A DNA stretch of 64,000 nucleotides. Source: Maribacter cobaltidurans. GTDB taxonomy: Bacteria > Bacteroidota > Bacteroidia > Flavobacteriales > Flavobacteriaceae. The DNA lies in contig NZ_CP022957.1 in assembly GCF_002269385.1 (NCBI RefSeq), positions 367,001-431,000 on the forward strand. The letters run 5' to 3'. A model generated the notes under the pieces. It saw only the letters and a program-made list of their open reading frames with translations, did no database searches and had not been told where the DNA came from. The stretch's first letter is position 1. Each line of letters starts with the position of its first letter. A program made the position numbers and the translations under genes. Shown here in pieces: positions 1 to 64,000 of the stretch.

Positions 1-1638
1 AGGCTCCAATAATTGTAACCTTTCCGAGTCTGGAGCTACGACAACCTTTACATCGGAACCGTCTTCCCTTGGTGCCAAATAACCGGCATCCTCAACTTCG
101 AATCCCTTAGGTGGCAATTCCCATCCAGTAGGTTCATCAAATCTTACTTCTTGGCCTTCCTCATTAATCAACGTATCCGTCATTGGGTTGAAATCCAATC
201 TACCCGCTATTGCAATGGCCGCAGTAATTTCAGGTGATGCAACGAAAGCGTGGGTATTTGGGTTCCCGTCCGCCCGCTTTGCAAAGTTTCTATTGAAAGA
301 GTGTACGATACTATTTTTAGGAGCGTTTTTGGGATCATTGTAACGAGCCCATTGCCCTATACAAGGTCCACAGGCATTCGTAAAAATCTTGGCATCCAAT
401 TTCTCGAATATTCCTAGGATACCATCACGTTCTGCGGTATAACGTACCTGCTCTGAACCTGGATTTATACCAAACTCCGCTTTTGTCTTTAGATTCTTAT
501 CCAAAGCTTGTTGAGCAATGGACGAAGCCCTGGACAGATCCTCATAGGAAGAGTTGGTACAGGAACCTATTAGTCCCCATTCAACTTGCATTGGCCAATC
601 GTTATCGGTTGCCTTCTTGGTCATTTCCTTACCAACAGGAGTGGAAAGATCCGGAGTGAAGGGACCGTTCAATAATGGATTTAGTTTGGAAAGGTCTATA
701 TCGATAACTTGATCAAAATACTGTTCCGGATTGGCATAAACCTCGTCATCAGCCGTTAGGTACTCTTTTACTTGGTTTGCCGCATCGGCAACATCTGCCC
801 TATCCGTAGCCCTTAAATATCTTTCCATGGACTCATCATAACCAAAGGTGGACGTAGTAGCGCCAATTTCCGCACCCATATTACAAATAGTCCCTTTACC
901 TGTACAGGAAAGTGCTTTTGCACCAGGTCCAAAATATTCAACTATGGCTCCTGTACCTCCCTTAACGGTCAAAATTTCCGCTACTTTAAGGATGACATCC
1001 TTCGGGGCCGTCCAACCGGAAATCTCACCGGTCAATCTTACTCCAATTAATTTTGGGAATTTAAGTTCCCAAGCCATTCCAGCCATGACATCCACGGCAT
1101 CCGCACCACCAACGCCAATGGCCACCATTCCGAGTCCACCGGCATTCACCGTATGGGAATCTGTTCCTATCATCATTCCACCTGGGAAAGCATAATTTTC
1201 CAATACCACTTGGTGGATGATTCCAGCACCTGGTTTCCAAAAACCTATTCCATATTTATTTGAAACGGATTCCAAAAAATCAAAAACTTCGGCACTGGAC
1301 GAGTTGGCCGACTTTAAATCTGCCGCTGCCCCGCTCTTGGCCTGAATCAAGTGATCACAATGGACAGTGGTTGGTACCGCAACCTTCGGTTTTCCGGCCT
1401 GCATAAATTGTAACAATGCCATTTGGGCCGTTGCATCCTGACAAGCAATACGATCTGGAGCAAAATCAACATAATCCTTACCTCTAACAAAGGCTTTGGA
1501 CGGACTACCGTCCCATAAGTGAGCGTATAAAATCTTCTCCGAAAGGGTCAGTGGTTTGCCCACTAGGTCGCGAGCCTTATCCACGCGTTCCGCCATATTG
1601 GCGTACACCCCTTTAATCATATCAATATCAAATGCCAT
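1..1638 (-). CDS. acn: Aconitate hydratase (3' end outside window)
   Basis: Converts citrate to isocitrate through cis-aconitate in the TCA cycle, in the cytoplasm. The 546 codons seen are open from the ATG at 1638 to the window edge; mitochondrial-type aconitases run to about 750 residues, so roughly the last quarter is missing. Two of the 4Fe-4S ligand regions are visible, GSCTNSS and ACGPCIGQW, together with the substrate-site motifs GTDSHT and SFNRNF. It is probably transcribed alone, since MoxR starts a separate block 166 bp away. Family assignment is firm; the symbol is generic. Confidence 0.95.
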
Positions 1639-1804
1639 ATTTATCTATTTAATGTTAAAGCAATTCTGTAAAATTAAGAAAATCTAAGGCGCAATTAAAA
1701 TTTTAAGAAAGGAATAAATCCTTTTTTGCCTTTCATTACCATTTAAACAATCGCTTTGCTGAAAACTTAAATTTTAGGTATCCAAAACCCTATGAATAAG
1801 AAGG

Positions 1805-2758
1805 CTACAATAATTTTGTCACTATATCCTCTTCCGATATACCCTCGGCTTCCGCCTTGTAGTTTTTTATGACCCTATGCTTGAGTATTCCATAGGCCAC
1901 CTTTTGAACGTCCTCAATATCGGGTGAAAATTTTCCGTTTATGGCGGCGTTCGCCTTAGCGGCCAAAATAAGGTTTTGCGAGGCTCTTGGACCTGCTCCC
2001 CAATCCACATATTGTTTTACATAATCCGATGCAGATTCCAAATTTGGCCTAGTCTTATTGACCAGTCTCACGGCGTACTCCACCACATTATCGGGAACCG
2101 GGATTCTTCTTACCAACTCTTGGACTTCTAAAATCTGATCGGCATTGAATTGTGGTTCCACATGATATTTGGAAGTGGTCGTGGTATTTTTTACGACCAT
2201 TATCTCCTCCTCTATACTTGGATACTTTAGTTCTATGGCAAACATAAAACGATCCAATTGGGCTTCGGGCAAGGGATATGTACCTTCTTGTTCTATGGGG
2301 TTCTGTGTGGCGAGAACAAAATAGGGCAAGTCTAATTTGTATTGATGTCCCGCTATGGTCACCGCTCTTTCCTGCATGGCCTCTAAAAGTGCGGCCTGGG
2401 TCTTTGGTGGGGTTCTATTGATTTCATCGGCTAAAATAATATTGGAAAAAATAGGCCCCTTGATGAACTTAAAATTTCTGTTTTGATCCAGGACCTCGCT
2501 CCCCAAAATATCACTGGGCATAAGATCGGGCGTAAACTGTATACGCTTAAAGTCCAATCCCAATGCCTGTGCTATGGTATTGACCATTAAGGTTTTGGCC
2601 AGCCCTGGGACCCCAATCAACAAAGAATGCCCCCCTGTGTAAATAGATAGCAATATTTGGTCTATTACTTCTTCCTGACCAACGATTACCTTGGCAATTT
2701 CCTTTTTTAAAGAAGCGTGTTTTTTTACCAATAATTTTACGGCAGCAACATCTGACAT
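1805..2758 (-). CDS. MoxR-family AAA+ ATPase
   Basis: A cytoplasmic AAA+ ATPase of the MoxR/RavA group, which act as chaperones for metal-centre or membrane-complex assembly. Walker A is GVPGLAKT at about residues 49-56 and Walker B is ILADE at about 108-112, followed by INRTPPKTQAALLEAMQE. The 317-residue length is normal for the family. Its start lies 2 bp after the stop of the SurA-like gene, so it is co-transcribed with the two PPIases. No von Willebrand-factor partner gene is adjacent on this side, so the client is unknown. Confidence 0.9.
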   Translation of the reverse strand: MSDVAAVKLLVKKHASLKKEIAKVIVGQEEVIDQILLSIYTGGHSLLIGVPGLAKTLMVNTIAQALGLDFKRIQFTPDLMPSDILGSEVLDQNRNFKFIKGPIFSNIILADEINRTPPKTQAALLEAMQERAVTIAGHQYKLDLPYFVLATQNPIEQEGTYPLPEAQLDRFMFAIELKYPSIEEEIMVVKNTTTTSKYHVEPQFNADQILEVQELVRRIPVPDNVVEYAVRLVNKTRPNLESASDYVKQYVDWGAGPRASQNLILAAKANAAINGKFSPDIEDVQKVAYGILKHRVIKNYKAEAEGISEEDIVTKLL

Positions 2759-2760
2759 AT

Positions 2761-4188
2761 TTAATTCTTTACCCAGTTATTAGCAAAATCACAATCCCTG
2801 TTGGCATCGCCTACGCTAATATAAGTGTCCTCAATGTGGTCTTCCATCCACTCCTTTATAGCATTATATTGCTTTTCTGTAAGGGCAAGTTGTTGGATTT
2901 TGGTGTAGTCCTTAGCAAAATCCGCCACATGTTCGTCAAAACGATTGGTCACCTTAAGAATTTTATATTTTGAAGTTCCGCCCCTTGGATCCGCCTCTAA
3001 AATTGGATACGAGATTTCGTCGTCCTTTAAATCCCTTACCTGATTATATAGGGTAGGGTCCATTTTTGTCAACTCAAAACGTGAACTAAAATCTTGTGGA
3101 TTTCTAAGCAATCCGCCATCAAACTTTGTTTCCTTTTCATCCGAAAAATTAAGTGCCGCTTCGGCAAAGGTAAATTGTCCATCAATAACTTTCTGACGGA
3201 TACTGTCCAATTCCCGTTTGGCTTCGTCCAATGCATCTTGGGAAATTTCAGGTTGCAGCAAGATATGGCGTACATCGCGCTCTTGACCCCTGATTTTGTC
3301 AATATAAAGAATATGAAACCCAACAGGGGTCTCAACAGGATCCGATACTTCTCCCTCTTTTAAACTGAATGCCACATCCTTCCACTCCTTATAAAAACCT
3401 GATTCTTTGGTAATAGAAGTGTATAATCCACCTTTTGTCTTTGACCCTGGATCCTGTGAATATAGAATAGCTTTAACACTAAAGCTGGCATCATTATCCT
3501 CTATATCCGCCTTAATTTCATTAAGCTTATCTATAACCTTTTGCTTTTCCTCCTTTGAAGGTTCTGGAGCCTTTACAATTTGAGCAATTTCCAGTTCGGC
3601 ACCAAAGACCGGTCTTTCATTCTCAGGTATCTTATTGTAAAATTGACGAACTTCCTCTGGGGTAATCTCAATTTCAGAAATGATGTCCTGCTGCATTTTT
3701 TCGGATAACATTCTAAGTTTATTGATTTTGTATAGTTCCTCCCTAAAACTTTGTTCATCCTCCTTTTTATAGTACTTCAGGACTTTTTCCATAGAACCTA
3801 TTTGCTGTACCAAGGATTGTAACTGGCGCTCTCCGGTGGCATTCACCTCATCGTCAGAAACCAAAATACTATCCTGAACCGCTTGATGGGCATATAGCCT
3901 ATCTTCCATCAGTTTGCCTAAAAGACCGCAATGGGTGATGTCCTCCGTGGAAGCCCCTTGACTTTTTAGATCGATCAATGTTTTTTCAATATCGGAATCC
4001 AGAATAACATAATCGCCAACTACGGCGGCTATACCATCCAGCTTTACTTTTTTAAAATTTGTGGAATCCTTTTTCATTGGAGATTCCTTCATTGCCGTGT
4101 CTTCGGAAGCATCTTCTGAAGTTGTTTCCTGAGCCATCAGACCGACACAAAACATACTTGCCAAAAGGGTTGACGTTAATTTATTCAT
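2761..4188 (-). CDS. SurA-like periplasmic peptidylprolyl isomerase
   Basis: A periplasmic chaperone/PPIase likely to help outer-membrane proteins fold. I place the start at 4188, giving MNKLTSTLL and a signal peptide ending near GLMAQ; an ATG at 4194 is equally possible, and the longer reading from 4230 would put charged residues ahead of the signal. After the signal come a SurA-N-type helical region and two parvulin-like repeats, the second containing VRHILLQP. It overlaps the stop of the upstream PPIase gene by 8 bp, indicating translational coupling. It lacks the extra domains of PpiD. Confidence 0.88.
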   Translation of the reverse strand: MNKLTSTLLASMFCVGLMAQETTSEDASEDTAMKESPMKKDSTNFKKVKLDGIAAVVGDYVILDSDIEKTLIDLKSQGASTEDITHCGLLGKLMEDRLYAHQAVQDSILVSDDEVNATGERQLQSLVQQIGSMEKVLKYYKKEDEQSFREELYKINKLRMLSEKMQQDIISEIEITPEEVRQFYNKIPENERPVFGAELEIAQIVKAPEPSKEEKQKVIDKLNEIKADIEDNDASFSVKAILYSQDPGSKTKGGLYTSITKESGFYKEWKDVAFSLKEGEVSDPVETPVGFHILYIDKIRGQERDVRHILLQPEISQDALDEAKRELDSIRQKVIDGQFTFAEAALNFSDEKETKFDGGLLRNPQDFSSRFELTKMDPTLYNQVRDLKDDEISYPILEADPRGGTSKYKILKVTNRFDEHVADFAKDYTKIQQLALTEKQYNAIKEWMEDHIEDTYISVGDANRDCDFANNWVKN

Positions 4189-5074
4189 TGTCATTGTAAA
4201 CCTCAAATTCTTTTTCTCTAATTGCTTCATCTATGATTTCAGTTTCTAGTTTACGCAGGTAGTCAATTTTTCTGCGACTTAATAAAACTTGCTTAATGGT
4301 AGGCGCTATATATGAAAGTGGAGCAATATCATTGACATCCTTTACCTCTTCTATTTTGCCCAAATATACCCCTATTGAATCCTGCAATTCAAAAAATTGT
4401 GAATTTTTTAAGTATCTATCCTGATTATCAAAGGTTATGGGGGGTATTTCCTCAAAAATTCTGGAAGAACTCACCCATATGGAATCATTAAAATTCAATT
4501 TTTTGAATTGCACCCCTATTGAGTCCAAGTAAACCAGGTCCTCCTCGTTAAAGCTTCTTAAACGTTTTTCAACTTCGTCCTGGTTCAAAAAATTCAGGGG
4601 CAACTGCACAAAACGAATACGAACTATTCTTTCCTTTAACCTAAAATTTTCCTGTTGCTGGTCGTAAAATTGCTCCAATTGTGCATCCGTTATCAAGGAG
4701 TCCGTGCCTTGGGCGACCAAAGCTTCCTGGTAGGCCCTAGTATACAAATCCGTTCTGTAGGTATTGACCAAAGCATCAAATTCCGCAAGTTTTTCCTCCG
4801 GTAGATTAATTTTGGACTTGGAAAGTAATAGTTGTTTGGAAGCCCAATTATTGATATAATTGGTAACAAAGGATGCACTATCTTCTTTAGACATGCTTTC
4901 TTTGATAAATGGTGCTACATCCTCCTTATATAAAAAATCCTCGCCCACTCTCGCCAAAGGCTCCTTCTCTACCTTTTTATTAAAATAGGTGTCACATGAA
5001 AACAGGGTAGAAAAAATTCCTATCCCCATCAACAATAAACCGATCTTGCGTCCTATCAATAGAGAATTACACAT
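4181..5074 (-). CDS. PPIase/SurA-N-like lipoprotein
   Basis: First gene of the PPIase-PPIase-MoxR block. A hydrophobic stretch ends at FSTLFSC, a lipobox with the acylated cysteine near residue 27, so the mature protein should be lipid-anchored. The helical body (DFLYKEDVAPFIKESM and onward) resembles the chaperone part of SurA/PpiC proteins; I see no clear catalytic parvulin core. A perfect promoter match sits only 5 nt upstream of the ATG at 5074. The message may therefore be leaderless, or translation may start at the TTG at 5059, which still gives a complete lipoprotein signal. Confidence 0.82.
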   Translation of the reverse strand: MCNSLLIGRKIGLLLMGIGIFSTLFSCDTYFNKKVEKEPLARVGEDFLYKEDVAPFIKESMSKEDSASFVTNYINNWASKQLLLSKSKINLPEEKLAEFDALVNTYRTDLYTRAYQEALVAQGTDSLITDAQLEQFYDQQQENFRLKERIVRIRFVQLPLNFLNQDEVEKRLRSFNEEDLVYLDSIGVQFKKLNFNDSIWVSSSRIFEEIPPITFDNQDRYLKNSQFFELQDSIGVYLGKIEEVKDVNDIAPLSYIAPTIKQVLLSRRKIDYLRKLETEIIDEAIREKEFEVYNDNE

Positions 5075-5078
5075 CCTG

Positions 5079-5108
5079 CAAAAATAGCAAATACATAGTC
5101 CCGACCAA
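5079..5108 (-). promoter_or_regulatory. Promoter for the PPIase-MoxR operon
   Basis: On the minus strand TTG (5108-5106), 19 nt, then TATTTTTG (5086-5079): an exact match to the Bacteroidota consensus TTG-N19-TAnnTTTG. Transcription would begin at about 5075-5072, which decides between a leaderless ATG at 5074 and a TTG start at 5059. Confidence 0.55.
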
Positions 5109-5240
5109 ACGCTATTGGTTTTCCTTAACAGATTTTAAATCGTTCAATGAAAATAATTAATTTACCATTCACAACTTCCAAACAAAAATTACCAAATCCA
5201 TTGAAAAACAATGCCCAAACATTAATTTTGACGCTAAGAT

Positions 5241-5492
5241 TTGAGCGTTTTGGAAAAAAAGATAAAACTTATTTGGGATTTTAGGGGTCCTGCCGCCCTA
5301 AAGACCGCAGAGCATCATGAAATACATCTCAAGGAATTTATTGTAAAGGAGAATGTAGATGTCATCACCACCGGATTTACTTCTATTAGCGATATACATA
5401 GTATAGCTTATATGGTGGTAAACCAAGGTAACATGATTGCCATGAGAGATAGGTTAAAACCACATAGAGGGGAAATTTATGTTGAAGAATAG
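5241..5492 (+). CDS. Small conserved protein of unknown function
   Basis: 83 residues, starting with TTG at 5241; an in-frame stop lies two codons upstream and there is no in-frame ATG until far inside, so a TTG start is required. The sequence (IWDFRGPAALKTAEHHEIHL) has no signal peptide or membrane segment and looks like a compact cytoplasmic alpha/beta protein. I have the impression it is conserved in Flavobacteriaceae but know no function. Its end overlaps the serine hydrolase start by 14 bp, so the two are probably translated together. Confidence 0.75.
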   Translation: MSVLEKKIKLIWDFRGPAALKTAEHHEIHLKEFIVKENVDVITTGFTSISDIHSIAYMVVNQGNMIAMRDRLKPHRGEIYVEE

Positions 5493-6639
5493 TTTTGGTT
5501 TAAAAATGTTTTCATACCCCTTATGCTTTATCATAATGGGGGTACTGTTTTCGTGCACCAATGCAACGGAAAAGGTTAATATCTTAGAAATTGCTTTGAG
5601 TTCACAAAACCCCAAAATAAAAAGGGTAATGGATAGTCTTGACCAATTTGAGGTGCAGGTTAGATATACCAAAATTGATAGAAAAAATGACAGTATTTTA
5701 TTTACGGATTATGATTTTCAGGTCGATGAAGAAAATTATTTCTATCCGGCCAGTACGGTAAAGTTTCCCATTGCCGTTTTAGGGTTGGAACGATTGAACG
5801 AAACCGATTCCCTGAACAGGGAGGTGCGTTACTATATTGAAGGGGACACCATAGAATCCTCATTTTCAAAGGACATCCTACAAATATTTACCGTAAGTGA
5901 CAATCTGGCCAATAACAGATTGGTAGAGCTATTAGGTCAAGACGCCATTAATGAGTCCCTTATGAAAAAAGGGATTGGGCCGCTTCGCATTTCTCATAGA
6001 TTGGGTTATCATTCAGAAGGTTTAAGCACAAAACCATTGATTATCTATTTAAACGATAGCACGACGGCAATGACCCTACCCACGGTAAATAGCGCCCCAG
6101 AACCTCTAACTTTGAACAATATTAATAAAGGTATTGGGTATTACGAAGATGGGGTTCTAATCCAAAAACCCTTCGATTTTTCATTAAAAAATTATTACCC
6201 GATCAAGGCGCAACATGATGTTTTGAAAAGGGTCATTTTCCCTGATCATTTTAAAACCGACCAGCAATTCAACCTATCCCAAGAGCAAAGAACCTTTTTA
6301 TTGGAAACGATGAAAACCCTTCCAAGAAATGCCGGCTATGACCCCAAAGAATATTACGATGGTTATTGCAAATTTTTTATCTATGGTGATACCAAGGATA
6401 CCATTCCGTCCTATATGGAAATCTACAATAAGGTTGGTTTTGCGTATGGCACACTTACTGATTGCGCCTATATCAAGGATACAAAAAACAATGTTGACTT
6501 TTTACTTACCGCCACCATTTTGGTGAACAAGGACGGTATCTTCAATGATGATGCCTATGAATATGACGAAATTGGCATTCCATTTCTTGCAGAGCTAGGT
6601 AGGGAAATTTATAGATTGGAGTTAGAAAAAACGAGATAA
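5479..6639 (+). CDS. Class-A beta-lactamase-like serine hydrolase, lipoprotein
   Basis: An exported penicillin-recognising serine hydrolase. The lipobox VLFSC sits near residue 26. The active-site SxxK motif is S92-T-V-K95 within PASTVKFP, and the SDN motif is S140-D-N142. A K-x-G-like third motif (KVGFAYG) lies near the C-terminus, though not in the canonical KTG form. At 386 residues it is longer than a classical class-A enzyme (about 290), with an insert between motifs two and three. It may be a peptidoglycan-related hydrolase rather than a resistance enzyme. It is coupled to the small gene upstream and abuts rluF. Confidence 0.85.
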   Translation: MLKNSFGLKMFSYPLCFIIMGVLFSCTNATEKVNILEIALSSQNPKIKRVMDSLDQFEVQVRYTKIDRKNDSILFTDYDFQVDEENYFYPASTVKFPIAVLGLERLNETDSLNREVRYYIEGDTIESSFSKDILQIFTVSDNLANNRLVELLGQDAINESLMKKGIGPLRISHRLGYHSEGLSTKPLIIYLNDSTTAMTLPTVNSAPEPLTLNNINKGIGYYEDGVLIQKPFDFSLKNYYPIKAQHDVLKRVIFPDHFKTDQQFNLSQEQRTFLLETMKTLPRNAGYDPKEYYDGYCKFFIYGDTKDTIPSYMEIYNKVGFAYGTLTDCAYIKDTKNNVDFLLTATILVNKDGIFNDDAYEYDEIGIPFLAELGREIYRLELEKTR

Positions 6640-7377
6640 ATGACCGGTGAAAGCAAACAAACCAGAATTAATAAATATTTAAGCGAAGTTGGATATTGTT
6701 CCCGCCGGGCAGCCGATAAGCTCATTGAGCAAGGACGTGTAACCATTAATGGAAAAATTCCTGAAATGGGCACAAAAATTTCTGAGGGAGATTTGGTACA
6801 AGTGGATGGGGAGACTATTTCAGAATCTTCAGAGAAGCCCGTATACCTAGCCTTCAACAAACCCGTTGGCATTGTCTGTACCACGGATACCGGAGTAGAG
6901 AAGAACAATATCATCGACTTTATAAATTACCCAACACGTATTTTTCCCATTGGAAGGTTGGATAAACCTAGCGAAGGTTTAATTTTCCTTACCAATGACG
7001 GTGATATTGTCAATAAAATACTAAGGGCCAGGAATAACCATGAAAAGGAATATCTGGTTACAGTAGATAAACCTATAACCCCTCAATTTTTAAAAAAAAT
7101 GAGGAGTGGGGTACCCATATTGGATACGGTCACTAGGGAATGTGAGGTGTACCAAGTGAGTAAATATCAATTTAGGATTATCCTCACCCAAGGCCTGAAC
7201 CGTCAGATTAGACGCATGTGCGAATACTTGGACTTTCGTGTGAAAAAATTGAAACGCATCAGGATCATGAACGTTACCTTGGATATACCTGTAGGAAAAT
7301 GGAGGAAACTTACCCCGGTAGAACTGAATGAAATTAACAGACTAGTACGTAATTCCTCTAAAACCCATGGCGGGTAG
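6640..7377 (+). CDS. rluF: 23S rRNA pseudouridine synthase RluF
   Basis: Isomerises a uridine in 23S rRNA to pseudouridine. An N-terminal S4 RNA-binding domain ([20 protein letters not shown], residues 9-28) is followed by the RsuA/RluB/E/F catalytic domain with [10 protein letters not shown], where Asp108 is the expected catalytic residue, and NRQIRRMCE near the end. The specific pattern [20 protein letters not shown] favours RluF over RluB or RluE. The ATG begins directly after the upstream stop, so it is probably in the same transcript as the serine hydrolase. Confidence 0.88.
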
Positions 7378-7484
7378 TTTATAATTTTCGGAAAATCTTG
7401 TCCTCAATTTTTTAACTAAAATAAGTTTCATACCATCCTAAAAATCACTACTTTAGAAAGTATATGTTGCTAAAATGAATCCAC

Positions 7485-8804
7485 ATGAAAAAGAAAAGTA
7501 GTCTTATTGTAAAGAAAAGCCCTATAAGCGTAAGGTTTGTGATGCTCTTGATGGTTATGATCTTAGGTCCCCATGTATTCTCCCAGGATGATGGCTTTAA
7601 AGAATATGTGGGTGAAGTCTACGATATTGAAACTAAAAAACCGTTGATTTTTGCCACCTTGACTTTGGAAAATACCAATATCAGTACTATTACCAATACT
7701 GAAGGGGAATTTTCACTTAAGGTTCCCGAATCCAATACCAGTGAGAATATTATTATTTCGTTTCTAGGTTATAGGACCAAGAGGATTCCAATACTGCAAT
7801 TTAAACCCGATGATAATGAAATTGGAATGACAGAACTCGTTACCCAACTTTCTGAGGTAAACCTGAGCATACCCAAGGATGCAAGGGCCTTGGTAAAGGA
7901 AACTTTGAAGAAAAGGGGTGAGAACTATATCAACAATCCTACTGTTATGACTGCTTTTTATAGAGAAACTATAAAACGAAGAAGACAAAATGTTAGTCTT
8001 TCGGAGGCAGTGGTAAATATTTATAAGGCTCCATATACCAGTAACAGAAATGATGCGCTAAAACTTTTCAAAGCCAGAAAAAGTACAGATTATAGCAAAT
8101 TGGATACAGTAGCTCTCAAACTTCAGGGTGGTCCGTTCAATGCTTTATTCGTGGATATGGTTAAATATCCCAATTATATATTCGCCGATGATTTATTTGA
8201 ATACTATGACTTTTCGTTTGCCAATTCCACAAGAGTAGATGATAAGCTTATTTACGTTATTAAATTTGAACAAAAACCTGGCATTTTAGACCCTTTATAT
8301 ACAGGTAAACTCTACATAGATGTAGACAATAAGATTCTTACCAGTGCTATTTATTCGTTGAATATCACCAATAGAAATCTAGCGGCACAAATGTTCGTGA
8401 GAAAAAAACCTAGGAACGCGGATGTTTGGCCAACGGAGGTTGCCTATAGAGTAGATTACAGGGAAAAAGATGGAAAATGGTATTATGGTTATAGCAATGT
8501 GCTCATGGAGTTTAAAATAAATTGGGACAAAAAACTATTCAATTCCGTATATAGTATGAGCTGTGAAATGGCTATTACCGACTGGGAGGAAAATTTAAGC
8601 AACGATATACCGAAATATAAAGATCGTATAAAATCAGATATTATATTGACTGATGAGGCAGTTGGTTTTGCCGACCCTGATTTTTGGGGAGAGTATAACA
8701 TCATTGAACCCGAAAAATCCATAGAATCTGCCATTAAAAAGATTCAAAGGCAATTAAAAAGGGGTAAAATTGATGGCAACGGAACTTCTGCGGCATCTCA
8801 ATAA
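7485..8804 (+). CDS. Exported protein with carboxypeptidase-regulatory-like domain
   Basis: An N-terminal signal peptide (hydrophobic core about residues 18-33, ending HVFSQ) precedes a beta-sandwich of the CarboxypepD_reg type at about residues 40-115, with VYDIETKKPLIFATLTLENT and the NTEGEFSLKVP turn typical of the fold. The remaining 300 residues form a family common in Bacteroidota with no known activity; the domain is the one found at the N-terminus of TonB-dependent receptors, but here there is no barrel. It is probably periplasmic or surface associated. It has its own leader and ends at a strong terminator. Confidence 0.8.
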   Translation: MKKKSSLIVKKSPISVRFVMLLMVMILGPHVFSQDDGFKEYVGEVYDIETKKPLIFATLTLENTNISTITNTEGEFSLKVPESNTSENIIISFLGYRTKRIPILQFKPDDNEIGMTELVTQLSEVNLSIPKDARALVKETLKKRGENYINNPTVMTAFYRETIKRRRQNVSLSEAVVNIYKAPYTSNRNDALKLFKARKSTDYSKLDTVALKLQGGPFNALFVDMVKYPNYIFADDLFEYYDFSFANSTRVDDKLIYVIKFEQKPGILDPLYTGKLYIDVDNKILTSAIYSLNITNRNLAAQMFVRKKPRNADVWPTEVAYRVDYREKDGKWYYGYSNVLMEFKINWDKKLFNSVYSMSCEMAITDWEENLSNDIPKYKDRIKSDIILTDEAVGFADPDFWGEYNIIEPEKSIESAIKKIQRQLKRGKIDGNGTSAASQ

Positions 8805-8824
8805 TTTGAAAATGACAAAGAAAA

Positions 8825-8858
8825 AAGCCCCTGCGTTTCAAACGCAGGGGCTTTTTTT
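8825..8858. terminator. Bidirectional Rho-independent terminator
   Basis: GCCCCTGCGTTT pairs with AAACGCAGGGGC, flanked by an A-rich run on the left and eight T on the right, so it can end transcription from both sides between two convergent genes. Confidence 0.9.
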
Positions 8859-8876
8859 TCGTAGTACATTAAGGTC

Positions 8877-9279
8877 CTATTTTGGCATTACTACAGCATC
8901 AATAGCATGTATTACACCATTAGTCGCGGCAACATCCGCCATTACCACCTTGGCCATAGACCCCTTGGCATCTTTCAGCATAACATTTCCATCCGATAGG
9001 GATAAAGTTATAGCTCCTCCTTGAACTGTTTTTACATCAAAGGAGCCATTATTGTCATTGATTGCTTTGATTACATCCTTAGCCATATATTCACCGGCCA
9101 CCACATGATAGGTCAAAACTCCTTGTAGTGATCCCTTATTTTCCGGTTTTAAAAGACTTTCAACGGTTCCACTGGGTAAAGCTTCAAAAGCACTGTTTAC
9201 AGTGGCGAAAACAGTAAAAGGTCCGTCGCTGCAACCCCAACAATATTATCAGATTGTGAAAATCCTAATGTTAGACATT
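8877..9279 (-). pseudogene. Fasciclin-domain protein, disrupted
   Basis: The minus-strand frame from about 9230 to 8877 encodes the C-terminal two thirds of a fasciclin (FAS1) domain: GPFTVFA, then LLKPENKGSLQGVLTYHVVAG and GVIHAIDAVVMPK, with the conserved YH. Upstream this frame hits a TAA. A different frame at 9277-9220 reads LTLGFSQSDNIVGVAATD, the usual end of the signal peptide and domain start. The join loses about 20 residues and shifts frame, so no complete FAS1 domain can be made. I read it as a deletion-inactivated gene. A sequencing error alone would not explain the missing residues. Confidence 0.75.
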
Positions 9280-9440
9280 ACAGGAAGGCACTCAAAATTG
9301 TAATTTTTAAATTTTTCATAGTTCTTTTTTTTAGATTTAACCAAAAGTAGACCAATGAAAAGGTTAAAATTCACAATTATTGTTTAATTATTTTTATTTA
9401 AAGTTAAACAATACTAAATATTCACTAAAAAGAAATCAAA

Positions 9441-10493
9441 GTGAGCACCAGAAGGAAATTTATTACGACTACGATAGGCCTGTCCATTTACAGTCTCATA
9501 GTCCCAAAACTGTATCCGCACCAAAAAAGTATAAACACATTACCAGTAAAGCTATATCCAAAGGCCTTAAAAAAAGGAGCTACGATCGGATTAATTGCTC
9601 CGGGTTACATATTCTCTGAGGAAACATTGTCAACCGCTACAAACGAATTGCAAAGTATGGGCTATCAAGTATATCATACGGAAAAAATATCAAGGCGTCA
9701 CGGATATTTTAGTAATACGGATGCTGAGCGCGCCGCCGACCTTAATCATATGTTTCGGAACAATGACGTAGATGGTATATTATGCATACGCGGAGGATAT
9801 GGTTGTACCCGGATTATGCCACTGCTTGATTATGATCTAATTTCGCATAACCCCAAGCCACTCATTGGGTTTAGCGATGTAACCGCCCTTTTGAATGGTA
9901 TTCATAAAATGACCGGGCTCGTCACATTTCATGGCCCGGTAGGCAGCACCCTTGACGATACATACTCTAAAAAAGCACTTATTAACGTCGTTAGAAAAGC
10001 GAAGAAAAACTATGTTATTGGAAATGCCCCATTGGGTGATGAACTTAAATTAAATCCAGAATTTGAACGATATACCATTTATCCTGGAAAAGCCGAAGGT
10101 GTTTTATGTGGCGGTAGCCTCACTTTGGTAAATGCCCTTATTGGGACTCCCTACGAAATTGATTTTACTAATAAACTAGTCTGCCTTGAAGATGTTGGTG
10201 AGGCCCCCTACCGCATTGATAGAATGCTGACCCAATTGATAGAAGGAAAAACGTTCAGGAAGGCTGCAGGTATTCTCATTGGGGTTTGCAAAGACTGTAA
10301 TTCAAGTACGAATTCCGATTCCTTTACATTAAAGGAAGTTATTTTGGATAGAATTAAACCTTTGGGAATTCCGGCTGCTTATGGATTCAGTTTTGGGCAT
10401 GTGGCACAGAATTTTACCTTTCCCATAGGAACAGAGGCCTTTTTTGATGCCGATGATTTGCTTTTTAAACTAACCGAAAAACCGGTTTCTTGA
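9441..10493 (+). CDS. LD-carboxypeptidase, peptidase family S66, Tat-exported
   Basis: Cleaves the L,D bond of tetrapeptide stems during murein recycling. GTG start. The N-terminus STRRKFITTTIGLSIYSLIV is a twin-arginine-type signal, so unlike the cytoplasmic LdcA this copy appears to be exported. The catalytic triad is visible as Ser145 in GFSDVTAL, Glu249 in CLEDVGEAPYR and His319 in FGHVAQNFT. Full family length. Convergent with recQ, 9 bp apart. Activity on tetrapeptides is inferred from the family; microcin-immunity-like members also belong here. Confidence 0.88.
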   Translation: MSTRRKFITTTIGLSIYSLIVPKLYPHQKSINTLPVKLYPKALKKGATIGLIAPGYIFSEETLSTATNELQSMGYQVYHTEKISRRHGYFSNTDAERAADLNHMFRNNDVDGILCIRGGYGCTRIMPLLDYDLISHNPKPLIGFSDVTALLNGIHKMTGLVTFHGPVGSTLDDTYSKKALINVVRKAKKNYVIGNAPLGDELKLNPEFERYTIYPGKAEGVLCGGSLTLVNALIGTPYEIDFTNKLVCLEDVGEAPYRIDRMLTQLIEGKTFRKAAGILIGVCKDCNSSTNSDSFTLKEVILDRIKPLGIPAAYGFSFGHVAQNFTFPIGTEAFFDADDLLFKLTEKPVS

Positions 10494-10502
10494 GAACTAT
10501 CA

Positions 10503-12713
10503 CTAATTAGCTACCTCGCTGATGAATTTAAGACGATATAGCCGCAATTCCTCATCCTCATATTCCCCATCGAACTCCTTCATGGCCTCTTCTAGGTTAT
10601 CACTTTCGGCTTCCAGAAAATATTCATGGATTTCTTCTTGTTGGTCCTCATCCAAAACCTCATCGATCCAATAATCCAAGTTGAGCTTGGTGCCGCTGTA
10701 TACAATTTGTTCCATTTCCTTGATAAGTTCCGGTATGTCCAATCCTTTTGCTGAAGCGATATCATCCAAGGGCAGCTTCCTATCCACATTTTGGATAATA
10801 TACAGTTTCAAGCCTGAATTGGCCCCCGTACTCTTGACCACAAGGTCATCCGGACGGAGAATGTCATTTTCTTCCACATACGAGGCAATAAAAGCAACAA
10901 AAGGCTTTCCATACTTCTTTGCCTTTCCCTCCCCGACTCCGTGAACGTTGAGAAGTTCTTCCAGAGTGACAGGGTATTTAAGCGCCATATCCTCAAGGGA
11001 TGGATCTTGGAAGACCACAAAAGGGGGAACTCCCAATTTATTGGCCTGTGACTTTCTTAAATCTTTTAATTGCTTGAGCAATTTTTCATCGGCAACACCA
11101 CCGGACTTTGCGGCACCTACGATGGCATTGTCATTTTCGGCATTATAAACATGATCTTTTGTCATCATGAATGAATGGGGATTCTTTAGAAAATCCCGGC
11201 CTTTCTCGGTAATACGAATTACGCCATATTGCTCAATATCCTTTTTAAAATAGCCTGCCACCAACATTTGTCTTTTCAGGGCCATCCAATGACTTTTGTC
11301 TTTATCGGAACCAATCCCAAAAAATTCCTTTTCATTGGTCTTATGTGAACTGATCAAGGCATTGTTCTTTCCTCGTAGTGTATTCACTATTTCCTTAGAC
11401 TTAAATTTTTCACTTGTTCCTTGGACCACCTTCAACAATTTGACAGCATCGTCCATAGCCTCTACCTTTTCCTTGGGGTTTCTGGTATTGTCGTCCATAT
11501 CTGCGCCTTCCCCGTTCTCCTCGTCAAACTCCTCCCCAAAATAATGAAGCATAAATTTTCGGCGAGACATAGAGGTTTCCGCATAGGCCACCACCTCCTG
11601 TAAAAGTGCATTTCCTATTTCCTGTTCCGCAACCGGTTTTCCCGACATGAATTTCTCCAGCTTTTCCACATCTTTATAGGAATAGAATGCCAAACAGTGT
11701 CCTTCGCCCCCATCCCTGCCGGCCCTACCTGTTTCCTGATAGTAGCTCTCAATACTTTTAGGAATATCATGATGTATTACAAATCGCACATCCGGTTTGT
11801 CTATTCCCATTCCAAAAGCAATGGTCGCCACAACGACATCTACATCCTCCATCAAGAACATATCCTGATATTTAGATCGTGTCTTGGCATCAAAACCCGC
11901 ATGATAAGGTACGGCACTAATACCGTTTACTTGAAGCACTTGTGCAAGTTCCTCTACCTTTTTACGGCTTAAACAGTAAACAATGCCCGACTTACCCTCG
12001 TTCTGTTTAACAAACCGAATGATATCCGCATCCACGTTTTCTGTCTTTGTCCTTACCTCATAAAATAAATTGGGTCTGTTGAAAGATGCCTTGAATACGG
12101 TGGCATCCCCTATACCCAGATTCTTAATGATATCTTCCTGAACCTTTGGCGTTGCCGTTGCCGTCAATCCTATGATGGGAATATCATCTCCAAGGCGACC
12201 AACAATGGATTTAAGATTCCTATATTCAGGTCTAAAATCATGTCCCCATTCAGAAATGCAATGGGCTTCATCTACGGCTACAAAGGAAACTCTAACGGAA
12301 CGTAAAAATTCCACATTTTCCTCCTTGGTCAAGGATTCAGGTGCAACATAGAGTAATTTTGTGGTACCATCCATAATATCCTTTTTAACCTGCTTTATTT
12401 CGGTTTTGTTCAAGGAGGAATTAAGCACATGGGCAATTCCCATCTCGGCAGAAACGCCTCGAATCGCATCAACTTGATTTTTCATTAAAGCTATTAAAGG
12501 GGAAACTACTATGGCGGTACCCTCTTGCATTAAGGCCGGTAATTGATAGCAAAGGGACTTTCCTCCGCCCGTTGGCATAATAACAAAGGTATTATTACCC
12601 TTTAAAACATTTTTTATAACGCCTTCTTGAAGTCCTTTAAACTGAGAAAAACCAAAATACTTTTTTAATGCGCCATGTATATCAATCTCATTCAAACTTA
12701 TACGGTATTTCAA
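10503..12713 (-). CDS. recQ: ATP-dependent DNA helicase RecQ
   Basis: A 3'-5' DNA helicase in recombination and repair. Walker A is PTGGGKS (about 47-53) and the DEAH box is at 148-151, followed by the aromatic-rich loop [14 protein letters not shown]. An RQC region, an HRDC domain (about 545-625) and a further C-terminal helical extension of about 110 residues follow. The zinc-binding cysteines expected in the RQC (CGxCDNC type) are absent: the equivalent stretch reads [14 protein letters not shown]. The start [20 protein letters not shown] is a good fit. Divergent from kdsD. Confidence 0.93.
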
Positions 12714-12837
12714 AAATTTTTAGGGCCGTAGCATATTCTAACGGCAACGACCCTCACAGAAATTAAATTATCAATTCAACCAAAAAAGGTAGCACCAAAT
12801 TATTAAAGGATAGGTATCCTATAAAATTAAGTTTACG

Positions 12838-12845
12838 TAATTTTG
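12838..12845 (+). promoter_or_regulatory. Candidate promoter -7 box for the kdsD operon
   Basis: TAATTTTG matches TAnnTTTG exactly and lies 36 nt before the TTG start codon. No TTG is found at the expected -33 position, so only half of the consensus is present. Confidence 0.3.
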
Positions 12846-12881
12846 TATTCTTAAAGATAACATATCTTTATAAGAATACCA

Positions 12882-13868
12882 TTGATAAAATTAAATAATA
12901 CATTGACATCCAATAGCACTATTCTTGAATTGGCAAAGAGAACTATTGAAAGGGAACGGGACGCCATTGGGCATCTTGCGACCTTATTGGATGAGGACTT
13001 TTCAAAAGCAGTAGATTGCATATTAAATTCCAAGGGGCGGGTGATTATATCCGGAATTGGAAAGAGCGCCATCATCGCCTCAAAAATTGTGGCCACGCTT
13101 AATTCGACAGGCACACCTGCCATATTCATGCATGCAGCAGATGCTATCCATGGGGATTTAGGTACCATTCAGGATAACGATGTGGTCATCTGTATTTCAA
13201 AAAGCGGCAGCACCCCTGAGATAAAAATGCTGGTCCCCCTCATTAAAAGAGGTAAAAATACTTTGATAGGAATGACGGGGAACCTTGATTCCTTTTTGGC
13301 CAAACAGGCCGATTTTATTTTAAACACTTTTGTTGAAAAGGAAGCCTGTCCCAACGACTTGGCTCCTACCACCAGTACTACTGCGCAATTGGTCATGGGC
13401 GATGCCCTTGCCATTGTCCTATTGGAACTAAGAGGGTTCAGTAGTGCCGATTTTGCCAAGTACCATCCCGGTGGTGCCTTGGGCAAACGACTATACTTGA
13501 GGGTTGGGGATATTGCCAAAAACAATCAAATACCAGCGGTGCAAACGAAAACTGAAGTAAAACAGGTCATTGTAGAAATTTCAAAAAAAATGTTAGGTGT
13601 TACGGCAGTATTGGATGGAAATAAAGTGGTAGGAATCGTTACCGATGGTGATATCCGTCGAATGCTCAACAATCATGATAACATTAAGGGGCTAACCGCT
13701 TCGGATATCATGACCACAGACCCCAAAACCATAGAAATGGACACGCTGGCCATAAAAGCACTGGAATTGATGCAAAAAAAGGGAATATCACAACTATTGG
13801 CAATGGACAAAGGAGAATACTCCGGTGTTATTCATTTACATAACCTTATAAACGAAGGTATTTTATAA
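12882..13868 (+). CDS. kdsD: Arabinose-5-phosphate isomerase (KpsF/GutQ family)
   Basis: Makes arabinose 5-phosphate from ribulose 5-phosphate, the first committed step towards Kdo for lipopolysaccharide. An SIS domain (about residues 40-175, with GIGKSAIIASKI and CISKSGSTPEI) is followed by two CBS domains (about 205-328). TTG start at 12882; no in-frame ATG or GTG is available nearby and a stop lies 24 bp upstream. The stop overlaps the tatC ATG by one base (TAATG), showing coupling. The operon with lptB fits a role in building the outer membrane. Confidence 0.9.
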   Translation: MIKLNNTLTSNSTILELAKRTIERERDAIGHLATLLDEDFSKAVDCILNSKGRVIISGIGKSAIIASKIVATLNSTGTPAIFMHAADAIHGDLGTIQDNDVVICISKSGSTPEIKMLVPLIKRGKNTLIGMTGNLDSFLAKQADFILNTFVEKEACPNDLAPTTSTTAQLVMGDALAIVLLELRGFSSADFAKYHPGGALGKRLYLRVGDIAKNNQIPAVQTKTEVKQVIVEISKKMLGVTAVLDGNKVVGIVTDGDIRRMLNNHDNIKGLTASDIMTTDPKTIEMDTLAIKALELMQKKGISQLLAMDKGEYSGVIHLHNLINEGIL

Positions 13869-14722
13869 TGGCAAAAAGTAGTACGACCTCCCCAGATGAG
13901 ATGTCATTTTTAGACCATCTGGAAGAATTGAGATGGCATTTAATCCGATCTACATTGGCCGTAGTCATCATTGGCATCGTGGCCTTTGTTTTTAGTAGGT
14001 TCATTTTTGATGTTATTATTTTCGGCCCCTTAGACATGGATTTTCCTACGTATAAAATCTTTTGTGATGCCGCAACTTCCATTGGAATGGAATCGGATTT
14101 TTGTAAGGAAAAGGTTCCCTTTACCATTCAAAGTAGAACCATGTCCGGGCAATTTTCTGCGGATATCTGGACGGCTATTTGGGCCGGTTTAATTATTGGT
14201 TTCCCCTATATTCTTTTTGAATTGTGGAAATTTATTAGTCCCGGACTGTATGAAAAAGAACGTAAGCACTCCAAAGGATTCATTTTTATAGCATCACTCC
14301 TATTCTTTCTTGGTGTTTTGTTCGGATACTATATTGTAGCGCCTTTATCCATTAATTTTCTGGGATCTTATCAGGTAAGTGAACTTGTACTTAATGAATT
14401 TGACCTGGATAATTATATAGGACTTCTAAGGTCGGCAGTCTTAGCCTGTGGAATTATTTTTGAACTTCCGATTATCATTTATTTTTTAACAAAGGTGGGC
14501 TTGGTAACTCCGGAGATTATGAAGAAGTACCGTAAAATAGCCTTGGTCATCGTATTGATTATTTCGGCCGTGATCACACCGCCTGATGTAACCAGTCAGA
14601 TTATCGTGGCCATCCCCGTACTTATTCTATATCAAGCTAGTATTTATATATCAGCCAGGGTATTGAAAAGCGAAGCAAAAAAAGAAGCTAAACGAAAAAA
14701 GAACAATGTCAAATCCAGTTGA
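13868..14722 (+). CDS. tatC: Sec-independent protein translocase TatC
   Basis: Core membrane subunit of the twin-arginine translocase, which binds Tat signal peptides. The N-terminus MSFLDHLEELRWHLIRS carries the conserved hairpin-like motif, and six hydrophobic segments follow. The first periplasmic loop is long (about residues 50-90) with two cysteines (C58, C78 region), a form I associate with Bacteroidota. Three proteins in this window carry Tat-type signals (starts at 9441, 30220 and 45846) and would be its clients. tatA is not in the window. Confidence 0.93.
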   Translation: MAKSSTTSPDEMSFLDHLEELRWHLIRSTLAVVIIGIVAFVFSRFIFDVIIFGPLDMDFPTYKIFCDAATSIGMESDFCKEKVPFTIQSRTMSGQFSADIWTAIWAGLIIGFPYILFELWKFISPGLYEKERKHSKGFIFIASLLFFLGVLFGYYIVAPLSINFLGSYQVSELVLNEFDLDNYIGLLRSAVLACGIIFELPIIIYFLTKVGLVTPEIMKKYRKIALVIVLIISAVITPPDVTSQIIVAIPVLILYQASIYISARVLKSEAKKEAKRKKNNVKSS

Positions 14723-15056
14723 GGAATTTAATGCCTATCGTTCCAAAATGAACGATAAAATATTGGCGGACAACAATAAGATCATCAAACGTATCTTTAA
14801 TTTGGATACTAACGCATTCTCCAAAGGTGCGTTGGATGTAAAAACCAAGGAACTTCTGGGCCTTGTGGCTTCCACCGTACTTAGATGTGATGATTGTGTA
14901 AAATATCATTTGGAGAGTTCTTACAAGGAAGGTATATCCAAAGAGGAAGTTATGGAAACCCTAAGCATTGCTACATTGATTGGGGGGACCATTGTAATTC
15001 CCCACCTTAGAAGGGCCTATGAGTATTGGGAGACCTTGGAAGACAACCAAGGTTAA
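14706..15056 (+). CDS. Carboxymuconolactone decarboxylase-family (AhpD-like) protein
   Basis: A 116-residue all-helical protein of the CMD fold. The CxxC pair in LRCDDCVKYHL with the following histidine is the AhpD-type redox centre, suggesting peroxidase or thiol-disulfide activity rather than true gamma-carboxymuconolactone decarboxylation. It overlaps the 3' end of tatC by 17 bp and is followed by lptB 51 bp later, so it is part of the kdsD-tatC-lptB transcript. The substrate is unknown. Confidence 0.83.
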   Translation: MSNPVEEFNAYRSKMNDKILADNNKIIKRIFNLDTNAFSKGALDVKTKELLGLVASTVLRCDDCVKYHLESSYKEGISKEEVMETLSIATLIGGTIVIPHLRRAYEYWETLEDNQG

Positions 15057-15107
15057 AGATTTTATAATTGCTTTTATCCGCCGTGAATAAGGGTTAGATT
15101 TGGAAAA

Positions 15108-15848
15108 ATGAAGCTTAGAGCAGAAAATATAATGAAATCCTACCGGGGCCGCAAAGTGGTCAAGGGCATTTCGCTTGAGGTTAATCAAGGTGAAATTGTT
15201 GGACTTCTAGGACCTAATGGTGCCGGTAAGACGACATCGTTCTATATGATTGTGGGTTTAATTAAGCCCAATGGTGGGAATATATATTTGGATGATATGG
15301 AAATCACCAAGTTCCCCATGTACAAAAGGGCCCAGAACGGTATTGGCTATCTGGCCCAGGAGGCATCGGTTTTCCGTAAATTAAGTATTGAAAAAAATAT
15401 TCTCAGCGTACTTCAGCTCACCAAGCTAAGCAAGAAAGAACAGCTCATGAAAATGGAGTCCTTAATAGAGGAATTTGGTTTGGGGCATATTCGCAAGAAC
15501 CGTGGGGACTTATTATCCGGTGGAGAAAGAAGACGGACAGAAATCGCAAGGGCATTGGCAACAGACCCGAAATTCATTCTACTGGATGAACCTTTTGCAG
15601 GGGTTGACCCTGTAGCTGTGGAGGACATTCAACGTATCGTAGCCCAACTTAAAAACAAAAATATTGGCATATTGATAACTGACCATAATGTTCAGGAAAC
15701 TTTGGCCATTACGGAACGATCTTATTTGATGTTCGAAGGAGGTATTCTTAAGTCGGGAATACCGGAAGACCTTGCCGCAGATGAAATGGTACGTAAAGTT
15801 TATCTAGGCCAGAACTTTGAGCTTAGAAAAAAGAAGTTGGATTTTTGA
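15108..15848 (+). CDS. lptB: LPS export ABC transporter ATPase LptB
   Basis: The cytoplasmic ATPase that powers lipopolysaccharide extraction from the inner membrane by LptFGC. Walker A GPNGAGKT (about 34-41), signature [16 protein letters not shown] and Walker [14 protein letters not shown] are complete, and the spacing and GERRR signature are characteristic of LptB. 246 residues is normal. Last gene of the kdsD operon, joining Kdo synthesis and LPS export in one transcript. Confidence 0.93.
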
Positions 15849-15906
15849 TTTTTTCCTCTTTATTTCTTTCTCAAAAATTACACTCACAGATTTCCTAAAT
15901 TTCAAC

Positions 15907-16515
15907 TTAGACTATTTTCGAAAAAACATAGTATAGCTGCGATGCTATTTCCAAACTTCGCTCCCTATATTTTTGAGTTTGCAGCTCGGTTCCGTCATAA
16001 TCCTTTGGGTCATCAAAGGTCATGGGTATGCGCTTTTCGGCACCGGGAATAAACGGACAATTTTCGTCCGCATGGCCACAGGTCATAATGGCCGCAAAAT
16101 TAGATTCTGGATTAAAGACGTCATCATAGGTTTTTGAAAAACCAATAATGGATTGGCAATTTGGTGCGTACTTAATGAAATAAATCGGATTATCCCCTTT
16201 TGCGAACTTAAATGTTTTAAACCCAGAGTCTTCCAAGGTTTCCAAAACTTTTGGAAACAAAGCAGTGGCTTCCGTCCCACCGGAATAACAATATACCTTA
16301 GAGATTTGAAAATAGGCCGCCATTGTCTGTGCCCAAATTTGAGATAAATGGCTTCTCCTTGAATTATGGGTGCAGACAAAGTTTAAATTTATACTATCCC
16401 CTTCGTCCTTTTTTTCCTGAATATAGGCCACCAATGCTTGCAGTATTGGTAGGCGCTCTTTAACAGGGACGTATCCCTCTAATTCTTTTATGCTGTTTCT
16501 TAATTCCTTGAACAT
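15907..16515 (-). CDS. ArsC-like low-molecular-weight phosphatase / arsenate reductase
   Basis: Belongs to the LMW-PTPase fold used by thioredoxin-coupled arsenate reductases. The phosphate loop is C48-THNSR-R-S. Two further cysteines, C146 and C153 (MTCGHADENCPFIPG), are seven residues apart, as in the three-cysteine relay of staphylococcal ArsC, followed by FDDPKDYDG. I start at the ATG at 16515 rather than nine codons earlier because it gives the family-like MFKELRNSIK. No arsenical pump or ArsR gene is adjacent, so a physiological arsenate role is likely but not proven. Confidence 0.82.
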   Translation of the reverse strand: MFKELRNSIKELEGYVPVKERLPILQALVAYIQEKKDEGDSINLNFVCTHNSRRSHLSQIWAQTMAAYFQISKVYCYSGGTEATALFPKVLETLEDSGFKTFKFAKGDNPIYFIKYAPNCQSIIGFSKTYDDVFNPESNFAAIMTCGHADENCPFIPGAEKRIPMTFDDPKDYDGTELQTQKYRERSLEIASQLYYVFSKIV

Positions 16516-16592
16516 ATATAATACTATAAAATTCAAGAACAATATTACAACCGTAATATCAAATAATCAGTGCACGATTAAAAACCTAACTA

Positions 16593-17399
16593 TTATTTAA
16601 TCTCGAAGGTCAATGTAGCCCAGTTGGATTCGTAGTCTACTTCATCACCTTCCTTCTTTTCCATATGTATGGTGGCCACATACCACTGACCCACTGAAGT
16701 TGGCTTTATGCTTACCATTCCATTGGCGTTTGACTTTACGGAGTTTTCGTTCTCATGAGCATCTTGACCGGGTACAGAGGTACTGTAGTGTACTGTTTGA
16801 TTGGCCAAGGGTTTACCTTTATACAATAATTTAAAAGCGACCCTATCTCCCAACTTTATTTCAAAAGGATTGTTCAATGGCACAAATTCAACAGGATATC
16901 CCAGAGGCTTCATAAAGTCTATTGAGGTTTCCTCCCCTACCTGTAAAAGGGCTTTTACGTGTTTGGAATATCTTTCTTTGACTCCTTGGTCAGTTGTTCC
17001 CAGTTGCTTTCTTTCTGATATGGTGTTTTCAAGACCCTCATGCTCCAAATAATCATTGAAAGCTTCGGAGTCCATTTCCAATATTCTTGGCAACGTAGAG
17101 ATTCCAGCAACATAGGTTCCAGCATCACCTGTAGTATAATTTAAATATGTTTTGTTTTCTTCTCCATAATAATCCTCATCAGTCGGTTCAAAAAGATATC
17201 CTGGACCTATGATTTTAGCATTAATTATACGGTCTCTTGTAATTTCATTTTCACTGGTATCGAAGGTTCCATTGAATAAATACAATTGACCGGAAGTATT
17301 TGGTTCTAAAAAATGGGAATCTGTTTTTAAAAACAATTCATGGGAAGAGAAAACAAAAATAATGGTCATTAATAACAGTATACGAGCAGTACTTTTCAT
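16593..17399 (-). CDS. DUF4198-family exported protein
   Basis: 268 residues with a signal peptide ending near FVFSSHE, then HELFLKTDSHFLEP, the hallmark start of DUF4198 proteins. These are periplasmic beta-sandwich proteins often seen near metal-uptake or cobalamin-related transport genes. Domain one covers about residues 20-165 and a second sandwich about 170-268 (VAFKLLYKGKPLANQTVHY). No transporter lies beside it here, so the ligand is open. It stands alone, 71 bp downstream of the DUF4345 gene. Confidence 0.78.
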   Translation of the reverse strand: MKSTARILLLMTIIFVFSSHELFLKTDSHFLEPNTSGQLYLFNGTFDTSENEITRDRIINAKIIGPGYLFEPTDEDYYGEENKTYLNYTTGDAGTYVAGISTLPRILEMDSEAFNDYLEHEGLENTISERKQLGTTDQGVKERYSKHVKALLQVGEETSIDFMKPLGYPVEFVPLNNPFEIKLGDRVAFKLLYKGKPLANQTVHYSTSVPGQDAHENENSVKSNANGMVSIKPTSVGQWYVATIHMEKKEGDEVDYESNWATLTFEIK

Positions 17400-17470
17400 A
17401 TATTTTAAGCTTATAAGTTTAGTTTATCTACGAAAGTAAAACATAATAGTTTGTATTCGTGCCTCAAAAA

Positions 17471-17848
17471 TTAATTGTAGGTCTTCAAATTATACAAACC
17501 CCAACACATGAAGAGAAATTCCAGAATCAACGCTTGTAAAAATAAAGACGAATAACCATCAACCCATAGACTTACTATCCGTCCCAAAGAAATCCCTCCC
17601 ATAAACAAAACATTGCAAACCGTAGCAGGTCTCCAAAGCTTTTCATTAAAAGCACCCATAAGCCAAAAAATACCGAGACCTAGATAAATTCCCATAATGG
17701 CCCTGAAAATATTTTTTAGTTCTAAAACCTCAACTTCAAAACCAAAAACAAAAGGAACAATCTTGGATGGGTAAATACCATACACCAATCCGGCCAGTAG
17801 AACAACAACCCCGGAAAGTAACAGTTGTAAATTTTTAGGCACGTTCAT
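17471..17848 (-). CDS. DUF4345 membrane protein
   Basis: A 125-residue protein with four hydrophobic helices and the pattern FRAIMGIYLGLGIFWLMGAF typical of DUF4345. No function is known. The start overlaps the end of the MFS gene by 14 bp, placing it at the end of the pssA-to-DUF4345 run. Confidence 0.8.
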   Translation of the reverse strand: MNVPKNLQLLLSGVVVLLAGLVYGIYPSKIVPFVFGFEVEVLELKNIFRAIMGIYLGLGIFWLMGAFNEKLWRPATVCNVLFMGGISLGRIVSLWVDGYSSLFLQALILEFLFMCWGLYNLKTYN

Positions 17849-19109
17849 CCTTCTTTATACCGTATAATTTGAAATAACGATAGGCAGCCAATGCTCCCAT
17901 CAATGAAAATCCGGCCAACATCATGAACACCTGTTTATGACCTTCCAACCCAGGACTATTATCCAAAAGATAACCCATGGCGGGGCCTGCAAAAATATCC
18001 GGAGTATACCCAATTAGTGAAATTAAACCAACAGCGGTACCTGTTAAAACCAATGGAATCCTTCCACTTTGCATTACGGAGAAATATAATGACCGAGCCG
18101 CATATACGCCGGCGGCCAAAATAAATATTGAAATAAGAAAGACAAATGCCGATGTGTTGACTACCAATCCCGTAGCAAACAACGTCGAACCAGCAAAAGC
18201 GATTAAAAAACTAATTAAAAGCCATAAACTGGGTCTTGAGCGATCAGCAAGTATACCAATGGTAATTCCTATTACAGGTCTTATGAATAGTAAAAATGTA
18301 CCGGTCTTGGCTGCATCTACTTCATCATACAACATCACATCTTGTGCATAAAGCGAAATATCATCGGTAAGCTTATAGCCGACATAAGCGCAAAGTATAA
18401 TTATCATTAACAACAATACCGATGGTAACCTTAAGACTTCACCAATTTGTGAGATGGTTATTTTCTCAATGGTTATCTCCTTTTCCAAGGAGCCGGGAAG
18501 TTTCATAAAGAACCAAACCAGTAACCCTACAAGGGCAACAATTCCCGATGAGACCAAAATGACTTTTCTAAATGCAAACCTACTATCGGCAAGACTTGCG
18601 GTATCCAAATCTCCCGTCATAAAAAAAGAAAACACAAGGACCCCTAGTGTTCCGAACAAAGCCCCGACGAGCCCTCTACCCCCATCCAAAAAGCCAAAGG
18701 CTCTTCCCTGTGCTTTTTCTCCACCCCATACTCGAGTGGCCTTAATCATGGGCGACCAAAAAAGAAAAATGGTCGTGAACCCCCAAAACCCATATAATAA
18801 TTGAAGTGACCTATAATTAGGGAACGTTGCAAAAATCACACCCCCGGCAGCGGTACACCAAAGAGCAAATGCAATTAGCTTTCTGGGCAAAAACTTATCG
18901 GCAAGAGGGCCTCCAAAAAGATAGGAAACCAGTGCTACAAAGCCATACACGGAAAAGCAAAGCCCCAATTCAACATTGGTCAACTCAAAAACCTTGAGGA
19001 AAGTAGGTCTAAAAACCCTTTGCAACACGAATGGTAAAATAAATACACTTTCCCCGGCCAAAATGAGTAAGACCAAATAATACCAAGGTGCCCTATTTCC
19101 TTCTGTCAT
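17835..19109 (-). CDS. MFS transporter
   Basis: An inner-membrane major facilitator with 12 predicted helices and about 424 residues. The GGPLADKFLPRKL stretch after helix 2 is the MFS signature loop. I choose the ATG at 19109 because it forms an ATGA overlap with the stop of the upstream GyrI-like gene; the longer form adds eight non-membrane residues. The sequence resembles the sugar-phosphate/nitrate antiporter branch (WSPMIKATRVW), but the substrate cannot be fixed. Confidence 0.85.
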   Translation of the reverse strand: MTEGNRAPWYYLVLLILAGESVFILPFVLQRVFRPTFLKVFELTNVELGLCFSVYGFVALVSYLFGGPLADKFLPRKLIAFALWCTAAGGVIFATFPNYRSLQLLYGFWGFTTIFLFWSPMIKATRVWGGEKAQGRAFGFLDGGRGLVGALFGTLGVLVFSFFMTGDLDTASLADSRFAFRKVILVSSGIVALVGLLVWFFMKLPGSLEKEITIEKITISQIGEVLRLPSVLLLMIIILCAYVGYKLTDDISLYAQDVMLYDEVDAAKTGTFLLFIRPVIGITIGILADRSRPSLWLLISFLIAFAGSTLFATGLVVNTSAFVFLISIFILAAGVYAARSLYFSVMQSGRIPLVLTGTAVGLISLIGYTPDIFAGPAMGYLLDNSPGLEGHKQVFMMLAGFSLMGALAAYRYFKLYGIKKDERA

Positions 19110-19591
19110 TTTACCGATTGTATGGGAATCCATATTTCCTCCTCGGAGTTGGGATCATTGTTCTTATACTTTTCACCCAAGACTTCAAAATGTGGTCGAT
19201 TGTCCAATTGATAAGGTGAACTGGGCAACCATTCATTGAAAATATATTGGAAAATGCTGGTATCGTTACTAAGACCTTTATAGTCAAAAACGACATAATT
19301 TCCTTCCTCTAAAACAAAATGCCCCATTTCTTTAGGCATTTTAAGTACTTCGGAAACCTCTACGGTAGCCCACTTTTCAAAAGTACGGGTAGGGTCAAAA
19401 TCTTGAAAATATCCTTTTGGGTAATTTTGAAGTGAAATAAATTCTTTTGAAATTCTATTTTCAACCTGAGATATATTCGGCATAAATTTACTCCAAAGCT
19501 CCGATGTTCTATTTTCGATAATATTCATCGAAAGTCGAATACCAATGAGATTTCTTTTTTGAGAATATGCTATGCGATGATGTACTTTCAA
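19106..19591 (-). CDS. GyrI-like / AraC effector-binding domain protein
   Basis: 161 residues forming a stand-alone GyrI-like (SHS2) domain, the small-molecule-binding half of AraC- and BmrR-type regulators, without a DNA-binding part. The typical elements are a central EGNYVVFDYKG strand and the C-terminal RPHFEVLGEKY...EEEIWIPI. It sits between a DinB-family gene and an MFS pump, which suggests binding or hydrolysis of a small toxic compound. That role is inference. Confidence 0.82.
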   Translation of the reverse strand: MKVHHRIAYSQKRNLIGIRLSMNIIENRTSELWSKFMPNISQVENRISKEFISLQNYPKGYFQDFDPTRTFEKWATVEVSEVLKMPKEMGHFVLEEGNYVVFDYKGLSNDTSIFQYIFNEWLPSSPYQLDNRPHFEVLGEKYKNNDPNSEEEIWIPIQSVK

Positions 19592-19611
19592 TGAATTAAA
19601 AATTTATACAA

Positions 19612-20148
19612 TTATTTTATCATTTCCTGTCGGGCTTTCAAGACGGTAGAGGTAACCAACAATTGACCTATATGCCTTTGGCTGTGCTCCGCCGCATGGA
19701 ATAAAAGCCCCAATACCGTAGAAGGAAGTTTTTTCCTGCCAACTGTTCTTTCCTCTTTCAGTGTATTTTCTGAAATACTTTTAAAATAGGCTATTGCTTG
19801 TTCTACCTGTTTCTTGAAATTTTCATACAATTCATTGGCAGTAACTTCATAATCCGGCTCCCCCTCATTTTTTAAATATTCAAATTGTTCTTCAGATAGG
19901 GCTTTACCGGCTGCATAGGTCATCATTCTATCCAATACACCCGTTATATGTTGTGTATGAAAACCAACCGAAGCCCTACCCTCCAATTCCTTCCAAAGCA
20001 ATTCTTCAGGGAAATCCTTTAGGTATTTTCGAAGTTCTGCATTTGATTGCAAAAGGGCATGTGTCGCGGGTTGAAGTAGCATTGGAACTCCTTCTACCGG
20101 CCCCCGAAGCCAATATTCCTCAGTATCCTTATTTTCTGAATTTTCCAT
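19612..20148 (-). CDS. DinB-family protein
   Basis: A four-helix-bundle protein of the DinB/YfiT superfamily, whose members are often metal-dependent thiol transferases. The metal-ligand histidines are expected in HTQHITGVL and in HAAEHSQRHIGQLL. The ATG at 20148 gives MENSENKD; a GTG at 20166 overlapping the pssA stop is also possible. It lies inside the pssA-MFS run, 20 bp ahead of the GyrI-like gene. Confidence 0.84.
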   Translation of the reverse strand: MENSENKDTEEYWLRGPVEGVPMLLQPATHALLQSNAELRKYLKDFPEELLWKELEGRASVGFHTQHITGVLDRMMTYAAGKALSEEQFEYLKNEGEPDYEVTANELYENFKKQVEQAIAYFKSISENTLKEERTVGRKKLPSTVLGLLFHAAEHSQRHIGQLLVTSTVLKARQEMIK

Positions 20149-20162
20149 ATCCTTTAAATCTC

Positions 20163-20900
20163 TCACATTTTTGAATTTACAAGGGAACTGAGAATATAAA
20201 ACAGGATGATGAAAGGTATGGCCAAAAATTGCATGGTTATAATCATCACCAAACTGACGATCAAAAAGATATATCTAAGGGCATTGTCCTTAAAGGACCA
20301 ATTTTTAAATTTTAGGGCGAAGAGCTCCAAATTAGAATTTAGTAAAAAAGCACTCAACAGCGTAAGCAGAACAAGAAACCAAGGGTTTAAAATAATATCG
20401 TTTACCATATCGCTTCCATTATAGAATAATATGAGGGGTAACGATAGAATAAAAAGGGCATTTGCCGGTGTTGGCAATCCGATAAAGGAAGAGACCTGAT
20501 TTTCATCTAAATTAAAATTGGCCAGACGATATGCCGACGCCATTGTGATTAGAAAACCGAAAAATGGTAAAAAAGATCCAAATTGGAGGAACTCACTATT
20601 TGAAAACGAAAATCCGTCCATATTCCATCCACCACTTTGCGACATGGCCAATAGCTGAAACATTACAATACCCGGAACCAATCCGCTGGTAATCATATCG
20701 GCCAAAGAGTCCAATTGTAGACCTAATTCGCTTTTTACATCCAGAACCCTGGCGGCCAAACCATCAAAAAAGTCAAAGAAAATGCCCAAGGCCACAAAGA
20801 CAGCTGCCATTTCCAGTCTGTTCATAACAGCAAAAACGGTGGCCACACAACCACAAAAAACATTTAAAAGGGTTATAAAATTAGGAATGTGCTTCTGCAT
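20163..20900 (-). CDS. pssA: CDP-diacylglycerol-serine O-phosphatidyltransferase
   Basis: Makes phosphatidylserine, the precursor of phosphatidylethanolamine, at the inner membrane. The CDP-alcohol phosphotransferase signature is complete: D-G-L-A-A-R, then G and two further Asp in SELGLQLDSLADMI. Six to seven hydrophobic helices and 245 residues match the family. First gene of the minus-strand run down to 17471. No phosphatidylserine decarboxylase gene is adjacent. Confidence 0.92.
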   Translation of the reverse strand: MQKHIPNFITLLNVFCGCVATVFAVMNRLEMAAVFVALGIFFDFFDGLAARVLDVKSELGLQLDSLADMITSGLVPGIVMFQLLAMSQSGGWNMDGFSFSNSEFLQFGSFLPFFGFLITMASAYRLANFNLDENQVSSFIGLPTPANALFILSLPLILFYNGSDMVNDIILNPWFLVLLTLLSAFLLNSNLELFALKFKNWSFKDNALRYIFLIVSLVMIITMQFLAIPFIILFYILSSLVNSKM

Positions 20901-21085
20901 AATTTTTGGAATCTATTTTAGTATATTACTTTAAGGCGGCCCGATAACTTTGCCGGAACCAGGCTTTGACAAGAACCCTATTTTGACCCTCTGTTAAAGC
21001 ATAGGTGTTTAAACCTCGTTTTGAGTAAAAATAAGATAAATTGGTTATTATTCGCATCTTTGCGCAAGCATCTACCCTATTGACT

Positions 21086-22258
21086 ATGTTTAAAAGAGTC
21101 TTGACATTTTTTTTGGTTTTGATTTTCGGATATGTTGGATTTTCCCAAAAAAATCAATTGTCGCCCTTATCCAAGATCAGTTTGCTCACCGTGGGAACCG
21201 GGGATGAACTTGCCGCCAAATTTGGCCATAGCGCAATACGTTTTCAAGATCCCACTTTGGGCATTGATGAAGTTTACGGCTATGGTACCTATGACTTTGA
21301 AGACCCCAACTTTTACTTGAATTTCACCAGAGGTAAATTGGCCTACACCATCTCAAGGATGCCTTTAAATTTTTTTGAAAGGGAATATAAATTTGAGCGC
21401 AGATGGGTGAAGGAACAGGAATTGGACCTTAATCTAGCTCAGAGAACCGCCATAGTGGCCTTTTTGGAAAACAACCTGTTACCTGAAAACAAAAAATACC
21501 AATATGATTTCCTGTTTGATAACTGTGCTACCAGAATACCCCAAGTGTTTGAAAAAACATTAGGTGAAAACTTACAGTTCAACTTGTCCCACGTTAAAGA
21601 GACTCATTCTTTTAGGGAACTCATCCATCAAAACCTAGAACTAAATTCGTGGTCAAATTTCGGGATTGACCTTGCGTTGGGGTCCGTCATCGATAGGAAA
21701 GCTACACCCTATGAATACATGTTCTTACCGATCTACGTATATGAACAAATGAAACATACCACACTGAACGGAAAACCTATAGTAAAAAAAGAATCGGTTT
21801 TACTGGACATTCCTCCGCAATCCTATCCTAGCATCTTCTTGCTATCTCCCCTATTTTGGCTTTCCATATTCAGCCTTTTAGTTACCTATATCACATACAG
21901 GGATTATAAGAGGAAAGCCAGGTCTGTTTGGTTGGACATATCCCTTTTTACATTGACCGGACTGGCAGGGGTACTAATTGTGTTTTTGTGGTTCTTTACG
22001 GACCACGATGCCACCAAAATGAACTTTAACTTGCTTTGGACCTTTGCACCCAATCTATTTGTGGCCTTTGTATTACTTAAAAAGAAACTACCGCATTGGA
22101 TTAAAAAATATGTCATCCTATTATTGACCCTGATACTTCTTACTCTGATCCTTTGGGTATTTCAAGTGCAAATATTTTCTGCTCTCATAATATTCATTTT
22201 ATGGAGTTTGGCCATTAGATATCTATTTTTGATAAATCATTTGAAACAAACCGCTTAA
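21086..22258 (+). CDS. DUF4105 (Lnb N-terminal-like) membrane protein
   Basis: I start at the ATG at 21086 (MFKRVLTFFLVLIFGYVGFSQ), which gives a clean signal peptide; the longer TTG reading does not. A soluble DUF4105 domain (about residues 25-245) with conserved FGHSAIRF and DNCATRIP follows. His and Cys in these motifs make a cysteine-hydrolase-like site plausible, as in the Lnb/NlpC-like superfamily. Five membrane helices close the protein (about 265-385). It probably hydrolyses or binds an envelope substrate; the reaction is not known. Confidence 0.84.
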   Translation: MFKRVLTFFLVLIFGYVGFSQKNQLSPLSKISLLTVGTGDELAAKFGHSAIRFQDPTLGIDEVYGYGTYDFEDPNFYLNFTRGKLAYTISRMPLNFFEREYKFERRWVKEQELDLNLAQRTAIVAFLENNLLPENKKYQYDFLFDNCATRIPQVFEKTLGENLQFNLSHVKETHSFRELIHQNLELNSWSNFGIDLALGSVIDRKATPYEYMFLPIYVYEQMKHTTLNGKPIVKKESVLLDIPPQSYPSIFLLSPLFWLSIFSLLVTYITYRDYKRKARSVWLDISLFTLTGLAGVLIVFLWFFTDHDATKMNFNLLWTFAPNLFVAFVLLKKKLPHWIKKYVILLLTLILLTLILWVFQVQIFSALIIFILWSLAIRYLFLINHLKQTA

Positions 22259-22289
22259 TTCCTAACTACTAATTTCTGCATACCTAGCA

Positions 22290-24158
22290 ATGAACCTACT
22301 TACCGTTGAAAATATTTCCAAGTCTTACGGAGAACTAATACTTTTTCAAAATCTTTCATTTGGTATAAACAAGGATCAAAAAATTGCCTTGATTGCCAAA
22401 AATGGTACAGGAAAGACATCCATATTGAACATTTTATCCGGTGCGGACCAGCCAGATTCCGGACAGGTAAATTACCGGAAAAGTACCCGGGTTTCCTTTT
22501 TAGATCAAGAACCCAACCTAAATCCCGATTTAACAGTTGAGGAAACCATATTTGCTTCGGATAATGAAATCCTTAAAGTCATTGCCAATTATGAAAAGGC
22601 ATTGACAAACCCAGAAGATACCGAGTCCTACCAAAAGGCTTTTGAGGCTATGGACCGGTTTGAAGCCTGGGACTTTGAAACCCAATACAAACAGATTCTT
22701 TTTAAGTTAAAATTGGAAGACCTCAACGCAAAGGTGGGCAAATTATCCGGAGGACAAAAAAAACGGTTGGCCTTGGCCAATGCCCTTATCAACAGACCAG
22801 ACCTTCTTATTTTGGATGAACCTACCAACCATTTGGACTTGGAAATGATAGAGTGGTTGGAAGAGTATTTTGCCAAGGAAAATATGACCTTGTTCATGGT
22901 AACCCATGATCGTTATTTTTTGGAAAGGGTCTGCAATGAAATTTTGGAATTGGAGAATGGCAAACTCTATCCATATAAAGGCAATTACTCCTATTATTTG
23001 GAAAAAAAGGAAGCGCGATTGGAGCAGGAAGCCGTTGAACATCATAAAACCGAAATACTCTTTAAAAAAGAACTCATTTGGATGCGAAGGCAGCCAAAGG
23101 CCAGAACCACCAAATCCAAATCCAGAATTGACGATTTTAACGCTATAAAGGAAAAAGCCAGTCAGCGTAGAAAGGAACATGAGGTTCAATTGGAGCTCAA
23201 TATGGAACGAATGGGCAATAAAATCATCGAGGTCCATAAAATATCCAAGTCCTTTCCGGGCAAGGTGATACTTGACAAGTTCGATTATTCCTTTACCAAA
23301 GGAGAACGTGTGGGAATCATTGGAAAGAATGGAACCGGAAAAACTACCTTTTTAAATATCCTGACAGGAAGAGGTCAAGCAGACAGTGGAAAAGTGGTCA
23401 TCGGTGATACCATCAAATTTGGTTACTATACCCAAAAAGGAATCCAAATTAAGGAAGGACAAAAGGTAATAGATGTTATCAGGGAATTTGGGGATTTCAT
23501 CCCTTTGATGAAAGGCAGACAAATATCGGCCCAACAATTACTGGAACGATTTCTTTTCGACCGGAAAAAACAATACGACTTTGTAGAAAAATTAAGTGGC
23601 GGGGAACGAAAGCGATTATATCTGTGCACAGTTTTGATTCAAAATCCCAACTTCCTTATTTTGGATGAACCTACCAATGATTTGGACATCGTAACCCTAA
23701 ATGTATTGGAAAGCTTCTTATTGGATTTTCCCGGTTGTCTTATCGTAGTTTCCCATGACCGTTATTTTATGGACAAGATCGTGGACCACCTTTTCGTTTT
23801 TAGAGGAGAAGGGGTTGTTGATGACTTTCCAGGCAACTATTCTGATTATAGAGCTTATGAGGACAGTAAAGTTCTGGAGCAAAGGGAACAAAAGGATAAA
23901 TCAGAATCCGCGAAAAACACTTGGAAAGAACCAGAAAAGACCAAGCTATCCTATTTGGAGCAAAAGGAATATAAAAGCTTGGAAAAGGAGATAAAGCAAC
24001 TCGAAAACAAAAAACAGGACATCCAGAAAAAGTTTACGGATACCACTCTTACGGGCGAGGAAATCGAGGCCCTATCCATTGAACTTGCTGAAACTTCAAA
24101 TTCCATTGACCAAAAAACAGAACGTTGGTTTGAACTTGCAGATCAAATGGGCGAGTGA
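22290..24158 (+). CDS. ABC-F family ATPase (Uup-like)
   Basis: A soluble protein with two fused ABC ATPase domains and no membrane part, acting on the ribosome or on DNA structures. Walker A motifs are AKNGTGKT and GKNGTGKT; signatures are LSGGQKKRLALANAL and LSGGERKRLYLCTVL; both have ILDEPTN. A linker with WMRRQPKARTTKSKSR and a C-terminal coiled coil (about 545-620) point to the Uup subgroup. 31 bp after the DUF4105 stop, so possibly co-transcribed. Confidence 0.92.
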   Translation: MNLLTVENISKSYGELILFQNLSFGINKDQKIALIAKNGTGKTSILNILSGADQPDSGQVNYRKSTRVSFLDQEPNLNPDLTVEETIFASDNEILKVIANYEKALTNPEDTESYQKAFEAMDRFEAWDFETQYKQILFKLKLEDLNAKVGKLSGGQKKRLALANALINRPDLLILDEPTNHLDLEMIEWLEEYFAKENMTLFMVTHDRYFLERVCNEILELENGKLYPYKGNYSYYLEKKEARLEQEAVEHHKTEILFKKELIWMRRQPKARTTKSKSRIDDFNAIKEKASQRRKEHEVQLELNMERMGNKIIEVHKISKSFPGKVILDKFDYSFTKGERVGIIGKNGTGKTTFLNILTGRGQADSGKVVIGDTIKFGYYTQKGIQIKEGQKVIDVIREFGDFIPLMKGRQISAQQLLERFLFDRKKQYDFVEKLSGGERKRLYLCTVLIQNPNFLILDEPTNDLDIVTLNVLESFLLDFPGCLIVVSHDRYFMDKIVDHLFVFRGEGVVDDFPGNYSDYRAYEDSKVLEQREQKDKSESAKNTWKEPEKTKLSYLEQKEYKSLEKEIKQLENKKQDIQKKFTDTTLTGEEIEALSIELAETSNSIDQKTERWFELADQMGE

Positions 24159-24177
24159 GATTCGGTAAATCTCTCTC
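24153..24177 (+). terminator. Hairpin overlapping the ABC-F stop codon
   Basis: GAGTGAGATT and AATCTCTCTC can form a ten-base stem with one mismatch around CGGTA. There is only a short T-rich tail, so it is a weak terminator candidate. Confidence 0.35.
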
Positions 24178-24279
24178 ATTTACAAAACATGCTAAAAAGA
24201 GTATTTAGTGCTTTTCATCAATGGAAAGCATCGATTAATAACACCTTTATCCGATAACCTGTTCTTGACCCAAGTACCG

Positions 24280-24348
24280 TTTGTCGAGCTAAATTTACAC
24301 TTTATCCCACCCTGTGTCTTATAACGAGAATTGGGTGTTTTTCAACGA
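24280..24348 (+). promoter_or_regulatory. Four phased TTCAnCGA-like boxes, copy 1
   Basis: Boxes start at 24280 (TTTGTCGA), 24301 (TTTATCCC), 24320 (TATAACGA) and 24341 (TTCAACGA), that is 126, 105, 86 and 65 nt before the ATG at 24406. Steps are 21, 19 and 21 bp. The same distances recur upstream of the other three small exported protein genes. Confidence 0.6.
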
Positions 24349-24405
24349 ATGGGAACCCTTCAAAATACGCTTGCGGTAGTTATAATAGTGTAACAAACGC
24401 AAGTC

Positions 24406-24642
24406 ATGAAAACAATAGCAACTATCTTCTTCATCTTCTTTATCGGAACAGCGGCACAGGCTAAGGACATTACAAAAGATGTAAAGGTTGATACTGTTGA
24501 GATGACCGTGGTTACAGAAACTACCCCAACGATAAAATTGGACGAGACCAAGCAAGTGGCAAGGTTGTATAAGTTCAAAAACTCAAGAATAAAAAAAGAG
24601 CTTTCTTTTGCCACCAAAAGAAACAGCCCTAAAATGGCTTAA
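24406..24642 (+). CDS. Small exported basic protein, copy 1 of 4
   Basis: 78 residues: signal peptide MKTIATIFFIFFIGTAAQA, an acidic/Thr-rich middle of about 30 residues, and a basic tail VARLYKFKNSRIKKELSF followed by ATKRNSPKMA. No cysteines in the mature part. The tail is shared with three other genes in this window. Between this copy and the one at 39927-40166, 23 tail codons differ by nine synonymous changes and one amino-acid change, which shows selection on the protein. The upstream 150 bp are also shared. I know no characterised homologue. A secreted signal, cationic antimicrobial or envelope-binding peptide are all possible. Confidence 0.8.
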   Translation: MKTIATIFFIFFIGTAAQAKDITKDVKVDTVEMTVVTETTPTIKLDETKQVARLYKFKNSRIKKELSFATKRNSPKMA

Positions 24643-24667
24643 CCTACAATATTATCCCCCTGGTGAC

Positions 24668-24693
24668 CCTACCTGCCTTTGGGCAGGTAGGGA
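24668..24693 (+). repeat. Palindromic hairpin downstream of copy 1
   Basis: CCCTACCTGCC and GGCAGGTAGGG form an eleven-pair stem around a TTTG loop, 26 bp after the stop. A matching palindrome follows the copy at 39927-40166. No T tract follows, so it may stabilise the 3' end or be a dispersed palindromic element rather than a terminator. Confidence 0.6.
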
Positions 24694-24770
24694 GCTACCC
24701 CTTAACATTCACCGATTCTTTTTTACGGTCCATCCCTATATTAAGGGACATCAAAATTAAATGGTATTAG

Positions 24771-24778
24771 TACATTTG
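24771..24778 (+). promoter_or_regulatory. Candidate promoter -7 box
   Basis: TACATTTG matches TAnnTTTG exactly, 23 nt before the GTG at 24802; the -33 TTG is missing at the usual spacing. Confidence 0.3.
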
Positions 24779-24801
24779 CGATATATTGAAAACACCCTAA
24801 C

Positions 24802-25299
24802 GTGTATCCTTTTTTTGCATACCTAAAATTTCTGTTTACGGCCACAAATCAGCATGGAGTACACTCACCCTTTGTATATAACTTCATTACCAAGGGACTC
24901 TATGTAAAAAGAAAAAAGGATATCAATATATCTGAACATGTTTTAACCACGGCAATTTCCTATTTTAATTACAAAAGAGTTGGATTTGTCCACACAGAGG
25001 ACTATATTAAAAATAAGATAGCTGTTCTTTTTGATGATTTAGAATTGGATGTTTTGCCTTTAGATTTGATTTATGTTGGCGAAGATGGCAAACCATTTAA
25101 TTCAATTTCCCAAGAAAGCTACCATAACGATTCAATGATGATGCTTAAGGGAATGCACAGGACCAAAAAAAGAAGAAATTATTGGGAGAGAATAAAAAAA
25201 CTTCCGGAAGTAACGGTTACTATAGACCTTTTTCACTGTAGTTTAGTATTCTTCAGAAAAGAACAAGCTAAGGAACATTTTAAAATAAGAATTTATTAA
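24802..25299 (+). CDS. Core-less relative of a SAM-dependent methyltransferase
   Basis: 165 residues from a GTG. The N-terminus (YLKFLFTATNQHGVHSPFVYN) and the C-terminus (VTVTIDLFHCSLVFFRKEQA) match, from memory, the two ends of a flavobacterial class-I methyltransferase of about 240 residues. The middle that should bind SAM (a glycine-rich GTSLG-type loop) is missing, and DLIYVGEDGKP retains only the late strand where DLIYIDGNH is usual. It should not be catalytic as it stands. It may be a decaying gene or a repurposed short protein; the frame is intact and it keeps its usual small membrane-protein neighbour. Confidence 0.6.
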   Translation: MYPFFAYLKFLFTATNQHGVHSPFVYNFITKGLYVKRKKDINISEHVLTTAISYFNYKRVGFVHTEDYIKNKIAVLFDDLELDVLPLDLIYVGEDGKPFNSISQESYHNDSMMMLKGMHRTKKRRNYWERIKKLPEVTVTIDLFHCSLVFFRKEQAKEHFKIRIY

Positions 25300-25314
25300 A
25301 CTTAACGCATTATC

Positions 25315-25455
25315 ATGGATAATACGATTTACATAGTCCTAGGTGTTGTTTTTGCCATATATCTCGTAATTACGATTACCAACAAAAAAAAGGCAAAGGA
25401 ACGGAAATCCAGAAAATTCATGGGAAATTACAAGCGTGACAAAAAAGAGGAATAA
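25315..25455 (+). CDS. Small membrane protein (46 aa)
   Basis: The ATG at 25315 opens a 46-residue frame: one hydrophobic helix (IYIVLGVVFAIYLVITI) followed by a very basic tail ending YKRDKKEE, so N-out/C-in by the positive-inside rule. It starts 15 bp after the methyltransferase-like gene. The composition and position suggest a real gene, and I believe homologues sit in the same place in related genomes. Function unknown. Confidence 0.6.
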   Translation: MDNTIYIVLGVVFAIYLVITITNKKKAKERKSRKFMGNYKRDKKEE

Positions 25456-25560
25456 AAATAATGGACATGTTTTATATTGCCCGCTTAGATTCCTAAAACT
25501 GATAGCATCCCATAGAATAAAAAACCAAGTCCGTTCACCAGATTTGTTGATTGTTAGAAA

Positions 25561-26136
25561 ATGAAAATATATACTAAAACAGGAGATAATGGTACCACTT
25601 CACTTTTTGGCGGGACCAGGGTTCCAAAACATCATATAAGAATAGATAGCTATGGCACTATTGACGAGTTGAACTCTTGGTTAGGACTCATTGGTGACCA
25701 AGAAATTTCAGATTCTTATAAGGAACAGCTAAGCACCATTCAGAAAAAATTGTTTACCATAGGGGCTATTTTAGCGACAGAACCGGCAAAGTCTTTACTC
25801 AAAAACGGTAAGGAACGTCTTTCCATTGAAAAAATCAATGAAGCCGATATTTCTTTTTTGGAAAGGGCCATGGACCAAATGGACGGAGAACTGCCACAAA
25901 TGACACACTTTATTTTGCCCGGAGGGCACACGACCGTGTCATACTGTCATATCGCAAGGACCGTTTGTAGAAGGGCGGAAAGAAAAACTACCATTTTGCA
26001 TGAAAACGAACCTTTTGATGATAGCGTACTTATCTATTTGAACCGACTTTCAGATTATCTTTTTGTACTGGCACGGAAATTGTCAATGGAGTTGAAAGTA
26101 GAGGAAATTAAATGGATTCCCGAAAAAAAGGACTAA
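25561..26136 (+). CDS. Cob(I)alamin adenosyltransferase, PduO type
   Basis: Transfers adenosyl from ATP to reduced cobalamin to make coenzyme B12. KIYTKTGDNGTTSLFGGTRV at residues 2-21 is the PduO ATP-binding start; SYGTIDELNSWLG and CRRAER-type motifs (VCRRAERKT) follow. 191 residues matches PduO/MMAB enzymes. It supports adenosylcobalamin-dependent methylmalonyl-CoA mutase, whose GTPase chaperone MeaB is encoded at 53136. No corrinoid synthesis genes are present, so salvage is likely. Confidence 0.92.
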   Translation: MKIYTKTGDNGTTSLFGGTRVPKHHIRIDSYGTIDELNSWLGLIGDQEISDSYKEQLSTIQKKLFTIGAILATEPAKSLLKNGKERLSIEKINEADISFLERAMDQMDGELPQMTHFILPGGHTTVSYCHIARTVCRRAERKTTILHENEPFDDSVLIYLNRLSDYLFVLARKLSMELKVEEIKWIPEKKD

Positions 26137-26216
26137 TAAATTCACAATTTAAGCGTTATCAATTTATCAATGCAAAAAATATGTTGATAACTCGGTCGAA
26201 ATAATTACAAATTATC

Positions 26217-26246
26217 TTGGCCATTTCCAATTAAAAATTATTTTTG
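26217..26246 (+). promoter_or_regulatory. Promoter for the DUF2795 gene
   Basis: TTG (26217-26219), 19 nt, TATTTTTG (26239-26246): an exact match to the Bacteroidota sigma-A consensus, 27 nt before the ATG. Confidence 0.6.
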
Positions 26247-26273
26247 CAAAAATTTTAAAATCAAACTATTACC

Positions 26274-26498
26274 ATGTATTGGACACTAGAATTAGCATCT
26301 TATTTAAGTGATGCGCCTTGGCCGGCAAGTAAAGATGAGTTAATTGATTACTCGATTAGAACCGGTGCTCCTTTGGAGGTTGTGGAGAATTTACAGTCCA
26401 TGGAGGAAGAAGGTGGTGAAATCTACGAATCCATTGAGGAGATTTGGCCAGATTATCCAACAGAAGAAGATTACCTCTGGAACGAGGACGAATATTAA
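26274..26498 (+). CDS. DUF2795 small acidic protein
   Basis: 74 residues, MYWTLELASYLSDAPWPASK then DELIDYSIRTGAP, the DUF2795 helix pair, with a very acidic C-terminal third (YPTEEDYLWNEDEY). Cytoplasmic, no signal. It has its own consensus promoter and a terminator, so it is a single-gene unit. Function unknown. Confidence 0.82.
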   Translation: MYWTLELASYLSDAPWPASKDELIDYSIRTGAPLEVVENLQSMEEEGGEIYESIEEIWPDYPTEEDYLWNEDEY

Positions 26499-26523
26499 TA
26501 TTTCATATCACAATAACTACTTA

Positions 26524-26549
26524 AAAGTCTCCTTGGAGGCTTTTTTTTT
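26524..26549 (+). terminator. Rho-independent terminator
   Basis: AAAGTCTCC pairs with GGAGGCTTT around TT, followed by a run of T; ends the DUF2795 transcript. Confidence 0.75.
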
Positions 26550-26711
26550 ATGTAATTTTGACAGTCCAAAAAGGAATTTCTGGTTGAATTGTAGACTGGA
26601 ATAGCTTTTGAACATAAGAAGTTCAAAATAAACTTTGACATTAATTAGCGGGGGTAAATGGTCCAATAACATTACCAACCTCGTTTTCAATACAAATTAC
26701 AAACATACAGC

Positions 26712-29700
26712 ATGAGCATTATTAATTCTATACTAAAGGCTTTCGTAGGTGACAAGTCCAAGAAAGATGTAAAGGAACTTCAGCCTTTGGTAGATCAGAT
26801 AAAATCCTTTGAAAAGGAGTTTGAACAACTTAGCCATGACGAACTAAGGAACAAAACCGCAAGCTTTAAACAAACCATCAAGGACTCTTACCAAGAAATT
26901 ACCAACAAGATAACGGAACTGGAAAAAGAAGTACAAGAATCTTCGGATATAGATAAGAACGAGGACATTTACGGGGAAATTGACAAACTTAAGGAAGAGG
27001 CCTATAAGATTTCAGAAGAAACACTGAACGCTATTTTACCGGAAGCCTTTGCCGTAGTTAAGGAAACGGCAAAGCGATTTGCGGCAAATGAAACCTTAAC
27101 CGTATTGGCTACAGAAAATGACCGCAAACTGTCCGGAGAAAAAGATTATGTTTCGCTGGATGGGGACAATGCCGTTTGGCAAAATTCTTGGGATGCCGCT
27201 GGTAAAGAGGTTACCTGGGACATGGTGCACTATGATGTACAATTAATAGGAGGTATCGCTTTACATCAAGGTAAGATTGCGGAAATGCAGACCGGGGAAG
27301 GTAAGACCTTGGTAGCTACCCTACCCTTATATTTGAATGCACTTACCGGTAATGGTGCGCATTTGGTGACCGTGAACGACTACCTTGCCAAAAGGGATAG
27401 TGCGTGGATGGCCCCTATTTTTGAATTTCATGGATTATCTGTAGACTGCATTGATCACCATAGACCTAATTCCGATGGTAGACGGGCAGCTTACAACGCC
27501 GATATCACATATGGTACAAATAACGAGTTTGGATTTGATTACTTGAGGGATAATATGGCGCATACACCAAAAGACTTGGTACAGCGTCCTCATAACTATG
27601 CCATCGTGGATGAGGTAGATTCAGTTTTGGTTGATGATGCCAGAACACCTTTGATTATTTCAGGACCGGTTCCTGAAGGTGATAGACATGAGTTCAATGA
27701 GTTAAAACCCAAGGTCAGCGAAATTGTACAAAAACAAAGACAACATTTGACAAGTGTTTTGGCCGAAGCCAAAAAATTAATAGCGGAGGGGGATACCAAG
27801 GAAGGAGGCTTTCTATTGCTTCGAGTTTATAGGGGCTTGCCGAAAAACAAGGCGCTTATTAAGTTCTTGAGTGAGGAGGGTGTAAAACAACTGCTCCAAA
27901 AGACGGAGAATTTTTACATGCAGGATAATAATCGTGAGATGCCCAAGGTCGATGAAGATCTGCTTTTTGTAATCGACGAGAAAAACAACCAAATAGAATT
28001 AACGGATAAGGGGGTCAATTATATTTCCGGTGAACAGGATAGGGACTTTTTTGTAATGCCCGATATTGGAGCAGAGATTGCAAAAATAGAACAGCAAAAC
28101 CTAGAAATCGAGGAAGAGGCGGAGCTCAAGGAAGAACTATTTAAAGATTTCACGGTCAAAAGTGAGCGTATTCACACCATGAGCCAATTGCTTAAGGCAT
28201 ATACTTTATTCGAAAAGGATGTTGAGTATGTCGTAATTGATAACAAAGTGATGATCGTCGACGAACAGACCGGTCGTATCATGGATGGTCGTCGTTATTC
28301 CGATGGTCTTCACCAAGCTATCGAAGCAAAGGAAAACGTAAAGATTGAGGCGCTGACACAAACGTTTGCCACCGTAACCCTGCAAAACTATTTTAGAATG
28401 TACAGTAAATTGGCCGGTATGACCGGTACCGCCATTACGGAAGCTGGGGAATTCTGGGAAATCTATAAATTGGATGTTGTTGAAATTCCTACCAACAGAC
28501 CTATTGCCAGGGACGATAGAAACGACTTGATCTATAAAACAAAACGGGAAAAATATAATGCCATTATTGATGAGGTAACCAAATTAAGCCAGGCAGGAAG
28601 ACCCGTGCTTATTGGTACGACCTCGGTAGAAATATCGGAGTTATTGTCGAAATTGTTGAGTGTTCGGAAAGTTCCACACAATGTATTAAATGCAAAACTG
28701 CACAAAAAAGAGGCAGATGTAGTTGCCGATGCTGGGAATCCTGGGGTCGTAACCATTGCAACCAACATGGCAGGTCGTGGAACGGATATTAAATTAACGG
28801 AAGAAGTTAAAAAAGCTGGTGGATTGGCTATCATCGGTACGGAAAGGCATGATTCCAGACGAGTGGACAGACAGCTGAGAGGTCGTTCAGGTCGTCAAGG
28901 GGATCCAGGAAGTTCTCAATTCTATGTATCCCTTGAGGATAATCTTATGCGACTTTTTGGTTCAGATAGGGTTGCCAAGATGATGGATAAAATGGGCTTG
29001 GAAGAAGGTGAGGTCATTCAACACAGCATGATGACCAAATCCATAGAAAGAGCGCAGAAAAAAGTTGAGGAAAACAACTTTGGGGTTCGTAAACGTCTTT
29101 TGGAGTATGATGATGTAATGAATGCCCAACGTGAAGTAGTCTACAAAAGAAGGCGCCATGCCCTGCAAGGTGAACGACTCAAAGTGGATATCGCCAATAT
29201 GGTTTATGACACTTGTGAAGTAATTGTTGAAGGCAACAAAGCAGCCAACGACTATAAAAATTTCGAATTTGAATTGATTAAATATTTCTCCATGACTTCT
29301 CCTGTTACTGAGGAGGAATTTGGAAAACTTAGTGCCCAAGAAATTACAGGAAGAATTTATAAGTCTGGCTATGAGCACTATAAAGAAAAAATGGAACGAA
29401 ATGCAACTGCGGCACTACCGGTAATCAAACAGGTTTATGAGGACAATGCAAATAATTTTGAGCGCATTGTGGTTCCATTTACCGATGGGGTAAAAACCTT
29501 GAACGTTGTAACAAATTTAAAGGAGGCGTATGAAAGTGAAGGTAAACAACTGGTAACAGATTTTGAGAAGAATATTTCCTTGGCCATCATAGATGATTCC
29601 TGGAAAACGCACCTCAGAAAAATGGATGAATTAAAACAATCCGTTCAATTGGCCGTACACGAACAAAAAGATCCTTTGCTTATCTACAAATTTGAAGCGT

Positions 29701-30074
29701 TTGAGCTTTTCAAGGAAATGATTGAAAAAGTCAATAAAGAAATAGTTTCCTTCCTATTTAAAGGAGAGTTACCATCCGGTAATCCCAATGACATCAGGGA
29801 AGCCAGAAACGCTCCACAACGAAAGGAAAAAATACAGACTTCAAAGGAAGAAATTCCCAATAGCGACGAACTCGCCGCACAGAATAGGGCTGCAGGACAG
29901 ACACAAAGACAACGACCATCCGTCACGGAAACCATAATAAGGGAACAACCCAAAATTGGAAGAAATGAGAAAGTGACCATCAAAAATGTAATGTCCGGAG
30001 AAAGCAAAACTGTGAAATACAAACAGGCAGAACCTTTGTTATCCAAAGGAGAATGGGTTCTAACAAATGATTAA
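26712..30074 (+). CDS. secA: Preprotein translocase ATPase SecA
   Basis: Drives export through SecYEG. Walker A QTGEGKT is at about 193-199, the [16 protein letters not shown] region near 300, and helicase motifs [12 protein letters not shown] and [14 protein letters not shown] in NBD2. At 1120 residues it is about 220 longer than the E. coli protein. Extra segments lie near the N-terminus (about 60-110) and after the DEVD box (about 335-430), which I take as lineage-typical inserts. The C-terminus lacks the usual SecB-binding zinc motif and ends instead in a short beta-like tail ([18 protein letters not shown]). Ends at a strong terminator. Confidence 0.95.
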
Positions 30075-30089
30075 ATTCTAATTCATTTT

Positions 30090-30121
30090 AAAAAAAGGCG
30101 CTCGTAATGAGCGCCTTTTTT
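30090..30121 (+). terminator. Rho-independent terminator after secA
   Basis: AAAAAAGGCGCTC pairs with GAGCGCCTTTTTT around GTAAT; the A and T flanks make it usable in both directions. Confidence 0.9.
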
Positions 30122-30219
30122 GTTTCCTTATTTTTTCTCCCCCACAAATATTGAACTCTTAAATAACAGTCCTTTATAAATTTTAAATATCTTTAAGTGA
30201 ACGGTATTCCATCAAAATC

Positions 30220-31614
30220 ATGAAAACTTCCAGAAGAGAGTTCATTTTCTCCATTAGTATGCTCGCTGCAAGCAGTGCAATGCCTATTAACGCCTTTGCC
30301 TTTAACAATGCTAAAAAACTCAAGGTGGCCCTTGTTGGAACCGGCATTCGGGGTATTACGTTCTGGGGCAAGCGTTTGGTGGACGAATATTCTGAAATTT
30401 TGAAATTTGTTGGACTCAGTGATATAAATCCTAGCCGATTGGAATACGGCAAAAAATATATAGGTGCCCAATGTCCTACATTCACTTCCTTTGAAGAAAT
30501 GGTCTCCACTTCAAAACCCGATTTAATTATAGTGACTACCAAAGACGCTACCCATCATGAATTTATTATCAAAGGACTTGAGATGGGGTGTGATGTCCTA
30601 ACCGAAAAACCCTTGACCGTTGACGAAGTAAAATGCCAGCAAATTTTGGATGCCGAGAGAGCTTCGAATAAGAATTTAATCGTAGGATTTAATTATAGAT
30701 GGAGCCCTTATGCCACTAAAATCAAGGAACTACTTTCAAATAAGACTATTGGGAAACTGGTTTCTGTAGATTTTAATTGGTATCTAAACACCTATCACGG
30801 AGCATCCTATTTTAGAAGGTGGCACGGTGAAATGAAAAGTAGCGGTTCTTTATGGGTACATAAAGCTACCCATCATTTTGACTTACTCAACTGGTGGATA
30901 AATTCTGAACCTAATGAAGTTTTTGCCTACGGAGATTTGGAGTTTTATGGAAAGAATGGTGCTTTTAGAGGGGGAAATTGTAGAAACTGTAATCATAAGA
31001 ACACATGTGATTTTTATTGGGATATCAACAAAGATGAATTTGCCAAAAAATTATACGTAGACCATGAACACGAAGATGGGTATATACGGGATAATTGTCT
31101 ATTTAGGGAGGATATAGATATTTACGATAAAATGTCAGCTCAGGTAAAATATACGGACAATACGATATTAAACTATTCCTTAACTACCTATTCTCCTTTT
31201 GAAGGATGGCGCGTTGCCTTTAATGGAACGGAAGGAAGAATAGAGGCTTGGTTGGATATACCCTACTTCGAAAACACATCCATTGACGAAGCAGAAAAGC
31301 ATGCTAGTGAAATGGCTCAGAAACTGGAAGAACGGACCTCGCAGAAACCCATAATGGTCCATAAGCTTTGGAAGGATTTTGAAACCGTTCAGGTAGATAT
31401 GGAACAGAGCGGCCATGGAGGTGGAGATAAGCGATTACATGATAAAATATTCGTTAATCCAGAAATTCCCGATCCTTATGGAAGAACCGCTGGGGTTAGG
31501 GATGGCGCTATGTCCATATTAATTGGGATTGCCGCCAGAAAAAGTATTCAATCAGGCAATCCAATAAAAATTTCGGATCTTACAGATTTAAGTCCAAGAG
31601 CAAAAAGAACGTAG
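30220..31614 (+). CDS. Tat-exported Gfo/Idh/MocA oxidoreductase with cysteine cluster
   Basis: An NAD(P)-dependent sugar oxidoreductase. KTSRREFIFSISMLAASS is a twin-arginine signal. The Rossmann start VALVGTGIRG is at about residues 34-43 and the catalytic-lysine motif is EKPLTVDE. A substrate domain follows with KATHHFDLLNWW. Inside it lies NCRNCNHKNTCDFYWD and a further RDNCLF about 32 residues on: four cysteines that could bind zinc or an iron-sulfur centre. Stands alone between secA and a sensor kinase gene. Substrate unknown. Confidence 0.85.
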   Translation: MKTSRREFIFSISMLAASSAMPINAFAFNNAKKLKVALVGTGIRGITFWGKRLVDEYSEILKFVGLSDINPSRLEYGKKYIGAQCPTFTSFEEMVSTSKPDLIIVTTKDATHHEFIIKGLEMGCDVLTEKPLTVDEVKCQQILDAERASNKNLIVGFNYRWSPYATKIKELLSNKTIGKLVSVDFNWYLNTYHGASYFRRWHGEMKSSGSLWVHKATHHFDLLNWWINSEPNEVFAYGDLEFYGKNGAFRGGNCRNCNHKNTCDFYWDINKDEFAKKLYVDHEHEDGYIRDNCLFREDIDIYDKMSAQVKYTDNTILNYSLTTYSPFEGWRVAFNGTEGRIEAWLDIPYFENTSIDEAEKHASEMAQKLEERTSQKPIMVHKLWKDFETVQVDMEQSGHGGGDKRLHDKIFVNPEIPDPYGRTAGVRDGAMSILIGIAARKSIQSGNPIKISDLTDLSPRAKRT

Positions 31615-31653
31615 TTTCCATTTTTTATGGGAGTAACTTCAAAAATCTTAGCA

Positions 31654-31670
31654 TTATGTTAAAAACATAA
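31654..31670 (+). promoter_or_regulatory. Perfect palindrome upstream of the sensor kinase
   Basis: TTATGTT-AAA-AACATAA, an exact 7-bp inverted repeat 49 nt before the kinase ATG, next to TAGATTTA, a near match to the -7 box. Possible dimeric operator. Confidence 0.3.
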
Positions 31671-31718
31671 TTAGATTTACACTGAAAACTATGATTACCA
31701 AATATCTAAATTGATATT

Positions 31719-32933
31719 ATGCCAGATTCTCATATAGAAAAGGAACGACTGACCACCAAGACACAACTTGTTTTAAAAGTAAATTATGTCACCAGTATCC
31801 TTTGCATAGTATTGGGTATTATCTGTTTTTTTCTACTGGGTATTACAGAAATAATACCTTTTGTCCTGTTTGCTTTTGGCCTAATTAACCTTACCAATAC
31901 TTTTCTTTTTAAAAAACATAATAACCTTACGGTAACATACTACATTTCATCGATAATTGCACTGATAAGCTCTCTTGTCATAACACTTTACAGCGGAGGA
32001 ATCAATAGTTCGTTCATTTTTATGATGGCACTTGTTGTTTTTGCTGGTTATGTAAACACCTACAAACATGGAAGAGCCTACCTGTATTTTACATTTCTGC
32101 TTGTCCTATTCATTTTTTCGCAAAGCTTTCCAGAGTTCAGTTTCACGGAGAACCTCGTTCCTCCGGCTTCCAGGAATATCTTTAGTCTTTTATCCGTTTC
32201 TTTTTCCCTTTTCCTACTGGGTAGCATTTTTGGAAAGGATTTATTAAAGTCCCATAATGCCTTATATAAGTCCAAAAAGGAACTTACAATACAAATGCAC
32301 GAAAAAGAAATGCTCTTAAAGGAAGTACATCATAGGGTGAAGAATAACCTGCAGACTGTATCCAGTCTGCTGAGTCTGCAAACTAGGAATGTCCAGGAGA
32401 CCCAAATGAAGAATCTTTTGAAAAGTACTCAAAACAGGGTGATTTCAATGGCAATGGTCCATGAAATGCTCTATATGAGGAAGGATATTAGTCAAATTGA
32501 ATATAAATCCTATGTTCAGGAATTAAGTGAATATCTAATTCGTTCCATTAAAGGTCTTGATAGCAAGGTTAACCTAAAAATAGACATACCGGAAATTAAG
32601 TTAGGAATCGATACGGCCATTCCTTTAGGACTGTTAATCAATGAGGCGGTTACCAATGCCCTAAAATATGGCTTCGCCGATGACCAGGAAGGGGAGATTT
32701 ATATCGCCCTGAAAAAGGAAATCGACAAACACTATGTTCTGAATATTGGTGATAATGGTGTAGGTTTCCCTGATACCATCAATTATAAAAATTCCAAGTC
32801 ATTAGGCCTTAAACTAATTCATAACCTCGCGAGACAACTTAAGGGTTCTATACAAAAGGACACCAGTAAAAAAGGGACCAACTATATTATTAGGTTTCAA
32901 GAAATTAAGCAGCAATTATCACCGGTAGCCTAA
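31719..32933 (+). CDS. Membrane sensor histidine kinase, HisKA_2 type
   Basis: 404 residues. About six hydrophobic helices fill residues 25-170. The HisKA_2 dimerisation domain KEVHHRVKNNLQTVSSLLSL starts at about residue 201, with the phospho-accepting His in VHHRVKNN. An HATPase with NEAVTNALKYG and GDNGVGFP follows. There is no periplasmic sensor domain of any size, so the signal is probably in the membrane. No response regulator is adjacent, so it is an orphan here. Confidence 0.86.
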   Translation: MPDSHIEKERLTTKTQLVLKVNYVTSILCIVLGIICFFLLGITEIIPFVLFAFGLINLTNTFLFKKHNNLTVTYYISSIIALISSLVITLYSGGINSSFIFMMALVVFAGYVNTYKHGRAYLYFTFLLVLFIFSQSFPEFSFTENLVPPASRNIFSLLSVSFSLFLLGSIFGKDLLKSHNALYKSKKELTIQMHEKEMLLKEVHHRVKNNLQTVSSLLSLQTRNVQETQMKNLLKSTQNRVISMAMVHEMLYMRKDISQIEYKSYVQELSEYLIRSIKGLDSKVNLKIDIPEIKLGIDTAIPLGLLINEAVTNALKYGFADDQEGEIYIALKKEIDKHYVLNIGDNGVGFPDTINYKNSKSLGLKLIHNLARQLKGSIQKDTSKKGTNYIIRFQEIKQQLSPVA

Positions 32934-33065
32934 TTTTCAAGTACTAGTTTTACAAAATTCCCAATTCGCTTGACAAACTCTTTAGTAAATCTAAAGTTTG
33001 CCCCGATATTTTCTATATTTAAGAAACTAATTCAAACCAATCAAGAATCACCAACCTCTCCTAAT

Positions 33066-34652
33066 ATGAAAAAAATATTCCGCTCACTTATTCTTTTTTT
33101 CCTATTCGTGCATTTTTCAAACGCCCAATCCTTACAAGGAGACGGACCTTATTCCCAGCTGATCATTAGAGGTGTCACACTTATCAATGGAAACGGTGCC
33201 CCTCCACAAGGACCTATAGATATAGTTGTAGAGAATAATATCATAAAAGCTATTAAGGTGGTTGGGTACCCAGGAGTGAAAATAGATGATTCCAAAAGGC
33301 CACAATTAAAAGCCGGGGGAAAAGAATTGGACTGCACGGGAATGTACCTAATGCCAGGATTGATAGATATGCACGGACATATTGGGGGTCAAGCCCAAGG
33401 AGCAGAACCGGATTACGTTTTTAAACTTTGGATGGCCCACGGAATCACAACGGTACGTGAACCTAGCGGTAGGGGTGTTGACTTTACCATGGACCTAAAG
33501 AAAAAAAGTGAAAGAAATGAAATCATTGCCCCGCGTATAATGGCCTATACGGCATTTGGGCAAACTAGCAAATCCTTTAATCCTTTGAACGATATTCCTA
33601 TTTCTACTCCTGAGCAGGCCAGGGAATGGGTACGGGCCAATGCCAAAAAAGGTGCCGACGGCATTAAGTTTTTTGGGGCCGAACCCGAAATTATGACTGC
33701 GGCCTTGGACGAAAACAAAAAATTGGGACTTGGTTCTGCATGTCATCATGCCCAGCTAAGTGTTGCGAGATGGAACGTGCTACATTCTGCCCGGGCTGGA
33801 CTCACATCGATGGAGCATTGGTACGGCCTTCCAGAGGCCTTATTCGATGATAGAACGGTACAGGATTATCCCTTGGACTACAATTATCAAAACGAACAAC
33901 ACCGTTTTGAAAATGCGGGCAACCTTTGGTCCCAGGCTGCAAAGCCCTACTCCGAACATTGGAATGACGTAATGAACGAATTATTGGAACTGGATTTTAC
34001 GTTAGATCCCACTTTCAACATCTACGAGGCCAGTAGGGACTTACAAAGAGCACGAAGAGCCGAATGGCACGAAGATTACACACTTCCTTCTCTATGGGAG
34101 TTTTATCAACCCAGTAAAATATCCCACGGTTCCTATTGGCATGATTGGGGTACCGAACAGGAAGTGGCCTGGAAAAAAAACTACAATTTATGGATGACCT
34201 TTGTAAACGAATACAAAAATAGAGGTGGCCGGGTAACTACAGGTTCCGATTCCGGTTTTATCTTCCAACTTTATGGATTTGCCTATATTAGGGAATTAGA
34301 GCTGCTTAGGGAGGCCGGTTTTCACCCATTGGAGATAATACGCTCCGCAACATTGAACGGAGCAGAAGCGTTGGGTATGGATGACAAGATAGGTAGCGTA
34401 GCTATTGGAAAATTAGCTGACTTTGCCATCGTTGCCGAAAATCCACTTAAAAACCTCAAAGTTCTCTATGGTACGGGAGCTATCAAACTAACAAAGGACA
34501 ACAAAGTGGTGCGGGTTGGCGGTGTAAAATACACCATCAAAGACGGTATCATTTATGATTCCAAAGCCTTATTGGCCGATGTAAAGCGTCAAGTGGATGA
34601 GGCCAAAGCCCAGGAGAATTACACCATTAAACAACCTGGTGTTAACAAATAA
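33066..34652 (+). CDS. Exported metal-dependent amidohydrolase
   Basis: I start at the ATG at 33066, giving signal peptide MKKIFRSLILFFLFVHFSNA; the frame is open for 32 further codons upstream but those lack sense as a signal. Amidohydrolase-superfamily residues are present: DMHGHIGG (HxH), ACHHAQ, SMEHWYG and TGSDSGF (final Asp). About 528 residues. Likely periplasmic hydrolase of a cyclic amide, dipeptide or related compound; the exact substrate cannot be read from the motifs. Confidence 0.85.
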   Translation: MKKIFRSLILFFLFVHFSNAQSLQGDGPYSQLIIRGVTLINGNGAPPQGPIDIVVENNIIKAIKVVGYPGVKIDDSKRPQLKAGGKELDCTGMYLMPGLIDMHGHIGGQAQGAEPDYVFKLWMAHGITTVREPSGRGVDFTMDLKKKSERNEIIAPRIMAYTAFGQTSKSFNPLNDIPISTPEQAREWVRANAKKGADGIKFFGAEPEIMTAALDENKKLGLGSACHHAQLSVARWNVLHSARAGLTSMEHWYGLPEALFDDRTVQDYPLDYNYQNEQHRFENAGNLWSQAAKPYSEHWNDVMNELLELDFTLDPTFNIYEASRDLQRARRAEWHEDYTLPSLWEFYQPSKISHGSYWHDWGTEQEVAWKKNYNLWMTFVNEYKNRGGRVTTGSDSGFIFQLYGFAYIRELELLREAGFHPLEIIRSATLNGAEALGMDDKIGSVAIGKLADFAIVAENPLKNLKVLYGTGAIKLTKDNKVVRVGGVKYTIKDGIIYDSKALLADVKRQVDEAKAQENYTIKQPGVNK

Positions 34653-34682
34653 GGATAGTCCGCCTCGTAGTTAAGACCAATT

Positions 34683-34802
34683 TTATTTATTCTTATTCTC
34701 TACCGGAATTTTAATAGGCTTTAATGTTCCTTTGGATTTTGGAAAAATTACTAAATAAGAAGTAATTAAGGATACTGTGATAAGTGTGATTGAAAATAAC
34801 AT
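34683..34802 (-). CDS. Candidate 39-aa single-helix membrane peptide
   Basis: ATG at 34802, stop at 34685-34683. Sequence MLFSITLITVSLITSYLVIF then a basic tail (PKSKGTLKPIKIPVENKNK). One clean membrane helix with positive tail. It begins 58 bp after the stop of small exported protein copy 3 on the same strand, so it could be the second gene of that transcript. Supported only by its composition and position. Confidence 0.35.
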   Translation of the reverse strand: MLFSITLITVSLITSYLVIFPKSKGTLKPIKIPVENKNK

Positions 34803-34860
34803 AGCATTGTGATTTAAGTTAAGTACCTCTGGGTACTGTGAATTATAAGTAGGTCAAATT

Positions 34861-35118
34861 TTATGCCAATTTAGGTTTATCCTTTTTGGTTTTGAAAAAT
34901 AATGCGCTTTTAACCCTGGAATTCTTGTAGCGATATAACCTGGCTACTTCCGTTTGTTTTTCTCCAACTAGGATTTCAATATTTTCAGTGTCCAAGCTAT
35001 TATCCGTCAAAATAACATTCTCTTGTAGAGTATCTACTTTATCATTTTTTTTGACATTTTGGGCCATAGACATTCCTCCAAAAAAAAGAACTAGGGAAAA
35101 GGTTAAAATAGCTTTCAT
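34861..35118 (-). CDS. Small exported basic protein, copy 3 of 4
   Basis: 85 residues: signal peptide MKAILTFSLVLFFGGMSMAQ, an acidic middle about seven residues longer than in the other copies, and the tail EVARLYRYKNSRVKSALFF plus KTKKDKPKLA. The tail keeps VARLY, SR[IV]K, LxF and PK[ML]A but is more diverged than copies 1 and 2. Its upstream region still carries the phased boxes. No known function; see the family-level finding. Confidence 0.78.
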   Translation of the reverse strand: MKAILTFSLVLFFGGMSMAQNVKKNDKVDTLQENVILTDNSLDTENIEILVGEKQTEVARLYRYKNSRVKSALFFKTKKDKPKLA

Positions 35119-35175
35119 AACATCGATTTGGGTTATATAAAGCTAACTCGGCAAGTAAATTAATATCGGTATATC

Positions 35176-35243
35176 TCGCTGAAATACAATGTTTTTCGGT
35201 TATTGGCCTTTTGATGGATTAAGTGTACAAAATGCTCGCCAAA
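35176..35243 (-). promoter_or_regulatory. Four phased TTCAnCGA-like boxes, copy 3
   Basis: Boxes begin at 35243 (TTTGGCGA), 35222 (TTAATCCA), 35203 (ATAACCGA) and 35183 (TTCAGCGA), that is 125, 104, 85 and 65 nt before the ATG at 35118. Spacing is within 1 bp of copies 1 and 2 although the sequence between boxes has diverged. Confidence 0.55.
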
Positions 35244-35343
35244 CGTAATTGAAACAAAAAACAGCTTATCGATAAAACCGTTCCTTGAACGACCATTTTT
35301 TCAATATAGATTAGACTTCTAGGTCTAAAAGTGAGTAAAAAGA

Positions 35344-37893
35344 CTAGTTATTTTCCTTTCTTAGAACCTGTAGAGGCGGACTCTTTAGCACAGAAATATT
35401 ATTGGAAAGACCAATGACCAGTACCAAAAAGGTTATACCGGGAAGTACGATCAAAAAGGGTACCCAAGAAGGAACAAAGGGTGTCTCAAATATAAAATAA
35501 GCCAATAACTGACTTCCAATTAGGGATAACAGTACACCAATACCGCTACCAAGGATTCCTAAATACAAATACTCCAATGCCGTAATTTTAAGAATTTGGT
35601 TACTTTTCGCCCCAATGGTCCTTAAGAGTACACTTTCCCGAATACGCTGATATTTACTGTTTCGTACCGAACCAATAAGCACAATTACTCCGGTAAGAAT
35701 GCTAAAAAAAGCCATAAAGCTTACCACCCAAGATATCTTGTCCAGAATACTTTCTATAAGCGCTAGGACTTGTCGCAAATCCAATATGGAAACATTGGGG
35801 AATTTCTTTACCAATTCGCGCTGTAAACTTGCCGAAGTCGATTTGTCCGGAGCATTCGTTGTAATGACATGGAACTGTGGTGCGTTTTCTAAGACCCCTG
35901 TTGGAAATACAATTGAAAAATTAAGTTGCATTCTTCCCCAATCCACCTCACGGATACTTCCAACCACCGTTTTCATAAGCATTCCCTGTACATTGAAAAG
36001 CAGCGTATCACCCACAACAACCTGGGCATCCCGGGCTACATTGTCTGACAAAGAAATGGGAACCGGACCATTCTCCGGTACTTTGGAATTGAACTCACCT
36101 GATACCAATTTTTCTGACCCTATTAGAGAATCCCTATAAGTGACCCGAAATTCATGGTTTAGTATCCATTTATTAATACTTGTAGTGGTATCCAAACGAA
36201 TTTCATTGACACTACGATCCTTTATACGCTCCATGCGCATGGTAATTATCGGAATATTGTCCAAAATTGGTAACCCCTTGGGCTCAATAGTATTGATTAT
36301 ATCCTGCTTTTGTCCGGTCTGTACATCGAACATAATAATATTGGGACTCTTTTCATTGGCTTCTATAACGGCCTTGGCCAGCAAAAAATCCTTTGTAAAA
36401 TATAAGGTACTGATCAAGAAAGTTCCTATTCCAATGGCAAGAATTAAAACCGCGGTTTGATTATTGGGACGGAATAGGTTCAACAAACTCTGTCTCGATG
36501 TAAAATTCCAAGATTTTGGAAAATACTTTTTGACCAAGCGCATGAACAGTACGGAAACCCCTGCTAGGATTGAAAATGTAACCAATATCCCAAGGACAAA
36601 GCCTAGGGCATATTTGAAACTGTTCAACAGCCACAAAGCAAATAAAAAGACAAACAGGACAATAGCGAGAACCACCCAAAGCTGGGCTTTTCTAGATTTT
36701 GTACCCAAATTGTCCTGAACCCTTAATACTTGTAAGGGCGATACGAACCAGGTATTCAATAGTGGTGAAAGTGCAAAAAGTACGGACATTAAAACACCTA
36801 AAATCAAACCAACGGCGATTGCCGCATAAGATGTAGATATTTCAACTTCAAAAGGCAAAAATTCCTGTAAAATCAATGGAAAAGTTTGCTGTAGCAATAA
36901 TCCGATAACGGTGCCTATAAAACCTCCTAACAGTCCCATTCCCGCAATTTGTATCAAATAAATCAAAAAGGTCTGTTTTCTGGTAGCTCCCAAACATTTT
37001 AAAACCGCTACCGACCTCAATTTTTCTTTGATGTAAATATGGACCGAACTTGCAATACCAACACAGCCAAGTAACAAGGCAATAAAGGCTACAAGGTTTA
37101 AAAATCTGCCTACATTGTCATACCTTCTTCCCAGCCTTTGGCTTGTTGTGGTGTGCGTATCCAAATCGGCATTCTGTTCATCCAATAAGGGATCTACCTC
37201 CTTATCAAGCTGTTCCAAATCTGCATCCGGTGATTTAAAATAGTAGGCGTATTCCAATCTGCTTCCCTTTTGTAAAAGTCCGCTAGGCCCCATAAATTCA
37301 AATGGAACCATTATTGGAGGTGCAACTGAGGTCCCAATTCCTGTGCTTCCGGGAGCGGTAATCAAAGACCCAACAATAGGAAATGTTATGTTGCCCAATT
37401 TCACGCTATCCCCTACTTTTAAATCGAATTGTAACATGGCAGTAGCGTCTACCAATGCTCCTCCTTTTTCTTGATAGGTAGAAGCGGCATCAATGGGTTC
37501 TGTTTCCAACTCCCCATAAAAGGGAAAATTACCTTCTACCCCCCTAACCTGTACCAATTTTGTCTCTCCGCTTTTTACGAAAGCGGCCATTGAGGCGAAC
37601 TTAACTTCCTTGGCCCCCGGTCCTCCCAGGGAATCCATGATTTCCACCACTCGTTCATTGGCAGGTTCATTACTATCGATTAAGAAATCGGCTCCCATCA
37701 AAGCCTTGGATTGTCCACCGATGTTTTCCTTCAAGTTCTGACTGAAAGACTGTATGGAAACTACAGCGGCAATGCCCAAAATAATACTACCCATAAACAA
37801 TAAAAGCCGTTTGCCACTGGCCTTACCATCACGCCAAGCCATTTTAAGCAACCATGAAAATGGAGTTTTGGAAGTCGTATCTAAACTACTCAA
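35344..37893 (-). CDS. ABC transporter permease, FtsX/MacB type (YbbP-like)
   Basis: 849 residues with ten or so membrane helices arranged as one N-terminal helix, a large periplasmic domain (about 50-260), three helices of the first FtsX module, a pair of central helices, a second periplasmic domain (about 520-690) and the last FtsX module. This is the duplicated FtsX layout of E. coli YbbP. Coupled to its ATPase by a 4-bp ATGA-type overlap (37890-37893) and divergent from an arylesterase, the same order as ybbP-ybbA-tesA. Such systems handle lipids or lipoproteins at the inner membrane; the cargo is not established. Confidence 0.85.
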   Translation of the reverse strand: MSSLDTTSKTPFSWLLKMAWRDGKASGKRLLLFMGSIILGIAAVVSIQSFSQNLKENIGGQSKALMGADFLIDSNEPANERVVEIMDSLGGPGAKEVKFASMAAFVKSGETKLVQVRGVEGNFPFYGELETEPIDAASTYQEKGGALVDATAMLQFDLKVGDSVKLGNITFPIVGSLITAPGSTGIGTSVAPPIMVPFEFMGPSGLLQKGSRLEYAYYFKSPDADLEQLDKEVDPLLDEQNADLDTHTTTSQRLGRRYDNVGRFLNLVAFIALLLGCVGIASSVHIYIKEKLRSVAVLKCLGATRKQTFLIYLIQIAGMGLLGGFIGTVIGLLLQQTFPLILQEFLPFEVEISTSYAAIAVGLILGVLMSVLFALSPLLNTWFVSPLQVLRVQDNLGTKSRKAQLWVVLAIVLFVFLFALWLLNSFKYALGFVLGILVTFSILAGVSVLFMRLVKKYFPKSWNFTSRQSLLNLFRPNNQTAVLILAIGIGTFLISTLYFTKDFLLAKAVIEANEKSPNIIMFDVQTGQKQDIINTIEPKGLPILDNIPIITMRMERIKDRSVNEIRLDTTTSINKWILNHEFRVTYRDSLIGSEKLVSGEFNSKVPENGPVPISLSDNVARDAQVVVGDTLLFNVQGMLMKTVVGSIREVDWGRMQLNFSIVFPTGVLENAPQFHVITTNAPDKSTSASLQRELVKKFPNVSILDLRQVLALIESILDKISWVVSFMAFFSILTGVIVLIGSVRNSKYQRIRESVLLRTIGAKSNQILKITALEYLYLGILGSGIGVLLSLIGSQLLAYFIFETPFVPSWVPFLIVLPGITFLVLVIGLSNNISVLKSPPLQVLRKENN

Positions 37894-38579
37894 GCTAATG
37901 TTTTGGTTTGGTTGGAAATAATTTTACCTCCTTTCAAACGAATTATTCGTTGGGTCAATTGAGCCAGATCTAAATCATGGGTAACAATGACCAAAGTAGT
38001 TCCCATTTCTTTGTTTAGCTCGAACAAAAGTTGAATTACCTTCTCGCCCGTTTCTTCGTCCAAGTTACCTGTGGGCTCATCGGCGAATAAAATATCCGGG
38101 GTTGTTGAAAATGCCCTTGCAAGTGCAACGCGCTGTTGTTCCCCACCTGACAATTGAGAAGGATAGTGATCATATCTATCGCCAAGACCAACCTTTTCCA
38201 ACAAATTCTTGGCCACTTGGCCCGCATTGGGGTTGCCCTGCAACTCCAATGGTACACTAACATTCTCTAGGGCAGTAAGGGTCGGCAATAATTGAAAATC
38301 CTGAAAAATGAAACCCACCTTTTGGTTTCTCAACAAGGCCAATTGATCCTCGTTCAATTGATTAAGTTTCGTTCCACAGAGTTCAATATTACCTTCATCT
38401 ATATGGTCCAATCCCGCACATAATCCCAAAAGAGTCGTTTTACCACTTCCGGAAGGGCCTACAATGGAAAAGGTTTCCCCTGCTTCAATGTCAAATGAAA
38501 TACCATCCAAAACAGTTAAATCCCTGGACCCGCTCCTATAAGTTTTCCTAAGATTGCTTACGTTTAATATCTTTGCCAT
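37890..38579 (-). CDS. ABC transporter ATPase, LolD/MacB type (YbbA-like)
   Basis: I start at the ATG at 38579 ([17 protein letters not shown]); the longer reading adds residues unlike this family. Walker A GPSGSGKT, signature [15 protein letters not shown] and Walker [13 protein letters not shown] are all intact, and the DEPTGNLD form marks the LolD/MacB/FtsE branch, which works with FtsX-type permeases by mechanotransmission. Forms one unit with the following permease. Confidence 0.88.
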
Positions 38580-38637
38580 AAATCGTTTGGTACAAGCTAA
38601 CAAAGTAAGCAAATGATTTCTACTTTTAGAAGAAACC

Positions 38638-39363
38638 ATGAAGTACAAAGTATTAAAGTTTAGTTATTTTTTGGCCTTTTTCCTCCTCTTAGGCTGTGGA
38701 GAAGATCCAAAACAGTCAAAAAGCGGCTCAGAAAATTCTGAAGTTCCAGCAGAGAGTAAAGAAGAAAAGAAAATAACCGATGACCAAGTAATTCTTTTTT
38801 TTGGAAATAGCCTTACTGCTGCCTACGGACTGGAAACCGAACAAGGATTTCCCAACCTAATCCAAAAACGGATAGATTCGCTAGGTCTGAATTATAAGGT
38901 TATCAACTCTGGACTTAGTGGTGAGACTACTTCTGGAGGGCTTAATAGATTGGATTGGGTTCTAAACCAGGACGTAGATATTTTTGTTTTGGAATTGGGT
39001 GCCAATGATGGACTTAGAGGTATCCCTTTGGGAAAAACAAAGGAAAACCTTCAAAAAATCATTGATGCCGTTCTAGAAAAAAATAAAAACACGACCATCA
39101 TTCTTGCTGGAATGCAGATTCCTCCCAATATGGGTCTGGATTACACAGCGGAATTTAGGAACATGTACCCGGACTTGGCCAAGAATAACGATATTCATAT
39201 AATTCCTTTCCTTCTAGATGGTGTGGCCGGAGAGCCAGATTTAAATCTTGAAGATGGCATACATCCAACCGCGGAAGGTCAAAAAATAGTTGCGGAAAAT
39301 GTATGGGACATACTAGGACCGTTAGTAGTTCAAAAAAATGAAGGCGAAATGATAATGGATTAG
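38638..39363 (+). CDS. SGNH arylesterase/lysophospholipase lipoprotein (TesA-like)
   Basis: Lipobox LLLGC at residues 16-20, then a Ser/Glu/Lys-rich spacer and a SGNH hydrolase. Block I is FFGNSLTAAYGL with catalytic Ser58; block III is LGANDGLRG; the C-terminal Asp-His pair is in DGIHPTAEGQ. The fold matches E. coli TesA, but this copy is lipid-anchored. The gene is divergent from the YbbAP-like transporter across 58 bp, as tesA is in enterobacteria. Its stop codon overlaps the stop of convergent small exported protein copy 4. Confidence 0.88.
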   Translation: MKYKVLKFSYFLAFFLLLGCGEDPKQSKSGSENSEVPAESKEEKKITDDQVILFFGNSLTAAYGLETEQGFPNLIQKRIDSLGLNYKVINSGLSGETTSGGLNRLDWVLNQDVDIFVLELGANDGLRGIPLGKTKENLQKIIDAVLEKNKNTTIILAGMQIPPNMGLDYTAEFRNMYPDLAKNNDIHIIPFLLDGVAGEPDLNLEDGIHPTAEGQKIVAENVWDILGPLVVQKNEGEMIMD

Positions 39364-39596
39364 GCCAATTTTTTACTTTTTTTCTCCACAGTAAAGGATA
39401 AGGCTCTTTTTATCCTAGAATGTTTTAAAACAAAAATACCTGTTATCGCAGGGAGCTTTTCACCCAAATTAGTTTGGTCCATGGGTTCAGTAATGGGCAT
39501 TGAAATGGTGCTTACCTTAACTTCAATTTCCGGCTTCTGAGCTTGGGCAAAGGCCCCCGTGCAGACAACAAGCATTAACAAAAGAATAGTTTTCAT
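39360..39596 (-). CDS. Small exported basic protein, copy 4 of 4
   Basis: 78 residues from the ATG at 39596, which gives MKTILLLMLVVCTGAFAQAQ; the longer reading would precede this with polar residues. The most divergent copy: the VARLY block is replaced by TGIFVLKHSRIKRALSFTVE and the end is KKSKKLA. It still keeps SRIK, ALSF and K-L-A. It overlaps the convergent arylesterase by four bases at the stops. Upstream it carries three boxes at the same distances as the other copies. Confidence 0.75.
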   Translation of the reverse strand: MKTILLLMLVVCTGAFAQAQKPEIEVKVSTISMPITEPMDQTNLGEKLPAITGIFVLKHSRIKRALSFTVEKKSKKLA

Positions 39597-39653
39597 TGAT
39601 AGGTAGATTTGGTCTGTATATAACTCTAGCATTGTCTATTTAAAATTTAAGAT

Positions 39654-39701
39654 TCGACAAACGGTCAATTTTTTCCGATGAAATTCAAATTTTTCGATGA
39701 A
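39654..39701 (-). promoter_or_regulatory. Three phased TTCAnCGA-like boxes, copy 4
   Basis: Boxes begin at 39701 (TTCATCGA), 39682 (TTCATCGG) and 39661 (TTTGTCGA): 105, 86 and 65 nt before the ATG at 39596, exactly as in copies 1 and 2. The fourth position (-126) is poorly conserved here (TTAACTTA). Confidence 0.6.
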
Positions 39702-39742
39702 CAACATAGCTCTATAAGTTAATTCCTACAAAATATTTTTAA

Positions 39743-39773
39743 TTTCATCGATGTTTTTACGCATTTCATCGAT
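39743..39773 (+). repeat. Perfect 10-bp direct repeat, 21-bp period
   Basis: TTTCATCGAT occurs at 39743-39752 and 39764-39773. Two helical turns apart, in the opposite orientation to the copy 4 boxes, which suggests a second binding site for the same factor. Confidence 0.55.
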
Positions 39774-39866
39774 AAAAATAATTATTTCCTACAGGGAATC
39801 TGGGGTAGACAATCAGTATATAGTATTTATTTATGGTAAGACCAATCCCGAGGGCACGATTCAATG

Positions 39867-39900
39867 GATAGCCCTAAACCTGCCAAGCGGCAGGTAAGGG
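39867..39900 (-). repeat. Palindromic hairpin downstream of copy 2
   Basis: On the minus strand CCCTTACCTGCC and GGCAGGTTTAGGG pair around GCTT with a T bulge. It corresponds to the hairpin after copy 1, with changes that mostly keep the stem. Confidence 0.5.
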
Positions 39901-39926
39901 TCCACCCGAGGGGATAATATCTTAGG

Positions 39927-40166
39927 TTAAGCCATCTTTGGACTGTTTCTTTTGGTAGCAAAGGAAAGTTCCTTTTTAATTCTGGAACCTTTGAACTTGT
40001 ATAACCTGGCTACTTCTTGCGTCTTTTCGGTCTTAATTGTAGGCTGTTGTGTCTGTGTAACAATACCCGTAGTAATAGTCTCTATTTTTACCAAATCAGT
40101 ATTCTCTTGTGCGCTTGCCGCGGTTCCGATGAAAAGGATAAAGAAGATGGTTGCTATTGTTTTCAT
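39927..40166 (-). CDS. Small exported basic protein, copy 2 of 4
   Basis: 79 residues: signal peptide MKTIATIFFILFIGTAASAQ, a Thr/Gln/Glu-rich middle that differs strongly from copy 1, and the tail EVARLYKFKGSRIKKELSF plus ATKRNSPKMA, identical to copy 1 except for Gly in place of Asn. The leader just before the ATG (GTAACAAACGCAAGTC) is identical to copy 1. Head-to-tail with copy 4 on the minus strand. Confidence 0.8.
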   Translation of the reverse strand: MKTIATIFFILFIGTAASAQENTDLVKIETITTGIVTQTQQPTIKTEKTQEVARLYKFKGSRIKKELSFATKRNSPKMA

Positions 40167-40223
40167 GACTTGCGTTTGTTACATTATTATAACTTCGGCA
40201 AGCGTATTTGAGGGGGTGGAGAT

Positions 40224-40292
40224 TCGATGAACAACAACCGTTTCTCGTTATCCGGCATCGATTCGGATAAAGTGTGAATTTACCTCGATGAA
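40224..40292 (-). promoter_or_regulatory. Four phased TTCAnCGA-like boxes, copy 2
   Basis: Boxes begin at 40292 (TTCATCGA), 40271 (TTTATCCG), 40252 (GATAACGA) and 40231 (TTCATCGA): 126, 105, 86 and 65 nt before the ATG at 40166, spacing identical to copy 1. The 14-mer TGTTGTTCATCGAA around the last box also occurs upstream of copy 4. Confidence 0.6.
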
Positions 40293-40348
40293 CGTTCAAG
40301 GGGTCAAAAACAGGTCAACGGAAAAAGTATGTTTTTGGTCGATGTATA

Positions 40349-41029
40349 TCACCCTATTTTTAGCAACAAATTGGGATCCGGACAGTTTTTTTTATAAAAA
40401 TCCAAGTGGAGCTTGGAACAAACACCGGGATAATCGCCCATGTTCCCTTGTAAATCCTTAATAATTTGAAAGTGTAGATGCGGGGCATAGTTGACATTAA
40501 TATCCGGAGTACCCAAAGTGGCCAATACGTCACCACGGGAAAAAGACTTTCCTACGGTTAAGCCGTTCAAGGACTCCAAGCTCAAATGACCATATAGGGT
40601 ATAAAGTATTGAATTATTAAAATGGTGTTCCAAAATAATGGTAGGACCATAATCCCCTATTACATTGTTGTTCTTAAAACTATGGACTTTTCCATCCAAA
40701 GGAACCATTACCTTGGTTCCGGCGGGTGCCCAATAATCGATTCCTAAATGGATGTTCCTTGACTGGTCAACACTATTGAAACTACCTTTATCGTCATATA
40801 AATTTCTTTTTTCCAGATAGCCCCCATAAGCAACTAGACCTTTCTGCGCTTTCAAAACGGACTCTATATAGGATTGGCATTCCGATGGGTTCGTAATATC
40901 CAGTTGCTTCAAATCAGGATTTTCAACCGATAGATTTAATGGAACATAGCTAATTATAGGCAAGGAGTTGTCCAATATAGGAATAGCCTTTTCTGAATAG
41001 GAAATAAGTAATGTCTCCAAGGTGTTCAT
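40349..41029 (-). CDS. M23-family metallopeptidase domain protein
   Basis: A LytM-type peptidase domain (about residues 90-215) with zinc ligands His94 and Asp98 (HLGIDYWAPAGT), LYGHLS and HLHFQI. The N-terminal 90 residues are specific to this protein. There is no signal peptide, which is unusual for an enzyme whose normal substrate is peptidoglycan or another cell-surface peptide. A TATTTTTG box sits at 41041-41034, only 5 nt before the ATG, so either the start is further in or the box is chance. Confidence 0.82.
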   Translation of the reverse strand: MNTLETLLISYSEKAIPILDNSLPIISYVPLNLSVENPDLKQLDITNPSECQSYIESVLKAQKGLVAYGGYLEKRNLYDDKGSFNSVDQSRNIHLGIDYWAPAGTKVMVPLDGKVHSFKNNNVIGDYGPTIILEHHFNNSILYTLYGHLSLESLNGLTVGKSFSRGDVLATLGTPDINVNYAPHLHFQIIKDLQGNMGDYPGVCSKLHLDFYKKNCPDPNLLLKIG

Positions 41030-41124
41030 TCTTCAAAAATAAAACGTTGACTCTTTTCATTAACATTTTTTAACCTTTTCTAGGGTAAGTACTTTGTATT
41101 TTTCCCACTAACTATATAAAACCA

Positions 41125-41829
41125 ATGTTCATGAAATATACAAAACACCTCTTATTGGTATTGGTCGCATTATTGGCCACGAGTTGCCAGTCCAAAACAA
41201 AACAGGACAAAACCTCCGAAAATTCTTCCAAGAAAATGGAAAAACCTGAAGAGATTGAAAAATTAAGTCCACAAGACCTAAGCAAATATGAAACAGCCTA
41301 TTTTGCAAGTGGCTGCTTTTGGTGCGTGGAGGCCATTTTTGAAAGTGTAAAAGGCGTTAAGGAAGTAATATCAGGCTATGCCGGGGGAACGGAGAAAAAC
41401 CCCACTTATGAAATGGTAGGACGTGGACAGACTTCGCATGCAGAAGCTGTGGAAGTATATTATGACCCTAAGGTCATCTCCTTTGTAGAGTTAGTCCAAG
41501 TATTTTTTGGGTCCCACGACCCTACCACGTTAAATCGACAAGGTCCGGATCGGGGAACACAGTACCGTTCCATTGCGTTTTACAAAAATGATGAGCAAAA
41601 GAAAATTATAGAGAGTTATATTCAAGCCTTAAGAAATCAAAATGTTTATAACGGCGCACCCATAACTACGGAGGTGACACCCTTTACCAAATTCTACGAG
41701 GCCGAGGATTATCACCAAGACTATGAAAGAAAACATCCGAACAACTCCTATATTAGAAATGTATCCATTCCTAGGCTAAATCGGTTTAAGGCCAATTTCG
41801 GGGATTATTTAAAAGAAGAAGCTCATTAA
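41125..41829 (+). CDS. msrA: Peptide methionine sulfoxide reductase MsrA, lipoprotein
   Basis: Repairs methionine-S-sulfoxide in proteins. The catalytic motif GCFWC is at residues 63-67 (Cys64), followed by GVKEVISGYAGG. The N-terminus has a lipobox ATSC at about residue 21 and a 30-residue Lys/Ser linker, so this copy works outside the cytoplasm. Start may be the ATG at 41125 or the one at 41131. The C-terminal HPNNSYIRNVSIPRL replaces the resolving-cysteine tail of some MsrA enzymes. No msrB is adjacent. Confidence 0.92.
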   Translation: MFMKYTKHLLLVLVALLATSCQSKTKQDKTSENSSKKMEKPEEIEKLSPQDLSKYETAYFASGCFWCVEAIFESVKGVKEVISGYAGGTEKNPTYEMVGRGQTSHAEAVEVYYDPKVISFVELVQVFFGSHDPTTLNRQGPDRGTQYRSIAFYKNDEQKKIIESYIQALRNQNVYNGAPITTEVTPFTKFYEAEDYHQDYERKHPNNSYIRNVSIPRLNRFKANFGDYLKEEAH

Positions 41830-41887
41830 AGATTTTCCTTACATTACAAAAAATTTTTAGTATTTTAAAGGACGTAAACCCTTCGTT

Positions 41888-44392
41888 ATGAAAAAATTGC
41901 GTCCTTTCCTCTTTTTGGCCTGTCTCTGTATGATGGGGCTCATTTCCTTCGATACTCCCGTACAGGAAAGTGTACAGATCAAGAACATCCTAGGGAAGCT
42001 CCTGCTCTACAGCAAGAACGAAAGGCCGGAGAAAACCTATCTGCAGACGGACAAGGACTTCTATACCAACGGGGAGACCATATGGTTCAAGACCTATCTC
42101 GTGGACGGCATAGACCACAGGGCCAGTGACAAGAGCAAGGTCGTATATGTGGAGCTCATAGATTCCCAAGGAAACGTCCTGGAGCGAAGAAAACAGTACG
42201 TCGGCAATCTGGGCGCAGAGGGAGAAATACAGCTGGACCAAAAACTCGAACAAGGGGAATACACCCTAAGGGCCTATACCAAATATATGCTCAACGAGGA
42301 GGAGCCCGTATTCTTCGAGAAGAAAATCCCTATTTGGATGCAACAAATGACCAAGGGCGATGTCGCCGGGATTCCACAGAACAGCACTAATGCAAGAGTA
42401 ACGGACGTAGTCGACGAAAAGGAAGGGGTTTCGAAGACCAAGGTCCGATTCTTCCCCGAAGGGGGGCAGCTGGTCACCGGCATGAGCTCCAAACTAGGGC
42501 TGGAGGTCATCGATGGACAAGGGAACGGACTGGCCTTACAGGGAACCATCGTGGACCAGGACGGCAACGTGGCCGCGAATTTCAACAGCGGGGAATTCGG
42601 CCTGGGCGTGGTCAACCTTAAACCACTCCCCGGAAAGACCTATTATGCCAGGTTGAACGGGGAGTCGAACGGCAATGAGTTTGAACTGCCAAGGTCCATG
42701 GAAGAAGGGTATCTGCTCAACGTTACGGACCGGGGGGAGTATATCCTGGTACAGCTGGCCACCAACCTATCGGACGGACTGCAGGGAGCACTTTTACTGG
42801 GCCACCTAAGGGGCGAGGTCTTCCTGAAACAGGTCGTGAACGGTTACGGGACGAAGGAACATGCCGTAAAAATATATCCGGATCAGCTTAAGGAAGGAGT
42901 GGCACAGTTCACCCTCTTCACGGCCAAGGGAGAGCCCGTAAGCGAACGGCTCTTCTTCGTGGAAAATCCCGATCAGCGCGCATCGCTTTCCATGGATACG
43001 GACAGGAAAAGCTACGGAACAAGGGACCGGGTACAAGTGGACCTGGCCCTTGCAGATTCCGAAGGAAATGCTTTGGAAGGTGAGTTCTCCATGAGCGTGG
43101 TTTCCAATAACGCCCTCTCCTCCGAATATTCCGGAGATATACGCAGTTGGCTCTTGCTCGACTCCGATGTAGGGGCCACCGTTCCCGATGCCGGGTATTT
43201 TTTCAGGGATGCCTCCCAGGACAGAAAACAGCTTTTGGACGCCCTTATGCTCACCCACGGGTGGAGAAGGTTCACTTGGCCCGAGCTACTAAACCAGAAA
43301 ACAAGCAAGAAGCTTCGGTTCCCCCCGGAAAAGGGCATTACCATTAGCGGAAGGACCGTCAACTATTATAACAATAACAAATTCGGGAGAAGCCTGGCCA
43401 GCCTTACCCTGATGGGCGAGGATCTGGTCTACGACAAGGACTCTACCGACAACAACGGAAGGTTCAGCTTCGGTAATTTTTACTTCCAGGACAGTGTGGA
43501 CGCCATTTTGCAGGCCGAGGGGTTCGGTAAAAGACCCAAGGCCCTGGACATTCTACTGGACGCCCCCTACCCGGAAAATATGCCCGCACCCAGAAAAATA
43601 CAATATCGGGAAACGCGCCACGTGGAACCCAACAACGACTACATGGCCAATGCCTACAGGCAAAAGGTGGCGGACTTTACCTTCGATCCCGACAAGGTGA
43701 CCCTACTCGACGAGGCCACGGTTACAGGGGTAAAAACAAATCCAAGAGATGTTCGAAATAGAATATTAACCGAGCAAATGGATGCAGAAATGACAACAGG
43801 ACTTTTTTCGGACCGTATTCATGCGGACTCCATCCAAGGAACTCAAACTTTATCTGCAATGGATTTACTTCGATATTCAAGATATTCTTTCAAAAGGGGA
43901 ATTACTTCAGTAAATGCTGGGACAGGTGCATTATACCTAGTAGATGGTGTAGTTGCAGGCCCAGATTTTGTAAGTTCGATGAGAGCTAATGAAATTCAAT
44001 TTGTGGATATCGTCACTGGTCCAGATGCCACGTTATGGGGTTCCAGGGGTGCAGGCGGAGTTATCGCCTTCTATACCAAAAAGGGAATTTATTTGGGGGA
44101 TGAGACGAAGGATGTTCCCGGTATCATCAATACCAAAATTGTTGGTTTCAACAAGGTAAGGGAATTCTATACCCCTAATTATTCAGTGGACAGAAAAGAA
44201 CATGAAAAGCCCGATTACCGCTCTACCCTATTCTGGGAGCCCAACATAATGCTAAAAAAGGAAGGCGACAACAAACTAGAATTCTTTACCGGGGACAGCC
44301 CTGGCAAATACCTCATAAAAATGGAAGGGCTTACGAACGATGGCATTCCCGTAAGCCATACCGTAGAAATTGAAGTGGATTCATCCAACTAA
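41888..44392 (+). CDS. MG2 / TonB-plug domain surface protein with GC mosaic
   Basis: 834 residues: signal peptide, a macroglobulin-like MG2 region (about 45-155, with YLQTDKDFYTNGETIWFKTY), further beta-sandwich domains, a carboxypeptidase-regulatory-like segment near 480-560, and a TonB-receptor plug-like domain (about 640-740, GALYLVDGVVAGPD and WGSRGAGGVIAFYTKKG) but no beta-barrel. Such proteins are often encoded near protease or adhesion systems in Bacteroidota; function is not settled. The first 1.85 kb has about 55% GC in sampled lines with many C/G-ending codons, then the next 300 bp fall to about 35% within the same frame. Confidence 0.78.
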   Translation: MKKLRPFLFLACLCMMGLISFDTPVQESVQIKNILGKLLLYSKNERPEKTYLQTDKDFYTNGETIWFKTYLVDGIDHRASDKSKVVYVELIDSQGNVLERRKQYVGNLGAEGEIQLDQKLEQGEYTLRAYTKYMLNEEEPVFFEKKIPIWMQQMTKGDVAGIPQNSTNARVTDVVDEKEGVSKTKVRFFPEGGQLVTGMSSKLGLEVIDGQGNGLALQGTIVDQDGNVAANFNSGEFGLGVVNLKPLPGKTYYARLNGESNGNEFELPRSMEEGYLLNVTDRGEYILVQLATNLSDGLQGALLLGHLRGEVFLKQVVNGYGTKEHAVKIYPDQLKEGVAQFTLFTAKGEPVSERLFFVENPDQRASLSMDTDRKSYGTRDRVQVDLALADSEGNALEGEFSMSVVSNNALSSEYSGDIRSWLLLDSDVGATVPDAGYFFRDASQDRKQLLDALMLTHGWRRFTWPELLNQKTSKKLRFPPEKGITISGRTVNYYNNNKFGRSLASLTLMGEDLVYDKDSTDNNGRFSFGNFYFQDSVDAILQAEGFGKRPKALDILLDAPYPENMPAPRKIQYRETRHVEPNNDYMANAYRQKVADFTFDPDKVTLLDEATVTGVKTNPRDVRNRILTEQMDAEMTTGLFSDRIHADSIQGTQTLSAMDLLRYSRYSFKRGITSVNAGTGALYLVDGVVAGPDFVSSMRANEIQFVDIVTGPDATLWGSRGAGGVIAFYTKKGIYLGDETKDVPGIINTKIVGFNKVREFYTPNYSVDRKEHEKPDYRSTLFWEPNIMLKKEGDNKLEFFTGDSPGKYLIKMEGLTNDGIPVSHTVEIEVDSSN

Positions 44393-44416
44393 AAAACATT
44401 AAAAATTACTATCTTC

Positions 44417-44443
44417 AAGCGTCTTTAACAAGACGCTTTTTTT
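44417..44443 (+). terminator. Rho-independent terminator
   Basis: AAGCGTCTT pairs with AAGACGCTT around TAAC and runs into seven T; ends the MG2/plug gene. Confidence 0.85.
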
Positions 44444-44462
44444 ATAAACCAATTTAATAACA

Positions 44463-45842
44463 ATGATTAAACAAAAATTTAAGTTTTCCGTACTATTCAT
44501 TTGTACTTTCCTTTTTATATCCTGCAAACAGGAACCTGCCGATGATACTCCATGGATATCCCTTTTTGATGGGGAATCTTTAAATGGATGGACTCAAAAA
44601 GGAGGAAAGGCCAATTACACCGTTCGTGATAATAGTATTGTGGGGAGTACCGTACATGACACCCCCAACTCTTTTATGACCACGGACAAAACTTACGGTG
44701 ACTTTATCATGGAGCTGGATTATAAGGTAGACGCTACCATGAATTCAGGGATTCAGATACGGAGTAACAGTTACCCACATTATATGGACGGGCGAGTTCA
44801 TGGCTATCAAATTGAGATAGATCCCTCGGATAGGGCATGGAGCGCCGGTATTTATGATGAGGCAAGAAGGGGATGGCTGAACCCCATGACCGAAAATCCA
44901 GAAGCACAAAAAGCATTTAAACAAAATGACTGGAACCATTATAGAATTGAGGCCATTGGAGATACCATTAAAACATGGATCAATGGAGTACCTGCCGCTC
45001 ACCTCATCGATGATAAAACCCCAGAAGGTTTTATTGCGCTGCAGGTACACAGTATTGGAAATGACCAACAAGAGGGTACTGAAATTATTTGGAAAAATAT
45101 CAAAATATTGACCGACAGTCTTTCGAAGTATTCCATGGAAACCCCTGTGCCTCCTAGTATCACTAAAAACGCCCTAGGCGTAGACGAGCAAAAAAACGGA
45201 TGGCAAATGCTTTGGGATGGTAAAACTACAGATGGATGGCGTGGGGCCCGTTTGGACGAATTCCCGGAAAAGGGCTGGGAAATTAAGGATGGTGTCTTGA
45301 CCGTACTTTCCTCAGGGGGTGAAGAATCCGCCGCAGGTGGTGACATTGTTACCAAAGAAACCTATGGTGATTTTGAATTAAAGGTGGATTTTAAACTTAC
45401 CGAAGGAGCCAATAGTGGTATCAAATACTATGTGGATACGGACCTCAACAAAGGCCCAGGTTCCTCCATTGGTCTTGAATATCAAATATTGGATGATCAA
45501 AGGCATCCGGATGCCAAATTGGGCAACCATGAAGGTAGTAGAACGGTTTCCTCACTTTACGATTTAATCAAAGCGGACGAGGACAAACCCATTAATCCAA
45601 TCGGAGAATGGAATACCGCCCACATTATTTCTAAGGATGGACACGTGGAGCATTGGCTAAACGGTATGAAAGTATTGGAATATGAAAGAGGAAGCGATGA
45701 ATACAAAAAACTAGTTTCCGAAAGTAAGTACGTGACCTGGCCCAACTTTGGGGAAGCCGAAAAAGGTCATATACTGCTGCAGGACCATGGCGACCGAGTT
45801 TCATTTAAAAACATCAAGATTAAACCGATTACTAAAGAATAG
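44463..45842 (+). CDS. Lipoprotein with two 3-keto-disaccharide hydrolase (DUF1080) domains
   Basis: Lipobox FISC near residue 20. Two DUF1080 domains follow, about residues 30-215 ([13 protein letters not shown]) and 240-455 ([13 protein letters not shown]), each a concanavalin-like beta-sandwich with the NSGI motif. Members cleave 3-keto-glycosides made by Gfo/Idh-type or GMC oxidoreductases. Four bases separate it from the Gfo/Idh gene that follows, so they form an oxidise-then-cleave pair. The specific sugar is unknown. Confidence 0.87.
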
Positions 45843-45845
45843 GCA

Positions 45846-47174
45846 ATGACAACAAGAAGAAACTTTATAAAGAAAACAACGGCTGGTACAGCGGCCGTAA
45901 CCCTGGGCGGTTTAGTATTACCTTCCTCCTCGTATGCCAATATCTTAGGCGCCAATGATCAGATAAATTGTGCCGTGATAGGAGTAAGAAGTAGGGCTAA
46001 GGCACACGTAAAGGCCATAAACGAAGATCCAAATGCAAAAATATTATACAGTTGCGATGTAGATGATGTAATCCTAGAGGAACACAATGCTTGGTGCCAA
46101 GAAAATATAGGTTATATCCCTAAGGTTGAAAAGGACTTTAGAAAAATGCTCGAGGACAAGAAGATCGATGCCGTCTTTATTGCAACTCCGGAACATTGGC
46201 ATGCACCTATGGCAATTATGGCCCTCCAAGCCGGTAAACATGTTTATGTGGAAAAACCCTGTAGCCATAATCCGTATGAAAATGAACTTCTGGTGGCGGC
46301 ACAAAGGAAATACGGTAAAAAGGTACAAATGGGAAACCAACAACGCTCTGCCAAAACCTCCATTAGTGCCATTAAAGATATTAGGGAAGGAATCATTGGG
46401 AATGTTTATAAAGGTGAAGCCTATTATTCAAATAACCGTGGTAGTATAGGTAAGGGCAACGTTATCGAAGTTCCTAAAACACTGGACTGGGAATTATGGC
46501 AAGGACCAGCTTTGCGTGAAAAATATAAGGATAATGTGCATCCTTATAATTGGCATTGGTTCAGAAATTGGGGAACGGGCGAAATCCATAACAACGGTAC
46601 GCACGAAATTGATATATGTCGCTGGGCACTTGGAGTCGACCTGCCCAACAGCGTTACCTCCTTTGGTGGAAAGTATACGTACGATGATGATTGGGAATTT
46701 GTGGACAACCAGCAGGTCACCTATACTTTTGACAATGATAAATTTATCACTTGGACGGGGCACAGTCGCGGAATCATGAAACCAGAAAGACCCGGCAGGG
46801 GAATAACCATTTATGGCAGTAAAGGCTCTATCATGTTAGACCGTAATTTTTATCAGTTATACGATCTTCAGGGCAACCTGATCAAAGAAGAAAAAGAAGG
46901 TGGTTCCAGTGAAACGACCAACACTAGAGGGGAAGGATCTCTAGACGTTAACCACGTAGGTAACTTCTTCAAAGCCATAAGAGAAGACGAAAGCCTTCAC
47001 TCCGACATTAAGGATGCAAGCATATCCACCATGCTCTGCCATTTGGGAAATATGGCACAAGATGCTGGTGAGACACTAAAAATAGACAACACCACTGGAA
47101 AAGTATTGAACAATGAAATGGCCATGAAGTTTTGGAAAAGAGAATATGCTCCAGGTTGGGAGCCCAAGTTATAG
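45846..47174 (+). CDS. Tat-exported Gfo/Idh/MocA oxidoreductase
   Basis: MTTRRNFIKKTTAGTAAVTL is a twin-arginine signal. The Rossmann domain starts at about residue 37 (CAVIGVRSRAKAH), and the dinucleotide-linked lysine is in YVEKPCSHNP. The substrate domain has GTHEIDICRWALGVD with the catalytic His. With the DUF1080 gene just upstream it should oxidise a glycoside at C3 in the periplasm so the partner can cleave it. 442 residues, normal length. Confidence 0.9.
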   Translation: MTTRRNFIKKTTAGTAAVTLGGLVLPSSSYANILGANDQINCAVIGVRSRAKAHVKAINEDPNAKILYSCDVDDVILEEHNAWCQENIGYIPKVEKDFRKMLEDKKIDAVFIATPEHWHAPMAIMALQAGKHVYVEKPCSHNPYENELLVAAQRKYGKKVQMGNQQRSAKTSISAIKDIREGIIGNVYKGEAYYSNNRGSIGKGNVIEVPKTLDWELWQGPALREKYKDNVHPYNWHWFRNWGTGEIHNNGTHEIDICRWALGVDLPNSVTSFGGKYTYDDDWEFVDNQQVTYTFDNDKFITWTGHSRGIMKPERPGRGITIYGSKGSIMLDRNFYQLYDLQGNLIKEEKEGGSSETTNTRGEGSLDVNHVGNFFKAIREDESLHSDIKDASISTMLCHLGNMAQDAGETLKIDNTTGKVLNNEMAMKFWKREYAPGWEPKL

Positions 47175-47378
47175 CGAAAAAGCAGCTCCTAATTTTTATG
47201 TCCCATTATTTAATGGTTGTTTCCTATAATAAAGTTCCCAGTTTTGATTTGGAGTTACCCCAAAAACACTATTCATTCTATGGGTATTCTTTAATAGTCC
47301 GAAAGAATAAGTTTATAAAAATCTATTAATATCGGGTACCTAAATATCAACTGATAAATCGAATTACACTAATCGTTC

Positions 47379-48920
47379 ATGATGAAAACTAAAACTATAG
47401 TCTTTTTTATTGCACTTACTATTTCTGCCATACCTGTCATAGGGCAAACAACATTAATTGAAGGTTTATCTTTTTCTTCTATTCAAGGGGAAATGAGTAA
47501 AAAAGATACGACTGTTTTAAACACTGATTTCAGTAAAAAACTGAAGGTGTCTGTCACTGGCAATGATGCTTCTTCTTTCAAATCAACATTAAGCGAATTA
47601 AAAAAAGGGGAAACTTTATTGATCACTTGGTATGAACCAGAAAAAACTTTTAAAGGTATTGCTACTGCTAATGTCAAGGTTACAAACGGCAAGAAAACCC
47701 TTTTAAACACTAAAGTAAGGGGCATTAGCACCATTGGGCTTGAAGGGGAAAATGAACCTGCCCTTTCAACCGTTTTACAGGCTTTCGGTATAGACACCAA
47801 TTTAGGATGGACTTCGCTAGCCAACCACACCAAACCTGAAAAATCAGGTGAGGAGTTAGCGCCTTGTCTTTTCAAAAAAAATGGTAATGCCGATGTTAAA
47901 ATAACACCAATTGCAAGATATAGCCCAGCTTTCGAGTTGTCTTTCGGATTCTACATTAATTCCCAGGATGGCCCTGAACTTCACCAAGTAGGGGTTTTAA
48001 GTGGTAGCGATGCTTTTCACGAGCATCAAAACCTCATGCCTGCTATGGCACATGGGAAAACCGATTTCAATCCAGGTGATGCCACGTTTGGTATTTATAC
48101 GATAAGTGACACACATAACAGTTTTCAGGAAGATGGATGGAACCAATTGCTTTATCCAGAACATGCAGGCCATGCTGCCCGCATTTACCCCGTAAAAAAA
48201 GCTGGTAAAGTTATTTCGAATAGCTATTTGGTATGCTTTGAAGAAGCCTCAAATGGTGATTACCAAGACTATGTCTTTCTGTTAGAAAACGTTGAGCCAG
48301 TATATTTGGACACCATGTTCACTGACTTGTTCGCCAACGATAATCTTTCCGACTCTTGGTACAAATTCATTGAAAGTAAAGGTAAAAACAACGACCCTGA
48401 TAACATTTTTACGTTGAAGGATGGTATTTTACACGTTACGGGACAAGAAATGGGCTATATAATGACCAACAAGGTTTATAAAAATTATCATTTTTCGGTG
48501 GAATTTAAATGGGGTGAAAAACGTTGGCCTCCTCGGGAAAATGTGAAGCGCGATAGCGGCATTTGTTATCACATTCCAGAATATGCGCCAGATCAAGTAT
48601 GGCCTTGGTCCGTGGAGTGTCAAATACAGGAAGGGGATACTGGTGATTTTTGGTTATTAGGCTATAGCACGATTGAAGTTGATGGAAAGCAAAACCTACC
48701 TAAAATGTATTCCAATGTCGTGAAGAAAACCGATAATGAAAAGCCCCGAGGCGAATGGAATACCGTAGAAGTGATTACCTATAATGGCATTTGTGTACAC
48801 CGTGTAAATGGTGTGGTAGTCAACTATGGTAGGACTTCTAACTTGTTCAAGGGTAAAATACTGTTGCAAAGTGAATTGGCTGAATTGGATTACCGCAACG
48901 TGAAAATCAGGGAATTTTAA
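47379..48920 (+). CDS. Exported two-domain protein with C-terminal DUF1080
   Basis: Signal peptide ending PVIGQ at about residue 22. Residues about 23-310 form a beta-rich region that I cannot assign with confidence (HEHQNLMPAMAHGK and FGIYTISDTHNS stand out). Residues about 315-513 are a DUF1080 domain (YHFSVEFKWGEKRW, DSGICYHI, QIQEGDTGDFWLLG). It probably has the same 3-keto-glycoside theme as the two genes before it, but sits 204 bp downstream and is likely transcribed separately. Confidence 0.75.
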   Translation: MMKTKTIVFFIALTISAIPVIGQTTLIEGLSFSSIQGEMSKKDTTVLNTDFSKKLKVSVTGNDASSFKSTLSELKKGETLLITWYEPEKTFKGIATANVKVTNGKKTLLNTKVRGISTIGLEGENEPALSTVLQAFGIDTNLGWTSLANHTKPEKSGEELAPCLFKKNGNADVKITPIARYSPAFELSFGFYINSQDGPELHQVGVLSGSDAFHEHQNLMPAMAHGKTDFNPGDATFGIYTISDTHNSFQEDGWNQLLYPEHAGHAARIYPVKKAGKVISNSYLVCFEEASNGDYQDYVFLLENVEPVYLDTMFTDLFANDNLSDSWYKFIESKGKNNDPDNIFTLKDGILHVTGQEMGYIMTNKVYKNYHFSVEFKWGEKRWPPRENVKRDSGICYHIPEYAPDQVWPWSVECQIQEGDTGDFWLLGYSTIEVDGKQNLPKMYSNVVKKTDNEKPRGEWNTVEVITYNGICVHRVNGVVVNYGRTSNLFKGKILLQSELAELDYRNVKIREF

Positions 48921-48944
48921 AGAAAGGAGGAACTATCTTATAAA

Positions 48945-50387
48945 TTATTCAACAACGGTCACTTCACTATAATCCGAAGTAATTACAATAGAGCGATTAT
49001 CAGCTTCGCCCCTAGTATACCCCTTTAGTATTGTGGTGTTTCCATTTTTTGTCTCATTAAGTTTTAAACTTTTGGGTAAAGCCATATCGGATGCAGTTCC
49101 CTTAATGTATATTTTAGTAGCCGCAGTAGGTAACTTAAAATTAAGTTCGGCATTTTTTAAGGAAACATCCATCTCCTCAAAATCATTGTCAATAGATAGA
49201 ATTTTTAAGGGACCAAAGTCATTCTTAATAAATGCCTTTTTCATTAAATTATCTATGGTTACATCAGAGGAGTTGGCCTGTAATTGTAAAGTGTGAACCT
49301 CGCTCAACGCTATATCTTTGGAATAGTTCGTCTTTAATTGACCATAATTCCAGTTGCGAACGTTTACTGGAGAATACGATACGGACACTTGGGTTTCATC
49401 CCCATCTATGGTAGTAGCCCAAAGGCTTGAATGCGACAAAGTCGCATTCAAGTTCCTTGTATTTTCGGCCAATTTCACTTCTCCATGCCTTACATTCATT
49501 TTAATCTTGGTAGATTTTGGCATTTTAATCTTAATGGTCTTTTTGATTTTATAGTTTTTGTTTTCCCCATCGGTAGAGAAATAAAATATATTGGGGCCTT
49601 CATGTTTCTCCCTAAGCTCCATCATTTCCCGTCTTACTTCTTTTTGGGCCTCCCTTGCTTCTTGCATGGCTTCCCGGCTTTCCATTCTTTTCTCTATCAT
49701 TTCTTCGCGCTTTTTCTCCATTTCCTCCCTCCTTTTATCCTGCTCCTCTAAACGCTTCTCCATTTCCTTACCGCGTTCTTCCATGCGCTTGGCCCATTCT
49801 TCCAGCTTTTTCTGATGCTTTTCATCAAAACTCTTTTTAAATTCCTCTTGCCATTTCTTCATGTACTTTTCCCCATCCTTTTGATAAGCCTTGTAGTCAA
49901 ACTTAAAGCCATCGGTTAACGGTAACGGTGGCATGGGGGGCATTTCGACGATTTCAGGGAAAGGAGCGATTTCTGGAATTTCAACAACGAACGGGGCAAT
50001 TTCCGGAATTTCAATATCCAGGTCACCAAATTCAAACTCAAAATCCTGCGATCCAAAAAGTCCAAATTTCTTTGAGGTAGACGTGATTTCAATTCTTGAG
50101 CTATTACCCAGAATTTTAATGGGGTCGTTTTCAAAATATTTTTCTACTTCATCTTTTTCTGCCCCTTCCAACTCCACCGTAGCGACAATCTCTACGACAT
50201 CCTTGTCCCATGTTTCAAACTCAATATCCGCATAACTGGTATTGATGTCCAAAACCGCATCCTTATTTACATTAAAGCTTTCCTTATAGGTCTTACTTTC
50301 CTTCTGACCAAAGACGCCAAATATGCTGATTAAAAATCCTATAGCAATGATGAGTTGCTTAGATACTATTTTCGGTGATCTGTTCAT
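48945..50387 (-). CDS. Exported DUF4097-like protein with inserted charged helix
   Basis: 480 residues. Signal peptide ending GVFGQ, then beta-rich sequence (INTSYADIEFETWDKDVV) of the DUF4097 adhesin-like type. Around residues 120-155 is a Pro/Glu repeat with EIPEIAPF twice. Residues about 165-265 are almost all Glu, Lys, Arg, Gln and Met with a strong helical pattern, a likely rod or coiled coil, before the beta solenoid resumes (VTIDN, SSDVTI). Last gene of the ECF sigma unit, overlapping the anti-sigma-like gene by 29 bp, so probably the product whose state feeds back on it. Confidence 0.7.
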   Translation of the reverse strand: MNRSPKIVSKQLIIAIGFLISIFGVFGQKESKTYKESFNVNKDAVLDINTSYADIEFETWDKDVVEIVATVELEGAEKDEVEKYFENDPIKILGNSSRIEITSTSKKFGLFGSQDFEFEFGDLDIEIPEIAPFVVEIPEIAPFPEIVEMPPMPPLPLTDGFKFDYKAYQKDGEKYMKKWQEEFKKSFDEKHQKKLEEWAKRMEERGKEMEKRLEEQDKRREEMEKKREEMIEKRMESREAMQEAREAQKEVRREMMELREKHEGPNIFYFSTDGENKNYKIKKTIKIKMPKSTKIKMNVRHGEVKLAENTRNLNATLSHSSLWATTIDGDETQVSVSYSPVNVRNWNYGQLKTNYSKDIALSEVHTLQLQANSSDVTIDNLMKKAFIKNDFGPLKILSIDNDFEEMDVSLKNAELNFKLPTAATKIYIKGTASDMALPKSLKLNETKNGNTTILKGYTRGEADNRSIVITSDYSEVTVVE

Positions 50388-50946
50388 TTTTTGATGATTT
50401 TAATTGATTTAACTTCTTTTTTAACTTCTGTAATAACTGTAATCTTAATTGTAGGTTTTCTATGAGGGCGGATATTGTCTGATCATTAGGACCCAATTCA
50501 TTGAGTTCTCCATTAAGGCGGTCATACTCGGTATTGAGCTCTGAAAGTTGCTCCATAAAACTATCTACTAGTTCTTTGTTGGATTCTGAAATATCCAATT
50601 GTGATAGCTCCATGTTTATATTGGCCACATAATAGTTCTCCACTTTTTTTAAATCCGGGGAAAGGTCTCCAAACGAAAAGCTTTTATTCTTATCATCGGG
50701 GTCACCCTTATCTACAATGGTTGCAGGAATGTCATCCTTGGTATCAAATTGAAAATAGGCCATTAGCCCTACCCCCACTAGAAGAATAATGGAAGCGGCA
50801 ATTTTCCATGTATTCCATTTAGACGGACGCTCCTGAGGCAGTGTTTCCTCCAATTTGGACAAAAAGCGCTCTTCGTGACCTTGTTTCATTTTAAAATTTT
50901 GTTGTTCGCGTTCCTTGTCGAACATTTTTTTAAGATCCTGTGCCAT
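50359..50946 (-). CDS. Membrane anti-sigma-like protein
   Basis: 195 residues: a charged cytoplasmic N-terminus (about 1-45), one membrane helix (WKIAASIILLVGVGLMAYF) and a periplasmic helical part with a Leu-rich coiled coil at the end. It overlaps the ECF sigma gene by 17 bp. The position and topology fit an anti-sigma factor, although I see no ZAS or other named anti-sigma domain. Confidence 0.65.
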   Translation of the reverse strand: MAQDLKKMFDKEREQQNFKMKQGHEERFLSKLEETLPQERPSKWNTWKIAASIILLVGVGLMAYFQFDTKDDIPATIVDKGDPDDKNKSFSFGDLSPDLKKVENYYVANINMELSQLDISESNKELVDSFMEQLSELNTEYDRLNGELNELGPNDQTISALIENLQLRLQLLQKLKKKLNQLKSSKNEQITENSI

Positions 50947-51472
50947 ATCCCTTTAATTTTAATAACTCCTTTAATTGACCTTTACCCCTTAAAAGTCTTG
51001 TCCTACATGCCGTTTCAGAAATTTTCAATACCTCAGAAATTTCTTGGTGGTCAAATCCCTCAACCAAATACATCATGACCACATATTTATATTTGTCGGA
51101 CAACTGTTCAATGGCGGTCTTTACCTCATCAATTTCTATATGTTCCTCAACCGTCCAATCATCTTCTTCTACACATCTCATATAGCTCTCATCCAAGCTG
51201 ATATTTTGTTCATTCCTTGATTTCAAAAAATCGATGCACTTGTTCACTACGATTCTCTTCAACCAAGCCCCAAAAGTGACCTCGCCCTTATACTGATGCA
51301 TCTTTTGAAACGCTTTTATGAAAGCTTCCTGCAACACATCCTCCGCATCATCTGCATTTTTTAAAAAACGCATGGCCACACAATACATTCCATCACAATA
51401 TTGCCTGTACAATTTTAACTGTGCAGAACGGTCATTGGCTTTACATTTTTCTAGAATGTCAGCTTGAAACAT
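50930..51472 (-). CDS. ECF-type RNA polymerase sigma factor
   Basis: 180 residues with region 2 (RFLKNADDAEDVLQEAFIKA, the -10 and core-binding part) and region 4 (VEGFDHQEISEVLKISETAC, helix-turn-helix), no region 3, as in sigma-E types. First gene of a three-gene overlapping unit with the anti-sigma-like protein and the charged-rod exported protein. I saw no clear autoregulatory promoter upstream. Confidence 0.9.
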   Translation of the reverse strand: MFQADILEKCKANDRSAQLKLYRQYCDGMYCVAMRFLKNADDAEDVLQEAFIKAFQKMHQYKGEVTFGAWLKRIVVNKCIDFLKSRNEQNISLDESYMRCVEEDDWTVEEHIEIDEVKTAIEQLSDKYKYVVMMYLVEGFDHQEISEVLKISETACRTRLLRGKGQLKELLKLKGYGTGS

Positions 51473-51578
51473 GGGTCGGTTTGATGTTTGTTTTAGTGCT
51501 TGTTATCTTAAGGACGAAAGAAAAAAAGGGATGTTGCAAAAAACTGCTATTTTTACGAATCTTTTTTAAATTTTTCGC

Positions 51579-52487
51579 TTGAAACAAGTTACGATTTCCA
51601 ACGATTATATGACGCTAATGGTTTTAGACTATGGCGCCACCATCCAAAAACTATTGGTAAAAGGAAAGGATGGCAACTATACTAATGTTGTCGTAGGCTA
51701 CAATCATCCAAGTAGGTATAGGTTGGACGATAATTGTCTGGGGGCCTGTATGGGAAGGTACGCCGGACGCATCTCCAATGGAAGTTTTGTTTTGGACCGT
51801 GAAAAATTTTTGTTGTACCAAGAGGACGGCGTCCATTTACATGGGGGCAAGGAAGGTTTTCATCAAAAATACTGGAATATTGAGGAGGTATCCTACGCAG
51901 ATGAGCCCATGGTAAAACTTTCTTACCGGAGCAAGCATTTGGAAGAAGGATATCCCGGAAACCTCACCGTAAACGTTACCTATAGACTGGTAAACAATGC
52001 ACTTCAAATCGTACATGAGGCGGTAACGGACCGAAGCACCGTTATAAATCTAACCAATCACTCCTATTTTAAATTGGACGATAGCCCTTACATAGATGCC
52101 TATGAACTAACGCTTAATTGTCCCTATGTATTGGAAACCGATGAAAATCTGCTGCCCACGGGAAATATTGTTCCTGTACGAAAAACCAATTACGATTTTC
52201 TGTTACCCAAGGAGATAGGTATTCAACGTTTGGACACGCCTTTTGTAAAGGATATGGGAAATGAAAAAGTAGCGGAGCTACAATCCTTCAAATCCGGCAT
52301 TACCATGAACGTATTTACCAACCAACCTGCCGTTGTGGTTTACACTCCTTTGGATTTCCCTGGCATTTGTTTTGAAACGCAAAATTATCCAGATGCCCCC
52401 AATCAACCGGACTTCCCCAATAGTGTATTAAAACCTGGTGAAACCTATAACAACATTACTATCTTTAAGTTTGATTTAGTACCTTAG
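51579..52487 (+). CDS. galM: Aldose 1-epimerase
   Basis: Interconverts the alpha and beta anomers of galactose and glucose. NLTNHSYFKL holds the catalytic His and ICFETQNYPDAPNQPDFPN the catalytic Glu; VHLHGGKEGFHQKYW is also characteristic. TTG start at 51579 matches the family N-terminus better than the ATG ten codons later. 302 residues is slightly short of the longest members. No signal, so cytoplasmic. Confidence 0.88.
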   Translation: MKQVTISNDYMTLMVLDYGATIQKLLVKGKDGNYTNVVVGYNHPSRYRLDDNCLGACMGRYAGRISNGSFVLDREKFLLYQEDGVHLHGGKEGFHQKYWNIEEVSYADEPMVKLSYRSKHLEEGYPGNLTVNVTYRLVNNALQIVHEAVTDRSTVINLTNHSYFKLDDSPYIDAYELTLNCPYVLETDENLLPTGNIVPVRKTNYDFLLPKEIGIQRLDTPFVKDMGNEKVAELQSFKSGITMNVFTNQPAVVVYTPLDFPGICFETQNYPDAPNQPDFPNSVLKPGETYNNITIFKFDLVP

Positions 52488-52519
52488 AATTACTGAATGT
52501 ATTAAGCTACTTAGTATCC

Positions 52520-53083
52520 ATGAAAGTATTGAAAAGATTGGTTATCATTCTATTGGTATTGTTTGGCCTCTTTTATTTTGTAGGCCTGCCCTATTTAAGA
52601 AATCAAACCAAAAAATACAGTCCAGAAAGGACCAGTTCATATACCCTAAAAGGAACCGACCTTGAGGTGCATTACTCCAGTCCCTCCAAAAAGGGAAGAA
52701 ATATTTTTGGGGATTTAGTACCCTTCAATAAAGTATGGCGGACTGGTGCCAACGAACCAACGACCTTCACCACAACTGAACCCATTGATATTATAGACAA
52801 ACCTTTATCCGCCGGAACCTATTCCTTATGGACCATTCCAAATAAGGATAGTTGGCAAGTCATTTTCAACAAGGAAGTCCCAGATTGGGGAGTTACCTTC
52901 TTTGGGGATGGTACCCAGACTACAAGAGATGCCGCTGAAGATGTTGTACGCGTCGAGGTTCCCTCTAGAGTTACTCCAGAATCCGTTGAAGATTTTACTA
53001 TTGACTTTACGAACGAGGATCAGCTCTATTTGAGTCTTTCATGGGACAATACTTTGGTAAACGTTCCGATAAACAAGAAATGA
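52520..53083 (+). CDS. DUF2911 membrane-anchored protein
   Basis: 187 residues with an N-terminal hydrophobic helix (about 4-24) and no clear cleavage site, then a DUF2911 beta-sandwich: VWRTGANEPTTFTTTEPI and SAGTYSLWTIPNKDSWQVI. Periplasmic, function unknown. 32 bp after galM. Confidence 0.85.
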   Translation: MKVLKRLVIILLVLFGLFYFVGLPYLRNQTKKYSPERTSSYTLKGTDLEVHYSSPSKKGRNIFGDLVPFNKVWRTGANEPTTFTTTEPIDIIDKPLSAGTYSLWTIPNKDSWQVIFNKEVPDWGVTFFGDGTQTTRDAAEDVVRVEVPSRVTPESVEDFTIDFTNEDQLYLSLSWDNTLVNVPINKK

Positions 53084-53135
53084 ACCCTATAAAAGAAAGG
53101 CCATCGCACCTGTAGACAAAAGTTTTGGAGGCACT

Positions 53136-54119
53136 TTGGATGCCAACTTTGTAGATCATTTGACGCAGGGCGTCCTAACAAATAATACTACGGTCTTGGC
53201 CCAAGCGATTACCTTAATCGAAAGCGCAAAAACAGAACATCAAAAGATAGCGGTCAAACTTCTTGAAAAATGTATCGGCCACCAAACGGAATCCATCAGG
53301 ATTGGAATTACCGGAGTACCAGGAGTAGGAAAAAGCACTTTTATCGAAAGTTTTGGCAAACTTCTATTAAGTAAAGGGAAGAGAGTGGCCGTGCTCTCTG
53401 TAGATCCCTCGAGCAATGAAACAAAAGGGAGTATTCTCGGAGATAAGGTCAGAATGGAATCGTTGGCCAAAGAGCAGCATGCTTTTATCAGACCTTCCCC
53501 AACCGGTGGTTCTTTAGGCGGGGTGGCCCGAAAAACTAGGGAGACCATCATTCTTTTGGAGACGGCGGGCTATGATATTATTTTAATCGAAACCGTAGGT
53601 GTGGGACAAAACGAAACGACGGTTAGGGATATGACCGATTTCTTTTTACTTCTAAAGCTACCTGGTGCAGGTGACGAACTCCAAGGTATAAAAAGAGGGG
53701 TTATGGAAATGGCCGATGCCATCGCTATCAACAAAGCTGATGGACACAACAAGAAACCCGCAGAATCTGCCAAAATGGAATTTAGCCGGGCTTTGCACTT
53801 ATTTGCCGCAAAAGATAATGGATGGGTTCCTAAAGTAATGACCTGTTCAGCTGTAGAAAACAAAGGATTAACTTCTATTTGGTCATGCATTGAAAACTTT
53901 GTGACCCTATCCAAGGAGAACGGATTTTTTGAACAAACCAGAAAACATCAGAATAAAAAATGGCTTAGAGAACATATTAATCATATCCTGCTCAGGGATT
54001 TTTATGAGCATCCCGATATTTCAAAGGCCCTATCAGTACTTGAAAAAAAAGTGGTCGACGGTGAAATTACACCTTTTAGGGCGGCCGAGAATCTCGTAAA
54101 AAACTATCGGGAAACTTAG
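53136..54119 (+). CDS. meaB: Methylmalonyl-CoA mutase-associated GTPase MeaB
   Basis: A G3E GTPase that loads and protects the cobalamin cofactor of methylmalonyl-CoA mutase. Walker A GVPGVGKST at about 60-68, VDPSSNETKGSILGDK, and ETVGVGQNE as switch. NKADG is the guanine-specificity motif. The frame begins with TTG at 53136; upstream it stays open for 63 bp but has no ATG, GTG or TTG, so the N-terminus is uncertain. Works with the cobalamin adenosyltransferase at 25561. Confidence 0.9.
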   Translation: MDANFVDHLTQGVLTNNTTVLAQAITLIESAKTEHQKIAVKLLEKCIGHQTESIRIGITGVPGVGKSTFIESFGKLLLSKGKRVAVLSVDPSSNETKGSILGDKVRMESLAKEQHAFIRPSPTGGSLGGVARKTRETIILLETAGYDIILIETVGVGQNETTVRDMTDFFLLLKLPGAGDELQGIKRGVMEMADAIAINKADGHNKKPAESAKMEFSRALHLFAAKDNGWVPKVMTCSAVENKGLTSIWSCIENFVTLSKENGFFEQTRKHQNKKWLREHINHILLRDFYEHPDISKALSVLEKKVVDGEITPFRAAENLVKNYRET

Positions 54120-54158
54120 AACAGGAAATCCACTTATTCCAGTATAAGGATAAAAACT

Positions 54159-54166
54159 TAACTTTG
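54159..54166 (+). promoter_or_regulatory. Candidate promoter -7 box for the GT2 gene
   Basis: TAACTTTG matches TAnnTTTG, 23 nt before the ATG. The -33 position reads TTC rather than TTG at 19-nt spacing. Confidence 0.35.
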
Positions 54167-54189
54167 CCCCTTAACCCAAAAACCGCTTA

Positions 54190-55149
54190 ATGGATATTGT
54201 TACTCCTTCCCTACTCTCCGTCGTAGTCCCTCTTTACAATGAGGAAGACAATGTTGTCCTACTGACGCAGAAAATCCATGAAAGCCTTATTGGTTACAAT
54301 TACCAAATCATATACATAGACGATTTTTCAACGGACAATACCAAAAAGGTGGTCAAGGCCATGGAGGACGGTAAGGTCCATTTGATCGAGCTTAAGAAAA
54401 ACTACGGTCAAAGTTTGGCCTTGGCTGCTGGGATAGACTATGCCGAAGGAGAATATATAATAACGATGGACGGAGACCTGCAAAATGATCCTAGCGATAT
54501 TCCACAAATGCTAACGCATGCGGTAAACGAGGATTATGATTTGGTTACCGGCATCCGTCAAAAACGAAAAGATTCCCTTGTAAAAAAAATACCTTCCAAA
54601 ATAGCCAACTACTTAGTGCGTAGGGTAACAAAATTGGATATTAAGGATAATGGCTGTGCCTTAAAAATATTTACTAGGGATATCGCAAAGGATTTGAACC
54701 TTTATGGTGAAATGCATCGCTTTATTACGCTGTTGGCCCATTTGGAGGGCGCACAGATCAAACAAGTACCGGTAAAACATCATGCCCGTCATGCCGGTGT
54801 CTCCAAGTACGGTCTGGAACGTGTTTTCAAGGTAGTTGCGGATATGATGCTCCTACTCTTTATCAGGAAATATTTTCAAAGGCCGATTCACCTATTCGGA
54901 ATCTTTGGTTTTCTCTTGATCATTCTGGGTGTGCTTATAAATATCTACTTATTGATCGTAAAGTTTGGATTGGGAGAGGATATTGGAAACAGACCCTTGC
55001 TAACTTTTGGACTGATGTTTATTTTAGGGGGCATACAACTGTTCACCATAGGAATTGTAATGGAGCTTTTAATCAGGACCTATTATGAATCCCAAAAAAA
55101 GAGACCTTATCGAATAAAAAAAGTAAGCATCGGTGGCAAATCCTCGTAA
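54190..55149 (+). CDS. Polyprenyl-phosphate glycosyltransferase, GT2 (GtrB/DPM-like)
   Basis: Transfers a sugar from a nucleotide donor to a polyprenyl phosphate. VVPLYNEEDNV opens the GT2 fold, DDFSTDNT and MDGDLQNDP supply the metal-binding Asp residues, and two C-terminal helices (about 235-300) anchor it. 319 residues is standard for GtrB-like enzymes. Overlaps the next gene by 17 bp; together they could make and flip, or act on, a lipid-linked sugar. Confidence 0.88.
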   Translation: MDIVTPSLLSVVVPLYNEEDNVVLLTQKIHESLIGYNYQIIYIDDFSTDNTKKVVKAMEDGKVHLIELKKNYGQSLALAAGIDYAEGEYIITMDGDLQNDPSDIPQMLTHAVNEDYDLVTGIRQKRKDSLVKKIPSKIANYLVRRVTKLDIKDNGCALKIFTRDIAKDLNLYGEMHRFITLLAHLEGAQIKQVPVKHHARHAGVSKYGLERVFKVVADMMLLLFIRKYFQRPIHLFGIFGFLLIILGVLINIYLLIVKFGLGEDIGNRPLLTFGLMFILGGIQLFTIGIVMELLIRTYYESQKKRPYRIKKVSIGGKSS

Positions 55150-55990
55150 GACCTTCACCACTATTCTTAAGGTTTCGATAAGTATTTTGCTTGTCTATTT
55201 TATTTTTACCAAAATCGATGTTTCGGAAGTATTACGTACCCTGAAAAGGAGTCATCCTATTTATCTTTTGGTGGCTATCCTGTTATTTTTGGTTTCGAAA
55301 ATCATTGCCTCCTTTAGACTAAATTCCTATTTCCATCAACTTGGAATCCCTTTGTCCCAAAAAAGCAATTTAAAACTTTATCTACTGGGGATGTTCTACA
55401 ATCTTTTCCTTCCCGGCGGGATTGGAGGCGATGCCTATAAGGGCTACGTGATCAAAAAGACTTTCGAGGTGCCTACTAAACGCGTGGTTAGTATTTTGGT
55501 GCTGGACCGACTCAGTGGCCTGCTATTGCTTTTTGTTTATGCCTGTATTCTTCTTTTGGCATTGGAAAATCAGGTTCTGGAATCCTATTGGTGGGTGTTT
55601 TTGATTTTAATACCACTGTCCGTTGGTGTCTTCTATTTTTTGAACAAAAAATTCTTCAATTATGTACTACCCATTTTTTGGAAATCCGTTGGGTATTCCG
55701 CTATGGTGCAACTGGCCCAGCTGTTCTGTGTGCTATGTATCATGAGGGCACTTTCCATTGAAGGCAATACTATTGCTTACCTTGTGATATTTTTGGTTTC
55801 TTCTATTGTATCCGTTGTTCCTTTGACCATTGGAGGTTTGGGTAGTAGGGAAGTCACCTTTTTCTACGGTGCCGCTTTACTGAACCTGGAAGAAAGTACC
55901 TCCGTAGGGATTAGTGTGGTGTTCTTTTTGATTACCGCTTTGGTTTCGCTCACGGGAATATTTTTTCATTTTAAGAAAATTAAATTGTAA
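55133..55990 (+). CDS. Flippase-like membrane protein (UPF0104/LPG-synthase TM domain)
   Basis: 285 residues with seven to eight membrane helices, GTG start. LPGGIGGDAYKGYVI and GGLGSREVTFFYGA are the conserved motifs of the lysylphosphatidylglycerol-synthase transmembrane (UPF0104) family. It has no catalytic aminoacyl-transferase domain. The close pairing with a GT2 enzyme suggests it moves the lipid-linked sugar, but that is inference. Confidence 0.83.
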   Translation: MANPRKTFTTILKVSISILLVYFIFTKIDVSEVLRTLKRSHPIYLLVAILLFLVSKIIASFRLNSYFHQLGIPLSQKSNLKLYLLGMFYNLFLPGGIGGDAYKGYVIKKTFEVPTKRVVSILVLDRLSGLLLLFVYACILLLALENQVLESYWWVFLILIPLSVGVFYFLNKKFFNYVLPIFWKSVGYSAMVQLAQLFCVLCIMRALSIEGNTIAYLVIFLVSSIVSVVPLTIGGLGSREVTFFYGAALLNLEESTSVGISVVFFLITALVSLTGIFFHFKKIKL

Positions 55991-56089
55991 ATACTTCCAG
56001 TTTAAAATAAAATTTCAAAGATTAGACTATTAAGTGTATATGTAATTATTCAACAAGCTATACGAGTTAATGAATACTAAGAATCAAAC

Positions 56090-56842
56090 CTAGGTATTCA
56101 ACCAATCCTTAAAATCACTTGTTTTTGGACGGCTAACAATAAATTCTTGGTCACGTGAATTGGTAATGGAGAGTTTCACCCGGTGGTTGAAATAGGAGTC
56201 TATTTTTTCAATGGAATTTTTGGCCACAATTTGCCCACGGTTTATTCTGAAGAATTTATTGGGGTCCAACGAATCGAAAAGTTCGTCTATGGTTTCATTG
56301 ATAATAAAGCGTTTGCCCAAAGTCACGCCAAATGTAACGCTATCCTCCGAATAGCAATACAAAAGCTCCGATATTTTGACTTGAAGGAATCCACTCCCTT
56401 CTTTGACCAATATGCCTTCCCTTGTAGGAGTTGTTTGAAAACTACCGAGAAGCTGTTTCAAAATGGCGGGATCGATGGAATTCGGTTTATTGGACTTTTT
56501 AAATTTATCAAGTGCCTTCTTCAAATCATCATGTTGTATTGGCTTTAGCAGATAATCCACGCTATTCACCTTAAATGCCTGTATGGCATATTGATCAAAG
56601 GCTGTTGTAAAAATAATGGGAGCATCGATATCGATTTTCTGAAAAATCTCAAAACTTAAGCCATCGGCCAATTGGATGTCCATAAACAGCAAATCAGGTA
56701 GGGCATTACTCTTAAACCACTGGATAGTATCTTCTACCGTATCTATTATGGACAACAATTCATGTTCAAAATCACATGCCGTTAACATACGCTGCAATTG
56801 ATTTGCCGCTCTGGCTTCATCTTCAATAATCAGTATTTTCAT
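56090..56842 (-). CDS. LytTR-family response regulator
   Basis: REC domain with Asp55 as the phosphorylation site (LLFMDIQLADG) and the switch residues FTTAFDQYAIQAF and LLKPI, followed by a LytTR DNA-binding domain (about 150-250; INETIDELFDSLDPNKFFRI and HRVKLSI). I use the ATG at 56842. It overlaps the kinase gene by 20 bp. LytTR proteins bind direct repeats about 21 bp apart, which matters for the phased boxes found elsewhere in this window. Confidence 0.92.
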   Translation of the reverse strand: MKILIIEDEARAANQLQRMLTACDFEHELLSIIDTVEDTIQWFKSNALPDLLFMDIQLADGLSFEIFQKIDIDAPIIFTTAFDQYAIQAFKVNSVDYLLKPIQHDDLKKALDKFKKSNKPNSIDPAILKQLLGSFQTTPTREGILVKEGSGFLQVKISELLYCYSEDSVTFGVTLGKRFIINETIDELFDSLDPNKFFRINRGQIVAKNSIEKIDSYFNHRVKLSITNSRDQEFIVSRPKTSDFKDWLNT

Positions 56843-57908
56843 TGCTAATCTTTTCATCTGACACTTTTACCAAGGGAAGGGTTACCCTAAATCGATTTCC
56901 ATCATTGTTGATCTCAAGGGATTCACCGGAAATTAACCCATACCGCTTTTCTATATTAGTGAGTCCGACCTTTGTTGATGGTAATTGTGTGGATTTTGGT
57001 TGAATCCTATTATCCACCGTCAATTTATTCTCTTTGACAACAACATTTATTATTAAGGGTTTCGCTTTGGATATTACGTTATGCTTAATCGCATTTTCCA
57101 ATAATAGCTGAAGGCTCATGGGCACTATCATGGATTCATACGAAGTTTCAGGAATATTCCAATTTAACTTCAAATTAGTACCGAAGCGCTCTGATTGTAT
57201 GTGAATATAAGCTTTGGCAAACTTTAGCTCCTCCCGAAGTGAAATGAGATTTGTATTACCAGCTTCCAACAAAAAGCGATACATATCGGATAATTTGTCC
57301 ACAAACTCCTTTGCATCTTCTTTTGAATTTTGGTCAATGATATCGCGTAAGGTATTCAGGGTATTAAAGAAAAAGTGTGGTTGAGCCTGATTTCTCAATG
57401 CGTCAAGCTGTGCCTGTACAATCGCCTGTTTGGATTTCTCCTCCTGCCTTATGGATTTTTTAAGCCGTATGTTGTAATAAATAGCTTCATAGATCGCCAT
57501 GGTCATTATGGTGATTAAAATAATAGGTAGAAGCATTTTAATTCTAGAAATCTCATCTCCGTAATGAAAACCTGGAATTAATGACAACAAATTACCACCT
57601 AAAAAATCCACAAGAACGACCGTGCAGGTTATGGCAAGGAAAAATAGCACGATTCGCTTGGCATCATCACGAAAGGCAGGGTATTTTCTGCGTAAATAAA
57701 TCATTATCGCACGATTTATGAGCCAATCAATTGTTGTGAAGAAAAGTGACACTACCCAACTTATAATAGCCTCGACAAGAGAGACCATTACCAGTGAAGT
57801 ACTGAAAAGGTATGCCGTAACTATACTTAGAATAAAAATACCAACTACAGAAAACCAGAAGTCATTAAATCCTAAATATTTAATACGTTTTTCTTTGTTA
57901 AATAACAT
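56823..57908 (-). CDS. LytS/YehU-type membrane histidine kinase
   Basis: 361 residues with four hydrophobic helices (about 15-145) and no extracellular domain of size, then a His_kinase domain with the phospho-accepting His178 in NQAQPHFFFNTLNTLRD and an HATPase (LLLENAIKHN). This is the cognate kinase of the following LytTR regulator. The two genes before it in the operon encode membrane proteins that could be its sensory partners. Confidence 0.9.
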   Translation of the reverse strand: MLFNKEKRIKYLGFNDFWFSVVGIFILSIVTAYLFSTSLVMVSLVEAIISWVVSLFFTTIDWLINRAIMIYLRRKYPAFRDDAKRIVLFFLAITCTVVLVDFLGGNLLSLIPGFHYGDEISRIKMLLPIILITIMTMAIYEAIYYNIRLKKSIRQEEKSKQAIVQAQLDALRNQAQPHFFFNTLNTLRDIIDQNSKEDAKEFVDKLSDMYRFLLEAGNTNLISLREELKFAKAYIHIQSERFGTNLKLNWNIPETSYESMIVPMSLQLLLENAIKHNVISKAKPLIINVVVKENKLTVDNRIQPKSTQLPSTKVGLTNIEKRYGLISGESLEINNDGNRFRVTLPLVKVSDEKISNENTDY

Positions 57909-57918
57909 TGGACGCTTA

Positions 57919-58848
57919 TTACGATGCTATGAATGGAATACCTTGTTTCGCTTGGTAAAAAATATAGCCAATCATAAAAGAAAACATTAAGGTGAATAAG
58001 ATAACAAGCATAAGTTGTTTTCTTTGGGAAAATTTCCATTTATGACCAAGCCATACAGCGAATAACGGAATTATCTGAATACTATGCAATGCGAAGAAAT
58101 GGGCAACCCTTAAATCCCCACCTTTTGTACTCCAATTGACCAAAGGTAGGCCAGCCTCTCCATCGGGTATGGCCACATTATGCCCCATTTGACCGATCAT
58201 CTGTCCACCAACCCAGCTACCGAAAAGAACAATTAGCCAACCTAGTAAAATGGCCCATTGTAGCGGTTTTGTGGTCTTTAATTTTAAACGTATTGTATCG
58301 ACAATGAACAAGACCATCGTTAATACGTTGATACCAACAAAAACACCCATCAACATAAAAAGAATACCGTCAAGGGGAGTAGCAATGTTGTAATGGCTTT
58401 GTACGCCCCTAGAACCTTGGTACAGGATAATAAGAAACTCCAATAATAAGGACCACGTAGTAATATGGTTGATAAGATTCTTTTTCCTTTTGGAGTATGG
58501 ATATTTGGTAATCAAATATCCCACGGTTAGTAAGTAGAGTGATATGGAAATAGAAAATTTTAATGGCTTTAACCAAACGCTAACTCCCATTAAGGTTCTT
58601 TCGTCAATGAACAGACCAATTAAGCATCCTATCCCCATTATTGTGATGACCATGGCTACCCAGAATAATATCGGACTTTCTTTTTTGACTTTCGTGAATA
58701 GTTTTCCGATTGTTTGTTGAAAGCTACCCCAAGGCGTTAATTCATTATTGGAGACATGACTATTTTCAACTAATGTTTGTGTGTAAGAGTCCATATTATT
58801 TTCGTTTACATTATTTGCTGTTAATCCTGAATAATTTTCGTAATTCAT
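57919..58848 (-). CDS. Seven-helix membrane protein of unknown function
   Basis: 309 residues: a polar N-terminal 55 residues with many Asn, then about seven membrane helices. Conserved-looking polar spots are WLKPLKFSIS, YQGSRGVQSHYN and LRVAHFFALHSIQI; the paired histidines could bind haem or a metal, but this is speculation. ATGA overlap with the ABA4-like gene and 10 bp from the kinase gene, so it belongs to the LytSTR operon. Confidence 0.65.
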   Translation of the reverse strand: MNYENYSGLTANNVNENNMDSYTQTLVENSHVSNNELTPWGSFQQTIGKLFTKVKKESPILFWVAMVITIMGIGCLIGLFIDERTLMGVSVWLKPLKFSISISLYLLTVGYLITKYPYSKRKKNLINHITTWSLLLEFLIILYQGSRGVQSHYNIATPLDGILFMLMGVFVGINVLTMVLFIVDTIRLKLKTTKPLQWAILLGWLIVLFGSWVGGQMIGQMGHNVAIPDGEAGLPLVNWSTKGGDLRVAHFFALHSIQIIPLFAVWLGHKWKFSQRKQLMLVILFTLMFSFMIGYIFYQAKQGIPFIAS

Positions 58849-59267
58849 CCCACATTGTTTTTTATGGTTTTAATAGTCCAGAACAAAAGGAAACCTAAAG
58901 GCCCAAACATAAAAGTGAAGAAAAGACAAGGTGCCATAAGAGCCTTATGAATTCCCAATTCCTTGTTTTGATCTATCATCCACATACCCACTAGAAGATC
59001 AAATGCGAGATAATGAATCCAACCGGCAAGAACAGCATGTTCCTCAGTAAATAAATTCATGACAGATCCAAGACTCCCAAAGTCCATAAGTCCATTATCC
59101 ATCATCGATTGAATGATGTAAAAAATATAAATTGCAGAGAGCGCTAAAGGGATTACCTTGAAATCGATCAAGTATCTGGTCAATTTCCACTTCGGCAAGA
59201 ATATCATCAATAGCCACATGGGCATAACGATGAAGTTTGCAAGCGAGAACATAGTAGTTGGTGTCAT
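58845..59267 (-). CDS. ABA4-like (DUF4281) membrane protein
   Basis: About 140 residues from the ATG at 59267 (MTPTTMFSLANFIVMPMWLL), with four membrane helices; the longer reading adds an unlikely 15-residue polar start. HYLAFDLLVGMWMIDQNK and the FGPLGFLLFW end are the ABA4 signature, named after a plant xanthophyll factor. In Bacteroidota the function is unknown; a carotenoid link is possible. First gene of the four-gene operon and nearest to the repeat-bearing promoter. Confidence 0.8.
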   Translation of the reverse strand: MTPTTMFSLANFIVMPMWLLMIFLPKWKLTRYLIDFKVIPLALSAIYIFYIIQSMMDNGLMDFGSLGSVMNLFTEEHAVLAGWIHYLAFDLLVGMWMIDQNKELGIHKALMAPCLFFTFMFGPLGFLLFWTIKTIKNNVG

Positions 59268-59340
59268 TTTAAAGTTTTTTAGGATATAATTATGTCCCAA
59301 AAATGTGGACAAACCATCACTTTAAAAATGACTTTATGCT

Positions 59341-59369
59341 GAACCGTCGCTTAACCGTATTGAAACGTC
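59341..59369 (-). promoter_or_regulatory. Direct repeats upstream of the LytSTR operon
   Basis: On the minus strand ACGTTTCAA and ACGGTTCAG start 21 bp apart, with a third ACGGTTAAG in between. This matches the usual geometry of LytTR sites (9-bp repeats, 12-bp gap) and lies about 75-100 nt before the first gene, so autoregulation is likely. Confidence 0.5.
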
Positions 59370-59437
59370 AAGAAGGGTTTAAAATGGAATGATTTTAGTT
59401 TTAACTCGTAGGAGTATGTCGAAAGAGCATGAAGCCC

Positions 59438-61102
59438 TTAAGGTTGTTTCAGATGTACCAAGTACATTTTATTCACCACTTTATTTCGGGTATTGGGATT
59501 GAGAAACTTTCCTTGAAGACGTGTTATCCTAAATTGATCTACGGTTAATTGTCTATCCCAGTCCAAGGGAGATTCCCTTATTTTTTCCAATTCTTCCGAA
59601 TTGACATACACCCAAATATCCTTTTTGTTCCCTATTTCCGTAAGAGTACTTATTTGAACCGGATATTTATTATAAAAATCCAACGCCCAGGTATGGTCGT
59701 TACCAATCTTATAAATTTTATCCACCGGAATATTGTTTTCCGCTATCAATTTTGACATATTGGAACCTCCCTGATATTTTAGGAGGTTGGGATAAAAATG
59801 CAGATTCAAAACAGCATTTAAGAGTAACGAGGCAAAAACTGAAACCGTAATCAGTCTTGCATAGACCCTCTCCGTTTTCAAGGCAAAAAAGACGATTACC
59901 AAACCGCCTCCACAAAGGAGAATTGGAATTAGTAATCCATCGAACTTAAAGACAAAAAAACAGATTAGGGTGGAGGCCATAAATACTACGGACAAAATAA
60001 AGTATTGTACCCACAGGAGAATCTTTGTCATTTTCTGTTTATCAAACCGATACAAATTGTACATATAGGAGGCGGTAAGTACAGAAAACAGGGGAATGGT
60101 CACATTCAGGTAATGGGGCAATTTAAACTGGGCGAAGCTTATCAAAATAAAAACCAAGGTTATTCCACCCAAGGTCAAAAATTCATATTTTGGATTGTGC
60201 TTGAATTTTAATTTGAAAAAGGTTTTGGTACGACACCAAAAAGCAGTCAATGCCAAGATGGTCCAAGGAAGAAACACCCATAAGAACGTGTGGAAGAAGA
60301 AAAAATAATCACTACTGTTTTTGCCTATGCCCTCCCCGCTCATACGCTCAAAACTCTGTTCCCAAAAAATAAAAAAGATGCCACTGCGGTTATCCCTCCC
60401 CCGAATTACCTTTTCAGGATGCAAGTCAAATTGCAAATAATAGGCATACAACATGGGGGCTATGGTCAGCCCAAAAATTACCAAAGCCAAGAGTACTTTC
60501 CAACTTAAAAATCGATACCATTTTCGGGTATATGCAAGGTGACATAAAATAGGCAACCCGATAACCACTAAGGCAATTTGTCCCTTTGTAGAAAAGGCCA
60601 TTCCCGCACCAAAGCCTCCCAATAAAACGGACAGTAAAGTTCCTTTTTCTATGTACACTGCCAATTGCCAAATGGCGAAAACAGTGAATCCGGTCAATAC
60701 GGCATCGGTACGTACATCGATTGCTCCCAAAACAATGGTCTGGGCGGTCATGAAAATAAGCGCTGCCAATTTTCCCGTATGGACATTGTAGAGCAATTTC
60801 CCAAGGCCGTAGCAGCTATAGGCGCCCAAAAGGGTTGCCAAAATACCGGGAATCCGGTATGCCCAATCGTGAATACTAAAAATCTTATAGGAAAGCGCAG
60901 CCAGCCAGTAATGCATATGCGGCTTGTCCAAGTACTCGTTGGGGCCCTTAAACAAGTTGATGAAATCGTTCTCGTTGACCATGCGCATGGCCATGACTGC
61001 GAATTGGGCGGAATCGTTCTCAAAAAGGGTCACAAAGCTTCCGGCGATATAAACCAAAACAATGAGAACCACTAAAAACCAATACCTTAGGTTGGATATC
61101 AT
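59438..61102 (-). CDS. Glycosyltransferase family 39 (ArnT/PMT-like) membrane protein
   Basis: About 554 residues from the ATG at 61102, which forms an ATGA overlap with the PAP2 gene. Ten to twelve membrane helices; the first periplasmic loop has NDSAQFAVMAMRMVNENDF, the position of the catalytic acidic residue in PMT/ArnT enzymes, and GPNEYLDKPHMHYW. Transfers a sugar from a polyprenyl phosphate donor to an envelope acceptor. Target not determined. Confidence 0.85.
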   Translation of the reverse strand: MISNLRYWFLVVLIVLVYIAGSFVTLFENDSAQFAVMAMRMVNENDFINLFKGPNEYLDKPHMHYWLAALSYKIFSIHDWAYRIPGILATLLGAYSCYGLGKLLYNVHTGKLAALIFMTAQTIVLGAIDVRTDAVLTGFTVFAIWQLAVYIEKGTLLSVLLGGFGAGMAFSTKGQIALVVIGLPILCHLAYTRKWYRFLSWKVLLALVIFGLTIAPMLYAYYLQFDLHPEKVIRGRDNRSGIFFIFWEQSFERMSGEGIGKNSSDYFFFFHTFLWVFLPWTILALTAFWCRTKTFFKLKFKHNPKYEFLTLGGITLVFILISFAQFKLPHYLNVTIPLFSVLTASYMYNLYRFDKQKMTKILLWVQYFILSVVFMASTLICFFVFKFDGLLIPILLCGGGLVIVFFALKTERVYARLITVSVFASLLLNAVLNLHFYPNLLKYQGGSNMSKLIAENNIPVDKIYKIGNDHTWALDFYNKYPVQISTLTEIGNKKDIWVYVNSEELEKIRESPLDWDRQLTVDQFRITRLQGKFLNPNTRNKVVNKMYLVHLKQP

Positions 61103-61668
61103 AAAGAGAATTTCCGATGTGCAAATATAAATAACTTTGCAAACAACCATCCCAAGAAACTTCCAATCAAGGCACCGGTCATTACATCCAAAGGAAAATG
61201 CACACCGATATAAATCCGACTATATGCCACCAACAAGGCCCAGAAAACAAGAGCCAAACCTATATATCTGATTTGGGAACGCAACATAAAACCAAAAAAA
61301 ATGGCCAAGGCAAATGAATTGGAGGCGTGTGCCGAATAGTAACCGTATTTTCCCCCGCAATAGCTCTTTACCAATCGCATGATGGAACTCACTTCCAGAT
61401 CATGGCAGGGCCGTAACCTGGCCACACCATATTTAAAAAAGTTGCTCAACTGATCGGATACCGTAATCAGCAACCCGACTGATATCACCAACACCAAAGT
61501 TCCTTTAAAACCAAATTTTCTAAAAGAAAGAATCAAAAGAAAAAGATAAAGGGGAATGGCACTGAATTTATTGGAAATAAACTGCCAAAATGTATCCCAA
61601 GTGGGGCTACCCAACCCATTTAAGTATATAAATACATCCTTATCAAACTGAAGGAGCTGATCGAGCAT
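61099..61668 (-). CDS. PAP2-family phosphatase
   Basis: 189 residues, six membrane helices. The three PAP2 motifs are KYGVARLRP, YYSAHASNSFALA and SRIYIGVHFPLDV, with both catalytic histidines present. Likely removes phosphate from a lipid such as undecaprenyl diphosphate or lipid A, which would fit the coupled GT39 enzyme. Two bp after the small acidic gene. Confidence 0.88.
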   Translation of the reverse strand: MLDQLLQFDKDVFIYLNGLGSPTWDTFWQFISNKFSAIPLYLFLLILSFRKFGFKGTLVLVISVGLLITVSDQLSNFFKYGVARLRPCHDLEVSSIMRLVKSYCGGKYGYYSAHASNSFALAIFFGFMLRSQIRYIGLALVFWALLVAYSRIYIGVHFPLDVMTGALIGSFLGWLFAKLFIFAHRKFSL

Positions 61669-61670
61669 AC

Positions 61671-61898
61671 CTATTCTTCGTATCTGGATACTTCGCGGTC
61701 ATAAAATGCAGTTGCCGCCTCTATTAGATTCTCGGCCTCGTTTTCCAATTCCTTTTCATCCTCTTTGGAGAACTCTTCCAACCATTCCACCTCATCATTT
61801 TCAAGGTTGATTATAAATCTAGGGTAATCCGTATGGATAACGAAAATAGCATTGGGATAATCCGTATTATCGCCTAATATAAACTTGGGTAAATCCAT
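61671..61898 (-). CDS. Small acidic conserved protein
   Basis: 75 residues, MDLPKFILGDNTDYPNAIFV then a strongly acidic second half with a helix (EEFSKEDEKELENEAENLIE). No signal peptide. I have seen similar short proteins in Bacteroidota but know no function. First gene of the PAP2-GT39 transcript. Confidence 0.75.
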   Translation of the reverse strand: MDLPKFILGDNTDYPNAIFVIHTDYPRFIINLENDEVEWLEEFSKEDEKELENEAENLIEAATAFYDREVSRYEE

Positions 61899-61943
61899 TC
61901 CTGTTTATTTACTAAAATTAAAGGTAAACTTACGTTCAAAACA

Positions 61944-63314
61944 TTATTCGTTTTGAATCAATTTTTGGGTTAAATAATTAAATCGAATATACAACATAAT
62001 CGCAGATGCCGTAAGACCGGTCAAAAGCCCTACCCAAATTCCCACACTCTCCAAGGAGGTATGTAAACCCAGATAATAGGAGATGGGAAAACCAATCAAC
62101 CAGTACGCCACAAAGGTAATAAAGGTTGGAATCTTAACATCCTGTAAACCCCGTAAAGCACCCAAAACGACTACTTGGACGCCATCCGAAATTTGAAAGA
62201 AGGCCGCAACCAACAACAATTGCGAAGCCAATAGGATTACTTCGGTATTGTCCGCAAAATTCATCATGTCATCCACGTCCAAATACAACGTGGGAAACCA
62301 TTTTCTTCCTAAAACGAACAAAAGAGCAAAAGCAAATTCCAATAATAGGGTAAGGAAAAAAATGGATTGAGCCAACCTACGAAGTTCCTTAAAGTTCTTA
62401 AGTCCCTTCTGATTTCCTACCCGTATCATGGCCGCAACCCCTAGCCCTATTCCGAACATGTAGGTCATACTGCTCAAATTCAATGCAATTTGATTGGCGG
62501 CCTGCGGATTCTTCCCCAATACCCCACTCAACCAAATGGCCGATGTAAAAATGGCTACTTCAAAAAACATTTGTAAAGCCGATGGAAACCCTAGGGAAAT
62601 TATTTTTTTAATGACACGTTTTTCTATACTTCTAAAATTGAACCCCGTGACATAATCGTGGAATTTTTTTTTGTTTTTAAGAAGCATCCATAAATAGAAT
62701 ACCATGACCACCCTGGCAATCAGCGTACCCAAGGCCGCACCTACAATACCCAGTTTGGGAAATCCGAAGGAACCAAAAATCAAAAGATAATTTAGCGTAA
62801 TGTTTACCACATTGGCAATGATGGTTGCATACATAGGATACCTAGTCTGCGACAATCCTTCCGAAAACTGCTTAAAGGCCTGAAAAACGATAAGGGGAAC
62901 CAATGAAAAAGCTACAAGATCCAAGTATGGCAAGGCAAGTGCAACAACTTCTTCGGGCTGTTTCATCAAATACATGATGGGTTTAGCCAAAAGAATCAAC
63001 CCGAACAGAGAGAAACCCAAGACGGTACAAAGTACCAATCCATGTTTTAGGGCACTCTTTGCATTTCCTTTATTTCCTGCCCCATCGGCCTCCGCGACCA
63101 AAGGGGTGATAGCCGTTGAAAAACCAATGCCCAAGGACATGGCAATGAAGACAAAGCTGTTCCCTAACGAAACGGCCGCCAATTCTGCCGTACCCAATTG
63201 GCCCACCATTATATTATCTGCAAACTGAACAAAGGTATGTCCTAGCATCCCCAAAATTACAGGTACGGAAAGCTTAATATTATATGCGAATTCTTTTGTG
63301 TAAGTGGAGAACAC
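61944..63314 (-). CDS. MATE-family efflux transporter
   Basis: 456 residues from a GTG, twelve membrane helices in two matching halves. VPVILGMLGHTFVQFADNIMVG and GLGVAAMIRVGNQKG are MATE signatures of the NorM branch. Sodium- or proton-driven export of cationic drugs or metabolites. Stands between mazG and the PAP2 group with its own leader. Confidence 0.92.
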   Translation of the reverse strand: MFSTYTKEFAYNIKLSVPVILGMLGHTFVQFADNIMVGQLGTAELAAVSLGNSFVFIAMSLGIGFSTAITPLVAEADGAGNKGNAKSALKHGLVLCTVLGFSLFGLILLAKPIMYLMKQPEEVVALALPYLDLVAFSLVPLIVFQAFKQFSEGLSQTRYPMYATIIANVVNITLNYLLIFGSFGFPKLGIVGAALGTLIARVVMVFYLWMLLKNKKKFHDYVTGFNFRSIEKRVIKKIISLGFPSALQMFFEVAIFTSAIWLSGVLGKNPQAANQIALNLSSMTYMFGIGLGVAAMIRVGNQKGLKNFKELRRLAQSIFFLTLLLEFAFALLFVLGRKWFPTLYLDVDDMMNFADNTEVILLASQLLLVAAFFQISDGVQVVVLGALRGLQDVKIPTFITFVAYWLIGFPISYYLGLHTSLESVGIWVGLLTGLTASAIMLYIRFNYLTQKLIQNE

Positions 63315-63372
63315 CAGCGGAAATTTAGAAGCCCAAAGATACTTTTATAAAAATAATTTTACCGGATTTGCC

Positions 63373-64000
63373 TTAATCTATTTCCTTGGCCTTGTTCCAA
63401 TAGATATCCATCTCCTCCAAGCTCATATCTTTCAAGGAATTTCCCATTTTTTCTGCCTCCCCTTCCAAAAATTGAAATCGCTTGGAAAATTTTTTATTGG
63501 TCCGTTCCAGAGCGTTCTCCGGATTGATTCCCAAAAAACGGGCATAATTAATCATGGAGAAAAGCACATCACCAAATTCCGCTTCTATCTTGTCGCTGTT
63601 CGCTTGTGAGACTTCCTCCTGCAGCTCACCCAGTTCTTCCTGTAGTTTTTCAAAAACCTGTTCCGGTTGCTCCCAATCAAACCCTACACCGGCTACCTTA
63701 TCTTGAATCCTATTGGCCTTTACCATAGCGGGCAGACTTCTTGGAACGCCCTGTAAAACACTTTTCTTACCTTCCTTTAGCTTTATTTTCTCCCAATTTT
63801 GTTTTACCTCTTCCTCATTTTCCACTTTTACGTCTCCATATATATGCGGATGTCTATTGATAAGCTTCTCACAAATACCATTAGCTACATCGGCAATATC
63901 AAAACTCCCCTTTTCCGAGCCTATCTTGGCATAAAAAACAATATGCAATAGCAAATCGCCAAGCTCGCCCTTTATTTCGTTCAAATTATCATCTAGGATG
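63373..64000 (-). CDS. mazG: Nucleoside triphosphate pyrophosphohydrolase MazG (5' end outside window)
   Basis: Hydrolyses NTPs or dNTPs to monophosphates. The visible part contains EIKGELGDLLLHIVFYAKI from the first MazG domain and EEEVSQAN...EAEFGDVLFSMINYARF from the second, the EExxE...D metal site of each. The frame stays open to the window end (ILDDNLNEIKG), so the start lies outside; the methionine at 63984 is internal. Confidence 0.92.
   Translation of the reverse strand, partial: ILDDNLNEIKGELGDLLLHIVFYAKIGSEKGSFDIADVANGICEKLINRHPHIYGDVKVENEEEVKQNWEKIKLKEGKKSVLQGVPRSLPAMVKANRIQDKVAGVGFDWEQPEQVFEKLQEELGELQEEVSQANSDKIEAEFGDVLFSMINYARFLGINPENALERTNKKFSKRFQFLEGEAEKMGNSLKDMSLEEMDIYWNKAKEID

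Follow-up and report, generated by a model that had tools for sequence, protein, structure and literature searches.

Phased box arrays before small secreted-protein genes of Maribacter cobaltidurans as probable LytTR-type operators

Four paralogous small genes of the marine bacterium Maribacter cobaltidurans are each preceded by a regular row of short boxes, which raises the question of whether these rows are operators and, if so, which protein reads them. All four lie within a 64-kb window, the stretch of DNA analyzed here, of a genome of 4.64 Mb. They are c1 (24406..24642, + strand, 78 aa), c2 (34861..35118, − strand, 85 aa), c3 (39360..39596, − strand, 78 aa; a divergent subfamily, counted as copy 4 in the first-pass annotation) and c4 (39927..40166, − strand, 79 aa), with ATG codons at 24406 (+), 35118 (−), 39596 (−) and 40166 (−), and their products of 78 to 85 aa are apparently secreted. 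The protein family of c1 had 1,620 members at E ≤ 0.01, and Pfam and NCBIfam searches with the c1 to c4 proteins assigned no family, returning only weak matches below the cut-off. The small exported protein is basic and its C-terminus is strongly conserved. While c1 and c4, with 72% protein identity and similar promoters, are close duplicates, the c3 promoter is unlike theirs outside the boxes. Tandem copies of the small gene are frequent in relatives.

The boxes had originally been described as copies of TTCAnCGA at set distances before each ATG. We could confirm the positions, with 8-mers starting at −126/−105/−86/−65 in c1 and c4, at −125/−104/−85/−65 in c2 and at −105/−86/−65 in c3, but not the consensus: strict TTCAnCGA occurs only at −65 of c1, c2 and c4, at −126 of c4 and at −105 of c3; in c1, c2 and c4 the boxes at −105 and −86 depart from it by 2 to 3 bases. 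The four forward boxes of c1 (24280..24348, + strand; E = 2.8e-16 with the four-box profile R1) are TTTGTCGA at 24280-24287, TTTATCCC at 24301-24308, TATAACGA at 24320-24327 and TTCAACGA at 24341-24348. Those of c2 span 35176..35243 (− strand; R1 E = 1e-11) and those of c4 span 40224..40292 (− strand; R1 E = 3.5e-14), and c3 carries TTCATCGA at −105, TTCATCGG at −86 and TTTGTCGA at −65 (39654..39701, − strand). The row of forward boxes had thus been recognized, but its extent had been underestimated, since a reverse-oriented box pair lies upstream of each array, at 24230..24261 (− strand) for c1, 35262..35293 (+ strand) for c2, 39741..39773 (+ strand, with TTCATCGA at 39744-39751 and 39765-39772) for c3 and 40311..40343 (+ strand) for c4. 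The boxes have a core of about 11 bp, and some 55 bp separate the last forward box from the ATG; −7-like elements were recognized by eye only. For the motif TTCAnCGA itself, 6.9 occurrences are expected in the window and 13 are present, a count reached by 1 of 100 shuffles; 7 of the 13 fall inside the four arrays.

Whether such arrays arise by chance, a check proposed in the first-pass annotation, was examined by shuffling. With a three-box score matrix trained without the M. cobaltidurans genome, the observed score was reached by 1, 2, 0 and 0 of 5,000 dinucleotide shuffles for c1, c2, c3 and c4, respectively. The four arrays scored between 16.3 and 33.6; the scores of 48 other ORF starts all stayed at or below 3.0. 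Because 3 of the 12 best among 2,556 sliding stretches fall outside the arrays (19.5 near 3950, − strand; 17.1 near 42400, − strand; 15.8 near 29450, + strand), c1 and c2 are not unique by the three-box score alone, and the weight for their boxes comes from conservation in other genera. In a search of the whole 4.64-Mb genome, also suggested at first pass, profile R1 gave only c1, c4 and c2 at E < 0.1 (150 of 3,651 first-look candidates scored).

The four-box frame was kept in 79 of 80 nonredundant main-type homologous promoters and in 127 of 129 unique ones, both exceptions being two tandem small-gene copies without an array at a single locus, L033. Spacing was aligned in 77 main-type promoters, L029, L021 and L033 having been left out of the 80 beforehand; on later inspection L029 and L021 keep the frame and L033 does not. 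Steps of 21 bp and 19 bp were present in 77/77, and the last step was 21 bp in 67 and 20 bp in 10, which agrees with the proposal that the sites occupy one DNA face at fixed intervals. Among the same 77 promoters the interbox sequence drifts while the steps are near-invariant, and the distance to the ATG also drifts, narrowly, with the C of the last CG at −65 to −58; this is the pattern of regulator sites that had been suspected. The reverse-oriented pair was found upstream of the forward boxes in 57 of 80 main-type promoters, compared with forward pairs in 8/80 over the same stretch and reverse pairs in 0/79 at −300 to −233. The same box row precedes related genes in other genera. Divergent promoters of the c3 type keep the 19- and 21-bp steps in 12/12 cases, and an outgroup genome, G057, carries the array 55 bp ahead of the genes for two small proteins that have diverged strongly, so recent duplication is indeed an insufficient explanation. 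Because the steps are rigid while the spacers drift, and because the c3 type and G057 keep the array, the arrays bear the marks of a protein-bound, helically phased operator.

We compared the arrays with sites of LytTR regulators as these are described in the accessible portions of the cited papers. The PlnC/PlnD sites, at bacteriocin loci under peptide control in Lactobacillus plantarum, adjoin the −35 box on its upstream side and consist of 9-bp repeats, TACGTTAAT, separated by 12 bp (PMC2714321). There, as here, loci for small secreted peptides are preceded by direct repeats spaced by about two turns of the helix. Box 1, which reads TACGTTCAT in some promoters, has some likeness to the PlnC/PlnD repeat; what the remaining boxes share with it is mainly the TT core. 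In contrast to the two boxes described for PlnC/PlnD, there are four forward and two reverse boxes here, the core is longer and ends in CGA, the candidate regulator gene lies away from its target, and the host belongs to another phylum. LytTR Regulatory Systems (LRS) likewise combine a LytTR regulator with direct repeats, mostly 12 bp apart and in some cases 11 or 13; in HdrRM, BrsRM and relatives these lie upstream of −35, and the regulators' own promoters carry repeats (PMC6193735). However, LRS encode a membrane inhibitor beside the regulator according to the same source (PMC6193735), whereas the candidate here has a receiver domain and sits between priA and rpsF. AgrA binds as a LytTR dimer to two direct repeats at agr P2/P3, the promoter-proximal repeats being centered around −60 (PMC4227749); direct repeats are thus shared, but the AgrA sites described comprise two boxes only. 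The 21- and 20- to 21-bp steps fit the LytTR period of 20 to 22 bp (a 9-bp repeat plus 11 to 13 bp), and the 19-bp step found in 77/77 promoters is below the 20 to 22 bp of the pairs described in these sources.

The genome encodes 11 LytTR genes, two of which were compared across genomes. An orphan LytTR response regulator with receiver and LytTR domains (G000:C1:3996598-3997284, between priA and rpsF) was present in all 48 genomes with strong small-gene hits, at 89 to 100% identity, and in 230 of 299 sampled family genomes (E ≤ 1e-50), far more widely than the small genes. Box pairs also occur elsewhere in the family, where they track this regulator across genomes. The two-box profile R2 was built from 13 pair loci; among 20 candidates, two had no pair, four scoring 6 to 8 were omitted by eye while three others scoring 8 were kept, and L140 was removed because its alignment was shifted by one period. 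With 150 candidates scored per genome, R2 gave a best E of ≤9.9e-5 and 8 to 39 matches at E ≤ 0.1 in 20/20 held-out genomes with the regulator, and a best E of ≥1.5e-3 and 0 to 6 weak matches in 20/20 genomes without it, a comparison that is confounded with phylogeny and in which small genomes (1.3 to 2.2 Mb) make up 10 of the 20 that lack the regulator. All 20 small-gene genomes searched had a best E of ≤3.9e-4 and 7 to 25 matches, G000 and G057 among them having supplied R2 training sequences. With kinship left out of account, the presence of an encoded LytTR protein thus goes along with that of the boxes from genome to genome. Upstream of the regulator's own gene, the box-pair score was reached by ≤10 of 1,000 mononucleotide shuffles in 18 of 28 cases, most strongly in G150 and G191. 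Because the other 10 miss this threshold (three of them lie before second copies) and the top-scoring pair sits at two registers, about −59/−38 or, in at least six, about −39/−18, autoregulation is only suggested.

The boxes, the constancy of their steps, the extent to which they are conserved and the joint occurrence of box pairs and regulator were all computed directly, and on this basis we consider it probable that the arrays are LytTR-type operators, likely cooperative and activating, which are read by the orphan regulator near rpsF/priA. We infer that this candidate would occupy the boxes in phase, probably cooperatively, just upstream of the promoter and, once bound, would turn the small secreted-protein gene on rather than repress it. 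The six boxes, two reverse and four forward, may represent an enlarged form of the two-box operator of this regulator elsewhere in the family.

It is rather unlikely that such an operator is instead read by another LytTR protein, for example, the one whose gene lies in the window together with that of a His_kinase partner (56090-57908). This protein has receiver and LytTR domains and is encoded 16 kb from the arrays, but its orthologues (≥53% identity, drawn from 37 genomes matching at E ≤ 1e-60) were found in only 18 of 299 genomes, 12 of these with strong small-gene hits. Since 36 of the 48 genomes with strong small-gene hits, among them the two of the same genus, gave no orthologue of it at E ≤ 1e-60, we rejected it as a universal reader. 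A reader of another class with direct sites about 21 bp apart, such as an AraC-type protein, whose half-site spacing is similar to that of the boxes, appears less likely still, since the box core matches the LytTR repeat in size and box pairs separate the 20 genomes that have the orphan LytTR regulator from the 20 that do not. In some family members an inverted repeat directly precedes the ATG, which could indicate that the repeats function within the transcript, or as a site of recombination or attachment. We regard this as very unlikely, given that Rfam (gathering score) had no match in 24000-41000, that the −58 to −1 region yielded no consensus fold and no pairs over 55 sequences (117 distinct main-type regions, 80 of them chosen by their endings and 55 folded, with the Muricauda-like group excluded) and that the arrays hold a narrow distance to the ATG; a conserved RNA fold and Rfam elements were rejected accordingly. 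Persistence merely through recent gene duplication, without a regulatory role, is scarcely credible and was rejected as sole cause: c1 and c4 are close duplicates and relatives often have tandem copies, yet the steps are held across genera while the spacers diverge, and they recur in the different context of c3 and before the diverged proteins of G057.

For the kinase that might act on the orphan LytTR regulator, we infer a candidate within the window, an orphan sensor kinase with HisKA_2 and HATPase_c domains (31719..32933, + strand) and about six N-terminal hydrophobic segments in a hydropathy scan. In 47 of 48 genomes it is present together with the small genes, to which it is also linked; as two genomes that carry small genes are without it, it is only a candidate for the sensor. 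No LytTR gene was found within 20 kb of this kinase in this genome and nine others, and no second regulator copies were seen beside second kinase copies. In Agr/Com peptide signaling, the genes for the kinase and the LytTR regulator adjoin the peptide gene, the agr operon holding all three together, and kinases of that class are not known to carry HisKA_2; the window kinase differs in both its domains and its neighborhood. It is unlikely, in our estimate, that the small secreted proteins, the HisKA_2 kinase and the orphan regulator form one signaling loop, in which the kinase would sense the exported peptide and act on the regulator, which would then fire the six-box arrays. Such a loop, if true, would amount to peptide signaling in the Flavobacteriaceae that acts like Agr/Com but is made of other parts.

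A literature search that covered few subscription papers returned nothing on this operator or on LytTR sites in this group. If the favored reading is true, the boxes would provide the operator code of a conserved orphan LytTR regulator, with roughly 10 to 40 candidate sites per genome, and an unusual six-box version of it would rigidly precede a family of small secreted proteins without an assigned family. What the orphan regulator and the small peptides do could then be tested directly.

The box arrays upstream of four small genes in the window are real and conserved. These genes, c1 (24406-24642, +), c2 (34861-35118, -), c3 (39360-39596, -) and c4 (39927-40166, -), are paralogues, the c1 protein being 72% identical to that of c4, 41% to c2 and 32% to c3. 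Each product starts with a Sec-like signal and continues through a variable middle to a basic, conserved C-terminus, whose last two residues are LA or MA in this genome; no Pfam or NCBIfam match exceeded the cut-off. A four-protein profile detected no fifth copy in the source genome, a single 4.64-Mb contig (next matches, E 0.69 and 0.85). The window spans 367001-431000 of this contig, and the closest named protein relatives come from Maribacter, names that place the genome in Flavobacteriaceae. The protein family is a large one, with 1620 members at E ≤ 0.01 (the best 120 were listed). At E ≤ 0.001, small genes were detected in 57 of the 299 genomes sampled from this taxonomic family, 48 of them classed as strong (E ≤ 1e-14) and 9 as marginal. 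Directly upstream of c4 lies an M23 peptidase gene (40349-41029, -) with no obvious signal peptide, relatives of which were present in 33 of the loci retrieved.

The box positions that the first-pass annotation had reported before each gene are correct (its copies 3 and 4 are c2 and c3). The proposed form TTCAnCGA fits only some positions; the overall consensus is looser, about CaNTTyAyCGA. Using a matrix trained without this genome, we obtained three-box scores of 16.3 (c1), 17.1 (c2), 33.6 (c3) and 26.7 (c4), which were equalled or exceeded by 1, 2, 0 and 0 of 5000 dinucleotide shuffles, respectively; the 48 other ORF starts examined scored no higher than 3.0. Three of the best 12 among 2556 sliding stretches in the window lay outside the arrays (19.5, 17.1 and 15.8). 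The suggested genome-wide search, performed with a four-box profile, recovered the c1 (2.8e-16), c4 (3.5e-14) and c2 (1e-11) arrays alone below E 0.1 among the 150 of 3651 first-look candidates scored. An LD-carboxypeptidase gene lies ∼270 bp downstream of another forward box pair, at 9136-9167 (+).

Upstream regions were extracted for 157 family members (141 unique, 87 non-redundant). Matrix matches in these relatives clustered sharply, with forward boxes near -127, -87 and -67 relative to the ATG and a variant box, ending in TCC, near -106; the reverse boxes clustered farther upstream, around -177 and -157. Among promoters like those of c1, c2 and c4 (main type), 77 of the 80 non-redundant sequences entered the step alignment; steps of 21 and 19 bp were found in all 77, the last step was 21 bp in 67 and 20 bp in 10, and the C of the last CG fell at -65 to -58. 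In the divergent c3-like subfamily, 19- and 21-bp steps were present in 12 of 12 promoters. Of the main-type promoters, 79 of the 80 non-redundant and 127 of the 129 unique sequences retained at least 9 of the 11 fixed letters of the four-box row, compared with a maximum of 8 in reversed control sequences. Both failing promoters belong to tandem small-gene copies at one locus (L033, G108), where a third copy has the array. The reverse pair was detected in 57 of 80 main-type promoters (controls, 8/80 and 0/79). The outgroup genome G057 retains arrays, and for two of them the gene that follows, 55 bp on, encodes a strongly diverged small protein.

In some family members, among them L052, L024 and L057, positions around -30 to -5 relative to the start codon contain an inverted repeat (for example, GCGTTTTTATTATATAAAAACGC). 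No perfect inverted repeat was found just before the ATG of c1 to c4, and no consensus fold emerged for this region among the 55 sequences folded. A second short inverted repeat (ACCCC..GGGGT) was noted by eye in part of the family, for instance in L017, L046 and L030, downstream of the last box and ahead of the start codon.

Two of the 11 LytTR genes in this genome were compared across genomes. The LytTR response regulator within the window, paired with a His_kinase (56090-57908, -), was rejected as a universal reader of the boxes: close orthologues (53% or more) were present in 18 of 299 genomes, and just 12 of the 48 genomes with strong small-gene matches had one. The other, an orphan regulator (receiver plus LytTR) encoded between priA and rpsF, was 89 to 100% identical in all 48 strong small-gene genomes and 84% identical in G057; its best copy elsewhere among the genomes listed reached at most 76%, and 230 of 299 genomes contained it at E ≤ 1e-50. 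Of 28 upstream regions of this regulator scored for a box pair, 18 had a score that no more than 10 of 1000 mononucleotide shuffles reached, although the pair occupied two different registers; the other 10 failed (three loci without a start found and one repeat were left out). The orphan gene is tandemly duplicated beside rpsF in L183 (G056), and G212 has several copies.

Box pairs also occur away from the small genes. Where a genome lacks small genes, some weak four-box matches are pairs, for example GCATTTCATCGA with TTTTTAAACGA 20 to 21 bp downstream, situated some tens of bases 5' of other ORFs, several with signal-peptide-like starts; many other weak matches in those genomes had no such ORF. 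A two-box model built from 13 such pairs was applied to 40 genomes outside the training set. At E ≤ 0.1, the 20 with the orphan regulator gave 8 to 39 matches, their best E values ranging from 9.9e-5 to 4.6e-9; the 20 without it (absence defined at E ≤ 1e-50) gave 0 to 6 (best E, ≥1.5e-3). Twenty small-gene genomes, two of which had supplied training pairs, gave 7 to 25 (best E, ≤3.9e-4). In 6 of 20 inspected loci (L243-L262), namely, L243, L245, L246, L247, L250 and L252, the pair precedes a small protein, one of which, when tested, resembled DUF1660 below the cut-off; L204, L207 and L212 likewise have a protein of this kind after the pair. The pairs before this conserved, weakly DUF1660-like protein lie ∼35 to 50 bp from it, in genomes without a strong small-gene match. 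Eight of 21 places matched in the source genome were inspected: two precede lipoprotein-like ORFs, one precedes an exported-looking ORF, and the remaining five showed no clear feature. We conclude that the orphan regulator, one of the two LytTR genes compared across genomes, is the best-supported reader of the boxes, not a proven one.

All but one of the 48 strong small-gene genomes encode a relative (E ≤ 2.2e-70) of the HisKA_2 kinase at 31719-32933; in six of these 47 (G086, G103, G150, G152, G164 and G176) the kinase half alone matches. Relatives are also present in four of the remaining 251 genomes (G256, G277, G077 and G288). The G256 relative (L169) contains an in-frame stop, and the search for small genes in that genome found none. 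Small genes occur without a kinase relative at this threshold in G203 and G057, where the best matches were 2.2e-45 and 8.6e-41, respectively. A script flagged a small gene in the same stretch as the kinase in 17 of 20 neighbourhoods; this linkage and co-occurrence may reflect vertical inheritance. Neither this genome nor the nine compared with it had a LytTR gene less than 20 kb from the kinase, and second copies of kinase and orphan regulator were not seen together. Pairing of a HisKA_2 kinase with a LytTR regulator is plausible, judging from sequence motifs, because HisKA_2-like kinases adjoin LytTR regulators twice elsewhere in the genome (L123 and L125).

Published LytTR operators comprise two 9-bp repeats separated by 11 to 13 bp, and PlnC/PlnD dimers have been shown to bind cooperatively (PMC2714321, PMC6193735). 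The present arrays depart from that layout in having more boxes, a reverse pair and one step of 19 bp. The arrays are very probably regulatory, and we consider it reasonably probable that they are LytTR-type operators, with the orphan LytTR regulator as the best candidate rather than a demonstrated reader. The protein would bind as successive dimers along roughly one face of the DNA, upstream of a promoter with, by eye, no clear -33 element; in this arrangement we infer that it would most simply act as an activator.
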